Below the pieces are notes generated by a model, which made no database searches, was not told the origin of the DNA, and saw nothing but the letters and a program-made list of their open reading frames with translations. Positions 1 to 64,000 of a stretch of DNA of 64,000 bases are shown here, piece by piece; within the stretch, counting starts at the first letter, position 1, and the number at the start of each line of letters is the position of its first letter. The DNA is taken from assembly GCA_963681505.1 (NCBI GenBank), contig OY811973.1, forward strand, positions 11,609,983-11,673,982, read 5' to 3'. Source of the stretch: Eunapius fragilis. Taxonomy: Eukaryota; Porifera; Demospongiae; Spongillida; Spongillidae. Made by a program: the position numbers and the translations under genes.

Positions 1-660
1 CAACCAATACCCCCCCCCCCCCCCCCCCCTTTTGGAAATGACTCGGGAAAAGAATAATTCTCAACCCAGACCTTGACCTGGGTAAGGGCTGGATCATTGT
101 TCTGAAGAGTTTCTCACTCTGTAATTGTCAGACTTCGAAGCCATAGCATCAGGTCTGATTCAGTAGTGTGTACAAGTGCTGTCTCAAGACTGCCTTGATT
201 TTCCACAAGGCCTTGACTTACACCACACTGCCTACAAGGTAGTCTTGATAAGGAGTCATCATTTCCATGCTTAAGGCCTGGGTACTGACAGAATTTCAAG
301 CCATCTTGCCACCTGATTGTGTGGATCTTTGAAATCAGTGTTTCAGCCATTTGAGTTCACTGTGGTCTGTGCGAACTTTGACTGGGTTCCCCCAAAGGTA
401 ATTGGGTAGCCCACACCAAAGCTAGCATTTCCCGCCGGGTATCACAGTACTGCCGTTCCTGCTTAGCGAGCACATGACTAACATATGCGACTACACACCT
501 GTCATTCTCTTGAGAGAGAACAGCTCCTAACCCCTCCAAGTCTGCCCCCACATTCAAATGAAATGCCGCCCCTCTGGCACCAATTGCCGCTGCTCCCCAC
601 GCACTATCACGCAATCACACTCGCCCGGTTGCCGGCCTCAGCCTGACGAGCTGACCTATT
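1..660 (-). mobile_element. Ty3/gypsy LTR-retroelement fossil, RNase H part of pol
   Basis: Minus-strand reading frames at 357-614 and 114-350 resemble the RNase H region of Ty3/gypsy pol. The first has an LGAVLSQ-type strand followed by VAYVSHVLAKQERQY; the second has the KHGNDDSLSRLPC signature that follows RNase H in this family. No LTR, gag or integrase is visible, and the element runs off the left edge. It is a broken, old fragment. A homopolymer C run occupies 11-29. Part of it is repeated at 12506-12690 because this stretch lies at the left end of the large segmental duplication. Confidence 0.8.
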
Positions 661-744
661 TGATAGCATGATCAGCCTGTACGTGATCTTAACATCTTGG
701 TACTTGTATATTTGTATTACGTATGCCTATTATCACATCTAATT

Positions 745-3711
745 TTGTACAAATGTCAAAGTCATGGCTGGAGCTTCCTTTTGGATGTCTAAGAAGGTCA
801 AGGATTTGGCTGCTAGTGGTGAAGGATGTAGCAAAATTTCAGAATTTTTTCTGGCATCTGGCACTTCTTTACCTTCAATTGCAACGGTTTATCGGACGCT
901 AAATATCACAGCTGGGAGTTCAGTTCTTGAATTAGTCGCTCCTCCTACAGATATTGAGCACATTGAGAGTCTACATGAACCACCTCAGCTTCCATTGCTT
1001 ATTATTTCTTCTGCTGTACCAGCTAAATTTCCATCCCAACAGAGTCTCTCTTGTCTTATGATGTAGCTATTAGGTTCCCTGTTCCCCAACCCATCATCGA
1101 TGAGCGTCCCTTGAGCTATTGTTACACCAGTTCTAAACATCAAGTTGACGAGAGTGTAGTGATTGACTATCAGGATGGCGCTACTGAATTAAATTCGGCA
1201 AATGCGTATACTGCAGGCCCTAGTATGAAGTTGATTGATATGATTGCCAGTAGTAGCCGTGGTTACTCAACCATTAATTCGTCTAAATATCCACCATCTT
1301 CAGGAACTGCACGTTGGCTCTGCTATTAGTGATGACCTGAAGATGGAGTTGTTAGACAGTGCCTGGGCACCAAGTGCTGATTTTTTCATGCCACACTCAC
1401 TCGAACCATTAATGGCAGAGGAAAAGCGTTACTTGAAACATCTTAAGAGGTACCCATTTCTCTCTTACTCACCCTCTATGCAAGGTCTGTATTGTCATCC
1501 TTGTGTTTTGTTTGGACCTCCACGTGGAGAGGCAGGAAGGGGTAACCAAAGATTGTCAGCACTGGTAATCCAACCATTGACTAAATATCACAGACTGTTT
1601 GGTAAAGGTGGGTATGTGTCCACACACGAAAACACTGAGTACCACAAGCCAGCTGTTGTCCAAGCTGCTGAGTTTAGGAACAAAATGAAGTCTGGAGTGG
1701 ATATCCAGAAGCACATTGATCAGAGCCGCAACGACAATATTCTGGAGCATTACAATGCATTAATAATCAAAACCATTTTATTAAGACACAATCTCCCTCT
1801 TCGAGGTGATCGCAATGACGGGCCATTGAAAGTAGGCTCCGGTGGTCAGTTTAAAACAGATTTCAATGAAGGAAACTTTCGTGCACTACTTTCATTTCGG
1901 GTCGATTCAGGAGACAAAATAGTAGAGGCTCACTAGCCCACTCGTGACTTGCCTCACAGCTTGTCTTGACCTGGACAAAGATACTGCAACTTCTGCGCAG
2001 ATGATTAAAAACTCCATCTCGAGGCCAGAATTCACAGTGTTGCGGCATCTGCCATGCACGAAGTTCTGGCAGTTACAAAGCCACTTTTGATGCAGCTGCA
2101 GAAAGTTGGCATTGACTTCATCAAATTAATCAGTTCAGTGGATGAGGCAATAGCATGTCTGGACTTCAGATAAGCGATCTAATGATACGTACTTCATTTC
2201 GGACTATGTGGGAGGTTGCAGAATCACTTGCAAGTGTTGATCTCAAACAACCGCATCAAGCAGCAAGGCAGCAAGGCAGCGAAATTGCATCAATGTGGAG
2301 TCATGTTCTGACCAGGAGTAATTCAAGCGAGGTATTTACTATCCTTTCCTAGATCATGCCTTGTCGGAGTTGCGCTCTTGCGTCAATAAGCATGGCAGAA
2401 TCGTAACACATCTGTGGTCGCTCATCCCAAAATTTATTTCATTTTGCTCATTTAGTGACTTGCAACCAGCACTTGCCATGTACAGACGATTTTTGGCACC
2501 AGAGCAAGCTGTAAAGGGAGAATATGACGTGTGGAAGAAAAGGTGGGCTACAAAAACAGAGTTACCTGACACAGCCATTGAAACATTGGTCGTCTGCGTT
2601 AACGATTTCTTTCCCAACATATCAGTTTTATTGCACATCGTGGCAGCACTACCGGTTACTAGGGCATGTGCAGAACGCAGCTTTTCCGCACTAAAATGAC
2701 TTAAAAGTTACTGTAGGATGACAATGGGACAAGAACGATTGTACGGTCTTGCCCCATATGCATATTCAGTACTCTGTTCCTGTTGACATTGAAGCAGTGA
2801 TAAACCTGTTTGCAACCTCTGGTCAAGCAATGTGCTTAAACATCATATTGTAGTAGTACGTACCTTTGCCATTGATGCGTTCCTAATCCTTTTGATTATC
2901 AATTTATCAATATAATTACAATCGGTTTTTTTAATTAATAATTTCAGCCATTTCATGATCAGCTATGTACAAACAAAGGTCTACCAGAAAATCATCATCA
3001 TACAGCAGACTACTTAATTCCTACTTTGCATACATGAAAGAATTGTCAATGTGCTGCCCCTTCCGTATAACCGCCCCCGTCCCCATAGCGCCACATCCAC
3101 CCTGGGAAGATGGATCAACGTCCAAAAGGGACCACCCAGTACCTCTGTGCCAGTAGTGATGTCACGCGGAGCATCATCGCCTGCCATTGCCACATCCGCT
3201 TCAACTTTTGCTGTGGTGTGGCTTCACTTGAGGGGAGCAGAGCAGCTCAGCGTTCGCACAGAAGACTTTGGATTCTTGCAAGGTCACCAGTAGCTACACA
3301 TTCAAGTTTGGGGTCAACCTGATAGGGTACCCGTAGCTAACACATCCAAGTTTGGGGTCAACCTGAAAGGGTACCAGTAGCTACACCTCCAAGCTACACA
3401 CAACACACTGTCTGCATAAGACTTGTAACTCCTTCCTCTGACAACTTCATTTAGCTTGGTACGAATATCTGCTTCAGTTTCACTCTCATCACTAGCATCA
3501 CTGCACAGGAACGTTGATACACTATGCTAACATGCACCAATAGTACCTTCATATGCCCCACCTACCGACTGCCCGAAAGCCCCGTCCATCTGCAAACCCA
3601 CTGTTCCGAGCCGCCTCTGTACATGAATTGTCAATGTGCCACCCCTCCCGTAACCCCCCCCCCCCCCCCCCTCATCCCCCCACCCTTCGATCCGCCATAG
3701 CCAAATCTTGA
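745..3711 (+). mobile_element. Decayed hAT-type DNA transposon, copy 1
   Basis: Plus-strand fragments spell a hAT transposase of the TTF zinc-finger/DUF4371 type, related to ZMYM1 and P52rIPK-like proteins. Frames at 764-1066 and 1051-1329 give the N-terminal region. The 1244-1936 frame holds the zinc-finger area (YCHPCVLFG) and the STHENTEYHK block. The 2361-2699 frame ends in the hAT dimerisation signature (VTRACAERSFSALK). The coding line is broken by frame changes and by an internal deletion after 1935, seen by comparison with the second copy. The right end near 3693-3711 reads TTCGATCCGCCATAG, the complement of a hAT-like CTATGGCGGATCGAA terminus. A matching left terminus is not visible in this copy. 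Confidence 0.8.
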
Positions 3712-4644
3712 ATCCGGGGCTGTTCGTTACAGTTGTGGCAAAAGGATCCTACATACGTGCTAGCAAATTATATTATATACAGATACAATTGTCGTAGTGC
3801 ATGCGCTACACTTTTAAACAATACAATAGGCATTATTCCAAAGCAGCCTCCATTTGCACATTATTGCTGTTTAAATCTTCATCTATATTCATGCCTTTTC
3901 CGCTTTAATCAAAAACAGCTGCATAAAGTCTTAATCTTAATTCAAATACAATGCAACTGAACTCAGTACCTGGAACTTATTATCTCCACTCTTGTGCAAA
4001 TGTTACATTTAATATAAAGTATGGACCAACATGTACTAGTAATAATATCAAGTTAACACTTATAATAAAATGTACGAAGCAATTGAATGTTAAAAATGGA
4101 GGTATTCTAAGTGCCAGACGGGTGAATTCTATAAGTGCCGGTGGGTGGAGGGGGATATTAAATGCCCGTGGCACTTAGAATCCCCCCCCCCCCCCCCCAC
4201 TGTTACTTCGAGTCCCTTTTGAAGTTTCTACTGCAATTAGATACCTGCAATTGACCAATCAGATTGCGTGAATCACCTCCGCTATTGTCTTAAACCCTGT
4301 ATTGCTGGCTGATCATTACTATGAGGCTATTACAGGACTGTTTTTAAGCTACATTGTGAGTTGTAATGTGCAACAGTTTGTGGCTTGGTGAGCTCAGCCT
4401 GTTGTGCATCATACGTTATTACAGTGACCACACCATTTTTAAAAATCTTATACCATCAAACATATTAGAATGCTGCAGGTGTGAAGTTTATAGACTATGT
4501 GCATACTACATAGAGAGCATTTGGTTTAATCAAATTTTTAAAAGTCACGTTAGCATCCTCCTAATTTGTTTGCCGTCTAACAAATAATGAATCATGCATC
4601 TGCCTCGTTAGCATATTAGATTAAGCTATTTATCTACATAGCAG
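3712..4644. other. Mostly non-coding; poly-C tract and ATTCTAAGTGCC repeat
   Basis: No gene is recognised. Positions 4100-4290 hold a degenerate inverted repeat built from ATTCTAAGTGCC and its complement, a C run at 4182-4199, and a trailing module (CAATTGACCAATCAGATTGCG) that recurs at 6410-6465, 6785-6835 and 16345-16385. The 3672-4180 part is missing from the second copy. Positions 4300-4640 match 16395-16760 and are the intron upstream of the TM exon. Confidence 0.6.
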
Positions 4645-7600
4645 TAACCATTGCAATTGGAATTGGAGTTGGAGGTGGTGTGTCACTATTGGCAGTCATC
4701 ATATTAATGGTGGCCATTGTGTACAGAATGAAACATCTCAATAATAAACATCTTGCAGTTCAATCTAACAGTGCTGAAGAGTTACCTACAAGGTAAAGGA
4801 TACCTTGCTAATTGTGCTCATTTGAAATCTTGATTATGTTAGGAAAAACAAGTTATCCCTTTTTACTTTACAAGGAGATCAGCAATGGAGTGAGGTTAGC
4901 TATTTAAAAAAAACATTTCATTTGGGAGAGATGATCTGAATACATGATTGCAAGGCAATAGTGGTGGGGAAAAGGATATAGGTGAAATAATGGTCCAGTG
5001 AAAATATTGACAGAACTTTCAAGGCTTAAAGTTTGCATGTGCACAGTATCACGGACTTATATATCTAGCCCAAACTTTTTAATGATGGCCTTTTAAAGCT
5101 GAAAATAAGAACACTTGTGTATGGATGGATCAAACATTGTTAAAAATGAAATATGTGTCTGAATTTCTTCTGTGATTAATATGTATTTTCTCCTCAGCAC
5201 TCATTCTAAGTTGGTGACCTTTCTATTCATGCAGGTATTCTACATTGTATGTGAGGGTAAGGCCGGCCATGGCGTTATGGAAGTGGAGAATTGGCAATTT
5301 GTTATCATTTCCAAAAGATCAACACCACCATCTAATAAGCAACTATGGTGGCGAAAGGTTGAGCAAGATGGAAGCTTTGTGATTATTTCAATAGAGTATG
5401 GCAAAGCCTTAGGATGCATGAAAGTTGATAATGACGTGGGTTCACAAGTAATACTAGTGAATATCAACGAAGGTGAACATTGGGTTATGATGGAAGATGG
5501 TACCATTGCCTCATTGGAAGACGAAATTATGTATTTTGATCATCATCAATTTCTCTATGTTGGCAGAAAGGAAAAGAATATGGCAATCCATTGTACACTC
5601 CAAACCACGGTCAGGGTTGTTCATGTTTTTAATAGATGAGTGTTCATGCATGCAAAATATAATTACATTACACATAAGTTAGATACTGGAACCGAGGATC
5701 TACGTGATTTAGAATACCCGAGGGCCCTGGTCTGTTGCGTCCCGAGCGTAGCGAGGGCGCTACTAAAGGCCCGAGGGTATTCTAAATCATGTAGATCACG
5801 AAGGTGACAGTATCTAACTAATTTAGACTATAGCAACGCGCATGTTTACGTTTATAATTACATAGCAACTAATTGCTTTACGCGTTACAATTATCTATTC
5901 CGTGCGCAAGCGCAATTTCTCGTGTTAGCTTAGCAACACTAAAACAGAAATATAGATTCCAAAATGGATTTTTTGAGCGGTGAACTGTTACACTGGATTC
6001 TAGATGACTACGAAGAACATGATAACCCAAACTTGCGTTTGAATACACGACCATTTGCAGACCTGAAAACAGACAAAGAAATAGAAGATAGCATTGTTTC
6101 TAGTGTACCTAAGAAAACCAGAGATTACACAAACTACTGCATCAGGATTTGGAACGAACGGACAAGCATAAAGCTTATTACATGTATTCGTTGAAAAACT
6201 CTAGTGTGCGCATATATTTATACATACACCTATTTATCGCATTACAATTATAAAATTTAACACTGTCATAAACGTATACGGTGTCTTCTAAGTGCCAGAG
6301 GGCGGCGGGTATTCTAAGTGCCAGAAGGCGGGTATTCTACGGTAGAATACCCGCCTTCTGGCACTTAGAATACCCGCCACCCTCTGGCAAGGTTTCTACC
6401 GCATTTAGATACCCGCAATTGACCAATCATATTACGCGAATCACTTCCGCTATAGTCTAAATATAGGTTAGACACTGAAACCGAGGGATCTACGTGATTT
6501 AGAATCCCCGAGGGCCCTGAGCTGTAGCGTCCCCAGCGCTAGCGAGGGCGCTACTAAGGGCCCGAGGGGATTCTTAATCACTTAGATCCCTCGATTTCAG
6601 TGTCTAACCAATTTAGACAATAGCAACGCGTACGTAGCAACCAATAAATTATCGCTCAACGCGATAACGATAACGGGAGGGATTCTAAGTGCCAGTGGGG
6701 GGGATTCTAAGTGCCCGGGGCACTTAGAATCCCCCCCACTGGCACTTAGAGTCTCTCTCTAGGTTTCTACCGCGTTTAGATACCTGCAATTGACCAATCA
6801 GATTGCGCGAATCACTTCCGCTATTGTCTAAACAATATTGTGCTTGATCTGTGTTTAATGCAAAACAAAGTATTATGTTTTCTCCTACCTTTATTACAGA
6901 TGTATAACATTAAACAGATTAATACCAACTCCATGGTTTCTATAAACTCGAAGGATGAGCTTGTCTGCATACAATGCAAAACTGAAAATTGTCTTTCTAC
7001 GCATAATCAACACTATTGGTACAGACTCTACAATGAGTACCCATTCCGAAACTTCATGATTGTCTCAGCTTTAAGTGAAGATTCTACTGCCACTGATGGT
7101 CGAAGTTATAGAGTAATTGGTTGTAGTCCTAATGAATCAGATGTGCAGTGGATAGAGGAAGAAGGAAACATTGTATCAGTGGGGGATGGCAGGCTAGTAA
7201 TTGGCCTTTCTGATACTCCCAGTGATGCTAATGATGAGACTCCATTTATCCTGTGTGAAGAAAGGTCTTGGAACAAGCTTAAGTTTGAAATTGTTGCAGG
7301 TAAGTTTTTAAATTTACATCTATATTGCTTACCTCTTAGTGCCATGCTGTTATTTCTTGGTGTTAAGTTGGTTGTACCCGTAACGATATTTTTTTGGAAA
7401 TTTTTTTGGTAAGGCCCACTATATTGTTTAAGATATGCCACCTCGATAGTATGCATATTAAACCAAGCGCTGCCTTGAATTTTCGCATTCTCCAACTTTT
7501 AATTCGCGTCTGTATGCACAGTTTGAGTCTGCCATGTATTTTGTGGTCCAAAATAAGTGGTAGTTCTGGTTCCAGTCTATGGAATCTCCATTCCGGCCCC

Positions 7601-10600
7601 TAAATACCTATATAATTCTGAGAGAATCCACCTTAAGATATGCCACCTTGATAGCATTTGGATAAGTTCGATGTACCGCACGGAAACACTAGCACGGCTT
7701 GTTACGAGCACCTTGAAAGACGAATGGCAAAAACTTTTTTTGCTGTAAATTCAGACAATAGACCTTTCTTCTTGAAGGTGACCTGGCAGCGATCATGCCT
7801 GCATGCATGAACCATGTAAATTAGGTGCACCGGCAACGATCGCTGGTGGCGAACCGGCAGCGATCCCATCTGTGACAGTCCATGTAGCAAGTCGAGCGTT
7901 CTTCCAATGCAGGGGCTAAGTGCGTTCTTTAAATAGAATGCAAAAAAGGCGGGTTCACTTTAAATAAGCTGCGTCATCATAGACCTCATTGTTGATAGCT
8001 GTGGTGTGATAGTTACGTAATACACTTAGCACCACTTCAGTAATGTAAGCCAAGTAAGAAAAAACATGGCTGCCTCATCATCAAACCAATGTGGTTCTCA
8101 GGGTTTATCTAATGAAAACACGAGATATTAGTTTTCCATTGTTGTTTGTATTAAAAAAAAAAACGACATCATCAATCCGGAAGTCATCCGAATTTTGAAA
8201 TCAGCACTGTCAACGTAATATTAATTTAACCCTTTCACCACACCCAAAAATTATTATTAAAAATGAGTTCCACTTAACTTTAGCTTCAAGTTGATGTCAA
8301 TAATGTCTATCAGAAAAAAAATGGAAAGTTATGAGACTGCCAAGTTGAAATTTATCTGGAAAAATTAATTATTCAGGACAGCATATTTCATAAACCATTA
8401 AAGTTATTAGCTTTATAAGCGGTTAAAGTAACATTTACCCAAAGACGAACAAATGTGAGTAAATGCATCATGATTTGAAGATGTAAAGCAGGCTCCCATA
8501 CAAAGTCATAGTGGAATGACCCACTCTAAAATGATGGTTAGTATAAGCTTTGGCACAAAACCTACTGCTCCATTTCGAAACATCAAATCATTTTCCGCCA
8601 AATATGGTGATTTTTAAGCACTGCAGTTTTCAACAGGCCAATTATTAAGTTTAATTCTTAGAATATTTGTACCTTTTTTACTGCTCATCTAATAACTGTC
8701 AAAATGATACGATGCTCTCAGGCTACAAGCTAGTATGATTTTTTTCTCTCTAAAATCCAGGACTGTACCCTGTTAGCTTAAAATTCACTTGGTGTTTGTT
8801 GGTTTACAGATCAGTGATGACTGCGAACAAATGCTTCAAGCTACATACAGTAGGACACATCAATAATATGCATGCCTTTGTATGCCGGTGTGCATATTTA
8901 CACTTAACATGGCCAGCAACTGCGGACATGAAATATTTGAATTCTGTAATACGCGTAAAAAAAGTTATTGTACATGGAAGTTTGCAAACCTATAGTATAT
9001 ATCATTTGTTCTGTAAATATGTGCATCATCCTATTCAGAATGGGTTTTTTTCGTTTTCTTTGTTACTTTACTGCATGGACGATCTATTGGAGATTGCAAA
9101 GTGGATGAAGCCAAAGCTTCAGCATATTTACAGATGCAACTAGCATATCTATGCTATGCACATGTCTATTTCTAGATTCAAATATGTCATTTCTAGACCT
9201 GTTCAAGCTATAAATTATTAAAATTGAATCAAACGTAGTAGTATCCAGTTTTGTATAAGTTTATTGTGTGATGTACTAACTACAACATACAACTATGGTG
9301 TAATACAAAGCATGCAACTTCTAATTCCTTACAAGTGATGGTGTAAAAAGGAGGGGAACAAGGTTTTGAGAAAAGGGTAATGAGACAAAATCCTATATAT
9401 TTAGCACATGTAAATGTAACAGAACCAAAAGAAGTGCTAAATATAGGATTTTTGTCTCATTACCCTTTTCTCAAAACCTTGTTTCCCTCCTTTTACACCA
9501 CCTTGCTTCCAATTCCAATATCCCACCAACTTTCTCGTCAGAGAATGTTTTTCTTTACTTGTTTCCTCTATTTATTTATTATCATTTTTTAATTTTATTG
9601 TCGATTATTATTACTGGCAAGTGCCCCCACCCCCCTTCCGCTTCAATTACCGTCACGAGCAGACGCCCGCTTTTGTTTCGGATCACTGTACGGAACGCGG
9701 GAGAACTCTATCTCGTCGTCTTGACTTTGGAGGTATTCCTCTCGTTATTTAGCTCTCCTATTTTTTGACGTGAAGGCATTTTGAAAAGAAAGAAAAACAA
9801 CATCGTTAGCCAAAAGTTGTGAAATCCCACCTGTTTATAACACTGCACAATTCTAAATATAATACGCATAAATATCGCCATGGGAACGGTTTAACATAGC
9901 ACTCCATATTTCGTAATGATTACGTATATCAGTTTTATGCTTTATTCATATATCTGATATTTGAAGATATCCTTCCAGGAGATTCTAAAGCGATTGGTAT
10001 AACTTGCGCTCTTTAAAACCATTCTTATCCCGAGTTATACTCACCCGAGAAGAAGAAGAGTTAAAAGACGACGAGAAGAATTGGGCTGGGGACGAGAACA
10101 AACAGAGCTTTTTTGTTCTCTTAAAGCAAACAGTTTGAAGACTGGATCAAAACATTAAAAGGACTGTCTTTCCCTTCTGGTTCGATAGCAACAAAGAGCT
10201 AAACAATCCGTTTCTTGGTACGCAAGTTAATGCGGGTAGCTTTTAAAATGATTTCACGACCCGGGTCGTAGTTCCTGATACAATCAACATCACTGGCATT
10301 ATCCACACACGACATTTGAAATCTAAACATGGTGTATATCCTGGTATGAAGCTAATGGATTGGTATTAAGAAATAAGAGTAGTCATATTTTAATAGTCAG
10401 AATCCACATTAGTATTCATTTAGAGATCCTCTATTTTCAAGCACGCATCAGCACTGGATGAATCTGCATTGTGGTCCTTCGTTTTAGACACTGGAGAATT
10501 TTTTTTATTGTGTCTCATGTGGTGCATGATGTTCAGCAGGAGTACCTTATGAGGCAGGCAAGACATAATATGGAAGGGGACACATTGTTATCCCAATGAA

Positions 10601-12418
10601 GCAGCAGCTGGTAAAGACCTATGTGATTCTCATTTCTCACACCAGCAATCAAGAGTTGAGGCCTACATTTGTGAAGGAGTAGGGGGAAGAAAAGTATCAA
10701 TACCAAAACAACTTGCAAATTGCACGAAGTACATAATGTGTCAGAAATACCACAGTGCTTCTTGTCAAACCAAAGTATGATCCAACCATTATGACTGCCA
10801 AAGTAGCCCCTATTTAATGGATCTCAACTATTTTAGCTGCTACATATAATCATTCCAGTAATCCTACAGTTTCATTTTTCCACAACTTAGGGCAATATGC
10901 ACCACCTCTCATCAAGAAAGTGACCACTGTCCCCTGTTCTTCTTATGAGCAAGATCCATTTGGTAATGCAGGGGACAATTTTAGTGGATGCAAAGTTCAG
11001 ATTCATGTTATGGATTCTGAGAGGCATACTACTAAGGCACATTCTTGGTATGCCAGTATTCCTGCTAAGATGAGCAAATGAAGAGGAAATGGTTGCACCA
11101 TGACAGAAGCTATTACAGAGATGTGCAGCATTTTCCCACAATGTGAGCTCTGTTATCAACATTTCGTGTCAAAGAGAAACACAAATGTAAACTGGGTTGT
11201 ACAAGGCAAAGTAATGCCATTAATGCGCTGCATTATGCAAATAAAGTCTTGGCAAATCGAGACTTTACAATGGATGGTCAGTCAGCAATCATGGTTACAA
11301 GTGTAAGAACCAATGAAGTACCAGAGTATGCCTCATTTTTGTTTAGGTTGGGCACATTTCAGCGCAGATCCAGGTATTAGGGGGGGGGGGGGGGGCACGG
11401 ATGGTGGGTGTGGCTGAGGTGGGTGCAGGAGGGGGGCACCCCTCTCACCCAGCTGAGTGCTGTAAGCTCCCCCCATCGGGGTCTGGAGCTCCGCCCAAGA
11501 AGCTTTGCAACTTTATTATATTCCAATCTTGAAACTCAAAGTTGTTGCACTGGTTGGGTTTGCGCTGTTACCCCTACCCCGGCACCCCCTTACAGCATTC
11601 CTGCTGGTGAATAAATTAGTGGTCTTTGCCTCTTTTCTACGTTTAGGAGGATGAGGGCCTGCGTTCAATTCCAGTGATTCCGATTTCAGACACTCTGAGA
11701 CATTCTCTTCGAATCTTGCCGCCATTGCGCATATTATTAGCAATATTAACTTTACATGATCGCATATCGGGGGGCCCAGGATATAGTACAGTAGTAAAGT
11801 TCAAGTTCATGTGTACGTGTATCAATAGGCAGTGCAAGTGTGCAACTATTAATAAGCGGCCCGTGACGTAATGAATTTTAAAATGGAAAGGGGGGGGGGG
11901 GCATGTGTCCCCCCCCCCCCCCCCCCCCCCTTACCCCTTTTTCCTGGATCCACCGCTGCATTGTACAAAAAATCTACATCCATTCCTATAGTTGTAACTA
12001 TTGTCACATGCATACATATATCTTATCTTCCTTTAATCTCTGTTTCCCCGAACAATATGTTGAGTGCTTTTTGAAACAGCTCCGTGTTTTTTCTTCACTA
12101 ATTTATTGCCTTGAGCTACATTCAATAGGCCATCTCTACCATGAGACTGAATAAGGGGTGTTACTTCAATCAACACATTTTTTATTGTTTGGCCCACTAC
12201 GCCACGTTAAGATTCACGCATGCATGTTGGTACTCTTAGAAAACTCTGCATGTTTTACTGTTCAAAGCTTGTGTTCTTCAATTTGTTGTATTTTGAAATG
12301 TTGTCACAATTGGTAAAGTTTATTCTTCATTAGTTTATCTAATATTTTATGTTACATTTCAGATGAGAGCATGAAGCCCAGTGAAACCCAGTTGCATCCC
12401 AGAAATGTTTATGTTTAA
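4645..12418 (+). CDS. Membrane-anchored double beta-trefoil protein, 3' part (copy 1)
   Basis: Proposed exons: 4645-4792, 5198-5609, 6900-7299 and, tentatively, 12363-12418. Exon one encodes a membrane helix (VTIAIGIGVGGGVSLLAV through VIILMVAIVYR) and a basic juxtamembrane stretch. Exons two and three each encode a ricin-B-like beta-trefoil of about 135 residues with QxW-type repeats (KQLWWRKVEQDGSFVIIS; QHYWYRLYNEYPFRNFMIVS). Intron phases match throughout (2, 0, 1). By the positive-inside rule the trefoils are cytosolic. The last exon (DESMKPSETQ through NVYV, then stop) has a good acceptor and fitting phase but lies 5 kb away. The 5' part, including any ectodomain, is not identified and may lie left of the window. 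A possible extra exon (4852-4903) keeps frame only in the second copy. Ligand unknown. Confidence 0.65.
5650..6836. repeat. Nested palindromic MITE cluster inside an intron
   Basis: At least four large inverted repeats follow one another. Positions 5683-5820 and 6465-6602 are near-palindromes with arms TAGATACTGGAACCGAGG-like and GATCTACGTGATTTAGAATMCCCGAGGGCCC. Positions 6282-6395 and 6676-6755 are palindromes built on ATTCTAAGTGCC. Two of the units are themselves bounded by TTTAGACTATAGC (5821 and 6469, inverted) and TTTAGACAATAGC (6603 and 6833, inverted), so they look like elements of about 650 and 230 bp. The second copy of the duplication joins the flanking sequence directly, which indicates insertion after the duplication. 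Confidence 0.8.
5964..6194 (+). pseudogene. Small ORF inside the palindromic element, recombinase-like N-terminus?
   Basis: A 76-residue frame starts with MDFLSGELLHWILDD and ends with a stretch reading VPKKTRDYTNYCIRIWNER. That pattern (PKKT followed by a spaced aromatic and W-N-E/D) resembles the N-terminal region of tyrosine-recombinase-like KIAA1958/Crypton proteins, but the match is weak and no catalytic residues are present. It lies between the inverted TTTAGACTATAGC ends at 5821 and 6469, so it is probably a remnant of the autonomous element's gene. Confidence 0.3.
7320..9330. other. No gene recognised
   Basis: AT-rich sequence, interpreted as part of the long last intron of the beta-trefoil gene or intergenic DNA. 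A motif, TTAAGATATGCCACCT followed by CGATAG or TGATAG, occurs twice (7426 and 7632). A stretch at 8770-8815 resembles 18235-18270 and may be a leftover of the segmental duplication. Long frames such as 8796-9143 have no recognisable domain. Confidence 0.5.
9331..9562. repeat. Hairpin MITE family A, copy 1 (left end shortened)
   Basis: The sequence folds back on itself: the arm at 9340-9405 (GGTGTAAAAAGGAGGGG onward to TATATTTAGCAC) is complementary to 9435-9503. It ends with AGAATGTTTTTCTTTACTTGT, the terminus shared with copies at 31053-31343 and 54135-54429. The left end begins ACAAGT and then jumps to GATGGTGTAAAAAGG, so the outer part of the left arm is missing here. Confidence 0.85.
9960..10290 (+). 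repeat. Dispersed repeat B, copy a
   Basis: Shares with three other sites the ordered blocks CTTTAAAACC-TTCTT, CGAGTTATAC, a purine-rich AAGAAGAAGAG/ACGACGAG run, a TTTWAATGR block, and a short hairpin followed by GATA. Here the hairpin is ACGACCCGGGTCGT at 10256-10269. No coding potential is evident. Confidence 0.6.
10340..11358. other. No gene recognised
   Basis: Non-coding, AT-rich sequence. Frames here (10533-10718 and 10887-11162 on minus, 11100-11306 on plus) show no domain or splice-compatible structure. Confidence 0.5.
11360..11958. mobile_element. Non-autonomous hAT-like element
   Basis: The left end reads CAGCGCAGATCCAGGTATTA followed by a G run (11380-11396). The right end, read on the minus strand, is CAGCGGTGGATCCAGGAAAA followed by a run of G (the C run at 11910-11931). 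These are inverted termini of hAT type (CAGNG...GGATCCAG). The interior of about 600 bp has no transposase. The 8-bp flanks do not form a clean target duplication. Confidence 0.55.
12363..12418 (+). CDS. Candidate terminal exon of the copy 1 beta-trefoil gene
   Basis: After GTTACATTTCAG the phase-1 frame reads DESMKPSETQLHPRNVYV and stops at 12416-12418. The phase matches the donor at 7299/7300, whose exon ends with one base of a codon. No other open, phase-compatible exon was noticed between the two. The 5 kb intron it requires is much longer than other introns here but is filled with repeats. Without transcripts this could be chance. Confidence 0.35.
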
Positions 12419-12505
12419 TAATCTAAACTGAGTGTTTATATATTGATGAGTGATATTTTGATGTACTGGTATCAGTTGCATTATATAATTATTTCATAGT
12501 ACTAG

Positions 12506-12690
12506 CATATGCGACTACACACCTGCCATTCTCTTGAGAGAGAACAGCTCCTAACCCCTCCCAAGTCCACCCCTACATTCAAATGCAATGCCACCCCTCT
12601 GGCACCAATAGCCGCCGCCGCCCCCATCTCCTCCCCCCTACGCACTATCATGCACACACATTCGCCCAGTTACCGGCCTCAGTCTGCTGG
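12506..12690 (-). mobile_element. Ty3/gypsy RNase H fossil, duplicated piece
   Basis: Nucleotide match to 480-640, the minus-strand RNase H segment of the gypsy fossil at the window start. It is a short broken fragment carried by the segmental duplication; a hAT left end abuts it. Confidence 0.75.
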
Positions 12691-15600
12691 GGCGGCGGAA
12701 GGTATTTTTTATTGGGGGGGGGGGGGGTAAGGCTATGAATATATGAGTGGGTGTGGTTTATAACTGTTGCACATGCGCAAATGAAAGGCTCGTTGAGCAA
12801 CGGTCACACTGACAGTTGGGGGGGGGGGGGGTCAAATGTCAAAGTGGCTGAAGTAGTCTGGAGCTTCTTTTCAAAAGTCTAAGAAGGTCAAGTTAAGGAT
12901 TTGGCTGGTAGTGGTGAAATTTGTAATAAAATTTCAGAATTTTTTCTGGCATCTGGCACTTCTTTACCTTCAATTGCAATGGTTTATAAATAATATCACA
13001 GCTGGGGGCCGGGTCCAGTCCATGAATTAGTCGCCCCTCCTACAGATATTGAGCAAGTTGAGAGTCCGTGTAGTGATTGACTATCAGAATGGTGGTACTG
13101 AATTGAATTCGGCAAATGCGTGTACTGCAGGCCCTAGTACGAAGTCAATTGACATGATCGCCAGTAGCTACAGTATACCCGTGATTAATCTACCATTAAT
13201 TCGTCTAAACATCAACATCTTCAGGAATTGACATTGCATGTTGGTACTGCTATTAGTGATGACCTGAAGATGGAGTTGTTAGACAGTGCCTGGGCACCAA
13301 GTGCTGATTTTGTCATGCCACACTCACTCGAACCCTTTATGGCAAAGAGGAAAAGCGTTACTTGAGACATCTTAAGAGGTACCCATTTTTCCCTCTATGC
13401 AAGGACTGTTTGTCGTCCTTGTGTTTTGTTTGGACCTCCACGTGGAGAGGCAGGAAGGGTCTGATAACCAAAGACTGTCAACACTGGTAATCCAACCATT
13501 GACTAAATATCACAGACTGTTTGGTAAAGGTGGGTACGTGTCCACACACGAAAACACTGAGTACCACAAGACAGCTGTTGTCCAAGCTGCTGAGTTTAGG
13601 CACAAAATGAAGTCTGGAGTGGATATCTTGAAGCACATTGATCAGAGCCGCAACGACGAGGCAGTTCACAATGTTCAGGAGCATTTCAATGCAAAACCAT
13701 TCTATTTTGTGGAAGACACAATCTCCCTCTTCGAGGTGATCGCAATGATGGGCCATTGAAAGTAGGCTCCGATGGTCAGTTTCATACAAATTTCAATGAA
13801 GGAAACTTTCTTGCACTACTTTCATTTCGGGTCGATTCAGGACACAAAATACTAGAGGCTCACTTGAAGTCAGCTTCACATACAGCAACATAATTCTCAA
13901 AGACCACGCAAAACGAGCTGTTTCTTGTTTTGGACAGCAGATGGTGCAGTCATAGTACAGCGCGTAAGATGTGCGAGGTTTTTTAGTGTGCTGGCTGACG
14001 AAACCACAGACACGGACGCAAGGAGCAACTAAGCATATCTCTACGCTTTATAGGAGAGGGCAAGTTACATGAAGAGTTTCTATGTTTTACGGAAGTAACA
14101 GACTTGACCGGTCGAGACTTAGGTTCACAATGCGAACGAGGGACCTCGACCTTGAAAATCTTGTGGGTCAAGGTTATGACAGCGCTGGTGCAATGAGCGG
14201 TGCGTTCAATGGTGCATGCACATGCTGTTGTTTGTTTGGAGTAACCACTGGCCATGCACTTATGTCCATAGCTCCATGCAACCATGTCCTGAATTTGTGC
14301 TTATCTCATGGTTCAAGTGAGCAGGCTGTCCGCAATGCAATGAGGGTTCTTTCTTCTGCAGCCAATTTCTATGGTCACTCTTCAAAGCGTACAACTCTTA
14401 TGGAAACCATAGTGACTAAGCAAATGACGGACAGCGAAAAAAAAACGCCTTCTTCAGCTTTGCGAAACCCTTTGGGTGAAACGATATGATGCTGTACTTA
14501 CATTTGTATAACTATTCAGCCCTCTCGTGACTTGCCTCACAGCTTATCTTGACCTGGACAAAGATACTGCAACTTCTGCGCAGATGATTTTTATAAACTC
14601 CATGCATCTCAAGGCTAGAATTCATGCATTGTTGCGACATCTGCCATGCGCGAAGTTCTGGCAGTTACAAAGCCACTTTTGGTGCAGCTGCAGAAAGTTG
14701 GCATTGATTTCATCAAATAGATGAGTTTAGTGGATGAGGCAATATTGCATGTCTGGACTTTTGATAAGCGATCTAATGATACTTCATTTCGGACTATGTG
14801 GGAGCTAGCTGAGTTGCAGAATCACTTGCAAGTGTTGATCTCAAACAACCGCAAGGCAGCGAGGCAGTGAAATGGCGTCAATGTGGAGTCATGTTCTGAC
14901 CAGGAGTACTTCAAGCAAGGTATTTACTATCCTTTCCTAGATCATGTCTTTTCGTAGTTGCGCTCTCGTTTCAATAAGCATAGCAGAATCGTAACACATC
15001 TGTGGTCGCTCATCCCAAAATTTATTTCATTTTGCTCATTTAGTGGCTTGCAACCAGCACTTGCCCTGTACAGACGATTTTTGACTTCAGAGCAAGCTGT
15101 AAAGGGAGAATATGACGTGTGGAAGAAAAGGTGGGCTACAAAAACATGCAGAGTTACCTGACACAGCTGTTGAAACATTAGTCGTCTGCGTTAACGATTT
15201 CTTTCCCAATTAACATATCAGTTTTATTGCACATCGCGGCAGCACACCGGTTACTAGCGCAAGTGCAGAACTCAGCTTTTCCGCACTAAAGTTACTGCAG
15301 GATGACAATGGGACAAGAACGATTGAACTGCCTTGCCCATATGCATATTCAGTACTCTGTTCCATGTTGACATTGAAGCGGTGATAAACCTGTTTGCAAC
15401 CTTTGGTCGAGCAAGGTGCTTAAACATCATATTGTAGTAGTATGTATGTACAAACGAAGGTCTACCGGTAAATCATCATCGTACGGCAGACTACTTATAA
15501 TTCCTACTTCGCATACATGAAAGAATTGTCAATGTGCTGCCCCTTCCGTAAAACCGCCCCCGTCCCCATAGCGCCCCATCCACCCTGGTAAGATGGATCA

Positions 15601-16285
15601 ACGTCCAAAAGGGACCACCCGGTACCTCTGTGCCAGTAGTGATGTCACGCGGAGCATCGTCGCCCGCCATTGTCCAACTTTTGCTGTGGGTGTGGCTTCA
15701 CTTGAGGAGAGCAGAGCGGCTCAGCGTTCGCACAGAAGACTTCGGATTCTTGCAAGGTCACCAGTAGCTACACATTCAAGTTTGGGGTCAACCTGAAAGG
15801 GTACCCGTAGCTAACACATCCAAGTTTGGGCTCAACCTGAAAGGGTACCAGTAGCTACACCGCCAAGTTTGGGGTGGAAGGTGTCTATTCACCCATACTG
15901 GTTTTGTGAATCACAACACGCTACAAACGTGTAGCCTCAAAGATTCATTATTTTTATTTATGCTCAATACAGACAACTTACCAAATGGACACACTGCACA
16001 CACAAATACACACACAACACACTGTCTGCATAAGACTGGTAACTCCTTCCTCTGACAACATGACCTGGTCTTCATTTGGCTTGATACGAATATCTGCTTT
16101 AGTTTTACTCTCATCACTAGCATCACTGACATAGCTGCACAGGAATGTTGGTACACTATGCTACTATGCACCAATAGTACCTTTATATGTCACCTACCGA
16201 CTGCCCAAAAGCCCCGCCCATCTGCAAGCCCACTGTTCAGAGCCGCCCTGTACATGAATTTTCAATGTGCCGCCCTTCCTGTACA
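12688..16285 (+). mobile_element. Decayed hAT-type DNA transposon, copy 2
   Basis: Same element as at 745-3711. A hAT-like left end (CTGGGGCGGCGGAAGG followed by G runs) is visible near 12688-12727. Transposase fragments include the zinc-finger/STHENTEYHK block (13397-13759) and a core segment absent from the other copy (14082-14489) with the hAT signature GQGYDSAGAMSG. Further fragments are the LQPALALYRRF block (14958-15161) and the dimerisation region near 15180-15290. Several frame changes and stops separate these blocks, so no intact transposase remains. The right terminus is lost where the sequence meets the C run at 16286. Confidence 0.8.
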
Positions 16286-16766
16286 CCCCCCCCCCCCCCC
16301 CCACTGTTACTTTGAGTCCCTTTTGAAGTTTCTACCGCAATTAGATATATGCAATTGACCAATCAGATTGCGCGAAATCACCTCTGCTATTGTTTAATAC
16401 CTGTATTGCTGGCTGATCATTACTATGAGGCTATTACAGGACCTGTTTTTATCCTGTTAAGCTACATTGTGAGTTCTTATTATACAGTAATGTGCAACAG
16501 TTTGTGGCTTGGTGAGTTCAGCCTGTTGTGCATCATACGTTATTACAGTGACCACACCAATTTTAAAAATCTTATACCATCAAACATATTAACATGCTGC
16601 AGGTGTGAAGTTTATAGACTATGTGCATACTACATAGAGAACATTTGGTTTAATCAAATTCTTACGTTAGCATCCTTCTAATTTGTTTGCCATCTAACAA
16701 ATTATGAATCGTACATGCATCAGCCTCTGTTAGCATATTATATTTAAATATGTATCTACATTACAG

Positions 16767-18179
16767 TAACCATTGCAATTGGAATTGGAGTTGGAGGGGG
16801 TGTGTCTTCATTGGCAGTCATCATATTAGCAGCCATTATGGTGGCCATTGTGTACAGAAAGAAGCATCTCAATAATAAACATCTTGCAGCTCCATCTAAC
16901 AGTGCTGAAGAGTTACCTACAAGGTAAAGGATACCTTGCTAATTGTGCTCATTTGAAATCTTGATTATGTTAGGAAAAACAAGTTATTCCTTTTTACCTT
17001 ACAAGGAGATCAGCAATGGAGTGCATGGTTAGCTATTAAAAAGAACATTTCATTTGGGAGAGATGATCTGAATACATGATTGCAGGGTGGGAAAAAGGAT
17101 ACAGGTGAAATAAAGGTCCAGTGAAAAAATATAATATTAAATGTAGTGACAGAACTTTCAAGGCTTAAAGTTTGCATGTGCACAGTATCATGGACCTATG
17201 TATCTAGCCCAAACTTTTTAAAGATGGCCTTTTAAGGGATCACTTGTGTAAGGATGGATCAAACATTGTTAAAATGAAATATGCGTCTGAATTTCTTCTG
17301 TGATTAACATGTATTTTCTCCTCAGCACTCATTCTAAGTTGGTGACCTTTCTATTCAAGCAGGTATTCTACATTGTATATGAGGGTAAGGCCGGCCATGG
17401 CGTTCTGGGAGTGCAATTTAATTTGTTATCCAAAGGTTGAGCAAGATGGAAGCTTTGTGATTATTTCAATAGAGTATGGCAAAGCTCTAGAATGCATGAA
17501 AGTTGATGATTATACAGGTTCACAAGTATCACTAGTGGATATTAACGAAGGTGAACATTGGGTTATGATGGAAGATGGTACCATTGCCTCCAAAGCAACA
17601 TTGGAAGACGAAATGATGTATTTTGATCATCATCAATTTCTCTATGTTGGCAGAAAGGAAAAGAATACTGCAATCCATTGTACACTCCAAACCAATTACA
17701 TAATATCAGTTTCATTGTGCTTGATCTGTGTTTAATGCAAAACAAAGTATTGTTTTCTCTTATCTTTATTACAGATGTATATATAACATTTAAACACATT
17801 ACTACTGACTCCGTGGTTTCTATAAACTCGATGGATGAGCTTGTCTGCATTCAATGCAAAAAAGAAAATTGCCTTTCTACACGGAATCAACACTATTGGT
17901 ACAGACTCTACAATGACTACCCATTTGGAAACTTCATGATTGTCTCAGCTTTAAGTGAAGATTCTACTGCCACTGATGGTCGAAGTTATAGAGTAATTGG
18001 TTGTAGCCCTAATGAATCAGATGTGCAGTGGATAGAGGAAGAAGGAAACATTGTATCAGTGGGGGATGGCAGGCTAGTAATTGGCCTTTCTGATACTCCC
18101 AGTGATGCTAATGATGTGATCCCATTTATCCTGTGTGAAGAAAGGTTTGGGAACAAGCTTAAGTTTGAAATTGTGGCAG
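16767..18179 (+). pseudogene. Beta-trefoil membrane protein gene, broken copy 2
   Basis: Counterpart of the copy 1 exons: TM exon 16767-16923, first trefoil exon from 17336, second trefoil exon 17775-18179. The TM exon is intact and three codons longer (extra AAI in the helix). The first trefoil exon has a 50-bp deletion near 17425 relative to copy 1, which shifts the frame and removes the KQLWWRK strand. The start of the second trefoil exon differs by 5 bp and no longer joins in phase. The rest is well conserved (QHYWYRLYNDYPFGNFMIVS). I infer a pseudogene, although alternative splicing around the damaged exon cannot be excluded. Confidence 0.65.
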
Positions 18180-18479
18180 GTAAGTTAAGGCTTACCTCTT
18201 AGTGTTATGCTGTTATAATCTTAGTATTACAATTCATTTGATGTCTGTTGGCTTAAAGATCAGTGATGATTGAGAACCAGTTGGAAAAGAGACCTCAGTA
18301 ATAAATTGACATATCATACTGATGTGACGAACATTAAAGTATAAACTCTCTCTATTAATAGTGTTTCTTTTGCCAGTTATATCTGACCATGAATGGTGGT
18401 GAATTTATGGCAAGACATCCAATTAATTTATAAATGGGAGAGTTTTACACATGTAAAGAACTAACAGTGTGTCCAAATT

Positions 18480-21400
18480 CTACGGTTTAATTTCATGCTC
18501 AGTGTTGCTATCACTGTCAATGACTTGAACGGTATACGTCTCTCCAGTCTGTGGGGCTATGGTGTGATGATTCACTGAGGTGGTGGAGGAAGAGGATACA
18601 GTGGTCTGGTCCTTAGAGATGTCACCATCTTCATCAGGCTATAACAAAAGGGGACAAATGAATGATTAGGGTGTTTTTTAAAGGCACCAAAATGATAGCA
18701 ATAGTTACATGTTCTGAGAATTGTGCGCATTGTAATAATACATGACTATCAAGAATATGAAGTTTTATCAAATGGAAATAATGTATGCATGCATTAATCA
18801 TGGCAACGTTTTCTTTTCAGCTGTTGAACTTCAGAAGTGGGCCTGGTTGTATAGGCCCATAGGCGGCCATTGTATAGGATCACCAGTATTGTTATCAAAT
18901 GACTCACTTCAGTCCCAGCTGTTCCTTTAACCCTCTTCTTGTCTGGAACAGTGTAGTGTCCACCCATTGGAGCCTTAACACGGACTATGGTGGAGGGATC
19001 TTGTCCTTGCTGTAAAGGTGTATACTGTAATGAGCATCACTCCTCACACTATTCCTCCCCAGCCCACCATACCTTCTTCTTACTCATGTCAGGAAGTGAG
19101 TACGTTCCAGTAGTAGTAATCTTGGCAGCTGTGGGCTGGTCATGGGGAGGATGTTGTGGGGTGTTGTCTGGTTCAGTAGTTTTCCCACAAGCCTTGTTGG
19201 ATGGCAGACACACTGTCTCATATATTCCAGTGGGAACAAATCTCTCTCCATCCGGATTATATCCCAAGAGCTCCACATTGCTGAAATGGTGAAAATGGTG
19301 GCTCTGTTAGTTATTATATATACACACTGTGCTGTAGGGATGCTCCTGTGGTATCAATGCCAAGCATCACACTAGACCATTCTTATCGTTCTAGGACATA
19401 AAGTGTATATGGATGTTATGTTCTAATAATGATAGTTTGTTAGGAATTAGTGACACAAAATGTATTACAGTACCTCTCAAGATGGCTAAGCTTGTAAGAA
19501 TTTTCATCTTTGTAATCACCATCTATGTCGGCTGTTTTGAAGGTGTAAACTAGATTTACATGGCTGCTTAATAGACCAATGCAGTAGCTTTACCTGAGCA
19601 ATGTTTAGAATTTGATCTGCGGTAAGAGCAAATCACGACCACAACCACAATTACCATGGCAACCGCCACCACCACCACCACTAATGATACCACCACAACA
19701 CCTGCAGGGAGGAGGGTGGACGTAAACTAAACCCGAGTTTGGACCATGGCTGGTGAGGCCTAGCTAAGGTCACCGTAATTAGAGGCATGTGGGTGGTATG
19801 AACACTTTCAGAGATGTGGAAGTGTGGTATCCATGCACAGCCACCTACTCCCACTCACTGATAATTGCCGTAGAGGCAGGCCATGTTATCCTGCTTGAGT
19901 TATTAGCAATGGTGGCGGTAGAAATATTGTCAAATTCAGCTGCTGAAAAAGGCGATGCATTTTATGTGATCGTCTTTTTTAAAAAGCTTGCAATGAAGCT
20001 TACAGCAAGGCACCAGTTCATGACCAGTGGAGCTACTATTATCAACTGAGCAGGAGTACACACCCCCATCACGTGGTTGGATATTGGTGATGGTCAGGAT
20101 GTTTGCAGTGGTACTCTTGTGCGCGTCATCATTAACTGAAGCATTGTCCTTGAAGAAGCTAACAGTTGGAATGGGATATCCATAGACCTCACACACCAGT
20201 TGGGCACTGCCCCCGACCTTCAGACAAGGTGGACCACTAAGACCAAGTACAAGTGGTGAGACTGGGGAGGAGAAAATTTAATAAATACATAATGAAGGCG
20301 AGGCAATAATACATACCTGGAGGTGTGACAAAGATGGCGGATGTGTTAGCAGTGCCCGACACACCAAAGAAAGAGGCAAGATAGAACCCTTGGGTGGCAA
20401 AGACAACAGAGGAGATGGTAAGAGATGCATTGTAGGTGATGGGGTCAGTTGAGGTATCAGAGACAGAGACATTGGAGATGAGGTATAGATCGCTGGACTT
20501 CACCAGAGAACCATTCATGTACCACTGGACATGGTCAGGAGGAGGGTATGAGATCACCTGTGCCGTTAGGGTGGTACTCTCTCCTTCCCTTATCACCAGT
20601 ACTGCATCGTTAGTAGACATGGGAACCATTTCTGAATGTGTAGAAATAAAATATAATCCAGTTGGCCACATATAGATGTGCTTACTTGGTTTTCTCACCA
20701 CAACTCTCCACTGCCTCAAGACTGAGCTGGTTCCATTGGATGCCATACACTGGTACATTCCAGAGTCACCCTCCAACAGGCCATATATAGTCATGGTGAA
20801 CCCACTGATCTCCATGTGTAGACCAGGGGACACCTCCTCCCCATTCCTGTACCACTTCATCACCAGGTCCACTCCACTGGCCTCGCAGGTGAACTTCACA
20901 ATAGTGCCCTCAGTGTAGACCATGCTGTCTCTAGGATGAGATACCATGACCAGGTTGGACCTTGCTGGTGGTCATAGAAACAACAGTAACAAATGGAGAC
21001 CAGAATTCTGTCACCTACATAGGACATTTAGTGTTGCGGTATATGAAACAGTTCCGTCTGGGCTGCCGAAGATTCGACATCTCACAACAGTTCCACTGTC
21101 ATTAGTGGAAACAGGGCCAGGCAGTATACCAAGAACAGTGCTCTGTTTGCTCAGCGACCCTTCCTGTAGGGATGACCCTGGGCATCTGTATGTGATGGCA
21201 TAGTCTAAAGAGATAGGATCTCTACTGGCCGCTACCACCGAGAATTGCACATTTGTGTCTCCATCATAAGCAGTGACATTTTGAAGTGGCTTGTAGACAA
21301 CCAGTCCAGACCTTGAAGGATCTGTGTGGGGGGAAAGAATAATTATGCATGTGTTACATTGAAGGTGGTCATAAATACAACGTACTGGATGCATTAAATC

Positions 21401-22824
21401 TGTAATGTGTTGGGCTGTCCACTGCTACCCTTCCCCACGCATTGGTGACTCGACAGTGGTACACCCTCTGTGCAATCGCTGCATCAATGCCAATTACAAC
21501 AAGGTATCGTCCACTGTCCAGATAGAGGAACTTGGTTCCATCGCTGGGTACGGTTTGGTTGAGGTCATCCACCCAGAGTATTGAAGGTGGAGGGTTGGAC
21601 TCTGACAGGTTACAGAACAGTGCCACACTGTCCCTGTCTACTGCAATGGAAGAGATGCTGACATTGTAGGTGACTTCTCCTTCACCTTGAAATCCATCAA
21701 AGACTTAAAAAAAGAAAAAGATAAAATTTGAAATAACAGAAAAGTGATTTAAAAGGCACTCGAATTCTCCTATTCTAACAGATTTGAGTGATAATCACTG
21801 ATTTGTTTTGCAGTGATGTTTCTTGTGATGAACCAAGCACTCACATGCATAGTAGATTTTGGCTGTTCTGCTTCGGATGGTTCCATACTGAGCACTGGTA
21901 GCTCTGCAGTGGTAGGGGATGCCCCCTCTGGAAGCATCCACTCCCTCCACCACAGTGGGTATGACCAGAGAGCCATTGACCACATGGACGTCAGGGACTA
22001 AGGCTGGGGGATCCCCTCTGTACCATGTGACAGCGGGGGAGGGGTCACCTTGGACAATACAATTCAACACGAGGTTACTGCTGTAGACTATCGTGTCATG
22101 AGGTTCAGCGACAAAGTATGGAGGGAAGCCCGATGAAGTGAAAGCTGCTGAGGGAGCAATAGTAAACGATAAATTGTATGGCAATACAGGATGTGTTTCT
22201 ATTTAATTGGATATTGCAGTTCGCTTATTGCAAAGCCACAGCTGTTGTTATCTTATGTCTATTGTAATGAACACTAACACAAACATGCAGTTACACAGTT
22301 GTCAATACTGCAACAGATGCCACTATTGCAGCTGATAAGATCTGAAATGCGAATGCAGCTAGTGTGTTAGCGAGCGCCCAAATGGTAGGGGTGTCCCGCA
22401 TATTCACTCTGGCCCAGCTAGGGGCTTGTGTGTGACGAGCCTGCACGATTGCATGGGTATTACTAATTCCTTAGAGCGGTGCGCTCGTCATGCTTTCGTC
22501 AGAGATGTCGCTGTTTTAATTGGACTGCCGCCGTCGGAGCAGATTCCCTCCCCCCCCCCCCCCCCCCCCCTGCCGATTTTGTCCCGGCCCCCGGACAGAT
22601 CAGCTAGCAGATATTGTTTCCCCTCCTCAGAAATTGCCACCCTTACTCTCAAGTCTCAAGGTCGGGGGATACTTTCCCCTGCAGCGATCGCGAATCTGTC
22701 TTCTGCATAAGGGAAAGTGCGGAGATTTATAAAGAGGTTCTATTCAGGGCGGATACAGAATTACGAAAAGGGTCAGACCAAACGAAGCTGCATGCCTGCA
22801 AGTGCGCTAAATGCATGTACGAAT

Positions 22825-22870
<46 letters not shown>

Positions 22871-23162
22871 GGGGGGAACAGAATCCATTAGCAGAACGTG
22901 TGTCCCCCCCCCCCCCCCCCCCCTCCCTCCCTCCCTGACAGGATCCGCTAGCGGGAATGTCCGGGGGGACCATTTTAGTTGGGGACATAATCCATGCACT
23001 ATCATGACACCGGACGGCTCTCCGGTTTGGCGATACACACAACAACTTGTATAGGCCATGCATGCACTAACGTAGATCTGATTATACCGAGTATCTTCAT
23101 ACGCTACGACGCGACGTACCTTGCACAGCCAGCGCCAATATCAACACGACTTGGAGCACCAT
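18480..23162 (-). CDS. Six-Ig transmembrane receptor with tyrosine-motif tail (receptor C)
   Basis: Thirteen exons join in phase: 23120-23162, 21845-22147, 21386-21703, 21015-21321, 20686-20960, 20317-20631, 20004-20261, 19859-19942, 19594-19701, 19474-19531, 19073-19280, 18908-19009, 18480-18638 (2538 nt, 845 aa). The product has a signal peptide (MVLQVVLILALAVQ), then six Ig-like domains, one per exon, at about residues 15-115, 116-221, 222-323, 324-415, 416-520 and 521-606. Typical pairs are LNCIVQG with YHCRATS and FTCEASG with YQCMASN. An N-glycosylated stem and a valine-rich membrane helix (about 635-658) follow. The 187-residue tail has tyrosines at about 710 (GIYETV), 750 (YSLPD), 778 (YTVPD) and 828 (ETYTVQV) and no kinase domain. 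Introns between Ig exons are mostly phase 1. Ligand unknown; probably an adhesion or recognition receptor. Confidence 0.85.
22549..22923. repeat. Cluster of C and G homopolymer runs in intron 1 of receptor C
   Basis: A C run at about 22549-22570, a G run of more than 40 bases at 22826-22876 broken by a single A, and another C run at 22903-22923. They sit in the first intron of the six-Ig gene. Long glycine or proline frames over this stretch are artefacts of the runs. Confidence 0.9.
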
Positions 23163-25560
23163 TACGACGGCTGAGCGGGCTTTAGAAGTCAATATCTAGA
23201 TAAAAATAATATTATGCGTAACACAAAGTGACCACATGCAGGCAAGCAAATCCCCCCACAGATCGAATCGGGATGTGTCGGTGTGTTTTATCCAATATGA
23301 ATGTACGAAAGAAGAACATGTCTATATGGCTAGGCCTTGTAAACAGACTGCTCCTCCTCAGAAGATGTGATCGTCAAATTTAAAAGTGTTATGTAAGCCA
23401 TACAATGTCAGAATGCATATAAGCTACCAAGTAATCCAAGGCACATTAGGTGTGTATCGATTGGACTGATGTAAATCGTGCTTGAATTATATTGATGTAA
23501 AAAAAATTACAATTGGTAGACTCCTTACCTGATTTTTCTTTCAGACCCGTCTCAGTGGCTACTCCTTCCACACTATATACTGTACATATAGTGTAGGGGT
23601 ACATGGCAACGGCTGATATTTAAAGGCCAAACGACACAATGTCTAGGGCATACAAGAGTCCACGTGTTGCCAAGGAGGGGCGTATACAATGTGCATCAAT
23701 AGGCCGACGAACGTTGGGTCGTGATCAATTTATGCATTGATATATATAGATCTCAGTATCGCGATGAACACATTCACCAACAGATACAACGTAAGCAAGC
23801 ATATGATTTTAATAACCAGCCATAGCACATTAATCATGCCATTTCTCCTTCACGTGCATGAAAGCATTTACCACTTTGATACAATGAATAGGTTTAAAAA
23901 TGATAACGATGATCAGCTATAAGGCCATGCAATCAAACGAACTTTATAAAAGAAAAATGTTCTATGTTTGTATCAGTATTAAAGGCGAACGCGTTTAACA
24001 TAAAGGAATGTTATTGTGACTGTTTTTGCTCGATTTGTAAGGCGCTCAAAGTAACCTGAACTTGCGTTTCACACAAAACCCACAGGTAGGAGTCAATCTT
24101 GCCTGGCCATACCTTATTTTGAGGGTTTTGATATTTTGGCTAGCGGATAGCTCTTTTGCGCTGATCAATGGACTTACTACCTTTGAACAGTATAGAGCCC
24201 TGGCTTTGGTACGAACCACTAATGAGGATAAACAGAAGCCTAGTATGCGTTTTGGCTGCGGCCTGGCATGTAAAAGAAAATTAAAATATCATGCACTCCC
24301 TTCTATAGTACATACATCGGCTATACATGCAGCCGTGAGAACGAACACAAACATGAAATATTGACTGAGGATAAATGAAGTTCTCATGCCAATGGCTTTT
24401 TTAGCTCGTGTTGTGGCAGACTGTTTGAGGGGGAAATGTGTTTTCTATTGTTTATATGTTGGCTTTCATTTCTTCAATTGAGTGTTCGTATTTTTCAGAG
24501 AGTTCAGTGTAGTGTGCCACTAGTAATGTCTGTGAGACGTAAACTGGCTCTGCATGTGATAGCTGATTTACGCGAATGATCAGTTCAACATATGGATTTA
24601 AACATGAAGTTATAAATAAAATCTTTGTTGCATGAGGCATGAAAACCTGACCGCATGCACCATCGGTCTACATGTAATGTGAGATCCCACCTCCCATTAT
24701 TTGTATTAAAATCATTAGTTGTAAGCTTAATTGGGCATTATAGAAACAGTACGATTGAAATGGATTCAATAAAAGCATGACCAAATCACACGCACGTACT
24801 AATTATAAGTGCAACATGGCGGGCTGCTTAAGAGGATTCGGACGATCTAGTAGAGGTACTAGAAGGAAATTTTCAATTAAGTTCTACTGGCAGTTTTTGT
24901 ATAGGGCGCGCACGGTTCATTCAGTGCTCCTGGCGACAATTCTGGGCAAGTGGTGTTTTAGACCAGGAATTAATTTCGAAAACCAGCCCGACATGTATAA
25001 GGTCAGTTTTAGGGTTAGAGTTAAGCCGTGGAATAATGTGATAGGTCTGCGTACATTAGAATAGATCTAATGTACGCAGTATCAATAGAATATCAATAGA
25101 AGCAATCTCTCGGGAGCCAAGCTGGGAAAAATCTGTTGTAAACCCGCAAACCCTGAGTAATATATTGAGGCATATATGTATGTCACTATTTGGGCCTTCG
25201 CGTTTTGGTGGAAGAGCGGGTATCATCAAGCCTACAATGTGTTCGCCGAAAGAGGGGGAAAATGCAATAATCCACATTTGTGATAATATATCATGAATGG
25301 TATATAATGGTATCATGCCAATTACATTTTTAGATTCAGCATCTATTTCTGAACAGAATACATTCATTTTAATTTATTTAGTAAACAAAATAATGCACCA
25401 TAGTAAACAACTGCTGGTCAGGTTGGATGTTAAAGCTATAACTCCTCTATTTTTTGCAGTTAAGGAACCAGATTTTTTTGTGTATGCATACCCAATACGG
25501 ATAAGTACCTATATTTTAATTGTATTGAGCTTTTTAAAGCTGTAGAGATCGGTAGTAGAG
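23163..25560. other. No gene recognised; perfect hairpin at 25047-25079
   Basis: Upstream (5') region of the six-Ig gene followed by intergenic DNA. A perfect 14-bp inverted repeat, CTGCGTACATTAGA and its complement separated by 5 bases, lies at 25047-25079. No ORF with a recognisable domain was found, including 24777-25064. Confidence 0.55.
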
Positions 25561-25567
25561 TATGACT

Positions 25568-26420
25568 TTTCAGAGGGAGGCGGGGACTTTGTGCAATTTC
25601 GGATTCCATTGCATGAAGCAGTCCCCAGTGTACACTGTATGCGTATATTTATATATTTTTATAGCGTTAATGGAAACACCAATCCATAGCTTAAAAAAAG
25701 CTTTATAATGCACTCATTTTGTACAATTCTTGTGAATCTTAGTAAAGCATCAGACTTGCTGACATCTATTGAGATACGATGGAAATCAACAGCAACAGCT
25801 CAGGCGATACTTTCAGTGAAGACGATGCCATGGGTCCTTTTCAGAACTGAATGCAGCATGGCATCAGAAGGTCCATGCTCAAATAGATCAGGTGTTCTGA
25901 AAAGAGGCCAACGAGGAAACAAGATATGACAGCGCTATTGGCAGTGGCAGGAAGCAGCATGTTGCCATCAAAAAGAGGATGCAAAAGAGAAAGCTCCGCA
26001 TGCCATCGTAATAAACCACGCTCAAAAAGAGTCATCTGCTGCAGAGGAAAAGTTCAACTTTCTCACCTCACGATGCGGTCAAATATGACACAGACACCAT
26101 TAACAATGCCGCTGTCTCCACAGCACTGTTGTACATACAAAAGGATGCTTGATACAAAAGGCATTTTCTATCGTCGCTATTAGTACTGCAGCAACGACGT
26201 AACTGTATTGCACCATGCGGATTACTGTTGGAATGTTTTGATACACGGATTACCCATGCAAATGGCTGTGTTTTTTAGCTTTTGATCAATTATAAATCAG
26301 TGTTTCCATTAACGCAATAAAAAATATACGTATACATTGGGGACTGCTTCATACCATGGAATATCTTTCATTCCTTAAGTCGAACCGAAATTGCACGACC
26401 CCCCCCCCCGCCCTCGGTGG
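25568..26420. mobile_element. Non-autonomous DNA transposon with long inverted ends
   Basis: The arm at about 25568-25680 (GGAGGCGGGGACTTTGTGCAATTTCGG ... GAAGCAGTCCCC ... GCGTTAATGGAAACAC) recurs inverted at about 26298-26415 (GTGTTTCCATTAACGC ... GGGGACTGCTTC ... CGAAATTGCACGACCCC). The arms are about 110 bp with indels. The interior of about 600 bp has no domain I recognise. Superfamily not assigned. Confidence 0.6.
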
Positions 26421-27351
26421 ATATATGTGATCATAATAGCCTACATGGGTACCAATCGCCGCCAACTGAAACGCGAACTGAGGTAGGGCTACACCTAATA
26501 TAAAAACAAACTTAGTGCTCAAAAGCGGTCTCTGCCGGATCACCGGTTGGACCAAATGTGACAGACAAAATCGGTCCGACCATGCAAGTAAAAATACAAT
26601 ATGGGTGGAGGGGTCGTAATAGTAGAATAGAACCATACACGTCACTCATAATAATTACATGTATGCATAGAGCACGAGCGTTTTGTATAGACCTATAAAC
26701 TCAGTGTGCATCAATGAACATTCAGTGTTTCGGAGACTAGCTGGCATGGGCTGTGATATGATTTTATATGGCACGTCGTCGTGCAATCTGTTAAATACCC
26801 TCAAGAGTATAAGAAGCAGGCTTCTTCTTCTTATTTAAAATTCTACTAGTACACACAACATGCATAATATGCTCTTTTCTAAATCGTCGTTGTTAATGCG
26901 GAGAACTGAACAAAATGAATAGCGATTTGTATTTTTAAAAGCCTTCATTCACAAGGCGGAATACAAGTTTGCAAACCGAAGCTTGTGACAAACGCCGAAA
27001 AGCATCAATATTTGATCACCATCGTGATTTCGGCACACGAAGGAAATAATCCTTCGGGCTTCGGCGAATGAATGCAGAATACTAATCTGAGGTGTTATGC
27101 CATTTGCACGGACGTACGTATTGACCATTGGCAGTATCGATTAAAGTCTTATACCTATTTCACCATTTTTAAAATACCGCGCTCACCCGCCGCGCCCGCG
27201 AGCTTTACAATAATCATATTCATAGGCACCTGGTGGATTCTGATGGATCCTCCTCCAAATTCCAAAGCCAACTAAGGTGTGGCGATGCTTAGCCAGCCAG
27301 CGCCAAGCATAGATCGGAATCCAGTGCAGAACTAGAGACTCAATAGTAGCG

Positions 27352-28302
27352 ATGGGCAAGGCTACCCAAAATTGTACTACCGTTGGTGTGATGAAACCAA
27401 TCATAATCTTTTATTTCACTTTTTCAATCGCAGCTGCGCTAATCTACATGGCCACCATCATAATCATCGTCCGGACACGCGCTTACAGGCAATTTCACCA
27501 CCGTCTTTCGCTTTATCTATCGGTTGGCGGCTGTTTGCGCATCTTGGCACTATGGATATCAGCTGTACCGGTCGACTACCAAACACCAGACGACAGTCCT
27601 ATATCGGTAAGAGAGGGTTGGAATGGATTGTGCGCTTTTGGAGGTTTCGTTAACCAGTACACGGGGTTTCTCCAAACCTTTACCGTGGTATGGATATCGG
27701 TCTACATTTTCTTTGCTGTCGTATTCTTGAAGCAGCTGACCCAGCGCAAGTACGAAATGACAGGTTTGGCCATTGTCGCTCTCACTCCGTTTCTGCTTAC
27801 CTTGGTGCCGTTTATTAGCAAGGACTCGTACGGATTATCGCAATCGATCTGTTGGATTGCCGAACCTTCCTGTGAAGGTCAAGGTGTGACATTTATTTAC
27901 TCGCTGGCCATAGCTACCGTGCCGCAAATTGTGCTGACTCAATTCGGACTCCTGCTGATGTCAATAGCGATTATTAGTTTGCTTCGAAGGATATATCTGA
28001 AAATATTCGAGCATCACTACTGGATAGTGGTAAAAGAAATCCTTCCAGTGATGTTATTTCCATTGCTCTATTCGTTAGTCTTCTTTGGGAGAATGATAGG
28101 GCTCATAATTGTTGGAAAAAACAATCCTGGATTGGTTGGTACAGTTACCATTGCATTGATTCTCACGGCGTGCTCTGTTTCTCTTCCAATATCACTACTA
28201 TTACGGCCCAACGTTCGCAAGGCTCTGTCTCTCTTCTGTGACTCGCGCGTGGACGAAGAGGAAACAGAAATGATTAGCGGCGGGTATTCGAAATTACAAT
28301 AG
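27352..28302 (+). CDS. Seven-transmembrane receptor, single exon
   Basis: A 316-residue intronless frame with seven hydrophobic helices at about 15-42, 49-74, 91-125, 134-154, 179-214, 227-254 and 261-287, a short N-terminus and a 28-residue tail. Cysteine NGLCAF at the start of helix 3 and SICWIAEPSC in the second outer loop could form the conserved GPCR disulfide. After helix 7 the sequence reads SLLLRPNVRKAL, like the helix-8 entry of cAMP-receptor-like and adhesion/secretin-like GPCRs. There is no DRY or NPxxY motif, so it is not rhodopsin class. The chosen ATG gives a full helix 1 with no upstream exon needed. Coupling and ligand unknown. It stands alone between transposon remnants. Confidence 0.8.
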   Translation: MGKATQNCTTVGVMKPIIIFYFTFSIAAALIYMATIIIIVRTRAYRQFHHRLSLYLSVGGCLRILALWISAVPVDYQTPDDSPISVREGWNGLCAFGGFVNQYTGFLQTFTVVWISVYIFFAVVFLKQLTQRKYEMTGLAIVALTPFLLTLVPFISKDSYGLSQSICWIAEPSCEGQGVTFIYSLAIATVPQIVLTQFGLLLMSIAIISLLRRIYLKIFEHHYWIVVKEILPVMLFPLLYSLVFFGRMIGLIIVGKNNPGLVGTVTIALILTACSVSLPISLLLRPNVRKALSLFCDSRVDEEETEMISGGYSKLQ

Positions 28303-28398
28303 TATATTTGTGATAAACTGATTATAAGTTACATAATAATTATTTATCAGCACAATTAAGGTACAAGATACAAGAGAATATTACAAAACACTACACAT

Positions 28399-28767
28399 CT
28401 ATATCCCCCACCCAGAACAATCCCCCCAACTTTGAAGCGCCCAGTCTAGCGGTCGCAGACCCACATGGTTTTTTGAAAAAGGATCCTTGCAGCCCTTGAC
28501 CACAGATTTCGCGGATAATTGCTCTTCCACGGAGCTATTCAGCGCCAAAATGACGCCTTTCGTCTTCCCTTCCGAGCGCACCACTTCCTCCTCGTCACCA
28601 AGCCACTTCAAAGTAGAGAGTCGTTCCAATACATGCCCACCACAGGGGAATATCACCACTTCAGCCAGACACAGCATGTAACGTGAGGTGGCCAGCCTAC
28701 ACGTACATATGCAACGGACTGATAACTGTTTGAAGTTTCGTGTCTTCACTTCTTTTCGTGTCTTCAC
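28399..28767 (-). CDS. Uncharacterised minus-strand ORF facing the 7TM gene
   Basis: An open frame of about 120 codons, convergent with the 7TM gene and ending about 100 bp from its stop. The composition looks protein-like (FKQLSVRCICTCRLATSRYM; CLAEVVIFPCGGHVLERL) but no family is recognised. It could be an exon, since a possible acceptor (CAACCAGCAG) lies just upstream, or a fragment of a mobile element. Confidence 0.25.
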   Translation of the reverse strand: MKTRKEVKTRNFKQLSVRCICTCRLATSRYMLCLAEVVIFPCGGHVLERLSTLKWLGDEEEVVRSEGKTKGVILALNSSVEEQLSAKSVVKGCKDPFSKNHVGLRPLDWALQSWGDCSGWGI

Positions 28768-29257
28768 TGCTGGTTGCGGCTGGACTTCAAATAGTCAATT
28801 CTTGATTATAAACAATTTTAATGTTCCATGCAGTAACAGTTTGGCAATATGGGCGGACATGTACACATATAGAGCCGTATGGTCAGTGCAATCATTACAA
28901 GGGCCTCATGCAGATGCTCTTAGATTCAGTACTTATCTCTGATTCCACAACGTGCAAGAATATTAAAAATTTGAATCACGCCTAAGACACGTGGGTCAGC
29001 AGCTATGGCAGCTGACGTTCGGAAACAAAAATAAACCAAACTCAAGGGCATATTACAAAAAATTTCTGTTGTGGTGCAGAGAGGCAATGCAGCATCTGAT
29101 TTAGATGCAGTGTAATCATATATGTATTGAACTTAGTGTTTCTTTCTTTCTGTACCTTTATTAGCTTAGCCGCATAGAATTAGTATATATATTTTTACCA
29201 CCTCTTTTTATAAAAAGTCTTGATGTAAAATAATGAAAATTTGGCCAACGATTCTAA

Positions 29258-29485
29258 GTGTTCGGAACTTGGCTGGGTTTCTATACGGTTATCATTGCAG
29301 TTGAAACTTATGGTTGCTGGGATGCAGAAGCCCAGCGCACCATTTCCCGACTAGCATCCTGGTCTGGCCATTCAGATGCAGTGCAGCAAATCCAAGGCCA
29401 TAACTACAATCACCAACATTTTAGTCTAAAATTAATCAAAGCGGCAAATGCCAGAGCTTTGCTTTCACGTTCTGGCTTTAGGTGA
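29258..29485 (+). mobile_element. 3' remnant of a reverse-transcriptase retroelement
   Basis: The frame contains VETYGCWDAEAQRTISRLAS and, after a gap, KLIKAANARALLSRSGFR. This matches the C-terminal end of the RT element at 53760-56335 (VESYGAWGKEALESISQLAS ... RANAIAILARS). Only the last 70 or so residues remain. Confidence 0.6.
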
Positions 29486-29689
29486 TCTGAGGATGGAATT
29501 TATAACTTTGCTTTATTACACGTTCATGTGTTGCATTGTAATCAAAAATAATAATAATAACGCCCATTCATATGTAGTCACGTGATACATTTGAAAATAG
29601 CTAGCTGGTGTAATTAGTAAATTAAACCAAGTACCAAATAAAGTGCTACTCGCTTTACTGAGTTAATTGCCCGAACAGTAGTCTCTGGC

Positions 29690-29955
29690 GTTCTTTAAAA
29701 CGTTCTTGTAGTGAGTTATGCTAACCCGAAGGAAGAAGATGACGACGGAGGAGAAATTTTAGATGGGAGTGGGTACGGACAATGGGGAGAAGTATTTTTT
29801 GCTCTCTAAAAGTGCACAGTCGATCTAGTCTTAAGACACGGAAACAACGCAGAACTGTTCCCCTTTTTGATGTCGCTCGATTGCCACTTAGAGTGAAGTG
29901 ACCATTTTTAATGACTTCATCACATTCCTATATGGAACCTCGTAGGTTCCGATAG
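29690..29955 (+). repeat. Dispersed repeat B, copy b
   Basis: Contains CTTTAAAACGTTCTT, GTGAGTTATGC, a GAAGAAGATGACGACG run and TTTTTAATGACTTCATCAC. It ends with the hairpin GGAACCT-CGT-AGGTTCC at 29934-29950, flanked by CCTATAT on the left and GATA on the right. Confidence 0.65.
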
Positions 29956-30245
29956 CTCTGGATAACTTAGACTGCATCACAACTAAATCAAATCCGGAGC
30001 GAATCTTGATCTGAGGAAAACTGTATTCATTAAATTGGTTGATATCGCTAGCTTGCAGCATCATTTTGAACGCATGCGCGCAGTTGTGATCAAACCGTGG
30101 GAGGGGGGGGGGGGGGGGGGTTTACATTATAACGTGCATTATTGTGATCAGCAAGATCTTATAAAATGAACCCAGATTGTTTAGTATTCAATGGTTTTGC
30201 ATAAGGCCCATTCCAGAGTAATTACATCATCTCCACTGTTCCTGC

Positions 30246-30528
30246 CAGGTTACACCATTGCACAGGTTACACCATTGCACAGGTTACATCATTGCACAGG
30301 TTACATCATTGCACAGGTTACATCATTGCACAGGTTACATCATTGCACAGGTTACATCATTGCACAGGTTACATCATTGCACAGGTTACATCATTGCACA
30401 GGTTACATCATTGCACAGGTTACATCATTGCACTGGTTACATCATTCAACAGGTTATATCATTGCACAGGCTACACCATTGCACTGGTTACATCATTGCA
30501 CAGGATAATCATTGCACAGGTTACATCA
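30246..30528. repeat. 17-bp minisatellite, about 16-17 copies
   Basis: The unit is CAGGTTACATCATTGCA (first units have ACACC). Copies in the middle are identical and those at the right end drift. As 17 is not a multiple of 3, all three plus frames are open and spell the same cycling peptide; this is not evidence of a gene. Confidence 0.97.
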
Positions 30529-31052
30529 TATCTTGGGAGTGGGGCCTGTAATTGTGTATAGTCCTCGGTGCTTATGCCTTTTAAATATTTCTGCACGAAT
30601 CTTTGCTTGAAGGGATCATGTGAGATATTTGAAATGCGTGTAAAAAGCCAGACTTGGATTGCCAGGCACCAGGTCCAATTGGAAGAACTTCTGGTAAACA
30701 TTTATTCAAAGGGGGTAATATGTTACCTAGCTTGTTAATTTAAAACTATTCATGTTCTGAAAACAATTCTAAGCAATGTACAAACACTAGATTCTTGTTG
30801 TCTTCCTAAGCATTCAACATGCAGGCGGCCCTAGGAAATGTTGGTTTTAGTCTTTCCATGAGGTTATTGTTTTCCTGAGAATGGTGGTACATGTTATTTG
30901 TTTTTCAGTACGACTTGAAATACTACGATGCGTCCTCTGAAAAATTTGGGTTTAACTTGCCCTTGCGGGAAGGCATAAGTTGCCCAGATCAAGTGTAAAA
31001 TACAGAAAAATTAGATTCCACAAAGACTTGTCTCTAACGTAAATTAATATTT

Positions 31053-31343
31053 ACAAGTAAATAAAAACATTCTCTACGAGAAAGTTGGTGGGATATAGGA
31101 TTTGATTATGACATTGGTGGTGTAAAAAGCAAGGAAACAAGGTCTTATCAGAAGGGAAAATGTCATAGTCCTATATTTAGCACATTCAAGTTCTAGGGCA
31201 TGTGTTGTTTGTGTGCTAAATATAGGACTATGACATTTTCCCTTCTGATAAGACCTTGTTTCCTTGCTTTTTACACCACCAATGTCATAATCAAATCCTA
31301 TATCCCACCAACTTTCTCGTAGAGAATGTTTTTATTTACTTGT
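31053..31343. repeat. Hairpin MITE family A, copy 2
   Basis: Near-perfect palindrome of about 291 bp. It starts ACAAGTAAATAAAAACATTC and ends with the complement. Arms meet around 31195-31215. The inner arm reads GGTGGTGTAAAAAGCAAGG ... CCTATATTTAGCACA on both sides. No ORF. Confidence 0.92.
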
Positions 31344-31384
31344 TTTCTTTATTTTTTTTCATATATTATATAAAAGCGAGTCCT

Positions 31385-31745
31385 CCAGCCGATTCTGAAG
31401 CTATTGGTGAAATTTTCATCGCTTAGAAATGTTCCTGTCCTGAGTTATGCGTTGCCAAGAAGAAGGAGAAGAAGAAGAAGAATAAGAAGACGACCCGCCC
31501 CTTGTTCCGAGACTGGGTACGAGGACGGGCAGTACACTCTTGTTCTCAACAATAACGCGGTTCAGCGACATGAAACAAAAACGAAACTACTCATTTTTGA
31601 CTTCTAGATCGATTGCTAAAACAAGCTACACGATCCGATCGTCGGGAGTGTTGTTACAGACGGGTCGCGTTTTTTTAATGACATTCATAGTCGTGGTCAA
31701 ATCCTATATGGAAGTTTCTAACGAAACTTCCGATAACTGCATAAT
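31385..31745 (+). repeat. Dispersed repeat B, copy c
   Basis: Begins about 40 bp after MITE copy 2. Carries TCCTGAGTTATGC, a long AGAAGAAGAAGAAGAA run, TTTTTTTAATGACATTCAT and CCTATAT, then the hairpin GGAAGTTTC-TAAC-GAAACTTCC (31710-31731) followed by GATAA. Confidence 0.65.
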
Positions 31746-32109
31746 GACATATCCAACCTTTAGTTCCTGAATTCTTATCAAAATTTTTCTGGTTGTTCAT
31801 TTGTTTTCAATCAGTAACAGCACCAAAGGTCCTGTTTCAGATATTCATGTTAGATGCACTAAAGTTACAGCAGGCGACTCAAAAACATTTATGGTAATAG
31901 ATAGGGATATCATATACATCAGTTCTTAACAAGGTCCCCCGTATGAAAGTGGTGCGTGAGGTCGGGAGGAGGTGAGTCTATAAGCTTAATTAAAAATATT
32001 ATTTCCATTAACCCCTCGCTCGCCCCCTCCTAATACATTTCCGCATTCCCTCATGTACACGCACGCCGCGTGACTTTCAGGTAGTGGTGATGATTTTATT
32101 GATCAAACG

Positions 32110-34619
32110 ATGGGCCAGCGTTATGCCTTTGTAATTGCAGCCTTGTTCTTTATGGAGTGTAACGGTGGTGAGTTCAGCCAACCACAATGCAGTCTACTGG
32201 ACCATTGCACTGACGTGTACTTTCCACACAGCCACGATGATCATTATTTTGCACATGCCGTGTATACATGTATATTTCGCCCTACCCTATTCATATCCAG
32301 ATGGCCCTCTCGTGTCCAGTCTTGAAGGCAGAAGGGCGGCTTTGCCTAGAGAGCAGCTGAAGTTTTCTTGCGCACTTAGCGGGAACACGCTGGTGTGGAT
32401 AACTTCGCTGATCCCTACCAGCAATTCTGGCGACTTCATCGGATTTATTCGCTCGGTCGATGGTGAAGGAACGTCCTATACACTCCCGAGGGTGGGATTT
32501 GTGGCCGTCCTTACTAGCAAGACGAATGGTGTAATGAATTCCACGCTTCAGTTTACAGTCAACCAGACGTTTAATGGAACGGACATAGTATGCACAAACG
32601 GAGCTTTCTACCCTGCCTTCAGCAAGACAATACTCATGGCAGGTATAGCACCTCTCAGATTATTAATTGCACTGATTAATTGCCTATTACCCTTACCTTC
32701 CCCTCCCTCCACACTCCCTATCCAATCATGCGCCAGTCATCCCAGAAGCTCCCGTGAACGTCAGCATTGATATATACACTCTGAGCAGTGCCACAGTTCA
32801 GTGGGCAAGCCCGCTGTTTGATGGCCTGGACAGCGTAGTTTGGTACGCGGTCCGCGTGCTCAGCGGAGGGGTCGCCGTGGCAAACATTACATCGAGCAAT
32901 GGTTCAAATTGCGTCACGATACCGTCGCTGCGAGCCAACACTCCGTACACTATTGAGGTGAGGGCCGTCAACGGGGTTGGATCAAGCCCCGGAGCCTCGC
33001 GTGATTTTACCATCGTACCAGAAGGTAACTTAACGACATCATGTAATAGTATGTACGTGTATGTAAACCCGGTGATGTTTTGTGTCATTGCATTAAACTC
33101 TTTTTAGATCCTCCTGCGCCTGCGAACTTTACTGCGCATGAACGCTGCGACAAGACCGCATCGTTGGTTCTAACGTGGCAGGTTAGGTAGTGAAAGTTTT
33201 GATCAGTTCCGCCTATTCTGCACCTTTAAACAGCGCGCACGTGCATGAGGGTAAATGCATTATGTTGATATGGTTGAGGTAGCATTATAACCCTCGATAC
33301 TTTTCTTCGGTTGTCGCAAACCACAGCTCCAACCTCTCTCGGACCTAGTGCCTCCCGTGATAGCAGTAGTCGTGAACATCACACTAGAACAGCCGGTTCA
33401 ACTGCATCCTAACGCTTCAACTTTTACTATTGATAACGTCGCCAGTCGTACAGCACTGTCCATAACTGTTTATGTAAAGACGGGAACATCAGAAAGCAAA
33501 GGCGCTAATTTGCGTATAGGTAAGTAAACAGTTTGATTGGTTGTGCAAAGTGTACTTGATAACACTAGATGTTTTTGAAATCTCGTCCAACTCACACCTG
33601 TACATAATTGTGCATGTGTGCAGATAAAGGAAAATGCACTGCTGTCATCTCATGCATCCCCAATAAAAAAATAATAAAATGAAGACAATAACCTAATAAT
33701 TCAAAGCATGACTTTAAAAGTTTCTGAATCAAACTGCTTTCTCACACTCGTAAAATATATGTATTGCATTGATAAAGGTGTTTTCAAATGATGACATCCA
33801 TATTTTTATCCCAATGGTGAGATATTACCTGCATTCTTATTGTAATCACAACCAAATTAAATATTTGTTACAGGAAGCAATTGAGTATGATGTGAGCAAT
33901 TTTACAATGGCTCTTCTCCCCCCCCTCCCCTCCACCCAATCCACCTCCAACCCTTTCTCTGTGCTTGCCATATTCAATCCATCCCAGACATCATCAATCG
34001 TATCACATCTGCACAAGTGGTTGTAGCAGACACCACTGCATCCATTCTCTTCACCACCTGCTATTCCAACAGAAGCACTATCTTAGTGCGGTACCAAATG
34101 TGTGATGGAAATAAGACTAACATAAGCAACAACAGCAGTCCTTCTGAAGTAACCTCGGGAAAAGGGAATGGAGCCTATCAAGTGAGCATCTTCTCCCTTT
34201 CCCCAAGTACCGCATACTGCTACAGGGCTGTGTTGTGCGACATTGCCACGTTCCAGCCTATAGGGCCATTAATCGAGGGAGTCTTTGTGACAAACCTGTC
34301 ACTGTCCACTGTAAACAGTGGACTACACACCAACACTTCTATTTCTGCAGTAGGAGCTGCAGACTACAGCATCACTATCGGTGCAGTTGCAGGTACGTTT
34401 CTAATCTGCTTGCTAGTCCTTCTGCTTGTGGTCGCAGCGTTTTGCTACCGCCTAAAGAAGAGAAACACAAAATTCTCAATCGAATTTCAAAGGTCAAAGC
34501 CACACAATTATTGCAGTCCATTTACACCAGCTGATGTTGAAGCGGTTGAAACAATTGACAACGTTGCTTATTGTACCGTAAAGATTGCAAACATTTTAAA
34601 ATCAAATCCAGAGCCTTGA
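32110..34619 (+). CDS. Ig/FN3 transmembrane receptor with ITIM-like tail (receptor A)
   Basis: Six exons join in phase: 32110-32167, 32301-32642, 32746-33024, 33108-33181, 33327-33519, 33988-34619 (1578 nt, 525 aa). Domains: signal peptide (MGQRYAFVIAALFFMECNG); a divergent Ig-like domain to about residue 133 (FSCALSG, DIVCTNG); an FN3 domain to 226 (TVQWASP ... YTIEVRAVNGVG); a second FN3-like domain split by an intron, to 315; and a membrane-proximal Cys-containing FN3-like domain (LSPSTAYCYRAVLC). The membrane helix is at about 446-469. The 56-residue tail has NYCSP (Tyr about 490) and VAYCTV (Tyr about 510). VAYCTV fits the ITIM consensus (S/I/V/L-x-Y-x-x-I/V/L) of vertebrate inhibitory receptors. 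Paralogue at 43961-46348 on the other strand. An AATAAA at 35359 may be its polyadenylation signal. Confidence 0.88.
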
Positions 34620-36307
34620 GTACTAGTTTTGGAACCTTGCACTGTTACATTTATGCATACAAGCACTTGCAATTTTCGTTGATTTCTACTTCCCAACAAT
34701 ACATAATACACTCCTCCCTCTCCCCTTGCTCTTCGCGACCCCCCCCCCCCCCCCCCCCCCCGCGCTCTGCATATGTGTATGCATATTCATGTGTTTTAAT
34801 GTCAGTCTAGCTGATTGTAATGCATTCATGATGCTGATTTGGTTTATACACACTGTTGCCAAATGGGATGCATGCTCATTGACATTTTGTACTGCGACCA
34901 TTGTCATTGGTTGGCCGTGTTCAGTTGTTTTCACAAATAACTATATATGAGAGTGCATGCTTACATTGGATGGAGATATGCAACGTGTAGTGTCTAGAAT
35001 GATGCTACAACCCATGGTGTGAAAACAATACAGAGATAGGTTTTTACAGACATCATAATGAATACATGTCCTGTAGCACCTGAAAACTATGCACTGCCGG
35101 TTCTAATGTCGCTTTACTGGTGTGAATGCAATGTGTGTGTGGGAATATTATGTGTACATGGTGTGCAAATTTTGTGCAAATGTATGTGTGCATGTGTTAG
35201 CAATGACCGGCCGCCCGTGTAACCATATGTGTCTGTGATGTGTGCTTATGACTAACCCCAGTAGTCATACTATGTAGCTGTTTGAGTTAATTGCTAGAAA
35301 ATTGTTTCAGCAGTTAATGGGTGCATTGGCATACAATACAGCCAGCACTTTACAATACAATAAAGCTCTTAAAAAGCAGTCAATGAAGGGATATGATGCA
35401 TGGAAGCAATAACTGATTGCATTATTTCCTGGTATTAAAAATTCAGCCTTAATTGCCCTTTCCTAGATTACCTTGAACGCTATGAGGAGATTCTCCACTT
35501 TGGATCACGTGACTAGAACATAAAAATGAATTAAGAATCTCTTCCCCGCTAGCGTTATTAGATCAAAATCTACCTGCCTTAATGACGGCACGGGTGTTGT
35601 CATAGATATTAGCTATCTATGCCTCTATGGGGTTGTTCTACTGTCTTCTAATAATCAACACAATATAAAATTAAAAAATGAAAAGATTAACACGCACTGT
35701 CCTGTATGTCACCTCGAGCTCCGCAAAGCTTGCGCAGCGTATTAACGGAAGTTATAGGCAAACAGCTTAATGCCGTACAACTAGAAGATCATTAGTACAT
35801 GGACACAAACCTTTAAGTACTACTAACACACATGACATCAGTAGCACAAGGGTCAATTACAGGCTATCTTTAGCACAAGGGTCAATTACAATACAATAGA
35901 TGGGCTATCTTTAGCACATGGGTCAATTACAATACAATAGTCCTATAGATGAGCTATCTAACTAAAGGTTTCTCTCACGGATGTACTGGATTACTATTTC
36001 GTTAGCACTTCAGTCCACAATAACCTTTCCCAGACTCGTCAAAGTCCCCAGTCCCTCAGAGTTACTGAATTGGTTTCTGTGAAACCGTATGATAGTCTCG
36101 TCCCCAGATTATCAATTATCGATTATCATTACGTCATATGGTCATGCGGTCATGTGGGATCTGGGGGCGTGGATGTAAATAAAAAACAGCCAGGTAAGGT
36201 ATATCGCGTTCTGGTTTGGATATGTTTGGTTTCTGAATAAAACCCACTCGCCGTTGTAGTCGTGGACTTTACATGTACTGCCAGTTTTTCATTTGGCATT
36301 GAAATTA

Positions 36308-36496
36308 TTATCCACCACTAGCTTCGATTTGTTTACAAACACGATCGAGCTCATCGTTAGTAAAACCTTCACCTAAGAATAAGGTGTGTGTAACCATGCC
36401 TATCGATGCAGCGCGCGCTTCTGGGCAGCTTATACTGCCGTCACAGTAATCGTAAATATTAAGATTGCTTACGTGACATCCGATCGATCCTTGCAT
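36308..36496 (-). CDS. Small uncharacterised ORF
   Basis: A 62-codon frame ending in HTLFLGEGFTNDELDRVCKQ. Acidic and hydrophobic residues alternate as in a real helix, but no family is recognised and no start context or splice sites are convincing. It may be a fragment of a mobile element. Confidence 0.2.
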   Translation of the reverse strand: MQGSIGCHVSNLNIYDYCDGSISCPEARAASIGMVTHTLFLGEGFTNDELDRVCKQIEASGG

Positions 36497-38184
36497 ATGC
36501 TACTAGGCACATACAATTTGTTAAAGCTTCTCATGTTTTTAATTTTTTGAGCTATTTTTTACAAAGGCTAATCGAGTCTGATGATGATGTTATGTGAAAG
36601 AAACATGTAGACATAATATATTTACATCTCCATTGCAAGGCCTATCCATGCAGGCTCTTAACAGGAATTGCGTTGTTAGCTTTGGCAGTACTGTTTGTAA
36701 AATTGGTAGAAAGCCTGCAGATAGAAGTGATTGTGTAACACACAGCCAGTGATATGGTGGACACTTCTAGGGTACATGGCCTGGGGTCACTCACTTACTG
36801 GTTAGCTCATGTCGGATATTCCGACTGGAAATTGTCCTTATGCATGCAAGTATTCAAGGGAAGCAGTGAAGCAAAAACACTGTGATTTTGCGATAGGATG
36901 AGCCCTCATAGTATCTAGTGATAAGAAGTCATAATTATGACATATTTCAAATGGCCACATGCATGAAGTGGAGGTTGCAAAGAGAGCACTTATATGCCGG
37001 ATGGCAAAAAATTAAGGGGAAGAACATCCAGCAATACAGAATATAGCCAGAAATTATTGCTGCTAGAGCAGCACTATGCAACACGACGTGTTTGACCATA
37101 ATGCTGGCAATTCAAACATTGAATTGAGGCATGGGAAACCATATACAGTGTACACAGACCACTGAGCACTACATGGCTACACTTGACAAAGAGCATGTAG
37201 TACCTCTCTGATCACGTGGTATCTATTTCTTTAGCCAATTGATTGTAGCATCTACCTTGCAAGGCATACAGCAAAATAGACGCTTTGTTGTCGGGACAAA
37301 TGTATATGGACAAACGTGTATGGACGAAGAGGTGAAGCCTAATGAGGTGGATGTGTGCAGGTCTGGGGACCTTAATGGACATACAAAGGAGGCATGTTGC
37401 ATTTATTGCCCCAACTGTGTTTCATTGTGTGATTGGATCTTTTGTATAATAGTTTTTCTGGGGACCTCTTAGCCCAGGTATTTTTTCTACAAATCTATTG
37501 ACAAATTTTTATATTTTCCTATAACAGTGCACTTTCTCTCATGCTTATGATATTGGCTACACAGATTTTTTAGTTAAAGCGTTTCCTGTCAATGGACCAG
37601 AAAGTGACCTAGATGTTCATGTTTCTGCAGTAGAGCTGTGATTCTGCTAGATTCAATCATTTAAATTTATGTGTAGTGAATAATCTGGCATACCCAAACA
37701 TCATCACCAGAACACTAATATATGGAAATGGATGTATTTGCTCACAGTAGTTTTTAGCCCTAATACATCCTGCAAAGATACAGCTCCACAGACATTGAGA
37801 TGCATACATATGCATGGAAAATGATCCGAAGCTTTCACTTTATGTATGCTTTGTAAGCTCAAGCTAAGGCTATTGCTGATGATTTACCAACTTCCATCAT
37901 AGAGGAAACATCTTGCTATTTTGATGCAGATAGTCTACACCTGAAGTGTAGTGTTTGTGACTTAGACTCTTGTAATGTCTGCAGATAGCCGAACAGGAAA
38001 GCATATTGAGCCTCCTGACCTCCTCATATATATAAGGAATCAATAGGACTGGCTTCAAATTTCACTTGTATATGAACATAAGCAATTGGGGGGGAGGAGA
38101 TTTGCACAAAGAACCAGTGCCCACAACTAACAGTGCTGTTTGTCCTATATATCAGAATACGCAAGGAAGAATGACAAACATACC

Positions 38185-38372
38185 CAGTGCCCTGAAAAGT
38201 AATGCTCGCATTGAAATGTATGGCTAGTTATAAATTCAGTGACTAATAACTGTATGATGGATAGCCCGATTTTGGATGCGTAGGAACCATGTGATAGTGG
38301 TCACAGAAAATCAAAAAATAGAAAACTTGAAAAACTATCTAGAAGGGTGATTTTGCTGGACACCGTCCCGTA
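38185..38372. repeat. Repeat family C (GGACACTGTCCC ends), copy 1
   Basis: Contains AAAAGTAATGCTCGCATTG, ATGTATGGCTAGTTATAAATT and a right end AGAAGGGTGATTTTGCTGGACACCGTCCC. Related pieces occur at 46655-46690, 47385-47450, 51735-51860 and 54430-54585, in both orientations. No coding capacity. Confidence 0.65.
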
Positions 38373-38588
38373 TATGTATTTGTGTAAAATATGAATGTGA
38401 ATCTGAACTTGATTTTGAATGCCCTGCACTGAGATTGTAATTTGCGCAAGTGATACATCTGTCTTCTTTATTGTCTTACTAAATACTTGCTATCATTACT
38501 ATCACTACTGTAGCTCAACACATGCAATACCATATTATGTACACGTATATGTATATGGACTTGTCATGGATTTGTACATTAGTTGCAG

Positions 38589-41233
38589 ATACTCCAAGTA
38601 TGGGAAACAATCAAGGAAAGGAATTCAAAATCCATGGGTAAGACTTTATCATTGTTGTTGTGAGTGACTGTTTATTGACTATAAAGATATGAACTGCAAA
38701 CAATGAAGAGCTTACCTAAACCGAACGTAAGTGCAAATTTATGTAATAGTTGGAATTCTCTATATCTGCGTGCATGTGTATGTTGCTATGGATAATTAAT
38801 AGGAAGTAGTTGTGTGCGTACTGAAACCTTTATCAGGAGCAGCTTCACTTATTACAGAATGAAATATCTGATAGTAAACCATTCGCATTGGTGCAATTTT
38901 GCCTTCATCAAAGTAATGAGTCAAAATTAATTGTAGTGCTTGATTGGTGATTTCAATGCTAACTGGTGTGCTGGTATAATTTTGGTGCATTAACCCATGT
39001 GGAGGCAGACGCTGTCTGTTGCAAAATCATTTGAGTCTATAAAATGGTATGTGAATGTTCTATATTGCATAACTAGTTTATTTTAGTCCATATGATGAAA
39101 TGAGTACTGGACTGAAATGAGTGATCTGAATGGCAGCATCGTAGCCATAGTTTTGTTTCATCAAAGTGAAATCCCTGCAATCCATCTTACTAGTCTAATA
39201 CTATAATTTCGAACGTCCGTACGTACGTACGTCCGCGTAACTCATTTATATACTCGGCCTAGCACCTATTGGTTGCTAGGTATGTACGCGTACCTCCCAC
39301 ACAAAAGGCGGTCGCAATGACAGCTGGTTTCCACTTCACACTTGATTTCAAAGAGGGGAGGGGGGGGGGGGGGGGGGGGGGGGACTTCATAAGTGCCGAA
39401 GGAATAAATGCAACGCTATCGTGGTTCACTCTCAAGACGAGTGACAGACAAGTCTCATCGTACAGGCCGAGAACATGTAGTTACTATCTGAAATTGCGCG
39501 GGCATAGTGGTTGCGTAGTAACCGTATGTTAGAACAGGTGATAGATTATATATGCTACATTTGATAAAACAGCCGGTAAAAAAAGAGGAGCTAGGAGGTA
39601 GACCAACTGTTCATCTGGCAAATGAATAGCGAGAAGAATAACAGCGAGATGAATAATCAGCCCGTGATTTTTCACGGGGACAAGCTAGTGTATTATTAAT
39701 ACCTAGAAGTGAAATTTTTTTTTCCATTAGATCTTATATTTTTTAGATAAGAACTTTTCACTATATCCGGATTCCACATAATGGAACTGTTTTAACATTA
39801 TTGGATGAATCATTGCTTTTCAACTCACCCAATTATGTTACTGATGACAACCAGTTATGGTACATAGATGACCAACCAGATGGTTCTTTTATGATTGTTT
39901 CCAAAAAGAACAGAAAGGTATTGGCCTGTACTTTGGAAAATGGAAATGACATTGTTATTCAAGAATGCAGTGGTGAAGAGACCCAGAAGTGGTTGGTAGA
40001 AAATGACCAAATAGTGTCTTCAAAGCACCATACTGTAATTATTTCAAAACAAGGTGAGATTGAATTGCTGCTTATGGTTTACAAGTTGTGAAGTGGGCCA
40101 CGTAATCTATGGATTAAAATTGGGTTTGGGTAGGCAGGGGTATGTTTCCATATTGTGCTGAAGAAATGAATTCTTTTATGCTTTGTATACAAATTGTGGA
40201 ATTGCAGAATGGCAGAATAAGGGGCACACAATCTATTGTATGCCCACTGTTCTGCAGTCAGCTGCCAAATTGAGAGTTGTTCAAGGGTTTCTCAGTTAGG
40301 CTGTCAATCTAGAAAACTCGGAGTTATAGGCCTGCCCATTGCACAATGCACCTACATTAAGCATTGGTCAGCTCAAATATATCTGCCATGTACATTCAGT
40401 CCACAATGTATGACACATGGAAGCTTGCTAATGCATGAGCAGGTGCCATGTAACATATTCTGACTATTCATATGTTGGCCCACAACAGCCTCGTGAATTG
40501 TAGTAGTAACAGCAGTATAATCCCTACTGCTTTCATGAACACTACTTGAACTGGGTTACATGTAACCGTGAACCACCTGCAGATAAGGTTACCCTATTAG
40601 TTCCCACACTACCAGCCTTTACAGCTGTAACAGGGCTATAGCATATGTGGGCTGTGCCTCAACATTCTACTGGGGTCTGACTAGTTCTTCACATGACAGA
40701 AAAATGTATACTGAGCGTGCAATAAAATTGTGCAAGTGTATATAGCATCTAAAATTCAAACAAATGCAAACCACACACTGGACTGAAATGATTGCATTTC
40801 TTTTTTTCAGTCCATGATGCCAGTCTACATCAGATGCTTATTCAATGGCTCAGTGTTGGAACTCACAGCAGATGGAACAGGTGTGGAATGTAATCCTCTT
40901 GACAATAGCAGGTCTGGATACCAACAGTGGTATATTAAGTATCTGACAGGGTTCATAGGTGGAATATTTATGATAATATCCAAGAAGAACGGAAAGGCAC
41001 TGCAGATGGATGGTGAAGAAGTGAGGGCTGTGGAGTTGAATGATCAAGATGAATGTCAGCAATGGAGAAGATGTGAAAAGAATATCCTACCCATGGAACA
41101 GAACTTGGCTGATGAGTTAAAGATGCTGTGTGTTGTGTGGGATAAGAGCATGCATGTATTGGTCCTTGAAAATCCTACGACACAGAATGCCTGCTTTGAA
41201 CTGCAGCATATTGCAGCAGATTCATATTTTTGA
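38589..41233 (+). CDS. Beta-trefoil protein, third diverged family member (3' part)
   Basis: Confident exons are 39747-40053 and 40824-41233; they join in phase 1 and end in a stop. The first encodes a ricin-B-like trefoil (HYIRIPHNGTVLTLL ... NQLWYIDDQPDGSFMIVSKK ... TQKWLVEND). The second encodes another (VYIRCLFNGSVLELT ... YQQWYIKY ... GIFMIISKKNGKALQM ... CQQWRRCEK). The pattern 'Q-x-W, acidic, F-M-I-V/I-S-K-K-N-x-K' repeats between them and matches the copy 1 and 2 proteins (DGSFVIISIEYGKALGC). A candidate upstream exon at 38589-38637 (YSKYGKQSRKGIQNPW) has a good donor and the right phase and could be the juxtamembrane segment. No membrane helix or start was found. A Helitron-like element occupies the intron. 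Whether it is membrane-bound like its relatives is inference. Confidence 0.65.
39194..39688 (+). mobile_element. Helitron-like non-autonomous element
   Basis: The 3' end has a GC-rich hairpin CCCGTGA-TTTT-TCACGGG (39661-39678) followed ten bases later by CTAG and then T, the arrangement expected of a Helitron terminus. The proposed 5' end TCTAATACTATAATTTCG starts with TC. The base before it is G rather than the expected A, so the left boundary is uncertain. A G run lies at 39359-39383. Confidence 0.5.
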
Positions 41234-41384
41234 GTTAGCAAATAATTTTTTTCATTCTAAAAGTACATGCATGAGCAATGTTTCCAATCTGTTTTATTAA
41301 TATGTTACAGTGGTTGGTTGGAACTGTTCACACTAGATTATCCTCTCGTTTTAAGAAAAATACTCTGCATTTGGTATAACTTCC

Positions 41385-41435
41385 CACTGTGGCGGATCCA
41401 GACTGAGGGGGAGGGGGGGGGGGGGGGGGTGGAGG
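41385..41435 (+). repeat. hAT-like terminus followed by G run
   Basis: CACTGTGGCGGATCCAGACT followed by a long run of G resembles the left end of hAT elements (compare 11360 and 12688). No matching right end or transposase is apparent nearby. Confidence 0.4.
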
Positions 41436-41664
41436 ATAAGGGGTTGCAGCCCACCATTTCAGACCCACAATGACCACAATGAAAATTTTACGTACTGGTT
41501 AATTGCACGCGCTATTTTTGTTTTTAAAAGATTATTGTCCGCTAATAGCGTTGGTTTCTGGGGCTATGGAGCAACATACATTGGGTATCCAGCGTGAACA
41601 ATCCTTCATGCAAGAAGGGGGGAAAAGGCAAGATTGCTGGCCTGTAATACATGTAGTGATTTTT

Positions 41665-41850
41665 AGCATCGAAGTTGACACGTGCGATTACAATAATGTA
41701 TACGCATAATAAAAAATTCAGGCATTTGTAACTCCAAGATGGACAGGTTAATTTCAGTACGTGAGAAAGAAGTTGTAGAGGACATAGGTGTCTCTTAGAA
41801 TATCAAATAAATATGCATTGGCCTTTTAGCTGCAACGATCCCATGCATTT
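41665..41850. repeat. Dispersed repeat D, copy 1
   Basis: Matches 57865-58030 in the same orientation: GCATC-AAGTTGAC-CGTGC-ATTA, ATACGC-TAAT, TGTAACTCCA, TTTC-AGT-CGT and AACGATCCCAT blocks in the same order. No coding potential. Confidence 0.6.
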
Positions 41851-42528
41851 GCAACCCTGGATTTGTCAGCATAGCCGGAAATAGGTTGGTGCACAAGTAT
41901 ATAATATATAACACACTCCGGTCAGTGACCTTTTTAGCGTCGCAATGAATATAATTTTTGACACATGCGCTGGGATGTTAACTATTTTTGTCCAGTCGAC
42001 TGAGCGCAATTGTCCTTACATTGTCGTATTTTACCCAACAAATTTGAAATCAACCTATAGGTTATAGGTGTATGTGATAACTAATTTATTCATTTAGCAC
42101 GATCTGAACTAATTTGCCTAACCAGCCCGCCATGCCACCTGGGCTGGAACGGAGTCGGATGCGTGACATCAAAGGGAATTTAAGTTGGCCTATGAAGAAT
42201 ATCTATCAATCTATCAACTTTTAGCAATTATAAACCACTTTGTATGCGTGACATGTATGGGCCGCCAACATGCACTGAGTAAACTATAAGTCAAAGCTGT
42301 GGCTGTAATTAGGAATACTCTTATTGATGTGATCTGCATTCGCGGAATAGCTATAAATGGCTCAAAAACGAAGTTAACATGTTAATTTAGCTTAGGTGTA
42401 TAGGCACGCACGTTCATGTTTATTACGTATAGATTTTAGTCATGTCGGCAGGAGGTCATGCATGCTAAATAACATGAACTATATATATGGTATCCATGTG
42501 CTGTTCAGTATAATGATTCCATCGCAGC

Positions 42529-43071
42529 TTAATTTCCACGAGCCTTTGGAATAGACACCGAGAGAAAATCCACCGTTGTTCCAGCGGCTGTTGTGAAATT
42601 GAAACATGCATGCTTGAATAAAGGCGCGCATGCCATTTGAAACTCGAACGGAGTGTTATAATAATTGAACCTAACCTTTTGATGCAGCCTTTAGCAGACC
42701 GACAGGGCTGAACAGGACCTGGGCAACCTTGCAGCCATACACGTTCGGGAAGCACAGGAGACCACACTGGATCGGCATCAGGTCCAGGTCCTTGGTCATA
42801 TTGGAGATCAGCAGCTGCTCGACGTGATACCCGCCTCTGGAACACTCGTCGATGACGTTTCGTGACACAGTCAGCCCGTAAACGGACTTCAACTGACTCG
42901 GAGACGTATACGGGGATATTGAGACCTTGCGCAGCGTTGCTGGTAGGACGATGTACCACGTGAGGATCGTCGTTTCACTCGTGCACTGCAGCGAGCAGTT
43001 GAACACGGCAACCTCCCCAATAGATGCGCTCTGGATGCTGGGGCCAGCGATAATCTGAGAACCAGCCCAAC
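42529..43071 (-). CDS. Single-Ig protein gene, incomplete model
   Basis: The Ig exon at 42676-43071 (132 codons, phase 1 in and out) is a close paralogue of 60820-61221. It shares LRKVSISPYTSPSQLKS, YGLTVSRNVIDEC and TKDLDLMPIQC. Cysteines are plentiful (FNCSLQC, QCGLLCF), as in the partner. A phase-compatible terminal exon may be 42529-42587 (AAGTTVDFLSVSIPKARGN then stop). The signal-peptide exon was not found: the adjacent MPSLFKLTLYSQHVQ is a poor signal. It could be an intact secreted or membrane protein with missing exons, or a decaying duplicate. It lies downstream of receptor B on the same strand. Confidence 0.55.
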
Positions 43072-43960
43072 CTTGCACATGTTGGGAATAAAGAGTTAGC
43101 TTAAAAAGTGATGGCATCTTTGTTGATCGGTTTACTGTACGAATTGTAAGTTTTACTAACTTTGCCAAAAACTTGCAGCTTCTATCACCATCATACAAAG
43201 TGACAAAGAAAACATACTGTATTTCTTTGCCTTATGCGGAGGAATGTGACGTGCTCGTTAACACACATGCATACCGTGTTCGTGCAAAACAAAAAAAAAA
43301 TTGTTTACATGAGTGTGTGGTTGGTAGCCTCGTTTCCAGACTAGGATATGAATTATGTAATTAGGGCGCGAACCGAAGTCAGTACATTCACACATTCACA
43401 TGATTAGTGTCTCCCAATTGCAAATTTACGCGACTGCTATTATTCGTTTCGTTTAAATTAAAGAATCAAAATTGTTCCCAAAACACTATATTATCATCTT
43501 TGATCTTTATCCTCGTTTTGAATGGGGCGCTGATTGAATGTCTACTGTGTAAGCATCATAGTATCGCCAACACCGCGATCAGTGTATTAGATAACAGAGC
43601 AGCAATCATTAGGGACGATATGCGCTGGAGAAGTTATCACATGAACATATTTTCTGTAGAAAAAAAACATGTATATGGATCCACATTTTAGCTCAGTTTT
43701 CAAAAACAGTTGGAGAGGAAGGGAGGAGGTCGATGTGAGGAGGCTTTACACATAAACGCATTCAGTAATTCGATGTTGTTTGACTAAGTGCTTTCTTGTA
43801 GTCTTCGTTTAATAGTATAACATGTAAAACTGGAATACATGCATGCATGAAAGTCAGTGAATATACATACAATGATAAATTGTTCGCATAAGTGACTATA
43901 TTTGCTGTTATATATATATTGAGGGTAAAAGTTGTTAATATATTAAAAGAACTGCACGAA

Positions 43961-46348
43961 TCATTCGACTGAAAGAGTTTTCCGAGCTGCGACAGCTGCG
44001 TACGCACTGTTAGTTGAGATTTCGAGCACAGGATCATAGATGTGAACATAGTCCTCCTCTTGGTGAGGCAGTTGTGAGGGTGAGGGAAATTCGCCTAGTT
44101 CCTTGATGCATAGTTCATTGACCGCTGCAGGTACTTGGATGGTTGCACTATCGGACCATTTCACTTTCATTATGCAGATGCAAACTGCGGAAGCTAGAAG
44201 CATTCCGAGGAGGAATGTACCCACACCCGTTCCGGCCATGACCGGGCCGCAATCTGTCAAGGAAGAAAAAGCAAACGTGAGTTTATCCAATGCTCAATGC
44301 GTGTGTGAACATGTAGGCATACATGTAGCTAGCTCACAGGAGGAATTAGTTTCGTTCTTGCGGTATGCGATCGCCTCTTGCAACTGCTTCTGGGCTGTCG
44401 TGAATTGTCCATACGTTTGGCGACAATTCGAAGGTGTTTGGAGCACAAGAGCAGCTCTGTAGCAGTAAGTTGTGTTAGGTGAAAGACCCACTAGACTAAC
44501 CCGGTACTCTGGTAAGGAATTTATAGTATACCCAACAGACGCCCGCTCTTCCGCAAAAGCGCTATTGCAGTCCCTGAATAGGACCGCACAGGCGGAGTCA
44601 GCCGTGTTAATGCCACACCCTCCACACACAATCGAAGAGTCGGTGCTACCGACCGACAACACTCGGGTCGAAAGAAGGCAGTCTGTATAATCTGCATAGT
44701 GTAAAAAGCATGCATGCGTGACGCACGAAGCGCGTATATATATATACATAACATCTCGTTGTTGAGAACTAACCTGTGTAGGCAGTAGGGTTCTTCACGC
44801 TTTCTTGCACCTCATTGAACACCGATACTGTCGCAAATATGCATGTGCCTGCTGGAACGCGTTCGATATTGTAGAACTCGGTGGTTAGAGGCAATTTTAC
44901 ACGAACTGAGCCACTGTGGCAACCAATTGAGTAATTTAAATACGTGAAAAGCAAGGAGGGTGTCATCACTGTCAGTCTTTTTGGAACCTGTTCCGTGGAA
45001 ATAAAATATAACCGCGCGAGCATATATACAGAAAACAGTGGATACTCTTAATTTAATTATACCTCCCACACGATTGAAGCGCTCAACTGCCCGCTACTTC
45101 CGGTGGCGCAGAATGTCTTGATCGCAAGGTTCGAAGGAGCAGCCGGCTCTGCATGTGTATAATATATATAGAAAACGAGGGGGGAAATATTTAATATATT
45201 CCGATTGAATGCATGCACACGTAACATATTGCGAGGCCGGTAATTATGTATATATATATATATACCTGTACCTTCAGGTACAATGGTGAAATTGTACATG
45301 GCTCCCGCGGGGCTTACTCCAACCCCGTTGACTGCCCTGACCTCGAAGGTATACGGGATGTTGTAACGCAGCGATAGTATTGTGGCAGACATCGAACCGC
45401 CATCCTCCGTGGACCGATTTGCAATTATTACCTGCGGGCCACTCGATAGGCTGAATAAATAAACTGTCACGTGGTCCAGGCCATCAAATTCAGGATAACT
45501 CCACTTAAGGGTAGCGCTGTTTAGTGTGTAGTTGACGAGACTGACGTTAGACGGCTGCATCGGGACACCTGCAATAATGAATAACATGCGCATGCAGTAC
45601 GTTAATAGGTCAGGCGTTGGGCATTAGATAGTTTCTTCAGCTGCATACATGCATGTACACAAACCCCTGCGAGCTATCTGTAACTATAATGAACATGTTA
45701 TAATACCGCGTGCATTTATATAATATGCATGCATGCATGCAGCTTGCTCTTATAGGTAACTATATTGTATAATATAATTTATACATGCATGCATGCACCA
45801 TGTAAATATATATTAATCCAGAGTGCGGGCGGGGGGAGGGGGGGGGGATATACCTGCAATTAATAGCGTGCGGCTCATGTACGGGAGGGGAGTTACGCTG
45901 CTATTCGAGCAGCTGATGACTGTTCCGTTAAGGTACTGAGATGCGGTGAATTGCAGCGACGAATTCATGGTTGAGGCTCCCATTTCTGTCAATGCGGCTG
46001 TAAATCCGCCGTTGGTCTGGGCATATCCGACGACGTCGCGGGGTCTGATGAAGGCGATGTATCCAGAAGCGAAAGCCTGACTCGTCCATATCAATATATT
46101 CCCCGTCACGGAACACTTGTAGACCACGGTCGTTTCCGGGAGAGCTGCCGCTCCTTCGAAATTGACCGTCAGCGCTGTTCCTTAGAAAGCATGCAAACAC
46201 CGGTAGGGCAAGGGTCAGACCAGTAGATTATTGTGACATCCAGACCAACACGCTACAATTGGCTGATTTCCAGCGGCCTACCTTGAACGGTTCGGTGGAA
46301 AAGTATAAGCAGTACCACTCCAAGCATCCCCTTAGGAGCGTCACTCAT
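43961..46348 (-). CDS. Ig/FN3 transmembrane receptor with ITIM-like tail (receptor B)
   Basis: Seven exons join in phase: 46282-46348, 45854-46180, 45272-45568, 45063-45148, 44774-44987, 44338-44682, 43961-44253 (1629 nt, 542 aa). Domains: signal peptide (MLGVVLLILFH core); an Ig-like domain to about 131 (YKCSVTG, ISCSNSS); FN3 to 230 (TLKWSYPEFDGLDHV ... YTFEVRAVNGVGVSP); a split FN3-like domain to 330; and a Cys-rich membrane-proximal domain to 445 (LSPNTTYCYRAALV). The membrane helix is at about 451-474. The 68-residue tail contains DYVHIYDPV (Tyr about 514 and 518) and SAYAAV (Tyr about 530), which fits the ITIM consensus. Order, exon layout and many residues match receptor A at 32110-34619. 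The TM exon is separate here but fused to the membrane-proximal exon there. Confidence 0.88.
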
Positions 46349-46369
46349 CGTGAGTCGAGTCACCGTACC

Positions 46370-47598
46370 GACGCAAGTAGGGATCACAGATTATATAATT
46401 AATCTATATGGCCGGATACACTTTATATCAATGTAATATATATGCAACGGTTTTCGTGCAGTTTGGGAAGCTGCATGGATACTGCATGACGTATAAATAT
46501 GTCCACAGGTGTACATTAAAAATAGCATTGTTTTGTTTTGTTAATTCCAATTTACTAACTTTGGAAACATTGATATTTCACGTTATAGCTCAGCAAACTG
46601 GAACATTTTAAAAGCTATAACATTTAACTCACATGAGAATCATTACAGCATGATATATATGACGGGACAGTGTCCAACAAAATCACCTTAATTAAGATCT
46701 AGGGTTAAGGCATAAAGAGCACCTGCCTGGCAGACTGCTGACCGAAAATGCGGCCGCACATATATACACAACCCTGTTATGCCTGAGGGGTGTATATATA
46801 GTGTTCATTAAGCCCCTCTTTACACACTTCTCGACATCCATGCTGAGTCCGCGATAATTGGAAAGTGATCTCAATGCAAGTTCGAGTGTTCGTCGTCAAG
46901 GCGCTCTTGTTTTCCATGTCAAGCTCAATCAATAAGCAAAAATGCGTCTTTCCCAGTTAGCTCCATATGCATAACGTTTGTGAGCAGCGACTATGATGAA
47001 TTTACAAGCACATGCATGCATGCCTACTATAGTTACATCGCAAAACGTTGTCATGCATGCATGTCATGGCTATGTGTCTATAGGATGAAGTTGGGTGTGT
47101 GTCTGGGGGGGAGGGGGGAGAGCTGTCATCCTTTTTGCGTAGCAAGTGCTTTATACCGCATTGCAAACGCGAGTCAATTGATTCTCCCACGCTATTTTTT
47201 TTTTCCTTTTAACCTCCATATAAAAAGGCAAGGTTTGAAGTTTTCTAATAAAAATAAAGTTGTGAACTGCAAAGAGCATCTATCAGATAATCATTACGCA
47301 TCCGAAATTGCACAACCCATTATAAAGTTCTAAGGGACTAAATTTATAGTTAGCCTTATAGATTACAATGCGCAAGCGTTGCTTGTCCTGAAAATTTTGA
47401 AAAAGAATCACTATTAAGGGTGCATGATTATACTGGACACTGTCCCATCTAATTAAAATTATGGATACCACAATCCTTAATTTATAACTGGTACACGTTG
47501 CGTGGTAATGGCTGGGCCACTGAACAGCGCCACTAATAACAGTTTTCACTTTTATTATCACCGACTGGCTCCACTTTCATTATAACAATACTGATTAC
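46370..47598. other. 5' flank of receptor B and intergenic DNA
   Basis: No gene recognised. Repeat family C pieces occur at 46655-46690 (GGGACAGTGTCCAACAAAATCACC) and 47385-47450. Frames such as 46980-47333 show no domain. Confidence 0.5.
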
Positions 47599-49190
47599 TT
47601 AACCAATAATTGCCGGATGTAAGGTATACCTTACATTCGTAAGGTATCCCTTACAATATTCAATGTTTTGAATAACATGTAATAAGTGCTGTACAGTAAA
47701 CTTTTATGGCGTCAAATGGTGTGCCAGGGTCTAGGCTCAATTCGCCGCGCAAAGCCGTAGCGCCTGCTACTGGCATTCATACGATCCACGCTGTAGTAAC
47801 AAAACCGGAATCAAAAGTGTCGTTTAAGGCTCGCGTATGGTAGTGCGTGGAAAACGACTCATATTAAAGGTACCACCTTCAAAACAAAATTTCAGAGTTC
47901 AGTGGACTATTGGGGATAAATTGTTGACATCAGTGCATGGAGCCGCGTTTTCCAAATACCAGTAGCCTGTCAGTTTGGTGATTCCGCCTCTGCCTCTACC
48001 CAATGTCGCTACTTAGGACGCCCGGCCAGCCCTAAGCGAGAGGGTTTTGGTAGAGAAAGAGACGTAGAAGACCTCCAGATAGAGGATGAAGCAGATGAAT
48101 TCACGTTAAGTGGAGAACAGCATGTTGTACAGACCTCGCAAGATGCCAACCGTTTGGAACCGCACGGGCAAAAGTGGGAGGTGCTCATGTTGGAATCCCA
48201 GTTTGTCAGCGAGCTGCAGCAGTACTGCATGAAGGATTTCTGCATCAAATGGTCCAATCAACTCCATTCAGTTGAAGACTGCTTCAGCATCATATTTCCA
48301 CATGACTATTTTAACCATGTGATAGATCTGACAAATGCAATCCTCCCAGTCAGTTTTAGCAATTTCACAAAGTCTGGATCCATCATACATGCAATGTATT
48401 ATTCTTGGGTGCTATTAACTACTGCCATAGACAATCCAGTTAACATTTAACATATAAGAAAATAGGCTATTCCACTATTCTGCATGAAAGAGCGATTTGG
48501 GTTGGGATGTGATTGCTTTCTGGACTGGAAAGGACACCATCTGCTCAAAAGGATCATCCATGGTATCTTGTCAGGGCATGCAATGCATTCAATGAGGGCA
48601 GGGTAATCAGTTTAGTCCCTGGATGTAAGAATGCGTGTCATTGATAAATGCACTGAAACCATTTACATGCAGTGTGCCACATGGGGATCCTTAGTATGGA
48701 CAGAACTGTGGGAATGAGGGTGATGTCACAGTACACCGTATTTAAGGAGTGTAAAAATTGTTTTACAGGCCATTTGGCATGCACGTATTCACTCAACCCG
48801 ATACTTTGATCCACTTGATTTGATGAACTTGATATGTGTTACTTAACCACTATTCATAACCACATCGTGCTTTTCAACCAGTAAGAATGATGTATCAGTG
48901 GTGAAATGGAACATTTTCACACCATTTACTATTTGTAATGCACAGTTGTAATCATTTGAAGATGGTAAAATGAAAGATTATCTCAATTATAGCAAAAGCA
49001 CGTTACAATTAGCATTATTTATTATTTCAGTTATATATTCAATGAAATCAATTCATATATAACTTGAGAAACCTGTGAAATCGCATTGCAAAAACTATAA
49101 AACATGACTTAACTCTTATTGCCGATCGTAAGGTATACCTTACGTTTTTGTAAGGTATACCTTACGTTTTTTAAGGCAATTATAGGTTAA
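47599..49190 (+). mobile_element. piggyBac-like transposon, internally decayed, ends preserved
   Basis: Bounded by TTAA at 47599 and 49187, each followed inward by CC(A/T)ATAATTGCC in inverted orientation. The palindrome GTAAGGTATACCTTAC sits just inside each end: 47619-47634 and 47639-47654 (one base different) on the left, 49128-49143 and 49150-49165 on the right. The interior holds transposase pieces. TTAA target and inverted ends are standard for piggyBac. The right end (49109-49190) is itself a small TTAA-bounded palindrome. Confidence 0.75.
47921..48640 (+). pseudogene. piggyBac-like transposase remnant
   Basis: An open stretch from about 47921 to the stop at 48448-48450 includes an acidic N-terminal region (VEDLQIEDEADEF) and WSNQLHSVEDCFSIIFPHDY. 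That resembles the conserved start of the piggyBac DDE domain ('...F..FFP...F..I...TN'). After the stop, another frame near 48540-48630 reads HPWYLVRACNAFNEGR then VISLVPGCKNAC, like the segment before the first catalytic aspartate. The rest of the catalytic domain is missing, so no active enzyme can be made. Confidence 0.55.
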
Positions 49191-49519
49191 ATTAGTGCAC
49201 AAGCTGAATTTCTCCAGTGCAAGCATCATGCATGCAAATACATATAGATCAGTTATATATAATGCATCACTATAATTCAACTAGGGTTGACCTATAGGCA
49301 GAATTCACCTATGTTTGCTGTGGGTTTGATGGATAAGGTTGAGGAATTAAAAATATGCCTTTATATGTATTTTATATATATATAATTATATATATATATA
49401 TTTACCAAATGGGACCAAAGCAGTCTCTTCTAAACATGTTATAGCCATAGTGCATTTGGTCATAGAAAACTTGACAGCCATCCTCACCAGAACCACTAAT
49501 CCTAAGTAGCACTGGAATT

Positions 49520-49556
49520 TCCATGTGTGTGTGTGCATGTGTGTACATATGTGTGT

Positions 49557-49610
<54 letters not shown>

Positions 49611-50039
49611 CATTGGTACCTCTCTTTCTTGGAGGATGAGCAATTTATTTTTTGTGATGTGTAATCAGTTTAGGAGGGGCATACTGTGTGGAGGTGTGGG
49701 GGCATACAGTGTGGAGGTGTGGGGGGCATCTACTGGATGGAAAGGAAAAGGGAAGGGGGGAGGGGTGATCCCAACTTGGAAGTGCAGCATCTATGGAAGT
49801 GGGTGCCCTCGTGAGGGGCATCTTCTGGTGAAGTGAGTGGGGAATCCCACATCTACTGGAAGCCCTGATGTGGAGGAGCAAGTATAGCATCCACTGGTGG
49901 CCTTGTAGCACCTGGTGTGGATGTCCAAACAGAAGAGGACATGATGGAGCTAACTGGGTGTCCACTGGTGGAGGTCCAATGGACACTCTTACAGTACAGC
50001 TTGCTGAGCGTTTTCATGACCATTATTGTGTGTGTATGT

Positions 50040-50108
<69 letters not shown>

Positions 50109-51024
50109 GCATTGGTACATGACTGCCAATAAGAAACAGTACCATTGACGGAGACATGACGTTTGACCCCCCCCCCCCCCCCCCCCCCACCCACCCATCA
50201 ATCCAGGGATCCTGTACCTATTGATATGTCTTGTTCGTTAATTTTTATACTTCATCCGTTACGGAGATATAGCTGTGCAAAGTAATTGCACATTTCTCGT
50301 CCATTTCCCTATTACGACCAGCTGGGTTGCGGTTCATGAATATACAATAACTCACCATGATACCATGTACAACTCGTACTCATTTATCGTGGGGAATGTA
50401 GATTTATGTGTGGGGTGGCAAGCAGATAGACCAGCTAATAGCTAATGCCTTTGTGTGTGACTCCACAACTAACGAGACATACGGTCACACACGCACCTGA
50501 GATGAGAGCACTTAGTGTCATTTCAAGTACAACATCCTGTAGGAATTGTGTGCCTGTCTATTCGGTCAACCTCTTTAGGTGCCTCCCCTTGCGTGGCCAT
50601 TTATAGGCTAATGCCTATAACAGTACGTCAGAGCCATGCATGAGATAAAGTGCACGGTGTATCAGCTAGGGGAGAGGCATGGTCGAGTTAAAGCCACAGG
50701 GCAGCTGGGCTAGCTGAAACACATGCATGTAACCCTTCCTTATTGTTGGGATTTGCGATCTGCAGGCACATATATTTTTAACCGCCCACCGTATTTCATT
50801 TCATCTGCATGGCTGCCACACACAAAACTTGCAGCTATTGTAAACACACACAAAAACTGACATGAACGCGCGCGATCTCGCACAAATCACACGCACACAC
50901 ACACACATCTCGTGTCAGAGTCATGTTAATATAGGTCTTCTTTAAAGTCCCTTTTACAGAGAGGATCTACAAGAATCATTAAAAATAAATTGCACAGCTT
51001 CCTAGAATAGCGCACTGTTTAATG

Positions 51025-51075
<51 letters not shown>

Positions 51076-51150
51076 TGGAGGTCCAATGGACATTCTTACA
51101 GTACAGCTTGCTGAGTTTTTTCAAGATCACCATTATGTGTGTGTGTGTGA

Positions 51151-51220
<70 letters not shown>

Positions 51221-51260
51221 ATCCATGCGCGTGCATGTGTGTGCATCCATGCATGTGTGC
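49520..51260. repeat. GT/AC microsatellites with duplicated flanks
   Basis: Long GT or AC arrays at about 49560-49608, 50030-50106, 51030-51073 (AC) and 51137-51220. The sequence beside two of them is duplicated: GGAGGTCCAATGGACACTCTTACAGTACAGCTTGCTGAG occurs at 49973-50010 and, with few changes, at 51077-51115. The cysteine/valine and threonine/histidine frames over the arrays are not genes. A C run lies at 50168-50188. No gene is seen between 50200 and 51000. Confidence 0.9.
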
Positions 51261-51734
51261 ATGCGTGTGCGTCGTGTGTGTGTGTTCACGCATGTAACTG
51301 GACTGGTGTGTTGCATGTATTGGACTGGTGTCAGTGGCGTAGGAAGCACAGGGACCGTGAGGGCAAATGCCAAAATACTTTTGTCAGAGGGCCCCCTACT
51401 ATGCATGTCCTATATATCATTCCCAATGCAATTCAGTGTGCATCTGGGAGGTTTAAAATAATTTAGACTCCTCCATTTCAGCTGATAGTGGTCAAGCTGG
51501 TTCTACATATAAACCAAATTTGAACGTTACCGCCGAAAGGTATAGCGCGTTTTAACCCCAAGGTTATCGGACGTTGCAACACTGACACAAAGCAAATGCA
51601 AGAGCCCAAAATCGATTTCACCAGAGAGAAAGGATGTAGTATAAATTGCTGAAAATAGGAAGTCAATAGAGTTTACCGTTCGGGAGATGTAGCGATTTCA
51701 AAATGAATCACTTTTATAATTATAATATTATATA

Positions 51735-51860
51735 TGGAACAGTGTCCAGCAAAATCACCCTTGTGATACGTTTTCAAAAATTCCAGGACAAGCAAAAGAA
51801 AAGTAATGCTCGCATTGAAATGTATGGCCAATTATAAATTCAGTGCCTAATCTGAACCTG
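51735..51860 (-). repeat. Repeat family C, inverted copy
   Basis: GGAACAGTGTCCAGCAAAATCACCC followed by AAGTAATGCTCGCATTGAAATG; the same blocks as at 38185-38372 but with the end placed on the left. Confidence 0.6.
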
Positions 51861-52160
51861 GGCAGCAGGTTCAATATAGGATTGATTGAGGGTTGATGAA
51901 GCCATTAATAAAACTTCACTAGCGTCTGGAGGGACAACGGAGAAACGAATCGCTTATCTCTTTGTCGCGACGGAATGAGAGCACAACGATCTACAGTTCT
52001 GTGTCATAAAACGGTGAAACAAACAATTTCCTGTTTCTCGTTCCCAGTCCTAAAATAATTCTTGGTCGTCGTCGTCTTCTTCTTCTTCTTAGGAAGGTAT
52101 AACTCGGGCTACGAACGGTTTTGAAGAATGGCAATAGTACCGTTCGCTTCGAAATTCACT
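51850..52160 (-). repeat. Dispersed repeat B, copy d
   Basis: Read on the minus strand it has CTTCAAAACCGTTCGT, CCGAGTTATACC, AAGAAGAAGAAGA, GACGACGACC and TTATTAATGGCTTCATC. Then follows CCTATAT and the hairpin TGAACCTG-loop-CAGGTTCA (51853-51873). Confidence 0.6.
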
Positions 52161-52319
52161 GGGACGTTATCCTTACATGTCATATAGACACATGTCACAT
52201 CTAGCAAGTTCTATTTAACAATGATATATAATTGATTTTTATTAATAATTTTAGGCAGTATAAATTCTCTAACCTGCACTAAATTTATTTGGTGTTCCTA
52301 TCGCAGTTTAGTTGTTACT

Positions 52320-52887
52320 TTGGCTAGTAAAGTTGTTTTTCTAAAAATGCCTTCGCGTAATCAAAAGAAGATATCTAACCAACGAGCGGAATACCTCCAA
52401 AAGCAAGACGAGAACAAAGCTAAAGCCCGAGCGTTCTACAAGGTCAATCCCCAAAAAGAAGAAGGCCTCTGTACGCGACAGCTACAAGGCCGATCCCGAA
52501 AAGAAGAAGGCCTTTATCTGTACGTGACAACTATACAAGCAGATATTGAATCTAAGCGATCCTAAAAGGTGGCGATGTGAAGAGGACCTCGAGGGAAACC
52601 TGCCACCTCCAGAAGCCTTGCATGCTGCCACCACCACCACCAAGCGCTACCCCCGTCGGCATCACCAGTGCTGCCCCCACCACCACCAGCAATGCTGCTC
52701 TGGCCAGCACCACCAGCAGTGCTTACCTCCTGGCTTGCATGGCCACTGCCACTCTTGCCCGTCTGGCCAGAACCAGCATGGCGAGGAGGCCGGGGAGGAG
52801 CGCCTGCAGGAGAAGAAGGTGCGGGCGAGGACAAATAATAAAAAAAACTCCACAAATTCTTTTTTCAAGTTAAATACAATTTATGAA
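52320..52887 (+). pseudogene. Basic repeat-protein ORF fragment of a mobile element
   Basis: The frame begins MASKVVFLKMPSRNQKKISN and leads into a repeat of the type YKADPEKKKASVRD. The repeat is visible in two units at 52430-52530 but falls in two frames because of a frameshift. Tandem repeats of this kind belong to a multicopy family often predicted in sponge genomes; that recollection is the only basis for calling it mobile. Downstream it is proline/histidine/alanine-rich low complexity. Confidence 0.4.
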
Positions 52888-53699
52888 TGCCGGTGTCAGA
52901 GGCATAAATGACTCCCAGGCATAAATGACTGCCCCGGTGATTTACGGCTAAGGTGTAAATGACTCCTCCTAGGCATATATGACTAATTCCATAAGCCACG
53001 TGTAGTTGTTGAAGTTAGAAAGCTCGCTCGCATGGCCAAGGACGAATTCAGTGTTGTCGAGGATTACCTGCGTAGGAATCAATATCCTGAGGGAATTTCG
53101 AAGGAAGATAAGGCCAATCTAAGACGCAAATGCAAAAACTTCAAGTTCGACTGTGGAGTGCTCTATTTCAAAAGAGTAAAGAAAGGCGAAGGTGATGGGG
53201 AAGGTGATGGCGAAGGTGATGGGGAAGGGTGGAAGATTTGTGTTAGAACTGAAGGCGAAAAAAGACGCATTCTCTTGTCATGCCATGCTGGGATTGAAGG
53301 TAAAACTGAACGTATATGTTATTCAGCCGGTACGATAATTTTAAAAAGTGTTCCTGCATCATGGTTGTGCATGAATTGTCGATCTGTATAAGTAGCAAGC
53401 AGACTGTGATGTTATTTGTCTTTGTCAGTGTTAGCTCCAACTTCAAACTTCCCAAGGCAGGAGTCAATTTTGCCTAGGCAGATAACAGGGGAATAATATA
53501 CAAGCATGTACATGTACGCCTTGGCAAGATCGACGGGGAGTTAATTATGCCTAAGGCTGTAATAACTCCCGGGAGTCACTTTTATCAGGGGGGAGTCATA
53601 TATGCCTAGGCGTGAATGACTGGGGAGTCATATATGCCTAGGCGTGAATGACTGGGGAGTCAATATTTAGGGGAGTCATTGGCGACTATGACACCGGCA
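52888..53699 (+). mobile_element. Ginger-like DNA transposon, short derivative
   Basis: Perfect 11-bp inverted ends TGCCGGTGTCA ... TGACACCGGCA, flanked on both sides by TGAA, a 4-bp target duplication. Subterminal GGCATAAATGACTCCC motifs repeat near both ends. The interior encodes part of an integrase-type zinc-binding domain. Ginger elements (DNA transposons with gypsy-related integrases) have inverted ends and 4-bp duplications, so the assignment fits. At 812 bp it is a truncated, non-autonomous copy. Confidence 0.7.
53032..53391 (+). pseudogene. Integrase zinc-binding (H2C2-type) fragment
   Basis: A 119-residue frame: FSVVEDYLRRNQYPEG, then KCKNFKFDCGVLYFKRVKK, four EGDG units, then WKICVRTEGEKRRILLSCHAG. 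The order 'basic K...F...G.LY...R...V..E..RRILLSCHAG' is the start of the H2C2 integrase zinc domain. The catalytic core is absent; the sequence after CHAGIEG is unrelated. It sits within the Ginger-like ends. Confidence 0.6.
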
Positions 53700-53759
53700 T
53701 GAAAGAGTGCGTTACACTGATATATAAACATATACACCTAGACTACACACAATGTACAC

Positions 53760-56335
53760 AAAATGCTAACTATATCTACCCTACATCACTTTGACCGATG
53801 CTACGGGCAAGAATGGCAATTGCATTAGCTCGTACCAGATGAAGGTTCAGCCGCCCGTAGAGTTCGGTAAGAACCACTGACTTTGCCTTGGACGAGCAAG
53901 TGGCTAGTCGAGAAGCTAGCTGGGAGATAGACTCCAAAGCCTCCTTTCCCCAGGCTCCATACGACTCCACCACTAATGGTACACAGACCCAGTCCAGTTC
54001 CTTACATTTGGGGTCATTAGATGAGTGCTTTCTTCTTATTATTATTAAAGTTATTGGTTATTGCATTAAGAGATAGAGGCAAATTCTAAACACTCTTCTA
54101 GATTTGATTATTGACTATGAAAAAAACTTATGAAACAAGTAAATAAAAACATTCTCTAACGAGAGAGTTGTTGGGATATAGGATTGACCAATGGTGGTGT
54201 ATAAAGCACGGAAACAAGAGTGACAGAAATTTTACTGGAAAGTTGAAATAGGACTATATTTAGCCCATAATTTAACAACGCATGCCTGAGTAATGGGCTA
54301 AATATAGGCCTATTACAATTTTCCAGTAAAATTTCTGTCGATCACTCTTGTTTCCGTGCTTTTTATACCACCATTGGTCAATCCTATATCCCAACAACTC
54401 TCTCGTAGAGAATGTTTTTATTTACTTGTAACTTTATGATGGATAGTCCAATTTAGGATGCGTAAAAACCATTTGATAAAAGCTCTTTGGAGTTCACTGA
54501 AAATCAAAAAATTTAAACTATCCAGAAGGGTGATTTTACTGGACACTGCCCCATGCATATGTATATACGCGATGCGCAATTTTCTCGTGAACTGTCCCAT
54601 ATAATTGGAACGTTCTATGGGTATGTGGGAGTGGATGAGATGTGTAGGAGGATGGGTAGGGGTGTGGGAGGGTGGGGAAAGGAGGGGCTCATTTGGGTAG
54701 TCTCCTAATTGGTTTGCATATTCCTTATCTTCGAGTACCCAGACCCTAACTCGGCAAACAGTAGAAGTGCTATAGATTCAGGTTAAGAAGATGTCACATA
54801 ACTGACCATTCAACCGATGAAAATGCTTAGATTTTGTGTGTGTGTATGTGTGTATGTGTGTATGTGTGTGTGATCAAGTTATCAAATTCTATAATTTCGT
54901 ATATACATTTTTTGAATAAAACAAACAAACAACGTAAGTCAAAGACAAAAAATAAAAAATCAATAAATAAATAAACAAAACTAAAGCCTATTGCATGATT
55001 GTAGGAAGTGAAGTCCCATCATCAAAGCCTAGTTCACTACTCCACTTTATCCTAGATCCCCTTAGACACAAACTTGATGCTCTAACAAGGGCAAATAAAA
55101 GTCGAGCTCTGACAAATGCGCACGTTTCTGCATATGACTTTTCCCATTTGGCTACTATGCTGGTACATGCTTCAAAAAATGTTCTGCCTCTCCGTGGAGA
55201 AGCCCATCAACGGATGTTACAAAATGAGTAAATGTACCTCGCCTATCTTCCACTGCCTTTTTGTATAGCTTCTTCTTTTCTAGAGCCCCTCTGAGTCCGA
55301 AATTGATTCTGGTGTTCGATGCAGGTGTGAGGGTGCATCTGTGTCAATGACTTTTATATCAAACAACGCTTCCACCTGGGGAGTCCAGATACCTTGAATG
55401 CCAAGATCGGCCCTCAATCCTGGACCATCTGCTTTGGAATCAGCCCTTTTGACTATTGGTTCACGTACAACCTGTCTCCATACTTGAGCAACCATATCCC
55501 CAAGACAGTCCCGAACTTCGTTACATCGTTGGATGACAAGACCACCTGTCTTACAGTCTAATGCATGTTGCAGCGTGAGAGTTGCACTACATCCATCACA
55601 CTTGATAGGTATACAGGAGGGTTGTCGTTGATATCAAATTGCCAAACCATCCCTAAACTGAGAGGGTGCTAGGTCAAAGAGACAACTCTCTAATGGGACC
55701 ACATTCAGTCATGCTGACATTTTACCTTTTATTGCCCTTCGTATTGATCTCTGTTGCTCATGTGTGAACTTTGCTAGAATGGACTCCAAGCTGGACTGGT
55801 GTAAATCTCTTGAACTTTACGGTGCATCTGTCTGGCCTCATTGGGTGCATCCAAATGATTGACATGGCAAAATGTATCCTTACCTATTAAGGCATTGGCA
55901 ACAGCAACTGTGCCTTGTTTAGATGTTTTGAAGATCTCTGTTGGCATAGGTGTAGGGTCAAGCACTCCTAGACCTGCTAGACGTGTTGGTAGTGCAAACA
56001 ACTGCAGTTCGGCGTCAGATAGGTTTCCATCAAACAAGGCAGGCAAAAAACATTCCTTGATTGTGTCTTGTAATACCATGAATTCATCACTGCAATCTGG
56101 CACTACCCTCTGTATGAAGCCCCGTTCACATTGAAGTGACTTTGTCATGCTTGCAAATGCTGCTTGAGGTGCCTTGGTAGCAGCATGTGATGGCTGTTGC
56201 ACACATTTCACCCAGCCATCCACCTTCCCATAGATGTAAGACTTCTGACTGTCCTTATCTCCAATCACCCCCCCCCCCCCCCCCACCCTCCCCCCCCCCC
56301 CTCCCCAGGAAACGATGGCCTGATACAACAATCAC
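53760..56335 (-). mobile_element. Reverse-transcriptase retroelement, C-terminal half, broken
   Basis: Minus-strand pieces in order: RGFIQRVVPDCSDEF ... ELQLFALPTRLAGLGVLDPT (55774-56331), the region after the RT domain; LDCKTGGLVIQRCNEVRD (about 55515-55590) with LRADLGIQGIWTPQVEALFD (55280-55495), probably a zinc knuckle and endonuclease-like domain; and the terminal VESYGAWGKEALESIS ... LYGRLNLHLVRANA (53776-53973). I think it is a non-LTR type; the class is not certain. It is broken and has MITE copy 3 inserted in it. The RT domain itself is not in the window. Confidence 0.6.
54135..54429. repeat. Hairpin MITE family A, copy 3
   Basis: Palindrome of 295 bp with ends ACAAGTAAATAAAAACATTC and its complement. 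Inner arms read ACCAATGGTGGTGTATAAAGC ... GGACTATATTTAGCCCA and the complement. It is inserted within the minus-strand RT element. A piece of repeat family C follows directly at 54430-54585. Confidence 0.92.
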
Positions 56336-57778
56336 ACCATGTGTGATACATCTGATCTTGCGCTTTTACAGATATGCAAATTTTTACACTGAGCAAATAG
56401 AATAAAACGTTTTAAATTTCGGAAAGGTTGATCTTACTGACAGCAATTGCAAGATCAATGGATGATGCTGTGGTCTGTGGTATGATGAGCGGGAACCCCG
56501 AAGGCACATGGCAGCTGATCTTAGGAGAGAAGCTCAATTTGCAACTAAGCCAGAATAATGTTTTGCTGTATGGCTGCTTCTGCTTTCATGCTATCTGTGA
56601 CGCCATGCAGTCTCTTGAATACAACAGTTGCAGTAGATCACAATCCGCCTGTGGTTGAATAGACCAATGGGTAAAAAGAGCCAAACTCAATTTCCCGAAT
56701 GCGTTCTCTTCATATGCACGTTTCTTTTCCAGTTCGGCGCGTCGGTAGCACTGTGGTAATGGAACATTGTGTATTGTGCAACAAAAAGGATTGAAGACCC
56801 CAACATCAAAGTAAGTTCTTTGTCTATTATGCCCCAGCAACAATGCGAGAGGAGCCTCATCATATGAGATAGACGCGTACGAAGTCGCTTAGCAACGTAA
56901 AAACTGCTCGAAAAGCAAGATCAAACCCTTTACTTTGTTCAAGGCATTTCGTGCCGAACAATATATATAAGCAATTCAAATATAAGCACCGTTGTTTTAA
57001 CCCCGTGAACTTTTGGTAGTGCATGCTGCACGTATTCGCGCCAAGTGAAATTAGCATTGTCTGTTGGCGAGGTCTATACGCACTACAAATGTAGGTTGCG
57101 CTTTAGGTAAAAACACCGACGATATCTTACATAAGCCTCCTTTAACCTATAAAGTCGTTGCTATGGAAGTAATGGCCATAATGCTAGCTAGGTATTACAG
57201 TAGTGCGTGCGGACTGCGATGTTACGGGATCGTGATGTTGTTGTTTTGCTCAAATCAATGCAGACTATACATACAAGTAATGGCTAAAGAGCACTAACAC
57301 GATATCAAGGCTTTCTTTTAGTAAAGGGAAACAACCTGCTACTAGTATTTTTCACCACCATGTGGCCAGGGACTGCCATAAAAATTGACGGAGGCAGTGG
57401 GGGAAAGATATTGACACTATCTTTGACAATGAAGGATGTTACTGCGATGCTTTCTACAGTTCATGTCTTGCTAAATGCTTTTAAACCGAGCAATAGCATT
57501 TCTGATTCCAGAGTAGGTGCGTTTTAACGAATTTTGGGTGTATAGATTCAGCACCTTGCTCCCCCCCCCCCCCCCCCCCCCCCCATTAGACCACAACCAG
57601 CTGATGTCCATTCCAACATGTGGTCCTCAAAGTCAAGAAATGGAAACAAATGAATGTGCTTTCTAACTACATTTAAAATTGAGGTTTAGGCAGATAGAAA
57701 GGATGATGATGAATCCAAAAGCAACTTCATGCAGTTTGTTTGGATGATCAAATTCCGAAGTATACAAATGGATCATGA

Positions 57779-57810
<32 letters not shown>

Positions 57811-60670
57811 CGCCCAGAGATAATATGGGGTCATTGCAGCAAAAAAAGAACCTAGAGCATATTTCCAGGGAAGGAGCATCAAAGTTGACGCGTGCAATTA
57901 AAACATACGCGTAATTAAAATTCCAGGCACTGTAACTCCATGACGGACAGACTAATTTCCAGTGCGTAAGAAGAAGTCGTACAGGGCATAAGTGCCTCTT
58001 CTAGGTCCCGTTTCGCTGCCACGATCCCATGTACAGGTATCGATGTATAATATCTCTATTACATCCTGTGATATCCAAAATGCATGCTTAAGACCATGCA
58101 TGTCACTAATAGTAATGTCCATAAATGCGCATATTACACAAATTATGGTTCACCTTGATGGAACAACAGACACAACAAGCCAAGAGCAAGTCACAATCTT
58201 TTTGGAAGTGGGTGGATGATCCATATAATTTAAGAGTTACACGTTGGTTCTATCACCACTGCATGCAGCTAGTTAATTGATAAGAATGAACTTGTGGGGT
58301 GCAATGCCACAATGCATGGGCAAGTAATATGAATAAGAGATATACGTTTCTGTTGGTTGAACACGGGGAATTAGACAGAAACTGTGCTCCCTCCGGTTGT
58401 ACATCACATGATTGCCGCTTGGGTAGAGGTTTAAATAGGGGGTCTTATTCAGTCTAAGTGTCGTGCACGTGCTGTTTAAACCTTTTTTGTGTAATGTATG
58501 CTGCTCAGTCTCTTGTGATGAGCACCGCAATTGTAGAACTGTCCTCATTGTGCAGACAGATTACAACGGATTCTCCTTATTAACAAGCTATACCAGATCA
58601 TGAGGTGGAAGTGAACACACAGACTGAACTATTGTTTAGTATAGGTAGCGTTTTCTTGGGCACAGATTTTTTTCCCAAAGGTTTTTTTCTGTACATCAGG
58701 TGTTTCCCCGCTCCGTGTATTATTTTTGCCTTGGTGTTTGTGATGTCTTTGTGGTGTTTTTGTGGTTGCTTTGTGTTTGCAGGCGTGCACAATGACGCTG
58801 TACATATGTGTAGTTAAGGGGTAGTGCTGTACTGGGAGCATGAGGAGGGAGTGATGGTAGTCTGCACTCACTGTTATGGATTATATATGTTGTGCTCTTT
58901 GTGTTCAAATTACGACTATAATTAAGTCAGGTTAGAGGTTCTTTTTAAAATTGTGTTTCCTGTATAATAACACTATTGAGCTGAAGTTCCATCATCATAC
59001 CGTTTTGGCATCTCTGTTGTCTACTGCTTCAGTTACACATTTTAGACATCTCGTTTTTCTTGGTAAATATGTTCCTTCCGCTACTTCAAGATTGATTCTG
59101 CCAATTATTAATCTTCTCCAAAAGAGGTTATTGGTTAGCATCATTTCACATAGCCTCCAAAGCCCTGACAGTCATCTGTAACACCACTTGGCATTCAGAG
59201 ATGCCACAGGGTTCCGCTTGAATTATCTCAGTGATGTAGGATCATCTCCCCAAAGAAAACTGTGTGTTTTCATTCAGAGGCTGCTACTATACATGCGTAC
59301 GTGTAGGAAGCCATCAAAGACAGCTATAGTGACTTACATCTGAGCCGAAATTTGTAAGCAAATTCCTGGAGATATATATTGATAAAACTCTAGCTCATTG
59401 CTTTTAAAGATTTCTGAAGAGTAAATGAATTTGTTTGTAGATTTATGTGCTTTCGCGAAACGTTTGCATGTTTGTGCACATCTTAATCAAATTTTTTAAA
59501 ATCGTGACATTTAGATGCCTAATGAAATTGCATGCAGGAATCATTGCATGCCACTGTAATATACATATGGACTTTATTCGACAGCAATATGAAATAATAA
59601 ACGTCATGCACACGCTCGTTCAATATTGGTTTAATTACATCGCGTGACACCATGCAAGTTCTCAAAAGGCGAGCGAGTTCAGGAACTATCAGCGATCACT
59701 TTTCAAGGCCAAAAACCTTCATAAAAGGTTGGTTCCGTTTTATTTCTATCGATTTGGTGATACGCGTGGTATGAGGTTATAGCTTGCATCCCCTGTATTG
59801 AGAACAATCTTGCATGTAATCCGTCTGGCCCCGTGATAAGGAACACCGGCGATATAAATAAATGCTCCATCATACCGTGGGTGCAATAGGATTCATTTAG
59901 CTTTACCTCGTTTTATGTCATTTATAACATAATCATGTAAGACAAAGTAATCTAATGGTTTTTACTGCGATCCATTTTGTGTAAAGATAGAACACGAAAG
60001 GGCAGCACCAAGCAGAACCCACGTGTAGGTGTATTGAGAGTTAAATACGATGTAGAGTTGCTGAGATTCTACGTCTAAATTGCAGAGTTTGTCGGGAAAC
60101 AACAGGTCAGGCCAACGAGAAGAGTTGTACTCCCTGCACGGGTCTACATGTTGTTACCCCTAGCATACCAAGCTTCTCTTTATAGCGTAACTTTCCCACC
60201 GTGTCAAGCTGCTTAAATGAATCCGACAGTTCAACCATGCATATTCGTGTATCTCATTAACGGCGACTCCTTTCCCGTTAGTGTCACACAATAGTATATT
60301 CATATATTGCCGTCTGATGCCGGACAGTCCGGCTTCCTCTCCACTGCAACAAACATAGCCTTTGCCTAGGTGGAATTGTATAGACCTTCCGCCGTCTATG
60401 CTCGAGTGTATATGCGTCATGCGCGCGTGCGCATGGATCCATTTAATGACACTACATTGTATCACTGCATGACGGAATAATTGGTATATTCCCCTTTTTC
60501 ATTTTTCATGTGAATACTCCGTAATCCGCCGTACGTCAGGGCCACTATTATGCACTATCCGCCAGCTTTTTACGGCGCTATCACGTGATTAAAAAAGGTC
60601 TATTAGAGAGTGAAACAACGAAACTCATAGCAAATATTCTAGCGGTCCTCGGGCAAAACGCGGTAGGTCA
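56336..60670. other. No gene recognised; runs and dispersed repeat D copy 2
   Basis: C runs at 56269-56300 and 57560-57584, a TA run at 57780-57810, and repeat D copy 2 at 57865-58030. Frames such as 56428-56658, 58273-58548 and 60160-60465 show no domain I recognise. The last 100 bp form the 5' flank of the single-Ig gene. Confidence 0.5.
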
Positions 60671-60673
60671 ACC

Positions 60674-63405
60674 ATGTCTGCCACTCCACTTCTCGTCGCG
60701 CTTCTTATTTCCACGAAGTCAGGTCTGTCTTGGTTTTAATTAATCCATATATTGTCATCATGCGTTCGATCATTCTGTATATAATAATTTATTTTATATA
60801 TAATTTTATTTCTCGTCAGCGATGGCAGCCTCCCTAATCGTTGGGGGACCTAACACGCAAAGCATGTTAAGCGGTGATGAAGCGGTGTTCAATTGCTCCC
60901 TGCGCTGCAGCCAAGTGTCCATGGTGCTCACGTGGTACCTTGTGTTACCGCTGACCTTGCGCAAGGTCTCAATATCCCCGTATACTTCTCCGAGTCAGTT
61001 GAAGTCCATGTACGGGCTGACTGTGTCGCGAAACGTCATCGATGAGTGTCCCATTGGCGGGTATCACGTCGAACAGCTGCTGATCTCAAATATAACCAAG
61101 GACCTGGACCTGATGCCGATCCAGTGCGCAGTTTTGTGCTTGGGAGATGGGTGCGGTTGCGGCACGACTTCCCAGTTACTCTTCAGCACCATGGCAGTGG
61201 CCAGAGTTATGGGTCCATTAGGTTAGTTTGACTCTAATTGATCTGGCAACAGATTATTTTCATCCATTGTACAATTCGCTATCAATAGTATATTTTTGCG
61301 TATGCGCGCAGTACTTATATAAATTCATTTTTCATTCAATACTCTCTCTCTCTCATCCCACCCCCCGCCCTCTCTCTCTCCCTCTCTCTATAGTTACGCC
61401 AACACTTTCCACTTCAAGCACATCTGGAGTAACATATGCTCCCATCGCACCGTCTGGTAAATGAGTACATATATTTTGCATTTATCACTATAAAATTTAA
61501 TAGTTATATACCAACGTAATAATCTAACACTAATCAGAGCTAATGCCAGTGCTTTAATTTTAAGTTCAGGCTTTAGGTGGTCTGCATGAGGGTGGAGGTT
61601 GCATTTGTTTGCATGTGTGTACTTGCATTGCCTTACATAATATCCTGTCCAGGGCTGCATGTAGGATAAATGGACATCCTTAGACCACTGTTTGTGTTGT
61701 GTATTCTGTATCAATATTATAAACTATCTTATAAAATAAATAATAATCAGAGCTAGCTCCAGGCCATTCTGTCTAGAGTTGTTCACTGTTTATGTTTATG
61801 TACCTATAGTTGTAATGCTCATCCACAACTGGAAGTTGGGCAACCCTGCAACAGTAGATCTTTTGCATCACATCCCCGCTTAGTTACAAAACCCTTCAAG
61901 TTAAGTGTGTGATGCCAGGTTCAGCAGCAATGCAGGCAGAAAAGAGGAAGCACCACAGTAATGATGCAAAATGTCTAGAGTTAGGCTGGGCATGCATCCC
62001 TCAGGTGGTAGAATCCTTTGGACGTTGCGGACCAGGAGCTCAACGTAGTCTCTCTGTGATTCTGCCTACGCTTCCTGTCTCACTATTCCTGTGCAGCTTT
62101 TGTTGCTCATCTGTTTTATAATAGGCCTCTACAGCATGCCATCAACCAACTCATGATCTGGTGTGCTCGATCTGTCTCTCAGCAAGCTCTGTCGAAAAAT
62201 TTGGAATGCCACCGTTTAACGTTTTGATAGGGGGCTTCCTTTGTAGCTGACAAAGCTCAAGTGTTGTCTATTTCAGATTCTCAAACAGCTGTGGTTCCTT
62301 CCACTAGCTTTGAGTTTGCACTTTGAACCTAATGAGGAATTTCATGCTTCAATCATTTGGAGGTTAGGTTTAGACACATCAGGAGGATCCTCTGTTCTGA
62401 GAAAGCATTGGACCCCTTAGCTTGTACATCATGGAGTTGCCTGCAGTCATGGAGGTCATGTTTACCACTCATCACAATTAACCTATACTGTCTACGTGAT
62501 GTTGATATTGTGGCTGATCTTTGTCGCCATGCTCAGCTGGAAGCAAAAATTGAGATGGGTAATGGTCTGACTCCTGGCCTGATAGCAAATGATTCGCCTG
62601 CTGCTTTGGTTACACCCCCACCTGCCCCCGCCACTCTTCGGGAATATATCTGGTGTTCACAATGTGGGCATTGGCACACATTGACACACATTGGCACACA
62701 TTGGCCACTACAAATATGTGCCAATGTTGTGTGTGAGTAACACACATTGGCGCACATTGGTTCCTACCGATGTGCGCCAGTGGCACAAATTGGTCCCTTC
62801 AGATGTGTGCAAATGTGCACCCTTGGCACATATTGACGCTCATTGGCAGAGATGTATGGTCCCCAACATGATCAATTGCCAGAGCTATTCTGGCTAGAGG
62901 GCTCAGGTCTAGATACCTCTGATGTGTCCAAATTTTGTCTTTTTTGTAGTCTTTAGTAGTTTAATATAGTTAGGCTGTTAAGTTCTTACACTCACCATTA
63001 ACCATTTTTAACCAAAAAAAAAAAAATTTGGTTTATTTAAATTTGGACAGCATGCATCTTAGATTTATACGTGTGGTGTAGTTAGTTTTGACGTGCCTAC
63101 CCTAACCCTAACCCAAAGAATAATCATAATAATATACTTCAACGGCGCGCATGCCAAGTTGAATCTGCCAACCATGTATTGATTGGTTCCGCGCGTTTAA
63201 ACGTACGCATAATTTTACTTTATTGCTTTTACGTTTCTTTGCTACAGGATCAGAAATGTACAACTCATCAGCAGGAAGTAAAAAAGTCTTCGTCGGCCTC
63301 AATATCCATAACCAAACCTCCTTAGCTTCCACTCAGTCACCGCCTTTTGAAGTTCTTACGATTGCGATTTGTGCCCTCATTGCTAGGTGTGTCATAACGC
63401 TATAA
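60674..63405 (+). CDS. Single-Ig surface protein with hydrophobic C-terminus
   Basis: Four exons join in phase: 60674-60722, 60820-61221, 61394-61456, 63248-63405 (672 nt, 223 aa). Signal peptide (MSATPLLVALLISTKS); a Cys-rich Ig-like domain to about residue 150 (FNCSLRC, VLTWYLVLP, IQCAVLC); a Ser/Thr-rich linker (PTLSTSSTSGVTYAP); then NNxS/T-type sites and a C-terminal FEVLTIAICALIARCVITL that ends at the stop. A hydrophobic end with no tail after it suggests GPI anchoring, although an internal arginine is unusual. Alternatively the last exon splices at 63386 (AG|GTGTGT) to exons beyond the window, making this the start of a membrane helix. Intron 3 contains a retroelement remnant. Confidence 0.7.
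61880..62640 (+). mobile_element. Reverse-transcriptase retroelement remnant in an intron
   Basis: Plus-strand pieces: KCLELGWACIPQVVESFG (about 61960-62030) matches the C-terminal end of the element at 53760-56335. A second piece at 62300-62640 resembles the 'LGLDTSGGS...LDPL..H...C.HGG' and 'MGNGLTPGL' region of a related element, apparently from a different copy. Both are broken. Confidence 0.5.
62650..62860. repeat. Degenerate short tandem repeats (GGCACACATT)
   Basis: About ten imperfect units built on TTGGCACACA and its variants. No coding significance. Confidence 0.8.
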
Positions 63406-64000
63406 GTTGCCAATCCTTACTCTATTTCGATGGCGTTCTAAACTGGGCTCTGTGTTTCATGGCATTATACTCGCTGCTAACAATACTCTTGTGCACGTTA
63501 TTACTGATCAAGAATTGTAACAAATACATCTGACGCGTGCACAATGCATCGGTTGTCCCACACGTACAGACGCATGCAAACTGTAGCACCTGGGAGTGTG
63601 TATGTATGTGTGGGTGTGCGGTGTTATGGTGCAAATGTTGTCTGATGTGAATTAAGAAGAAACCTCACATGCCCCACAATATTGCAATATCCTATATAAT
63701 AAAATTCGCGACACATTCGATGTGTGCATACATTAAAATCAAAAATCACATGTTAAAATTCATGCAGCTTAAGATCCTCGATCCTCGGGAAAGCTATACT
63801 GAATACTGATGCTCTAGAGGCCATGCTCGCATGGTACCTAACTCTCGAGCGATGCATGCATGTCTGCTGTGCCCACCTTTTCCCTGCATGTGCGCGGATT
63901 AAGACTTATAACTATAATCATGAGAAATAATCCAATTCTACTGTCAATTAATTAAACCCACGGTCTGTGCAAAACATAAATGCACCGACTAAACAAAATT
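63406..64000. other. No gene recognised at the right edge
   Basis: AT-rich sequence. TCCTATATAATAAAATTCGC at 63690 resembles the 5' end of Helitron-like elements but there is nothing to pair it with in the window. Confidence 0.4.

Follow-up and report, generated by a model that had tools for sequence, protein, structure and literature searches.

A gene-converted single-Ig family beside a small receptor pair on one chromosome stretch of the sponge Eunapius fragilis

Do immunoglobulin-type genes lying side by side in a sponge genome make up one recognition complex, or are they members of several families that share a piece of chromosome? The question is raised by a stretch of 64,000 nucleotides of Eunapius fragilis (contig OY811973.1, positions 11,609,983 to 11,673,982 of the forward strand), here called the window, for which a preliminary description had proposed a cluster of IgSF/FN3 receptors as a candidate recognition locus. 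The window is best read as holding members of a gene-converted Ig recognition or adhesion family beside a small receptor pair.

Gene models and domain content of the window

Five spliced models of Ig/FN3 type (A, B1, B2, C1 and C2) are borne out at the coordinates below, and they lie on both strands, as had been described. Introns of the GT-AG class account for 26 of 26 across the A, B1, B2 and C2 models, and the proposed beta-trefoil gene is matched by a ricin-B frame. The features are, in window positions:

18480..23162, minus strand: gene A, 13 exons, 844 aa; predicted signal peptide, six Ig domains, transmembrane segment and 185-aa tail
32110..34619, plus strand: gene B1, 6 exons, 528 aa; predicted signal peptide, Ig-like first domain, FN3, additional FN3-like regions, transmembrane segment and 57-aa tail
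39747-40085: ricin-B beta-trefoil frame, E 4e-12
42529..43215, minus strand: gene C1, Ig exon 42676-43071; one of 18 C-family members
42529-42587, minus strand: possible short third exon of C1, without family support
42767..42931, minus strand: conversion tract of C1 (the Ig-exon core), hand-mapped from alignment columns
43161-43215, minus strand: signal-peptide-like exon of C1
43961..46348, minus strand: gene B2, 7 exons, 545 aa, 69-aa tail; plan of the B1 type
60674..63405, plus strand: gene C2, with a signal-peptide exon at 60674-60722 and the Ig exon at 60820-61221
60960..61124, plus strand: matching tract in C2, 18 kb off and in opposite orientation, hand-mapped from alignment columns
61394-61456, plus strand: possible S/T-rich linker exon of C2
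63248-63405, plus strand: possible exon of C2 with hydrophobic C-terminus

The last two exons of C2 have no significant match in the relatives compared. A, B and C show no close mutual relation and differ in their genome-wide distributions; the window holds members of three separate gene families on one chromosome stretch rather than one cluster of related receptors.

Each Ig domain of gene A is encoded by one exon, in phase 1, and Pfam places Ig_3 in five stretches of the protein (E 5e-48). The fn3 family is absent from those listed for gene A in the Pfam scan at E<=1, and the view of three type I receptors built from Ig and FN3 domains was accordingly rejected, its spliced models standing and its domain content failing for A. 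The same scan at E<=1 found no kinase family in any of the five models, in agreement with the preliminary description. The A family occupies about 29 genomic loci, 16 of them on contig C9, and A is one copy of this dispersed six-Ig family of adhesion type.

B1 and B2 each give one fn3 stretch in Pfam (E 4e-13 and E 1e-9, respectively), and 177 of 500 aligned residues are identical over the whole proteins (35%), which upholds their description as paralogues; they form an old inverted pair. A genome search with B2 as query returned only two matches, B1 and B2 themselves, so that the pair is private, with two copies in the genome. Conversion between B1 and B2 was considered and rejected (p 0.099). 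For their first domain Pfam lists no Ig family at E<=1, the hhalign probability against the Ig domains of A is 1%, and antibody VH is reached at an E of only 0.08-0.2; the domain would be Ig-like by its Cys-Trp-Cys pattern only, a further qualification to the Ig and FN3 plan first ascribed to these receptors.

The cytoplasmic tails had been credited with tyrosine-based signalling motifs, which exceed chance in B2 only. The tyrosine motifs of the A tail are not above chance and the single ITIM-like VAYCTV of the B1 tail is within it (p 0.11), and both were dropped as evidence. In the B2 tail, with the motif sequences EEDYVHI, YDPV and SAYAAV, the YxxPhi pattern occurs three times, one site resembles a hemITAM and there is an ITAM-like spacing of relaxed form. 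Three of its motif counts are above chance (uncorrected p 0.001-0.011); a strict ITAM was not found in it, and SAYAAV on its own is within chance (p 0.20). Ligand binding by B1 or B2 would lead to tyrosine phosphorylation of the tail and recruitment of SH2 proteins, the candidate sites being the ITIM-like one in B1 and, in B2, an ITIM-like site plus the hemITAM/ITAM-like pair.

The single-Ig family and gene conversion

The C family comprises 18 single-Ig genes on four contigs, 16 of which lie within three clusters, and two different queries returned the identical 18 places. Its tree follows the clusters, with 5 changes against 9.9 in shuffles, none of 200 of which was as low. A signal-like exon stands 127-197 bp upstream in 13 of the 18 genes, and in the four C genes of C3 11.38-11.50 Mb the shared position holds a stop codon where a splice donor is lacking; one clade would be secreted, and others perhaps anchored. 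Positions C25, W38 and C102 are invariant in 18/18 C exons and would, by our assignment, be the B-strand Cys, the C-strand Trp and the F-strand Cys of an Ig fold. At E<=1, Pfam I-set and V-set each match 10/18 exons (best 1.9e-4 and 2.1e-3), none shown as passing a cut-off, and neither C1 nor C2 itself has an Ig family match below 0.05. A profile of the family compares with the Ig domains of A at 23% probability, and with PDB it finds Robo2 (E 3.7e-5 as the sum of several repeats, none of which passes individually) and TCR V-alpha (0.003). In the Pfam comparison the unrelated families ribosomal S19e and MetW also reach 3/18 C exons at 0.003-0.005.

C1 and C2, which agree at 68-69% in the Ig exon and are paralogues, had been taken for a recent duplicate. 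Codons for the same residue differ between them at 5/50 inside a 165-bp core and at 19/33 outside it (p 1.8e-4), and this contrast marks gene conversion; recent duplication was rejected, the two genes being a gene-conversion mosaic. The p values for conversion come from 100,000 permutations on four pairs with a threshold of 0.05/153. Three of the four fall under it, namely C1/C2 and two pairs from another cluster (C8_2436/2490, p 9e-5; C8_2479/2490, p 1e-5), and the fourth, C3_11380/11501, lies above it at p 0.0023. The clade at C3 13.80-13.83 shows no core effect, with 16/114 codons differing inside and 10/120 outside. In C copies without alignable flanks, similarity (91.9% and 90.5%) is confined to the exon. 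The C family is subject to conversion among paralogues, with tracts in which synonymous divergence is unusually low. That the uniform C1/C2 core stems from selection acting directly on its nucleotides, for instance on splicing signals, is highly improbable: overlapping cores do vary little in several clades, but when clades are compared, same-residue codons differ in the core (1925/3329) no less often than outside it (2147/3790), and synonymous constraint was rejected for that reason.

The family would evolve through local duplication plus conversion limited to the Ig exon and often to its core, with the differences among copies sitting in the divergent N-terminal part and the last strand region while the shared core is kept uniform. 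Among the 153 C-family pairs, dN is below dS in the closest 22, which gives no sign of diversifying selection. The C proteins may act outside the cell, binding other cells or microbes.

Readings of the locus

The explanation that we favour, with moderate confidence, is of three Ig/FN3-type families of a compact animal genome, of which C is under local duplication and exon-confined conversion, B is a private pair and A is dispersed. It is built on the gene structures read from the sequence, on family sizes and places and on the conversion itself. Transcription of the A, B and C genes, a surface location, binding, signalling and a part in recognition are predictions that the sequences suggest. 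Of the proposal of a recognition cluster, two parts are supported: a clustered Ig family with local duplication and conversion, C, runs through the window, and one receptor, B2, has a motif-bearing tail. A single recognition complex is not supported, the three families showing no close relation and being distributed differently.

Taken on its own, the window does not stand out in its genome as an Ig hot spot. None of the best 150 Ig_3 matches (150 scored of 1195 candidates) and none of the best 150 FN3 matches (150 scored of 1588) lies in it, and Ig/FN3 arrays stand elsewhere in these lists, on contigs C10, C7, C1, C2 and others; co-location of Ig-type genes is not exceptional for this genome. 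It is quite possible, if somewhat short of an even chance, that the stretch is an ordinary one of cell-adhesion and innate immune genes brought together by the sheer number of Ig/FN3 genes, with C acting in microbe recognition or as secreted effectors. The first-look counts of candidates and the arrays on several contigs speak for it, as do the predicted secreted C clade and the likeness of A to DCC, titin, Robo and contactin; taken alone, it leaves the motif-dense B2 tail unexplained. This alternative overlaps the favoured explanation, and the two are not mutually exclusive.

An allorecognition complex in the full sense of Alr, with linked, polymorphic receptors that bind homophilically, carry ITIM/ITAM tails and decide fusion or rejection, is unlikely. 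The linkage of Ig-type genes, their duplication, Ig-exon conversion and the motifs of the B2 tail would suit it. Within about 360 kb there are also four further C members and an array of Ig-Ig-FN3 exons, which would suit it too. It is opposed by the different distributions of the three families and by the dense Ig and FN3 arrays elsewhere among the best 150 matches of each. The sponge aggregation factor is marked by Calx-beta repeats, and the Calx-beta arrays lie on other contigs: there are none in the five models and none on contig C3 among 125 genome matches (150 of 325 candidates scored). As the Alr comparison requires clustered paralogous receptors and the window has only two, at 35% identity, with A, B and C not closely related, that part of the preliminary description is unsupported.

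Decidedly unlikely, too, is that the C family constitutes an undescribed recognition system of an early-branching animal, a small clustered set of partly secreted single-Ig proteins with Ig exons reshuffled between loci by conversion limited to the exon and with the neighbouring B1/B2 as ITIM/hemITAM receptors for C or for self. No published description of the family was found among titles and abstract openings, which is no proof of absence. The C family with its measurable conversion and the B pair with its motif-bearing tail are concrete candidates for sponge-type self/non-self recognition genes.

Comparison with known systems

In vertebrate-type paired receptors the ectodomains are closely similar and the tails opposite, and the suggested likeness to them does not extend to B1 and B2, given the low identity of the whole proteins. 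Gene A resembles the multi-Ig adhesion receptors DCC, Robo, contactin and sidekick, which with titin are its best PDB matches, but differs from them in that no FN3 was found and in being one among about 29 loci.

Hydractinia Alr is one family of 40-41 clustered genes, some with tyrosine motifs in their tails (PMC11999971, PMC12065747, PMC11876637). The window is similar in its clustered Ig-type genes and in the candidate tyrosine motifs of the B2 tail, and differs in having three families with two paralogous receptors, in the FN3 carried by B, and in a multi-copy C family that is single-Ig and, by prediction, partly secreted. The Botryllus fester co-receptors (FcoR) are type I proteins of 520-610 aa that have one variable-type and two C2-type Ig domains plus a sushi domain, and their tails bear an ITIM, hemITAM or core tyrosine motif (PMC12065747). 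B1 and B2 (528 and 545 aa) are likewise Ig-type receptors of similar size, but with one Ig-like domain plus FN3.

Dscam exons, Sp185/333 and FREPs are invertebrate immune families with conversion among duplicated copies. The C family is like them in its duplicated, converting copies, and differs from them in that its units are whole small genes spread over four contigs.

Gene conversion in a family of single-Ig exons

The strongest result of the analysis, in our ranking, is a gene-converted family of single-Ig exons, the C family, which includes genes C1 and C2 of the window. Eighteen Ig exons were recovered, the same set from either of two queries (21 of 21 candidates scored per query).

Genomic distribution of C-family members
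Contig C3, 11.38-11.67 Mb: six
Contig C3, 13.80-13.83 Mb: five
Contig C8, 2.39-2.50 Mb: five
Contig C22: one
Contig C15: one

Four cysteines and one tryptophan are invariant in all 18. Pfam matches at E<=1 are weak, with I-set in 10/18 (best 1.9e-4) and V-set in 10/18 (best 2.1e-3); values of such size alone prove little, since the unrelated ribosomal S19e and MetW families (3/18 each) reach 0.003-0.005 in these exons. Against PDB, the 18-member profile matches Robo2 at 3.7e-5 (a total across repeats, in which no single stretch passes), T-cell receptor V-alpha at about 0.003 and PD-1 at about 0.02, and its comparison with the Ig domains of gene A returns a probability of 23%. A signal-like exon with a phase-1 end lies 127-197 bp upstream of the Ig exon in 13 of 18 members and farther upstream (about 260-400 bp) in two more; none was found nearby in the other three. 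The four members at contig C3 11.38-11.50 Mb have a stop immediately past the domain and, at a shared place, no donor, from which they are read as putatively secreted. A donor-like G|GT is kept at that place in 12 others, including C1 and C2 (two of the 18 not being judgeable), so that further exons are possible in these. The frame of the copy on contig C22 (757 kb) seems by eye to be broken near the end of the Ig exon, and this copy appears to be a pseudogene or a sequence error.

Features of genes C1 and C2
43161-43215, minus strand: signal-peptide-like exon added to the corrected predicted model of C1
42767-42931, minus strand: core tract of C1, hand-mapped
60960-61124, plus strand: core tract of C2, hand-mapped

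Between C1 and C2, 5 of 50 same-residue codons differ in the core and 19 of 33 outside it (p 1.8e-4, 100,000 permutations). As synonymous sites outside the core are near saturation, the pair, preliminarily described as a recent duplicate, is old and its core recent. A first pass over all 153 family pairs used 2,000 permutations, which are unable to reach 0.05/153; in a second pass on four pairs at 100,000 permutations, C1/C2, C8_2436/2490 and C8_2479/2490 (members named by contig and kilobase) fell below that threshold and C3_11380/11501 did not (p 0.0023). Family pairs are not statistically independent of each other. The tracts of the pairs overlap and have different borders. Similarity may also be limited to the exon: C8_2389 and C8_2436 are 91.9% identical across it while their 1.5-2 kb flanks share nothing, and C3_11380 and C3_11501 (90.5%) likewise lack similarity beyond it; C8_2436 and C8_2479 are alignable over kilobases at 85-89%. 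Conversion confined to the Ig exon is the best account of the exon-limited similarity, the alternative being copying of exon-sized segments. Within clades, differing same-residue codons in the core and outside it number 5/50 vs 19/33 (I), 46/300 vs 78/289 (II), 59/208 vs 123/264 (III) and 1/52 vs 5/69 (IV), clade V running in the opposite direction (16/114 vs 10/120). General constraint as the cause of a uniform core is disfavoured, because between clades the core differs like the rest (1925/3329 vs 2147/3790). In the 22 closest of the 153 pairs, dN is below dS.

The inverted receptor pair B1/B2

Second in our ranking is a private pair of paralogous receptors with a motif-bearing tail in B2.

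Receptor pair
32110-34619, plus strand: gene B1; signal peptide, Ig-like domain, FN3, FN3-like regions, transmembrane segment, tail
43961-46348, minus strand: gene B2; same domain plan

The spliced models of A, B1, B2, C1 and C2 are predictions built by hand. All 26 introns of A, B1, B2 and C2 are GT-AG, and ectodomain introns are in phase 1, as is usual for Ig/FN3 modules, apart from one in B1 and one in B2, which are in phase 0. B1 and B2 are paralogues, as had been proposed, with 177 of 500 aligned residues identical and a common plan. A search of the genome (218.9 Mb, 24 contigs) with a 237-residue segment of B2, running from the first domain through FN3 into the beginning of the next, gave five matches, all within B1 and B2. 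Pfam finds fn3 in a single stretch of each (E 4e-13 in B1, 1e-9 in B2), and PF16656 falls slightly under its cut-off in the FN3-like regions. The first domain, which none of the tools run recognised as Ig, carries a Cys-Trp-Cys pattern and by this would be Ig-like.

Tail motifs were counted by definitions that we take to be the standard ones, and the shuffle p values, for six motif types in three tails (A, B1, B2), are uncorrected. In the B2 tail, all three tyrosines are YxxPhi (p 0.011), the spacing is ITAM-like in a relaxed sense (p 0.001) with no strict ITAM present, and EEDYVHI resembles a hemITAM (p 0.001); the ITIM-like SAYAAV does not exceed chance (p 0.20). The B1 tail has a single ITIM-like VAYCTV (p 0.11), and no motif type exceeds chance in the A tail.

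Gene A and its dispersed relatives

Six-Ig receptor-type model
18480-23162, minus strand: gene A; 844 residues, signal peptide, six Ig domains, transmembrane segment, tail

Each Ig domain of gene A occupies one exon, the transmembrane segment is valine-rich and the tail has 185 residues. The Ig and FN3 make-up preliminarily assigned to it gives way to Ig_3 (5e-48, five stretches), with no fn3 among Pfam families at E<=1; in PDB it is closest to DCC, titin, Robo and contactin. With 55 of 381 candidates scored, at least 103 matches in its own genome form about 29 loci including the window's own, grouped by hand where matches lie less than about 5 kb apart: 16 on contig C9 (four of them single-exon matches), four on C3, three on C1, two each on C7 and C12, and one each on C8 and C19. 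The other three C3 loci are distant, at 35-48% identity. Between A and two compared paralogues, similarity is greatest in the first Ig domain (83% and 72% identity, against 47% and 53% in domain 3). Exon-wise dS between A and copies L038 and L045 is uneven (0.43-1.43), and exon-wise conversion might occur in this family too.

Two copies on different contigs, L038 (C1:14774001-14782000) and L039 (C7:6004501-6012500), match at 99.96% identity along 7.9 kb, right to both ends of the sequence compared; probes of 1 kb placed about 10 kb away on one flank and 8 kb away on the other gave nothing or only short repeat-like matches. The pair may have arisen by recent segmental or transposition-like copying, or may reflect an assembly fault. 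L045 and L046 (C9:6.747 and 6.808 Mb), 61 kb apart, are 99.98% identical across 5 kb.

The window in its genomic setting

Several further frames lie in the window, which spans C3:11609983-11673982.

Other frames
2322-2696: hAT-type transposase remnant (hAT dimerisation domain, E 8.5e-5)
1244-1933 and 13376-15190: similar to each other by eye, listed with the hAT remnant
5163-7409 and 17346-18199: nearly the same by eye, perhaps two copies of a trefoil-like gene separated by about 12 kb; four scanned pieces without Pfam match at E<=0.01
27343-28299: single-exon frame of 319 aa, several hydrophobic helices, GPCR-like by eye; without a match to any Pfam family at E<=1

The preliminary description was largely right and well placed in what it saw in the sequence, and its joining of these genes into one Ig/FN3 recognition locus was not supported. 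The window contributes none of the 150 best Ig_3 matches genome-wide (150 scored out of 1195 candidates) and none of the 150 best FN3 matches (150 scored out of 1588). Many of the matches in both sets lie in arrays on contigs C10, C7, C1, C2, C12, C21 and C22. Five Ig_3 matches at C3 11.72-11.74 Mb belong to a tandem Ig-Ig-FN3 exon array, seen by eye on the minus strand 45 kb to the right of the window (C3:11719001-11728000). Big Ig/FN3 exon arrays, several equal-scoring, lie on C10 (1.02-1.37 and 5.6-8.4 Mb) and C2 (15.8-17.1 Mb), and are possibly better recognition-locus candidates than the window. Calx-beta repeats characterise the sponge aggregation factor; none of the 125 matches listed falls on C3, the matches (at least 125 in the genome, best 150 of 325 candidates scored) lying mostly on C4 and C5. 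In grafted Amphimedon, aggregation-factor adhesion genes were without significant enrichment (PMC5450542).
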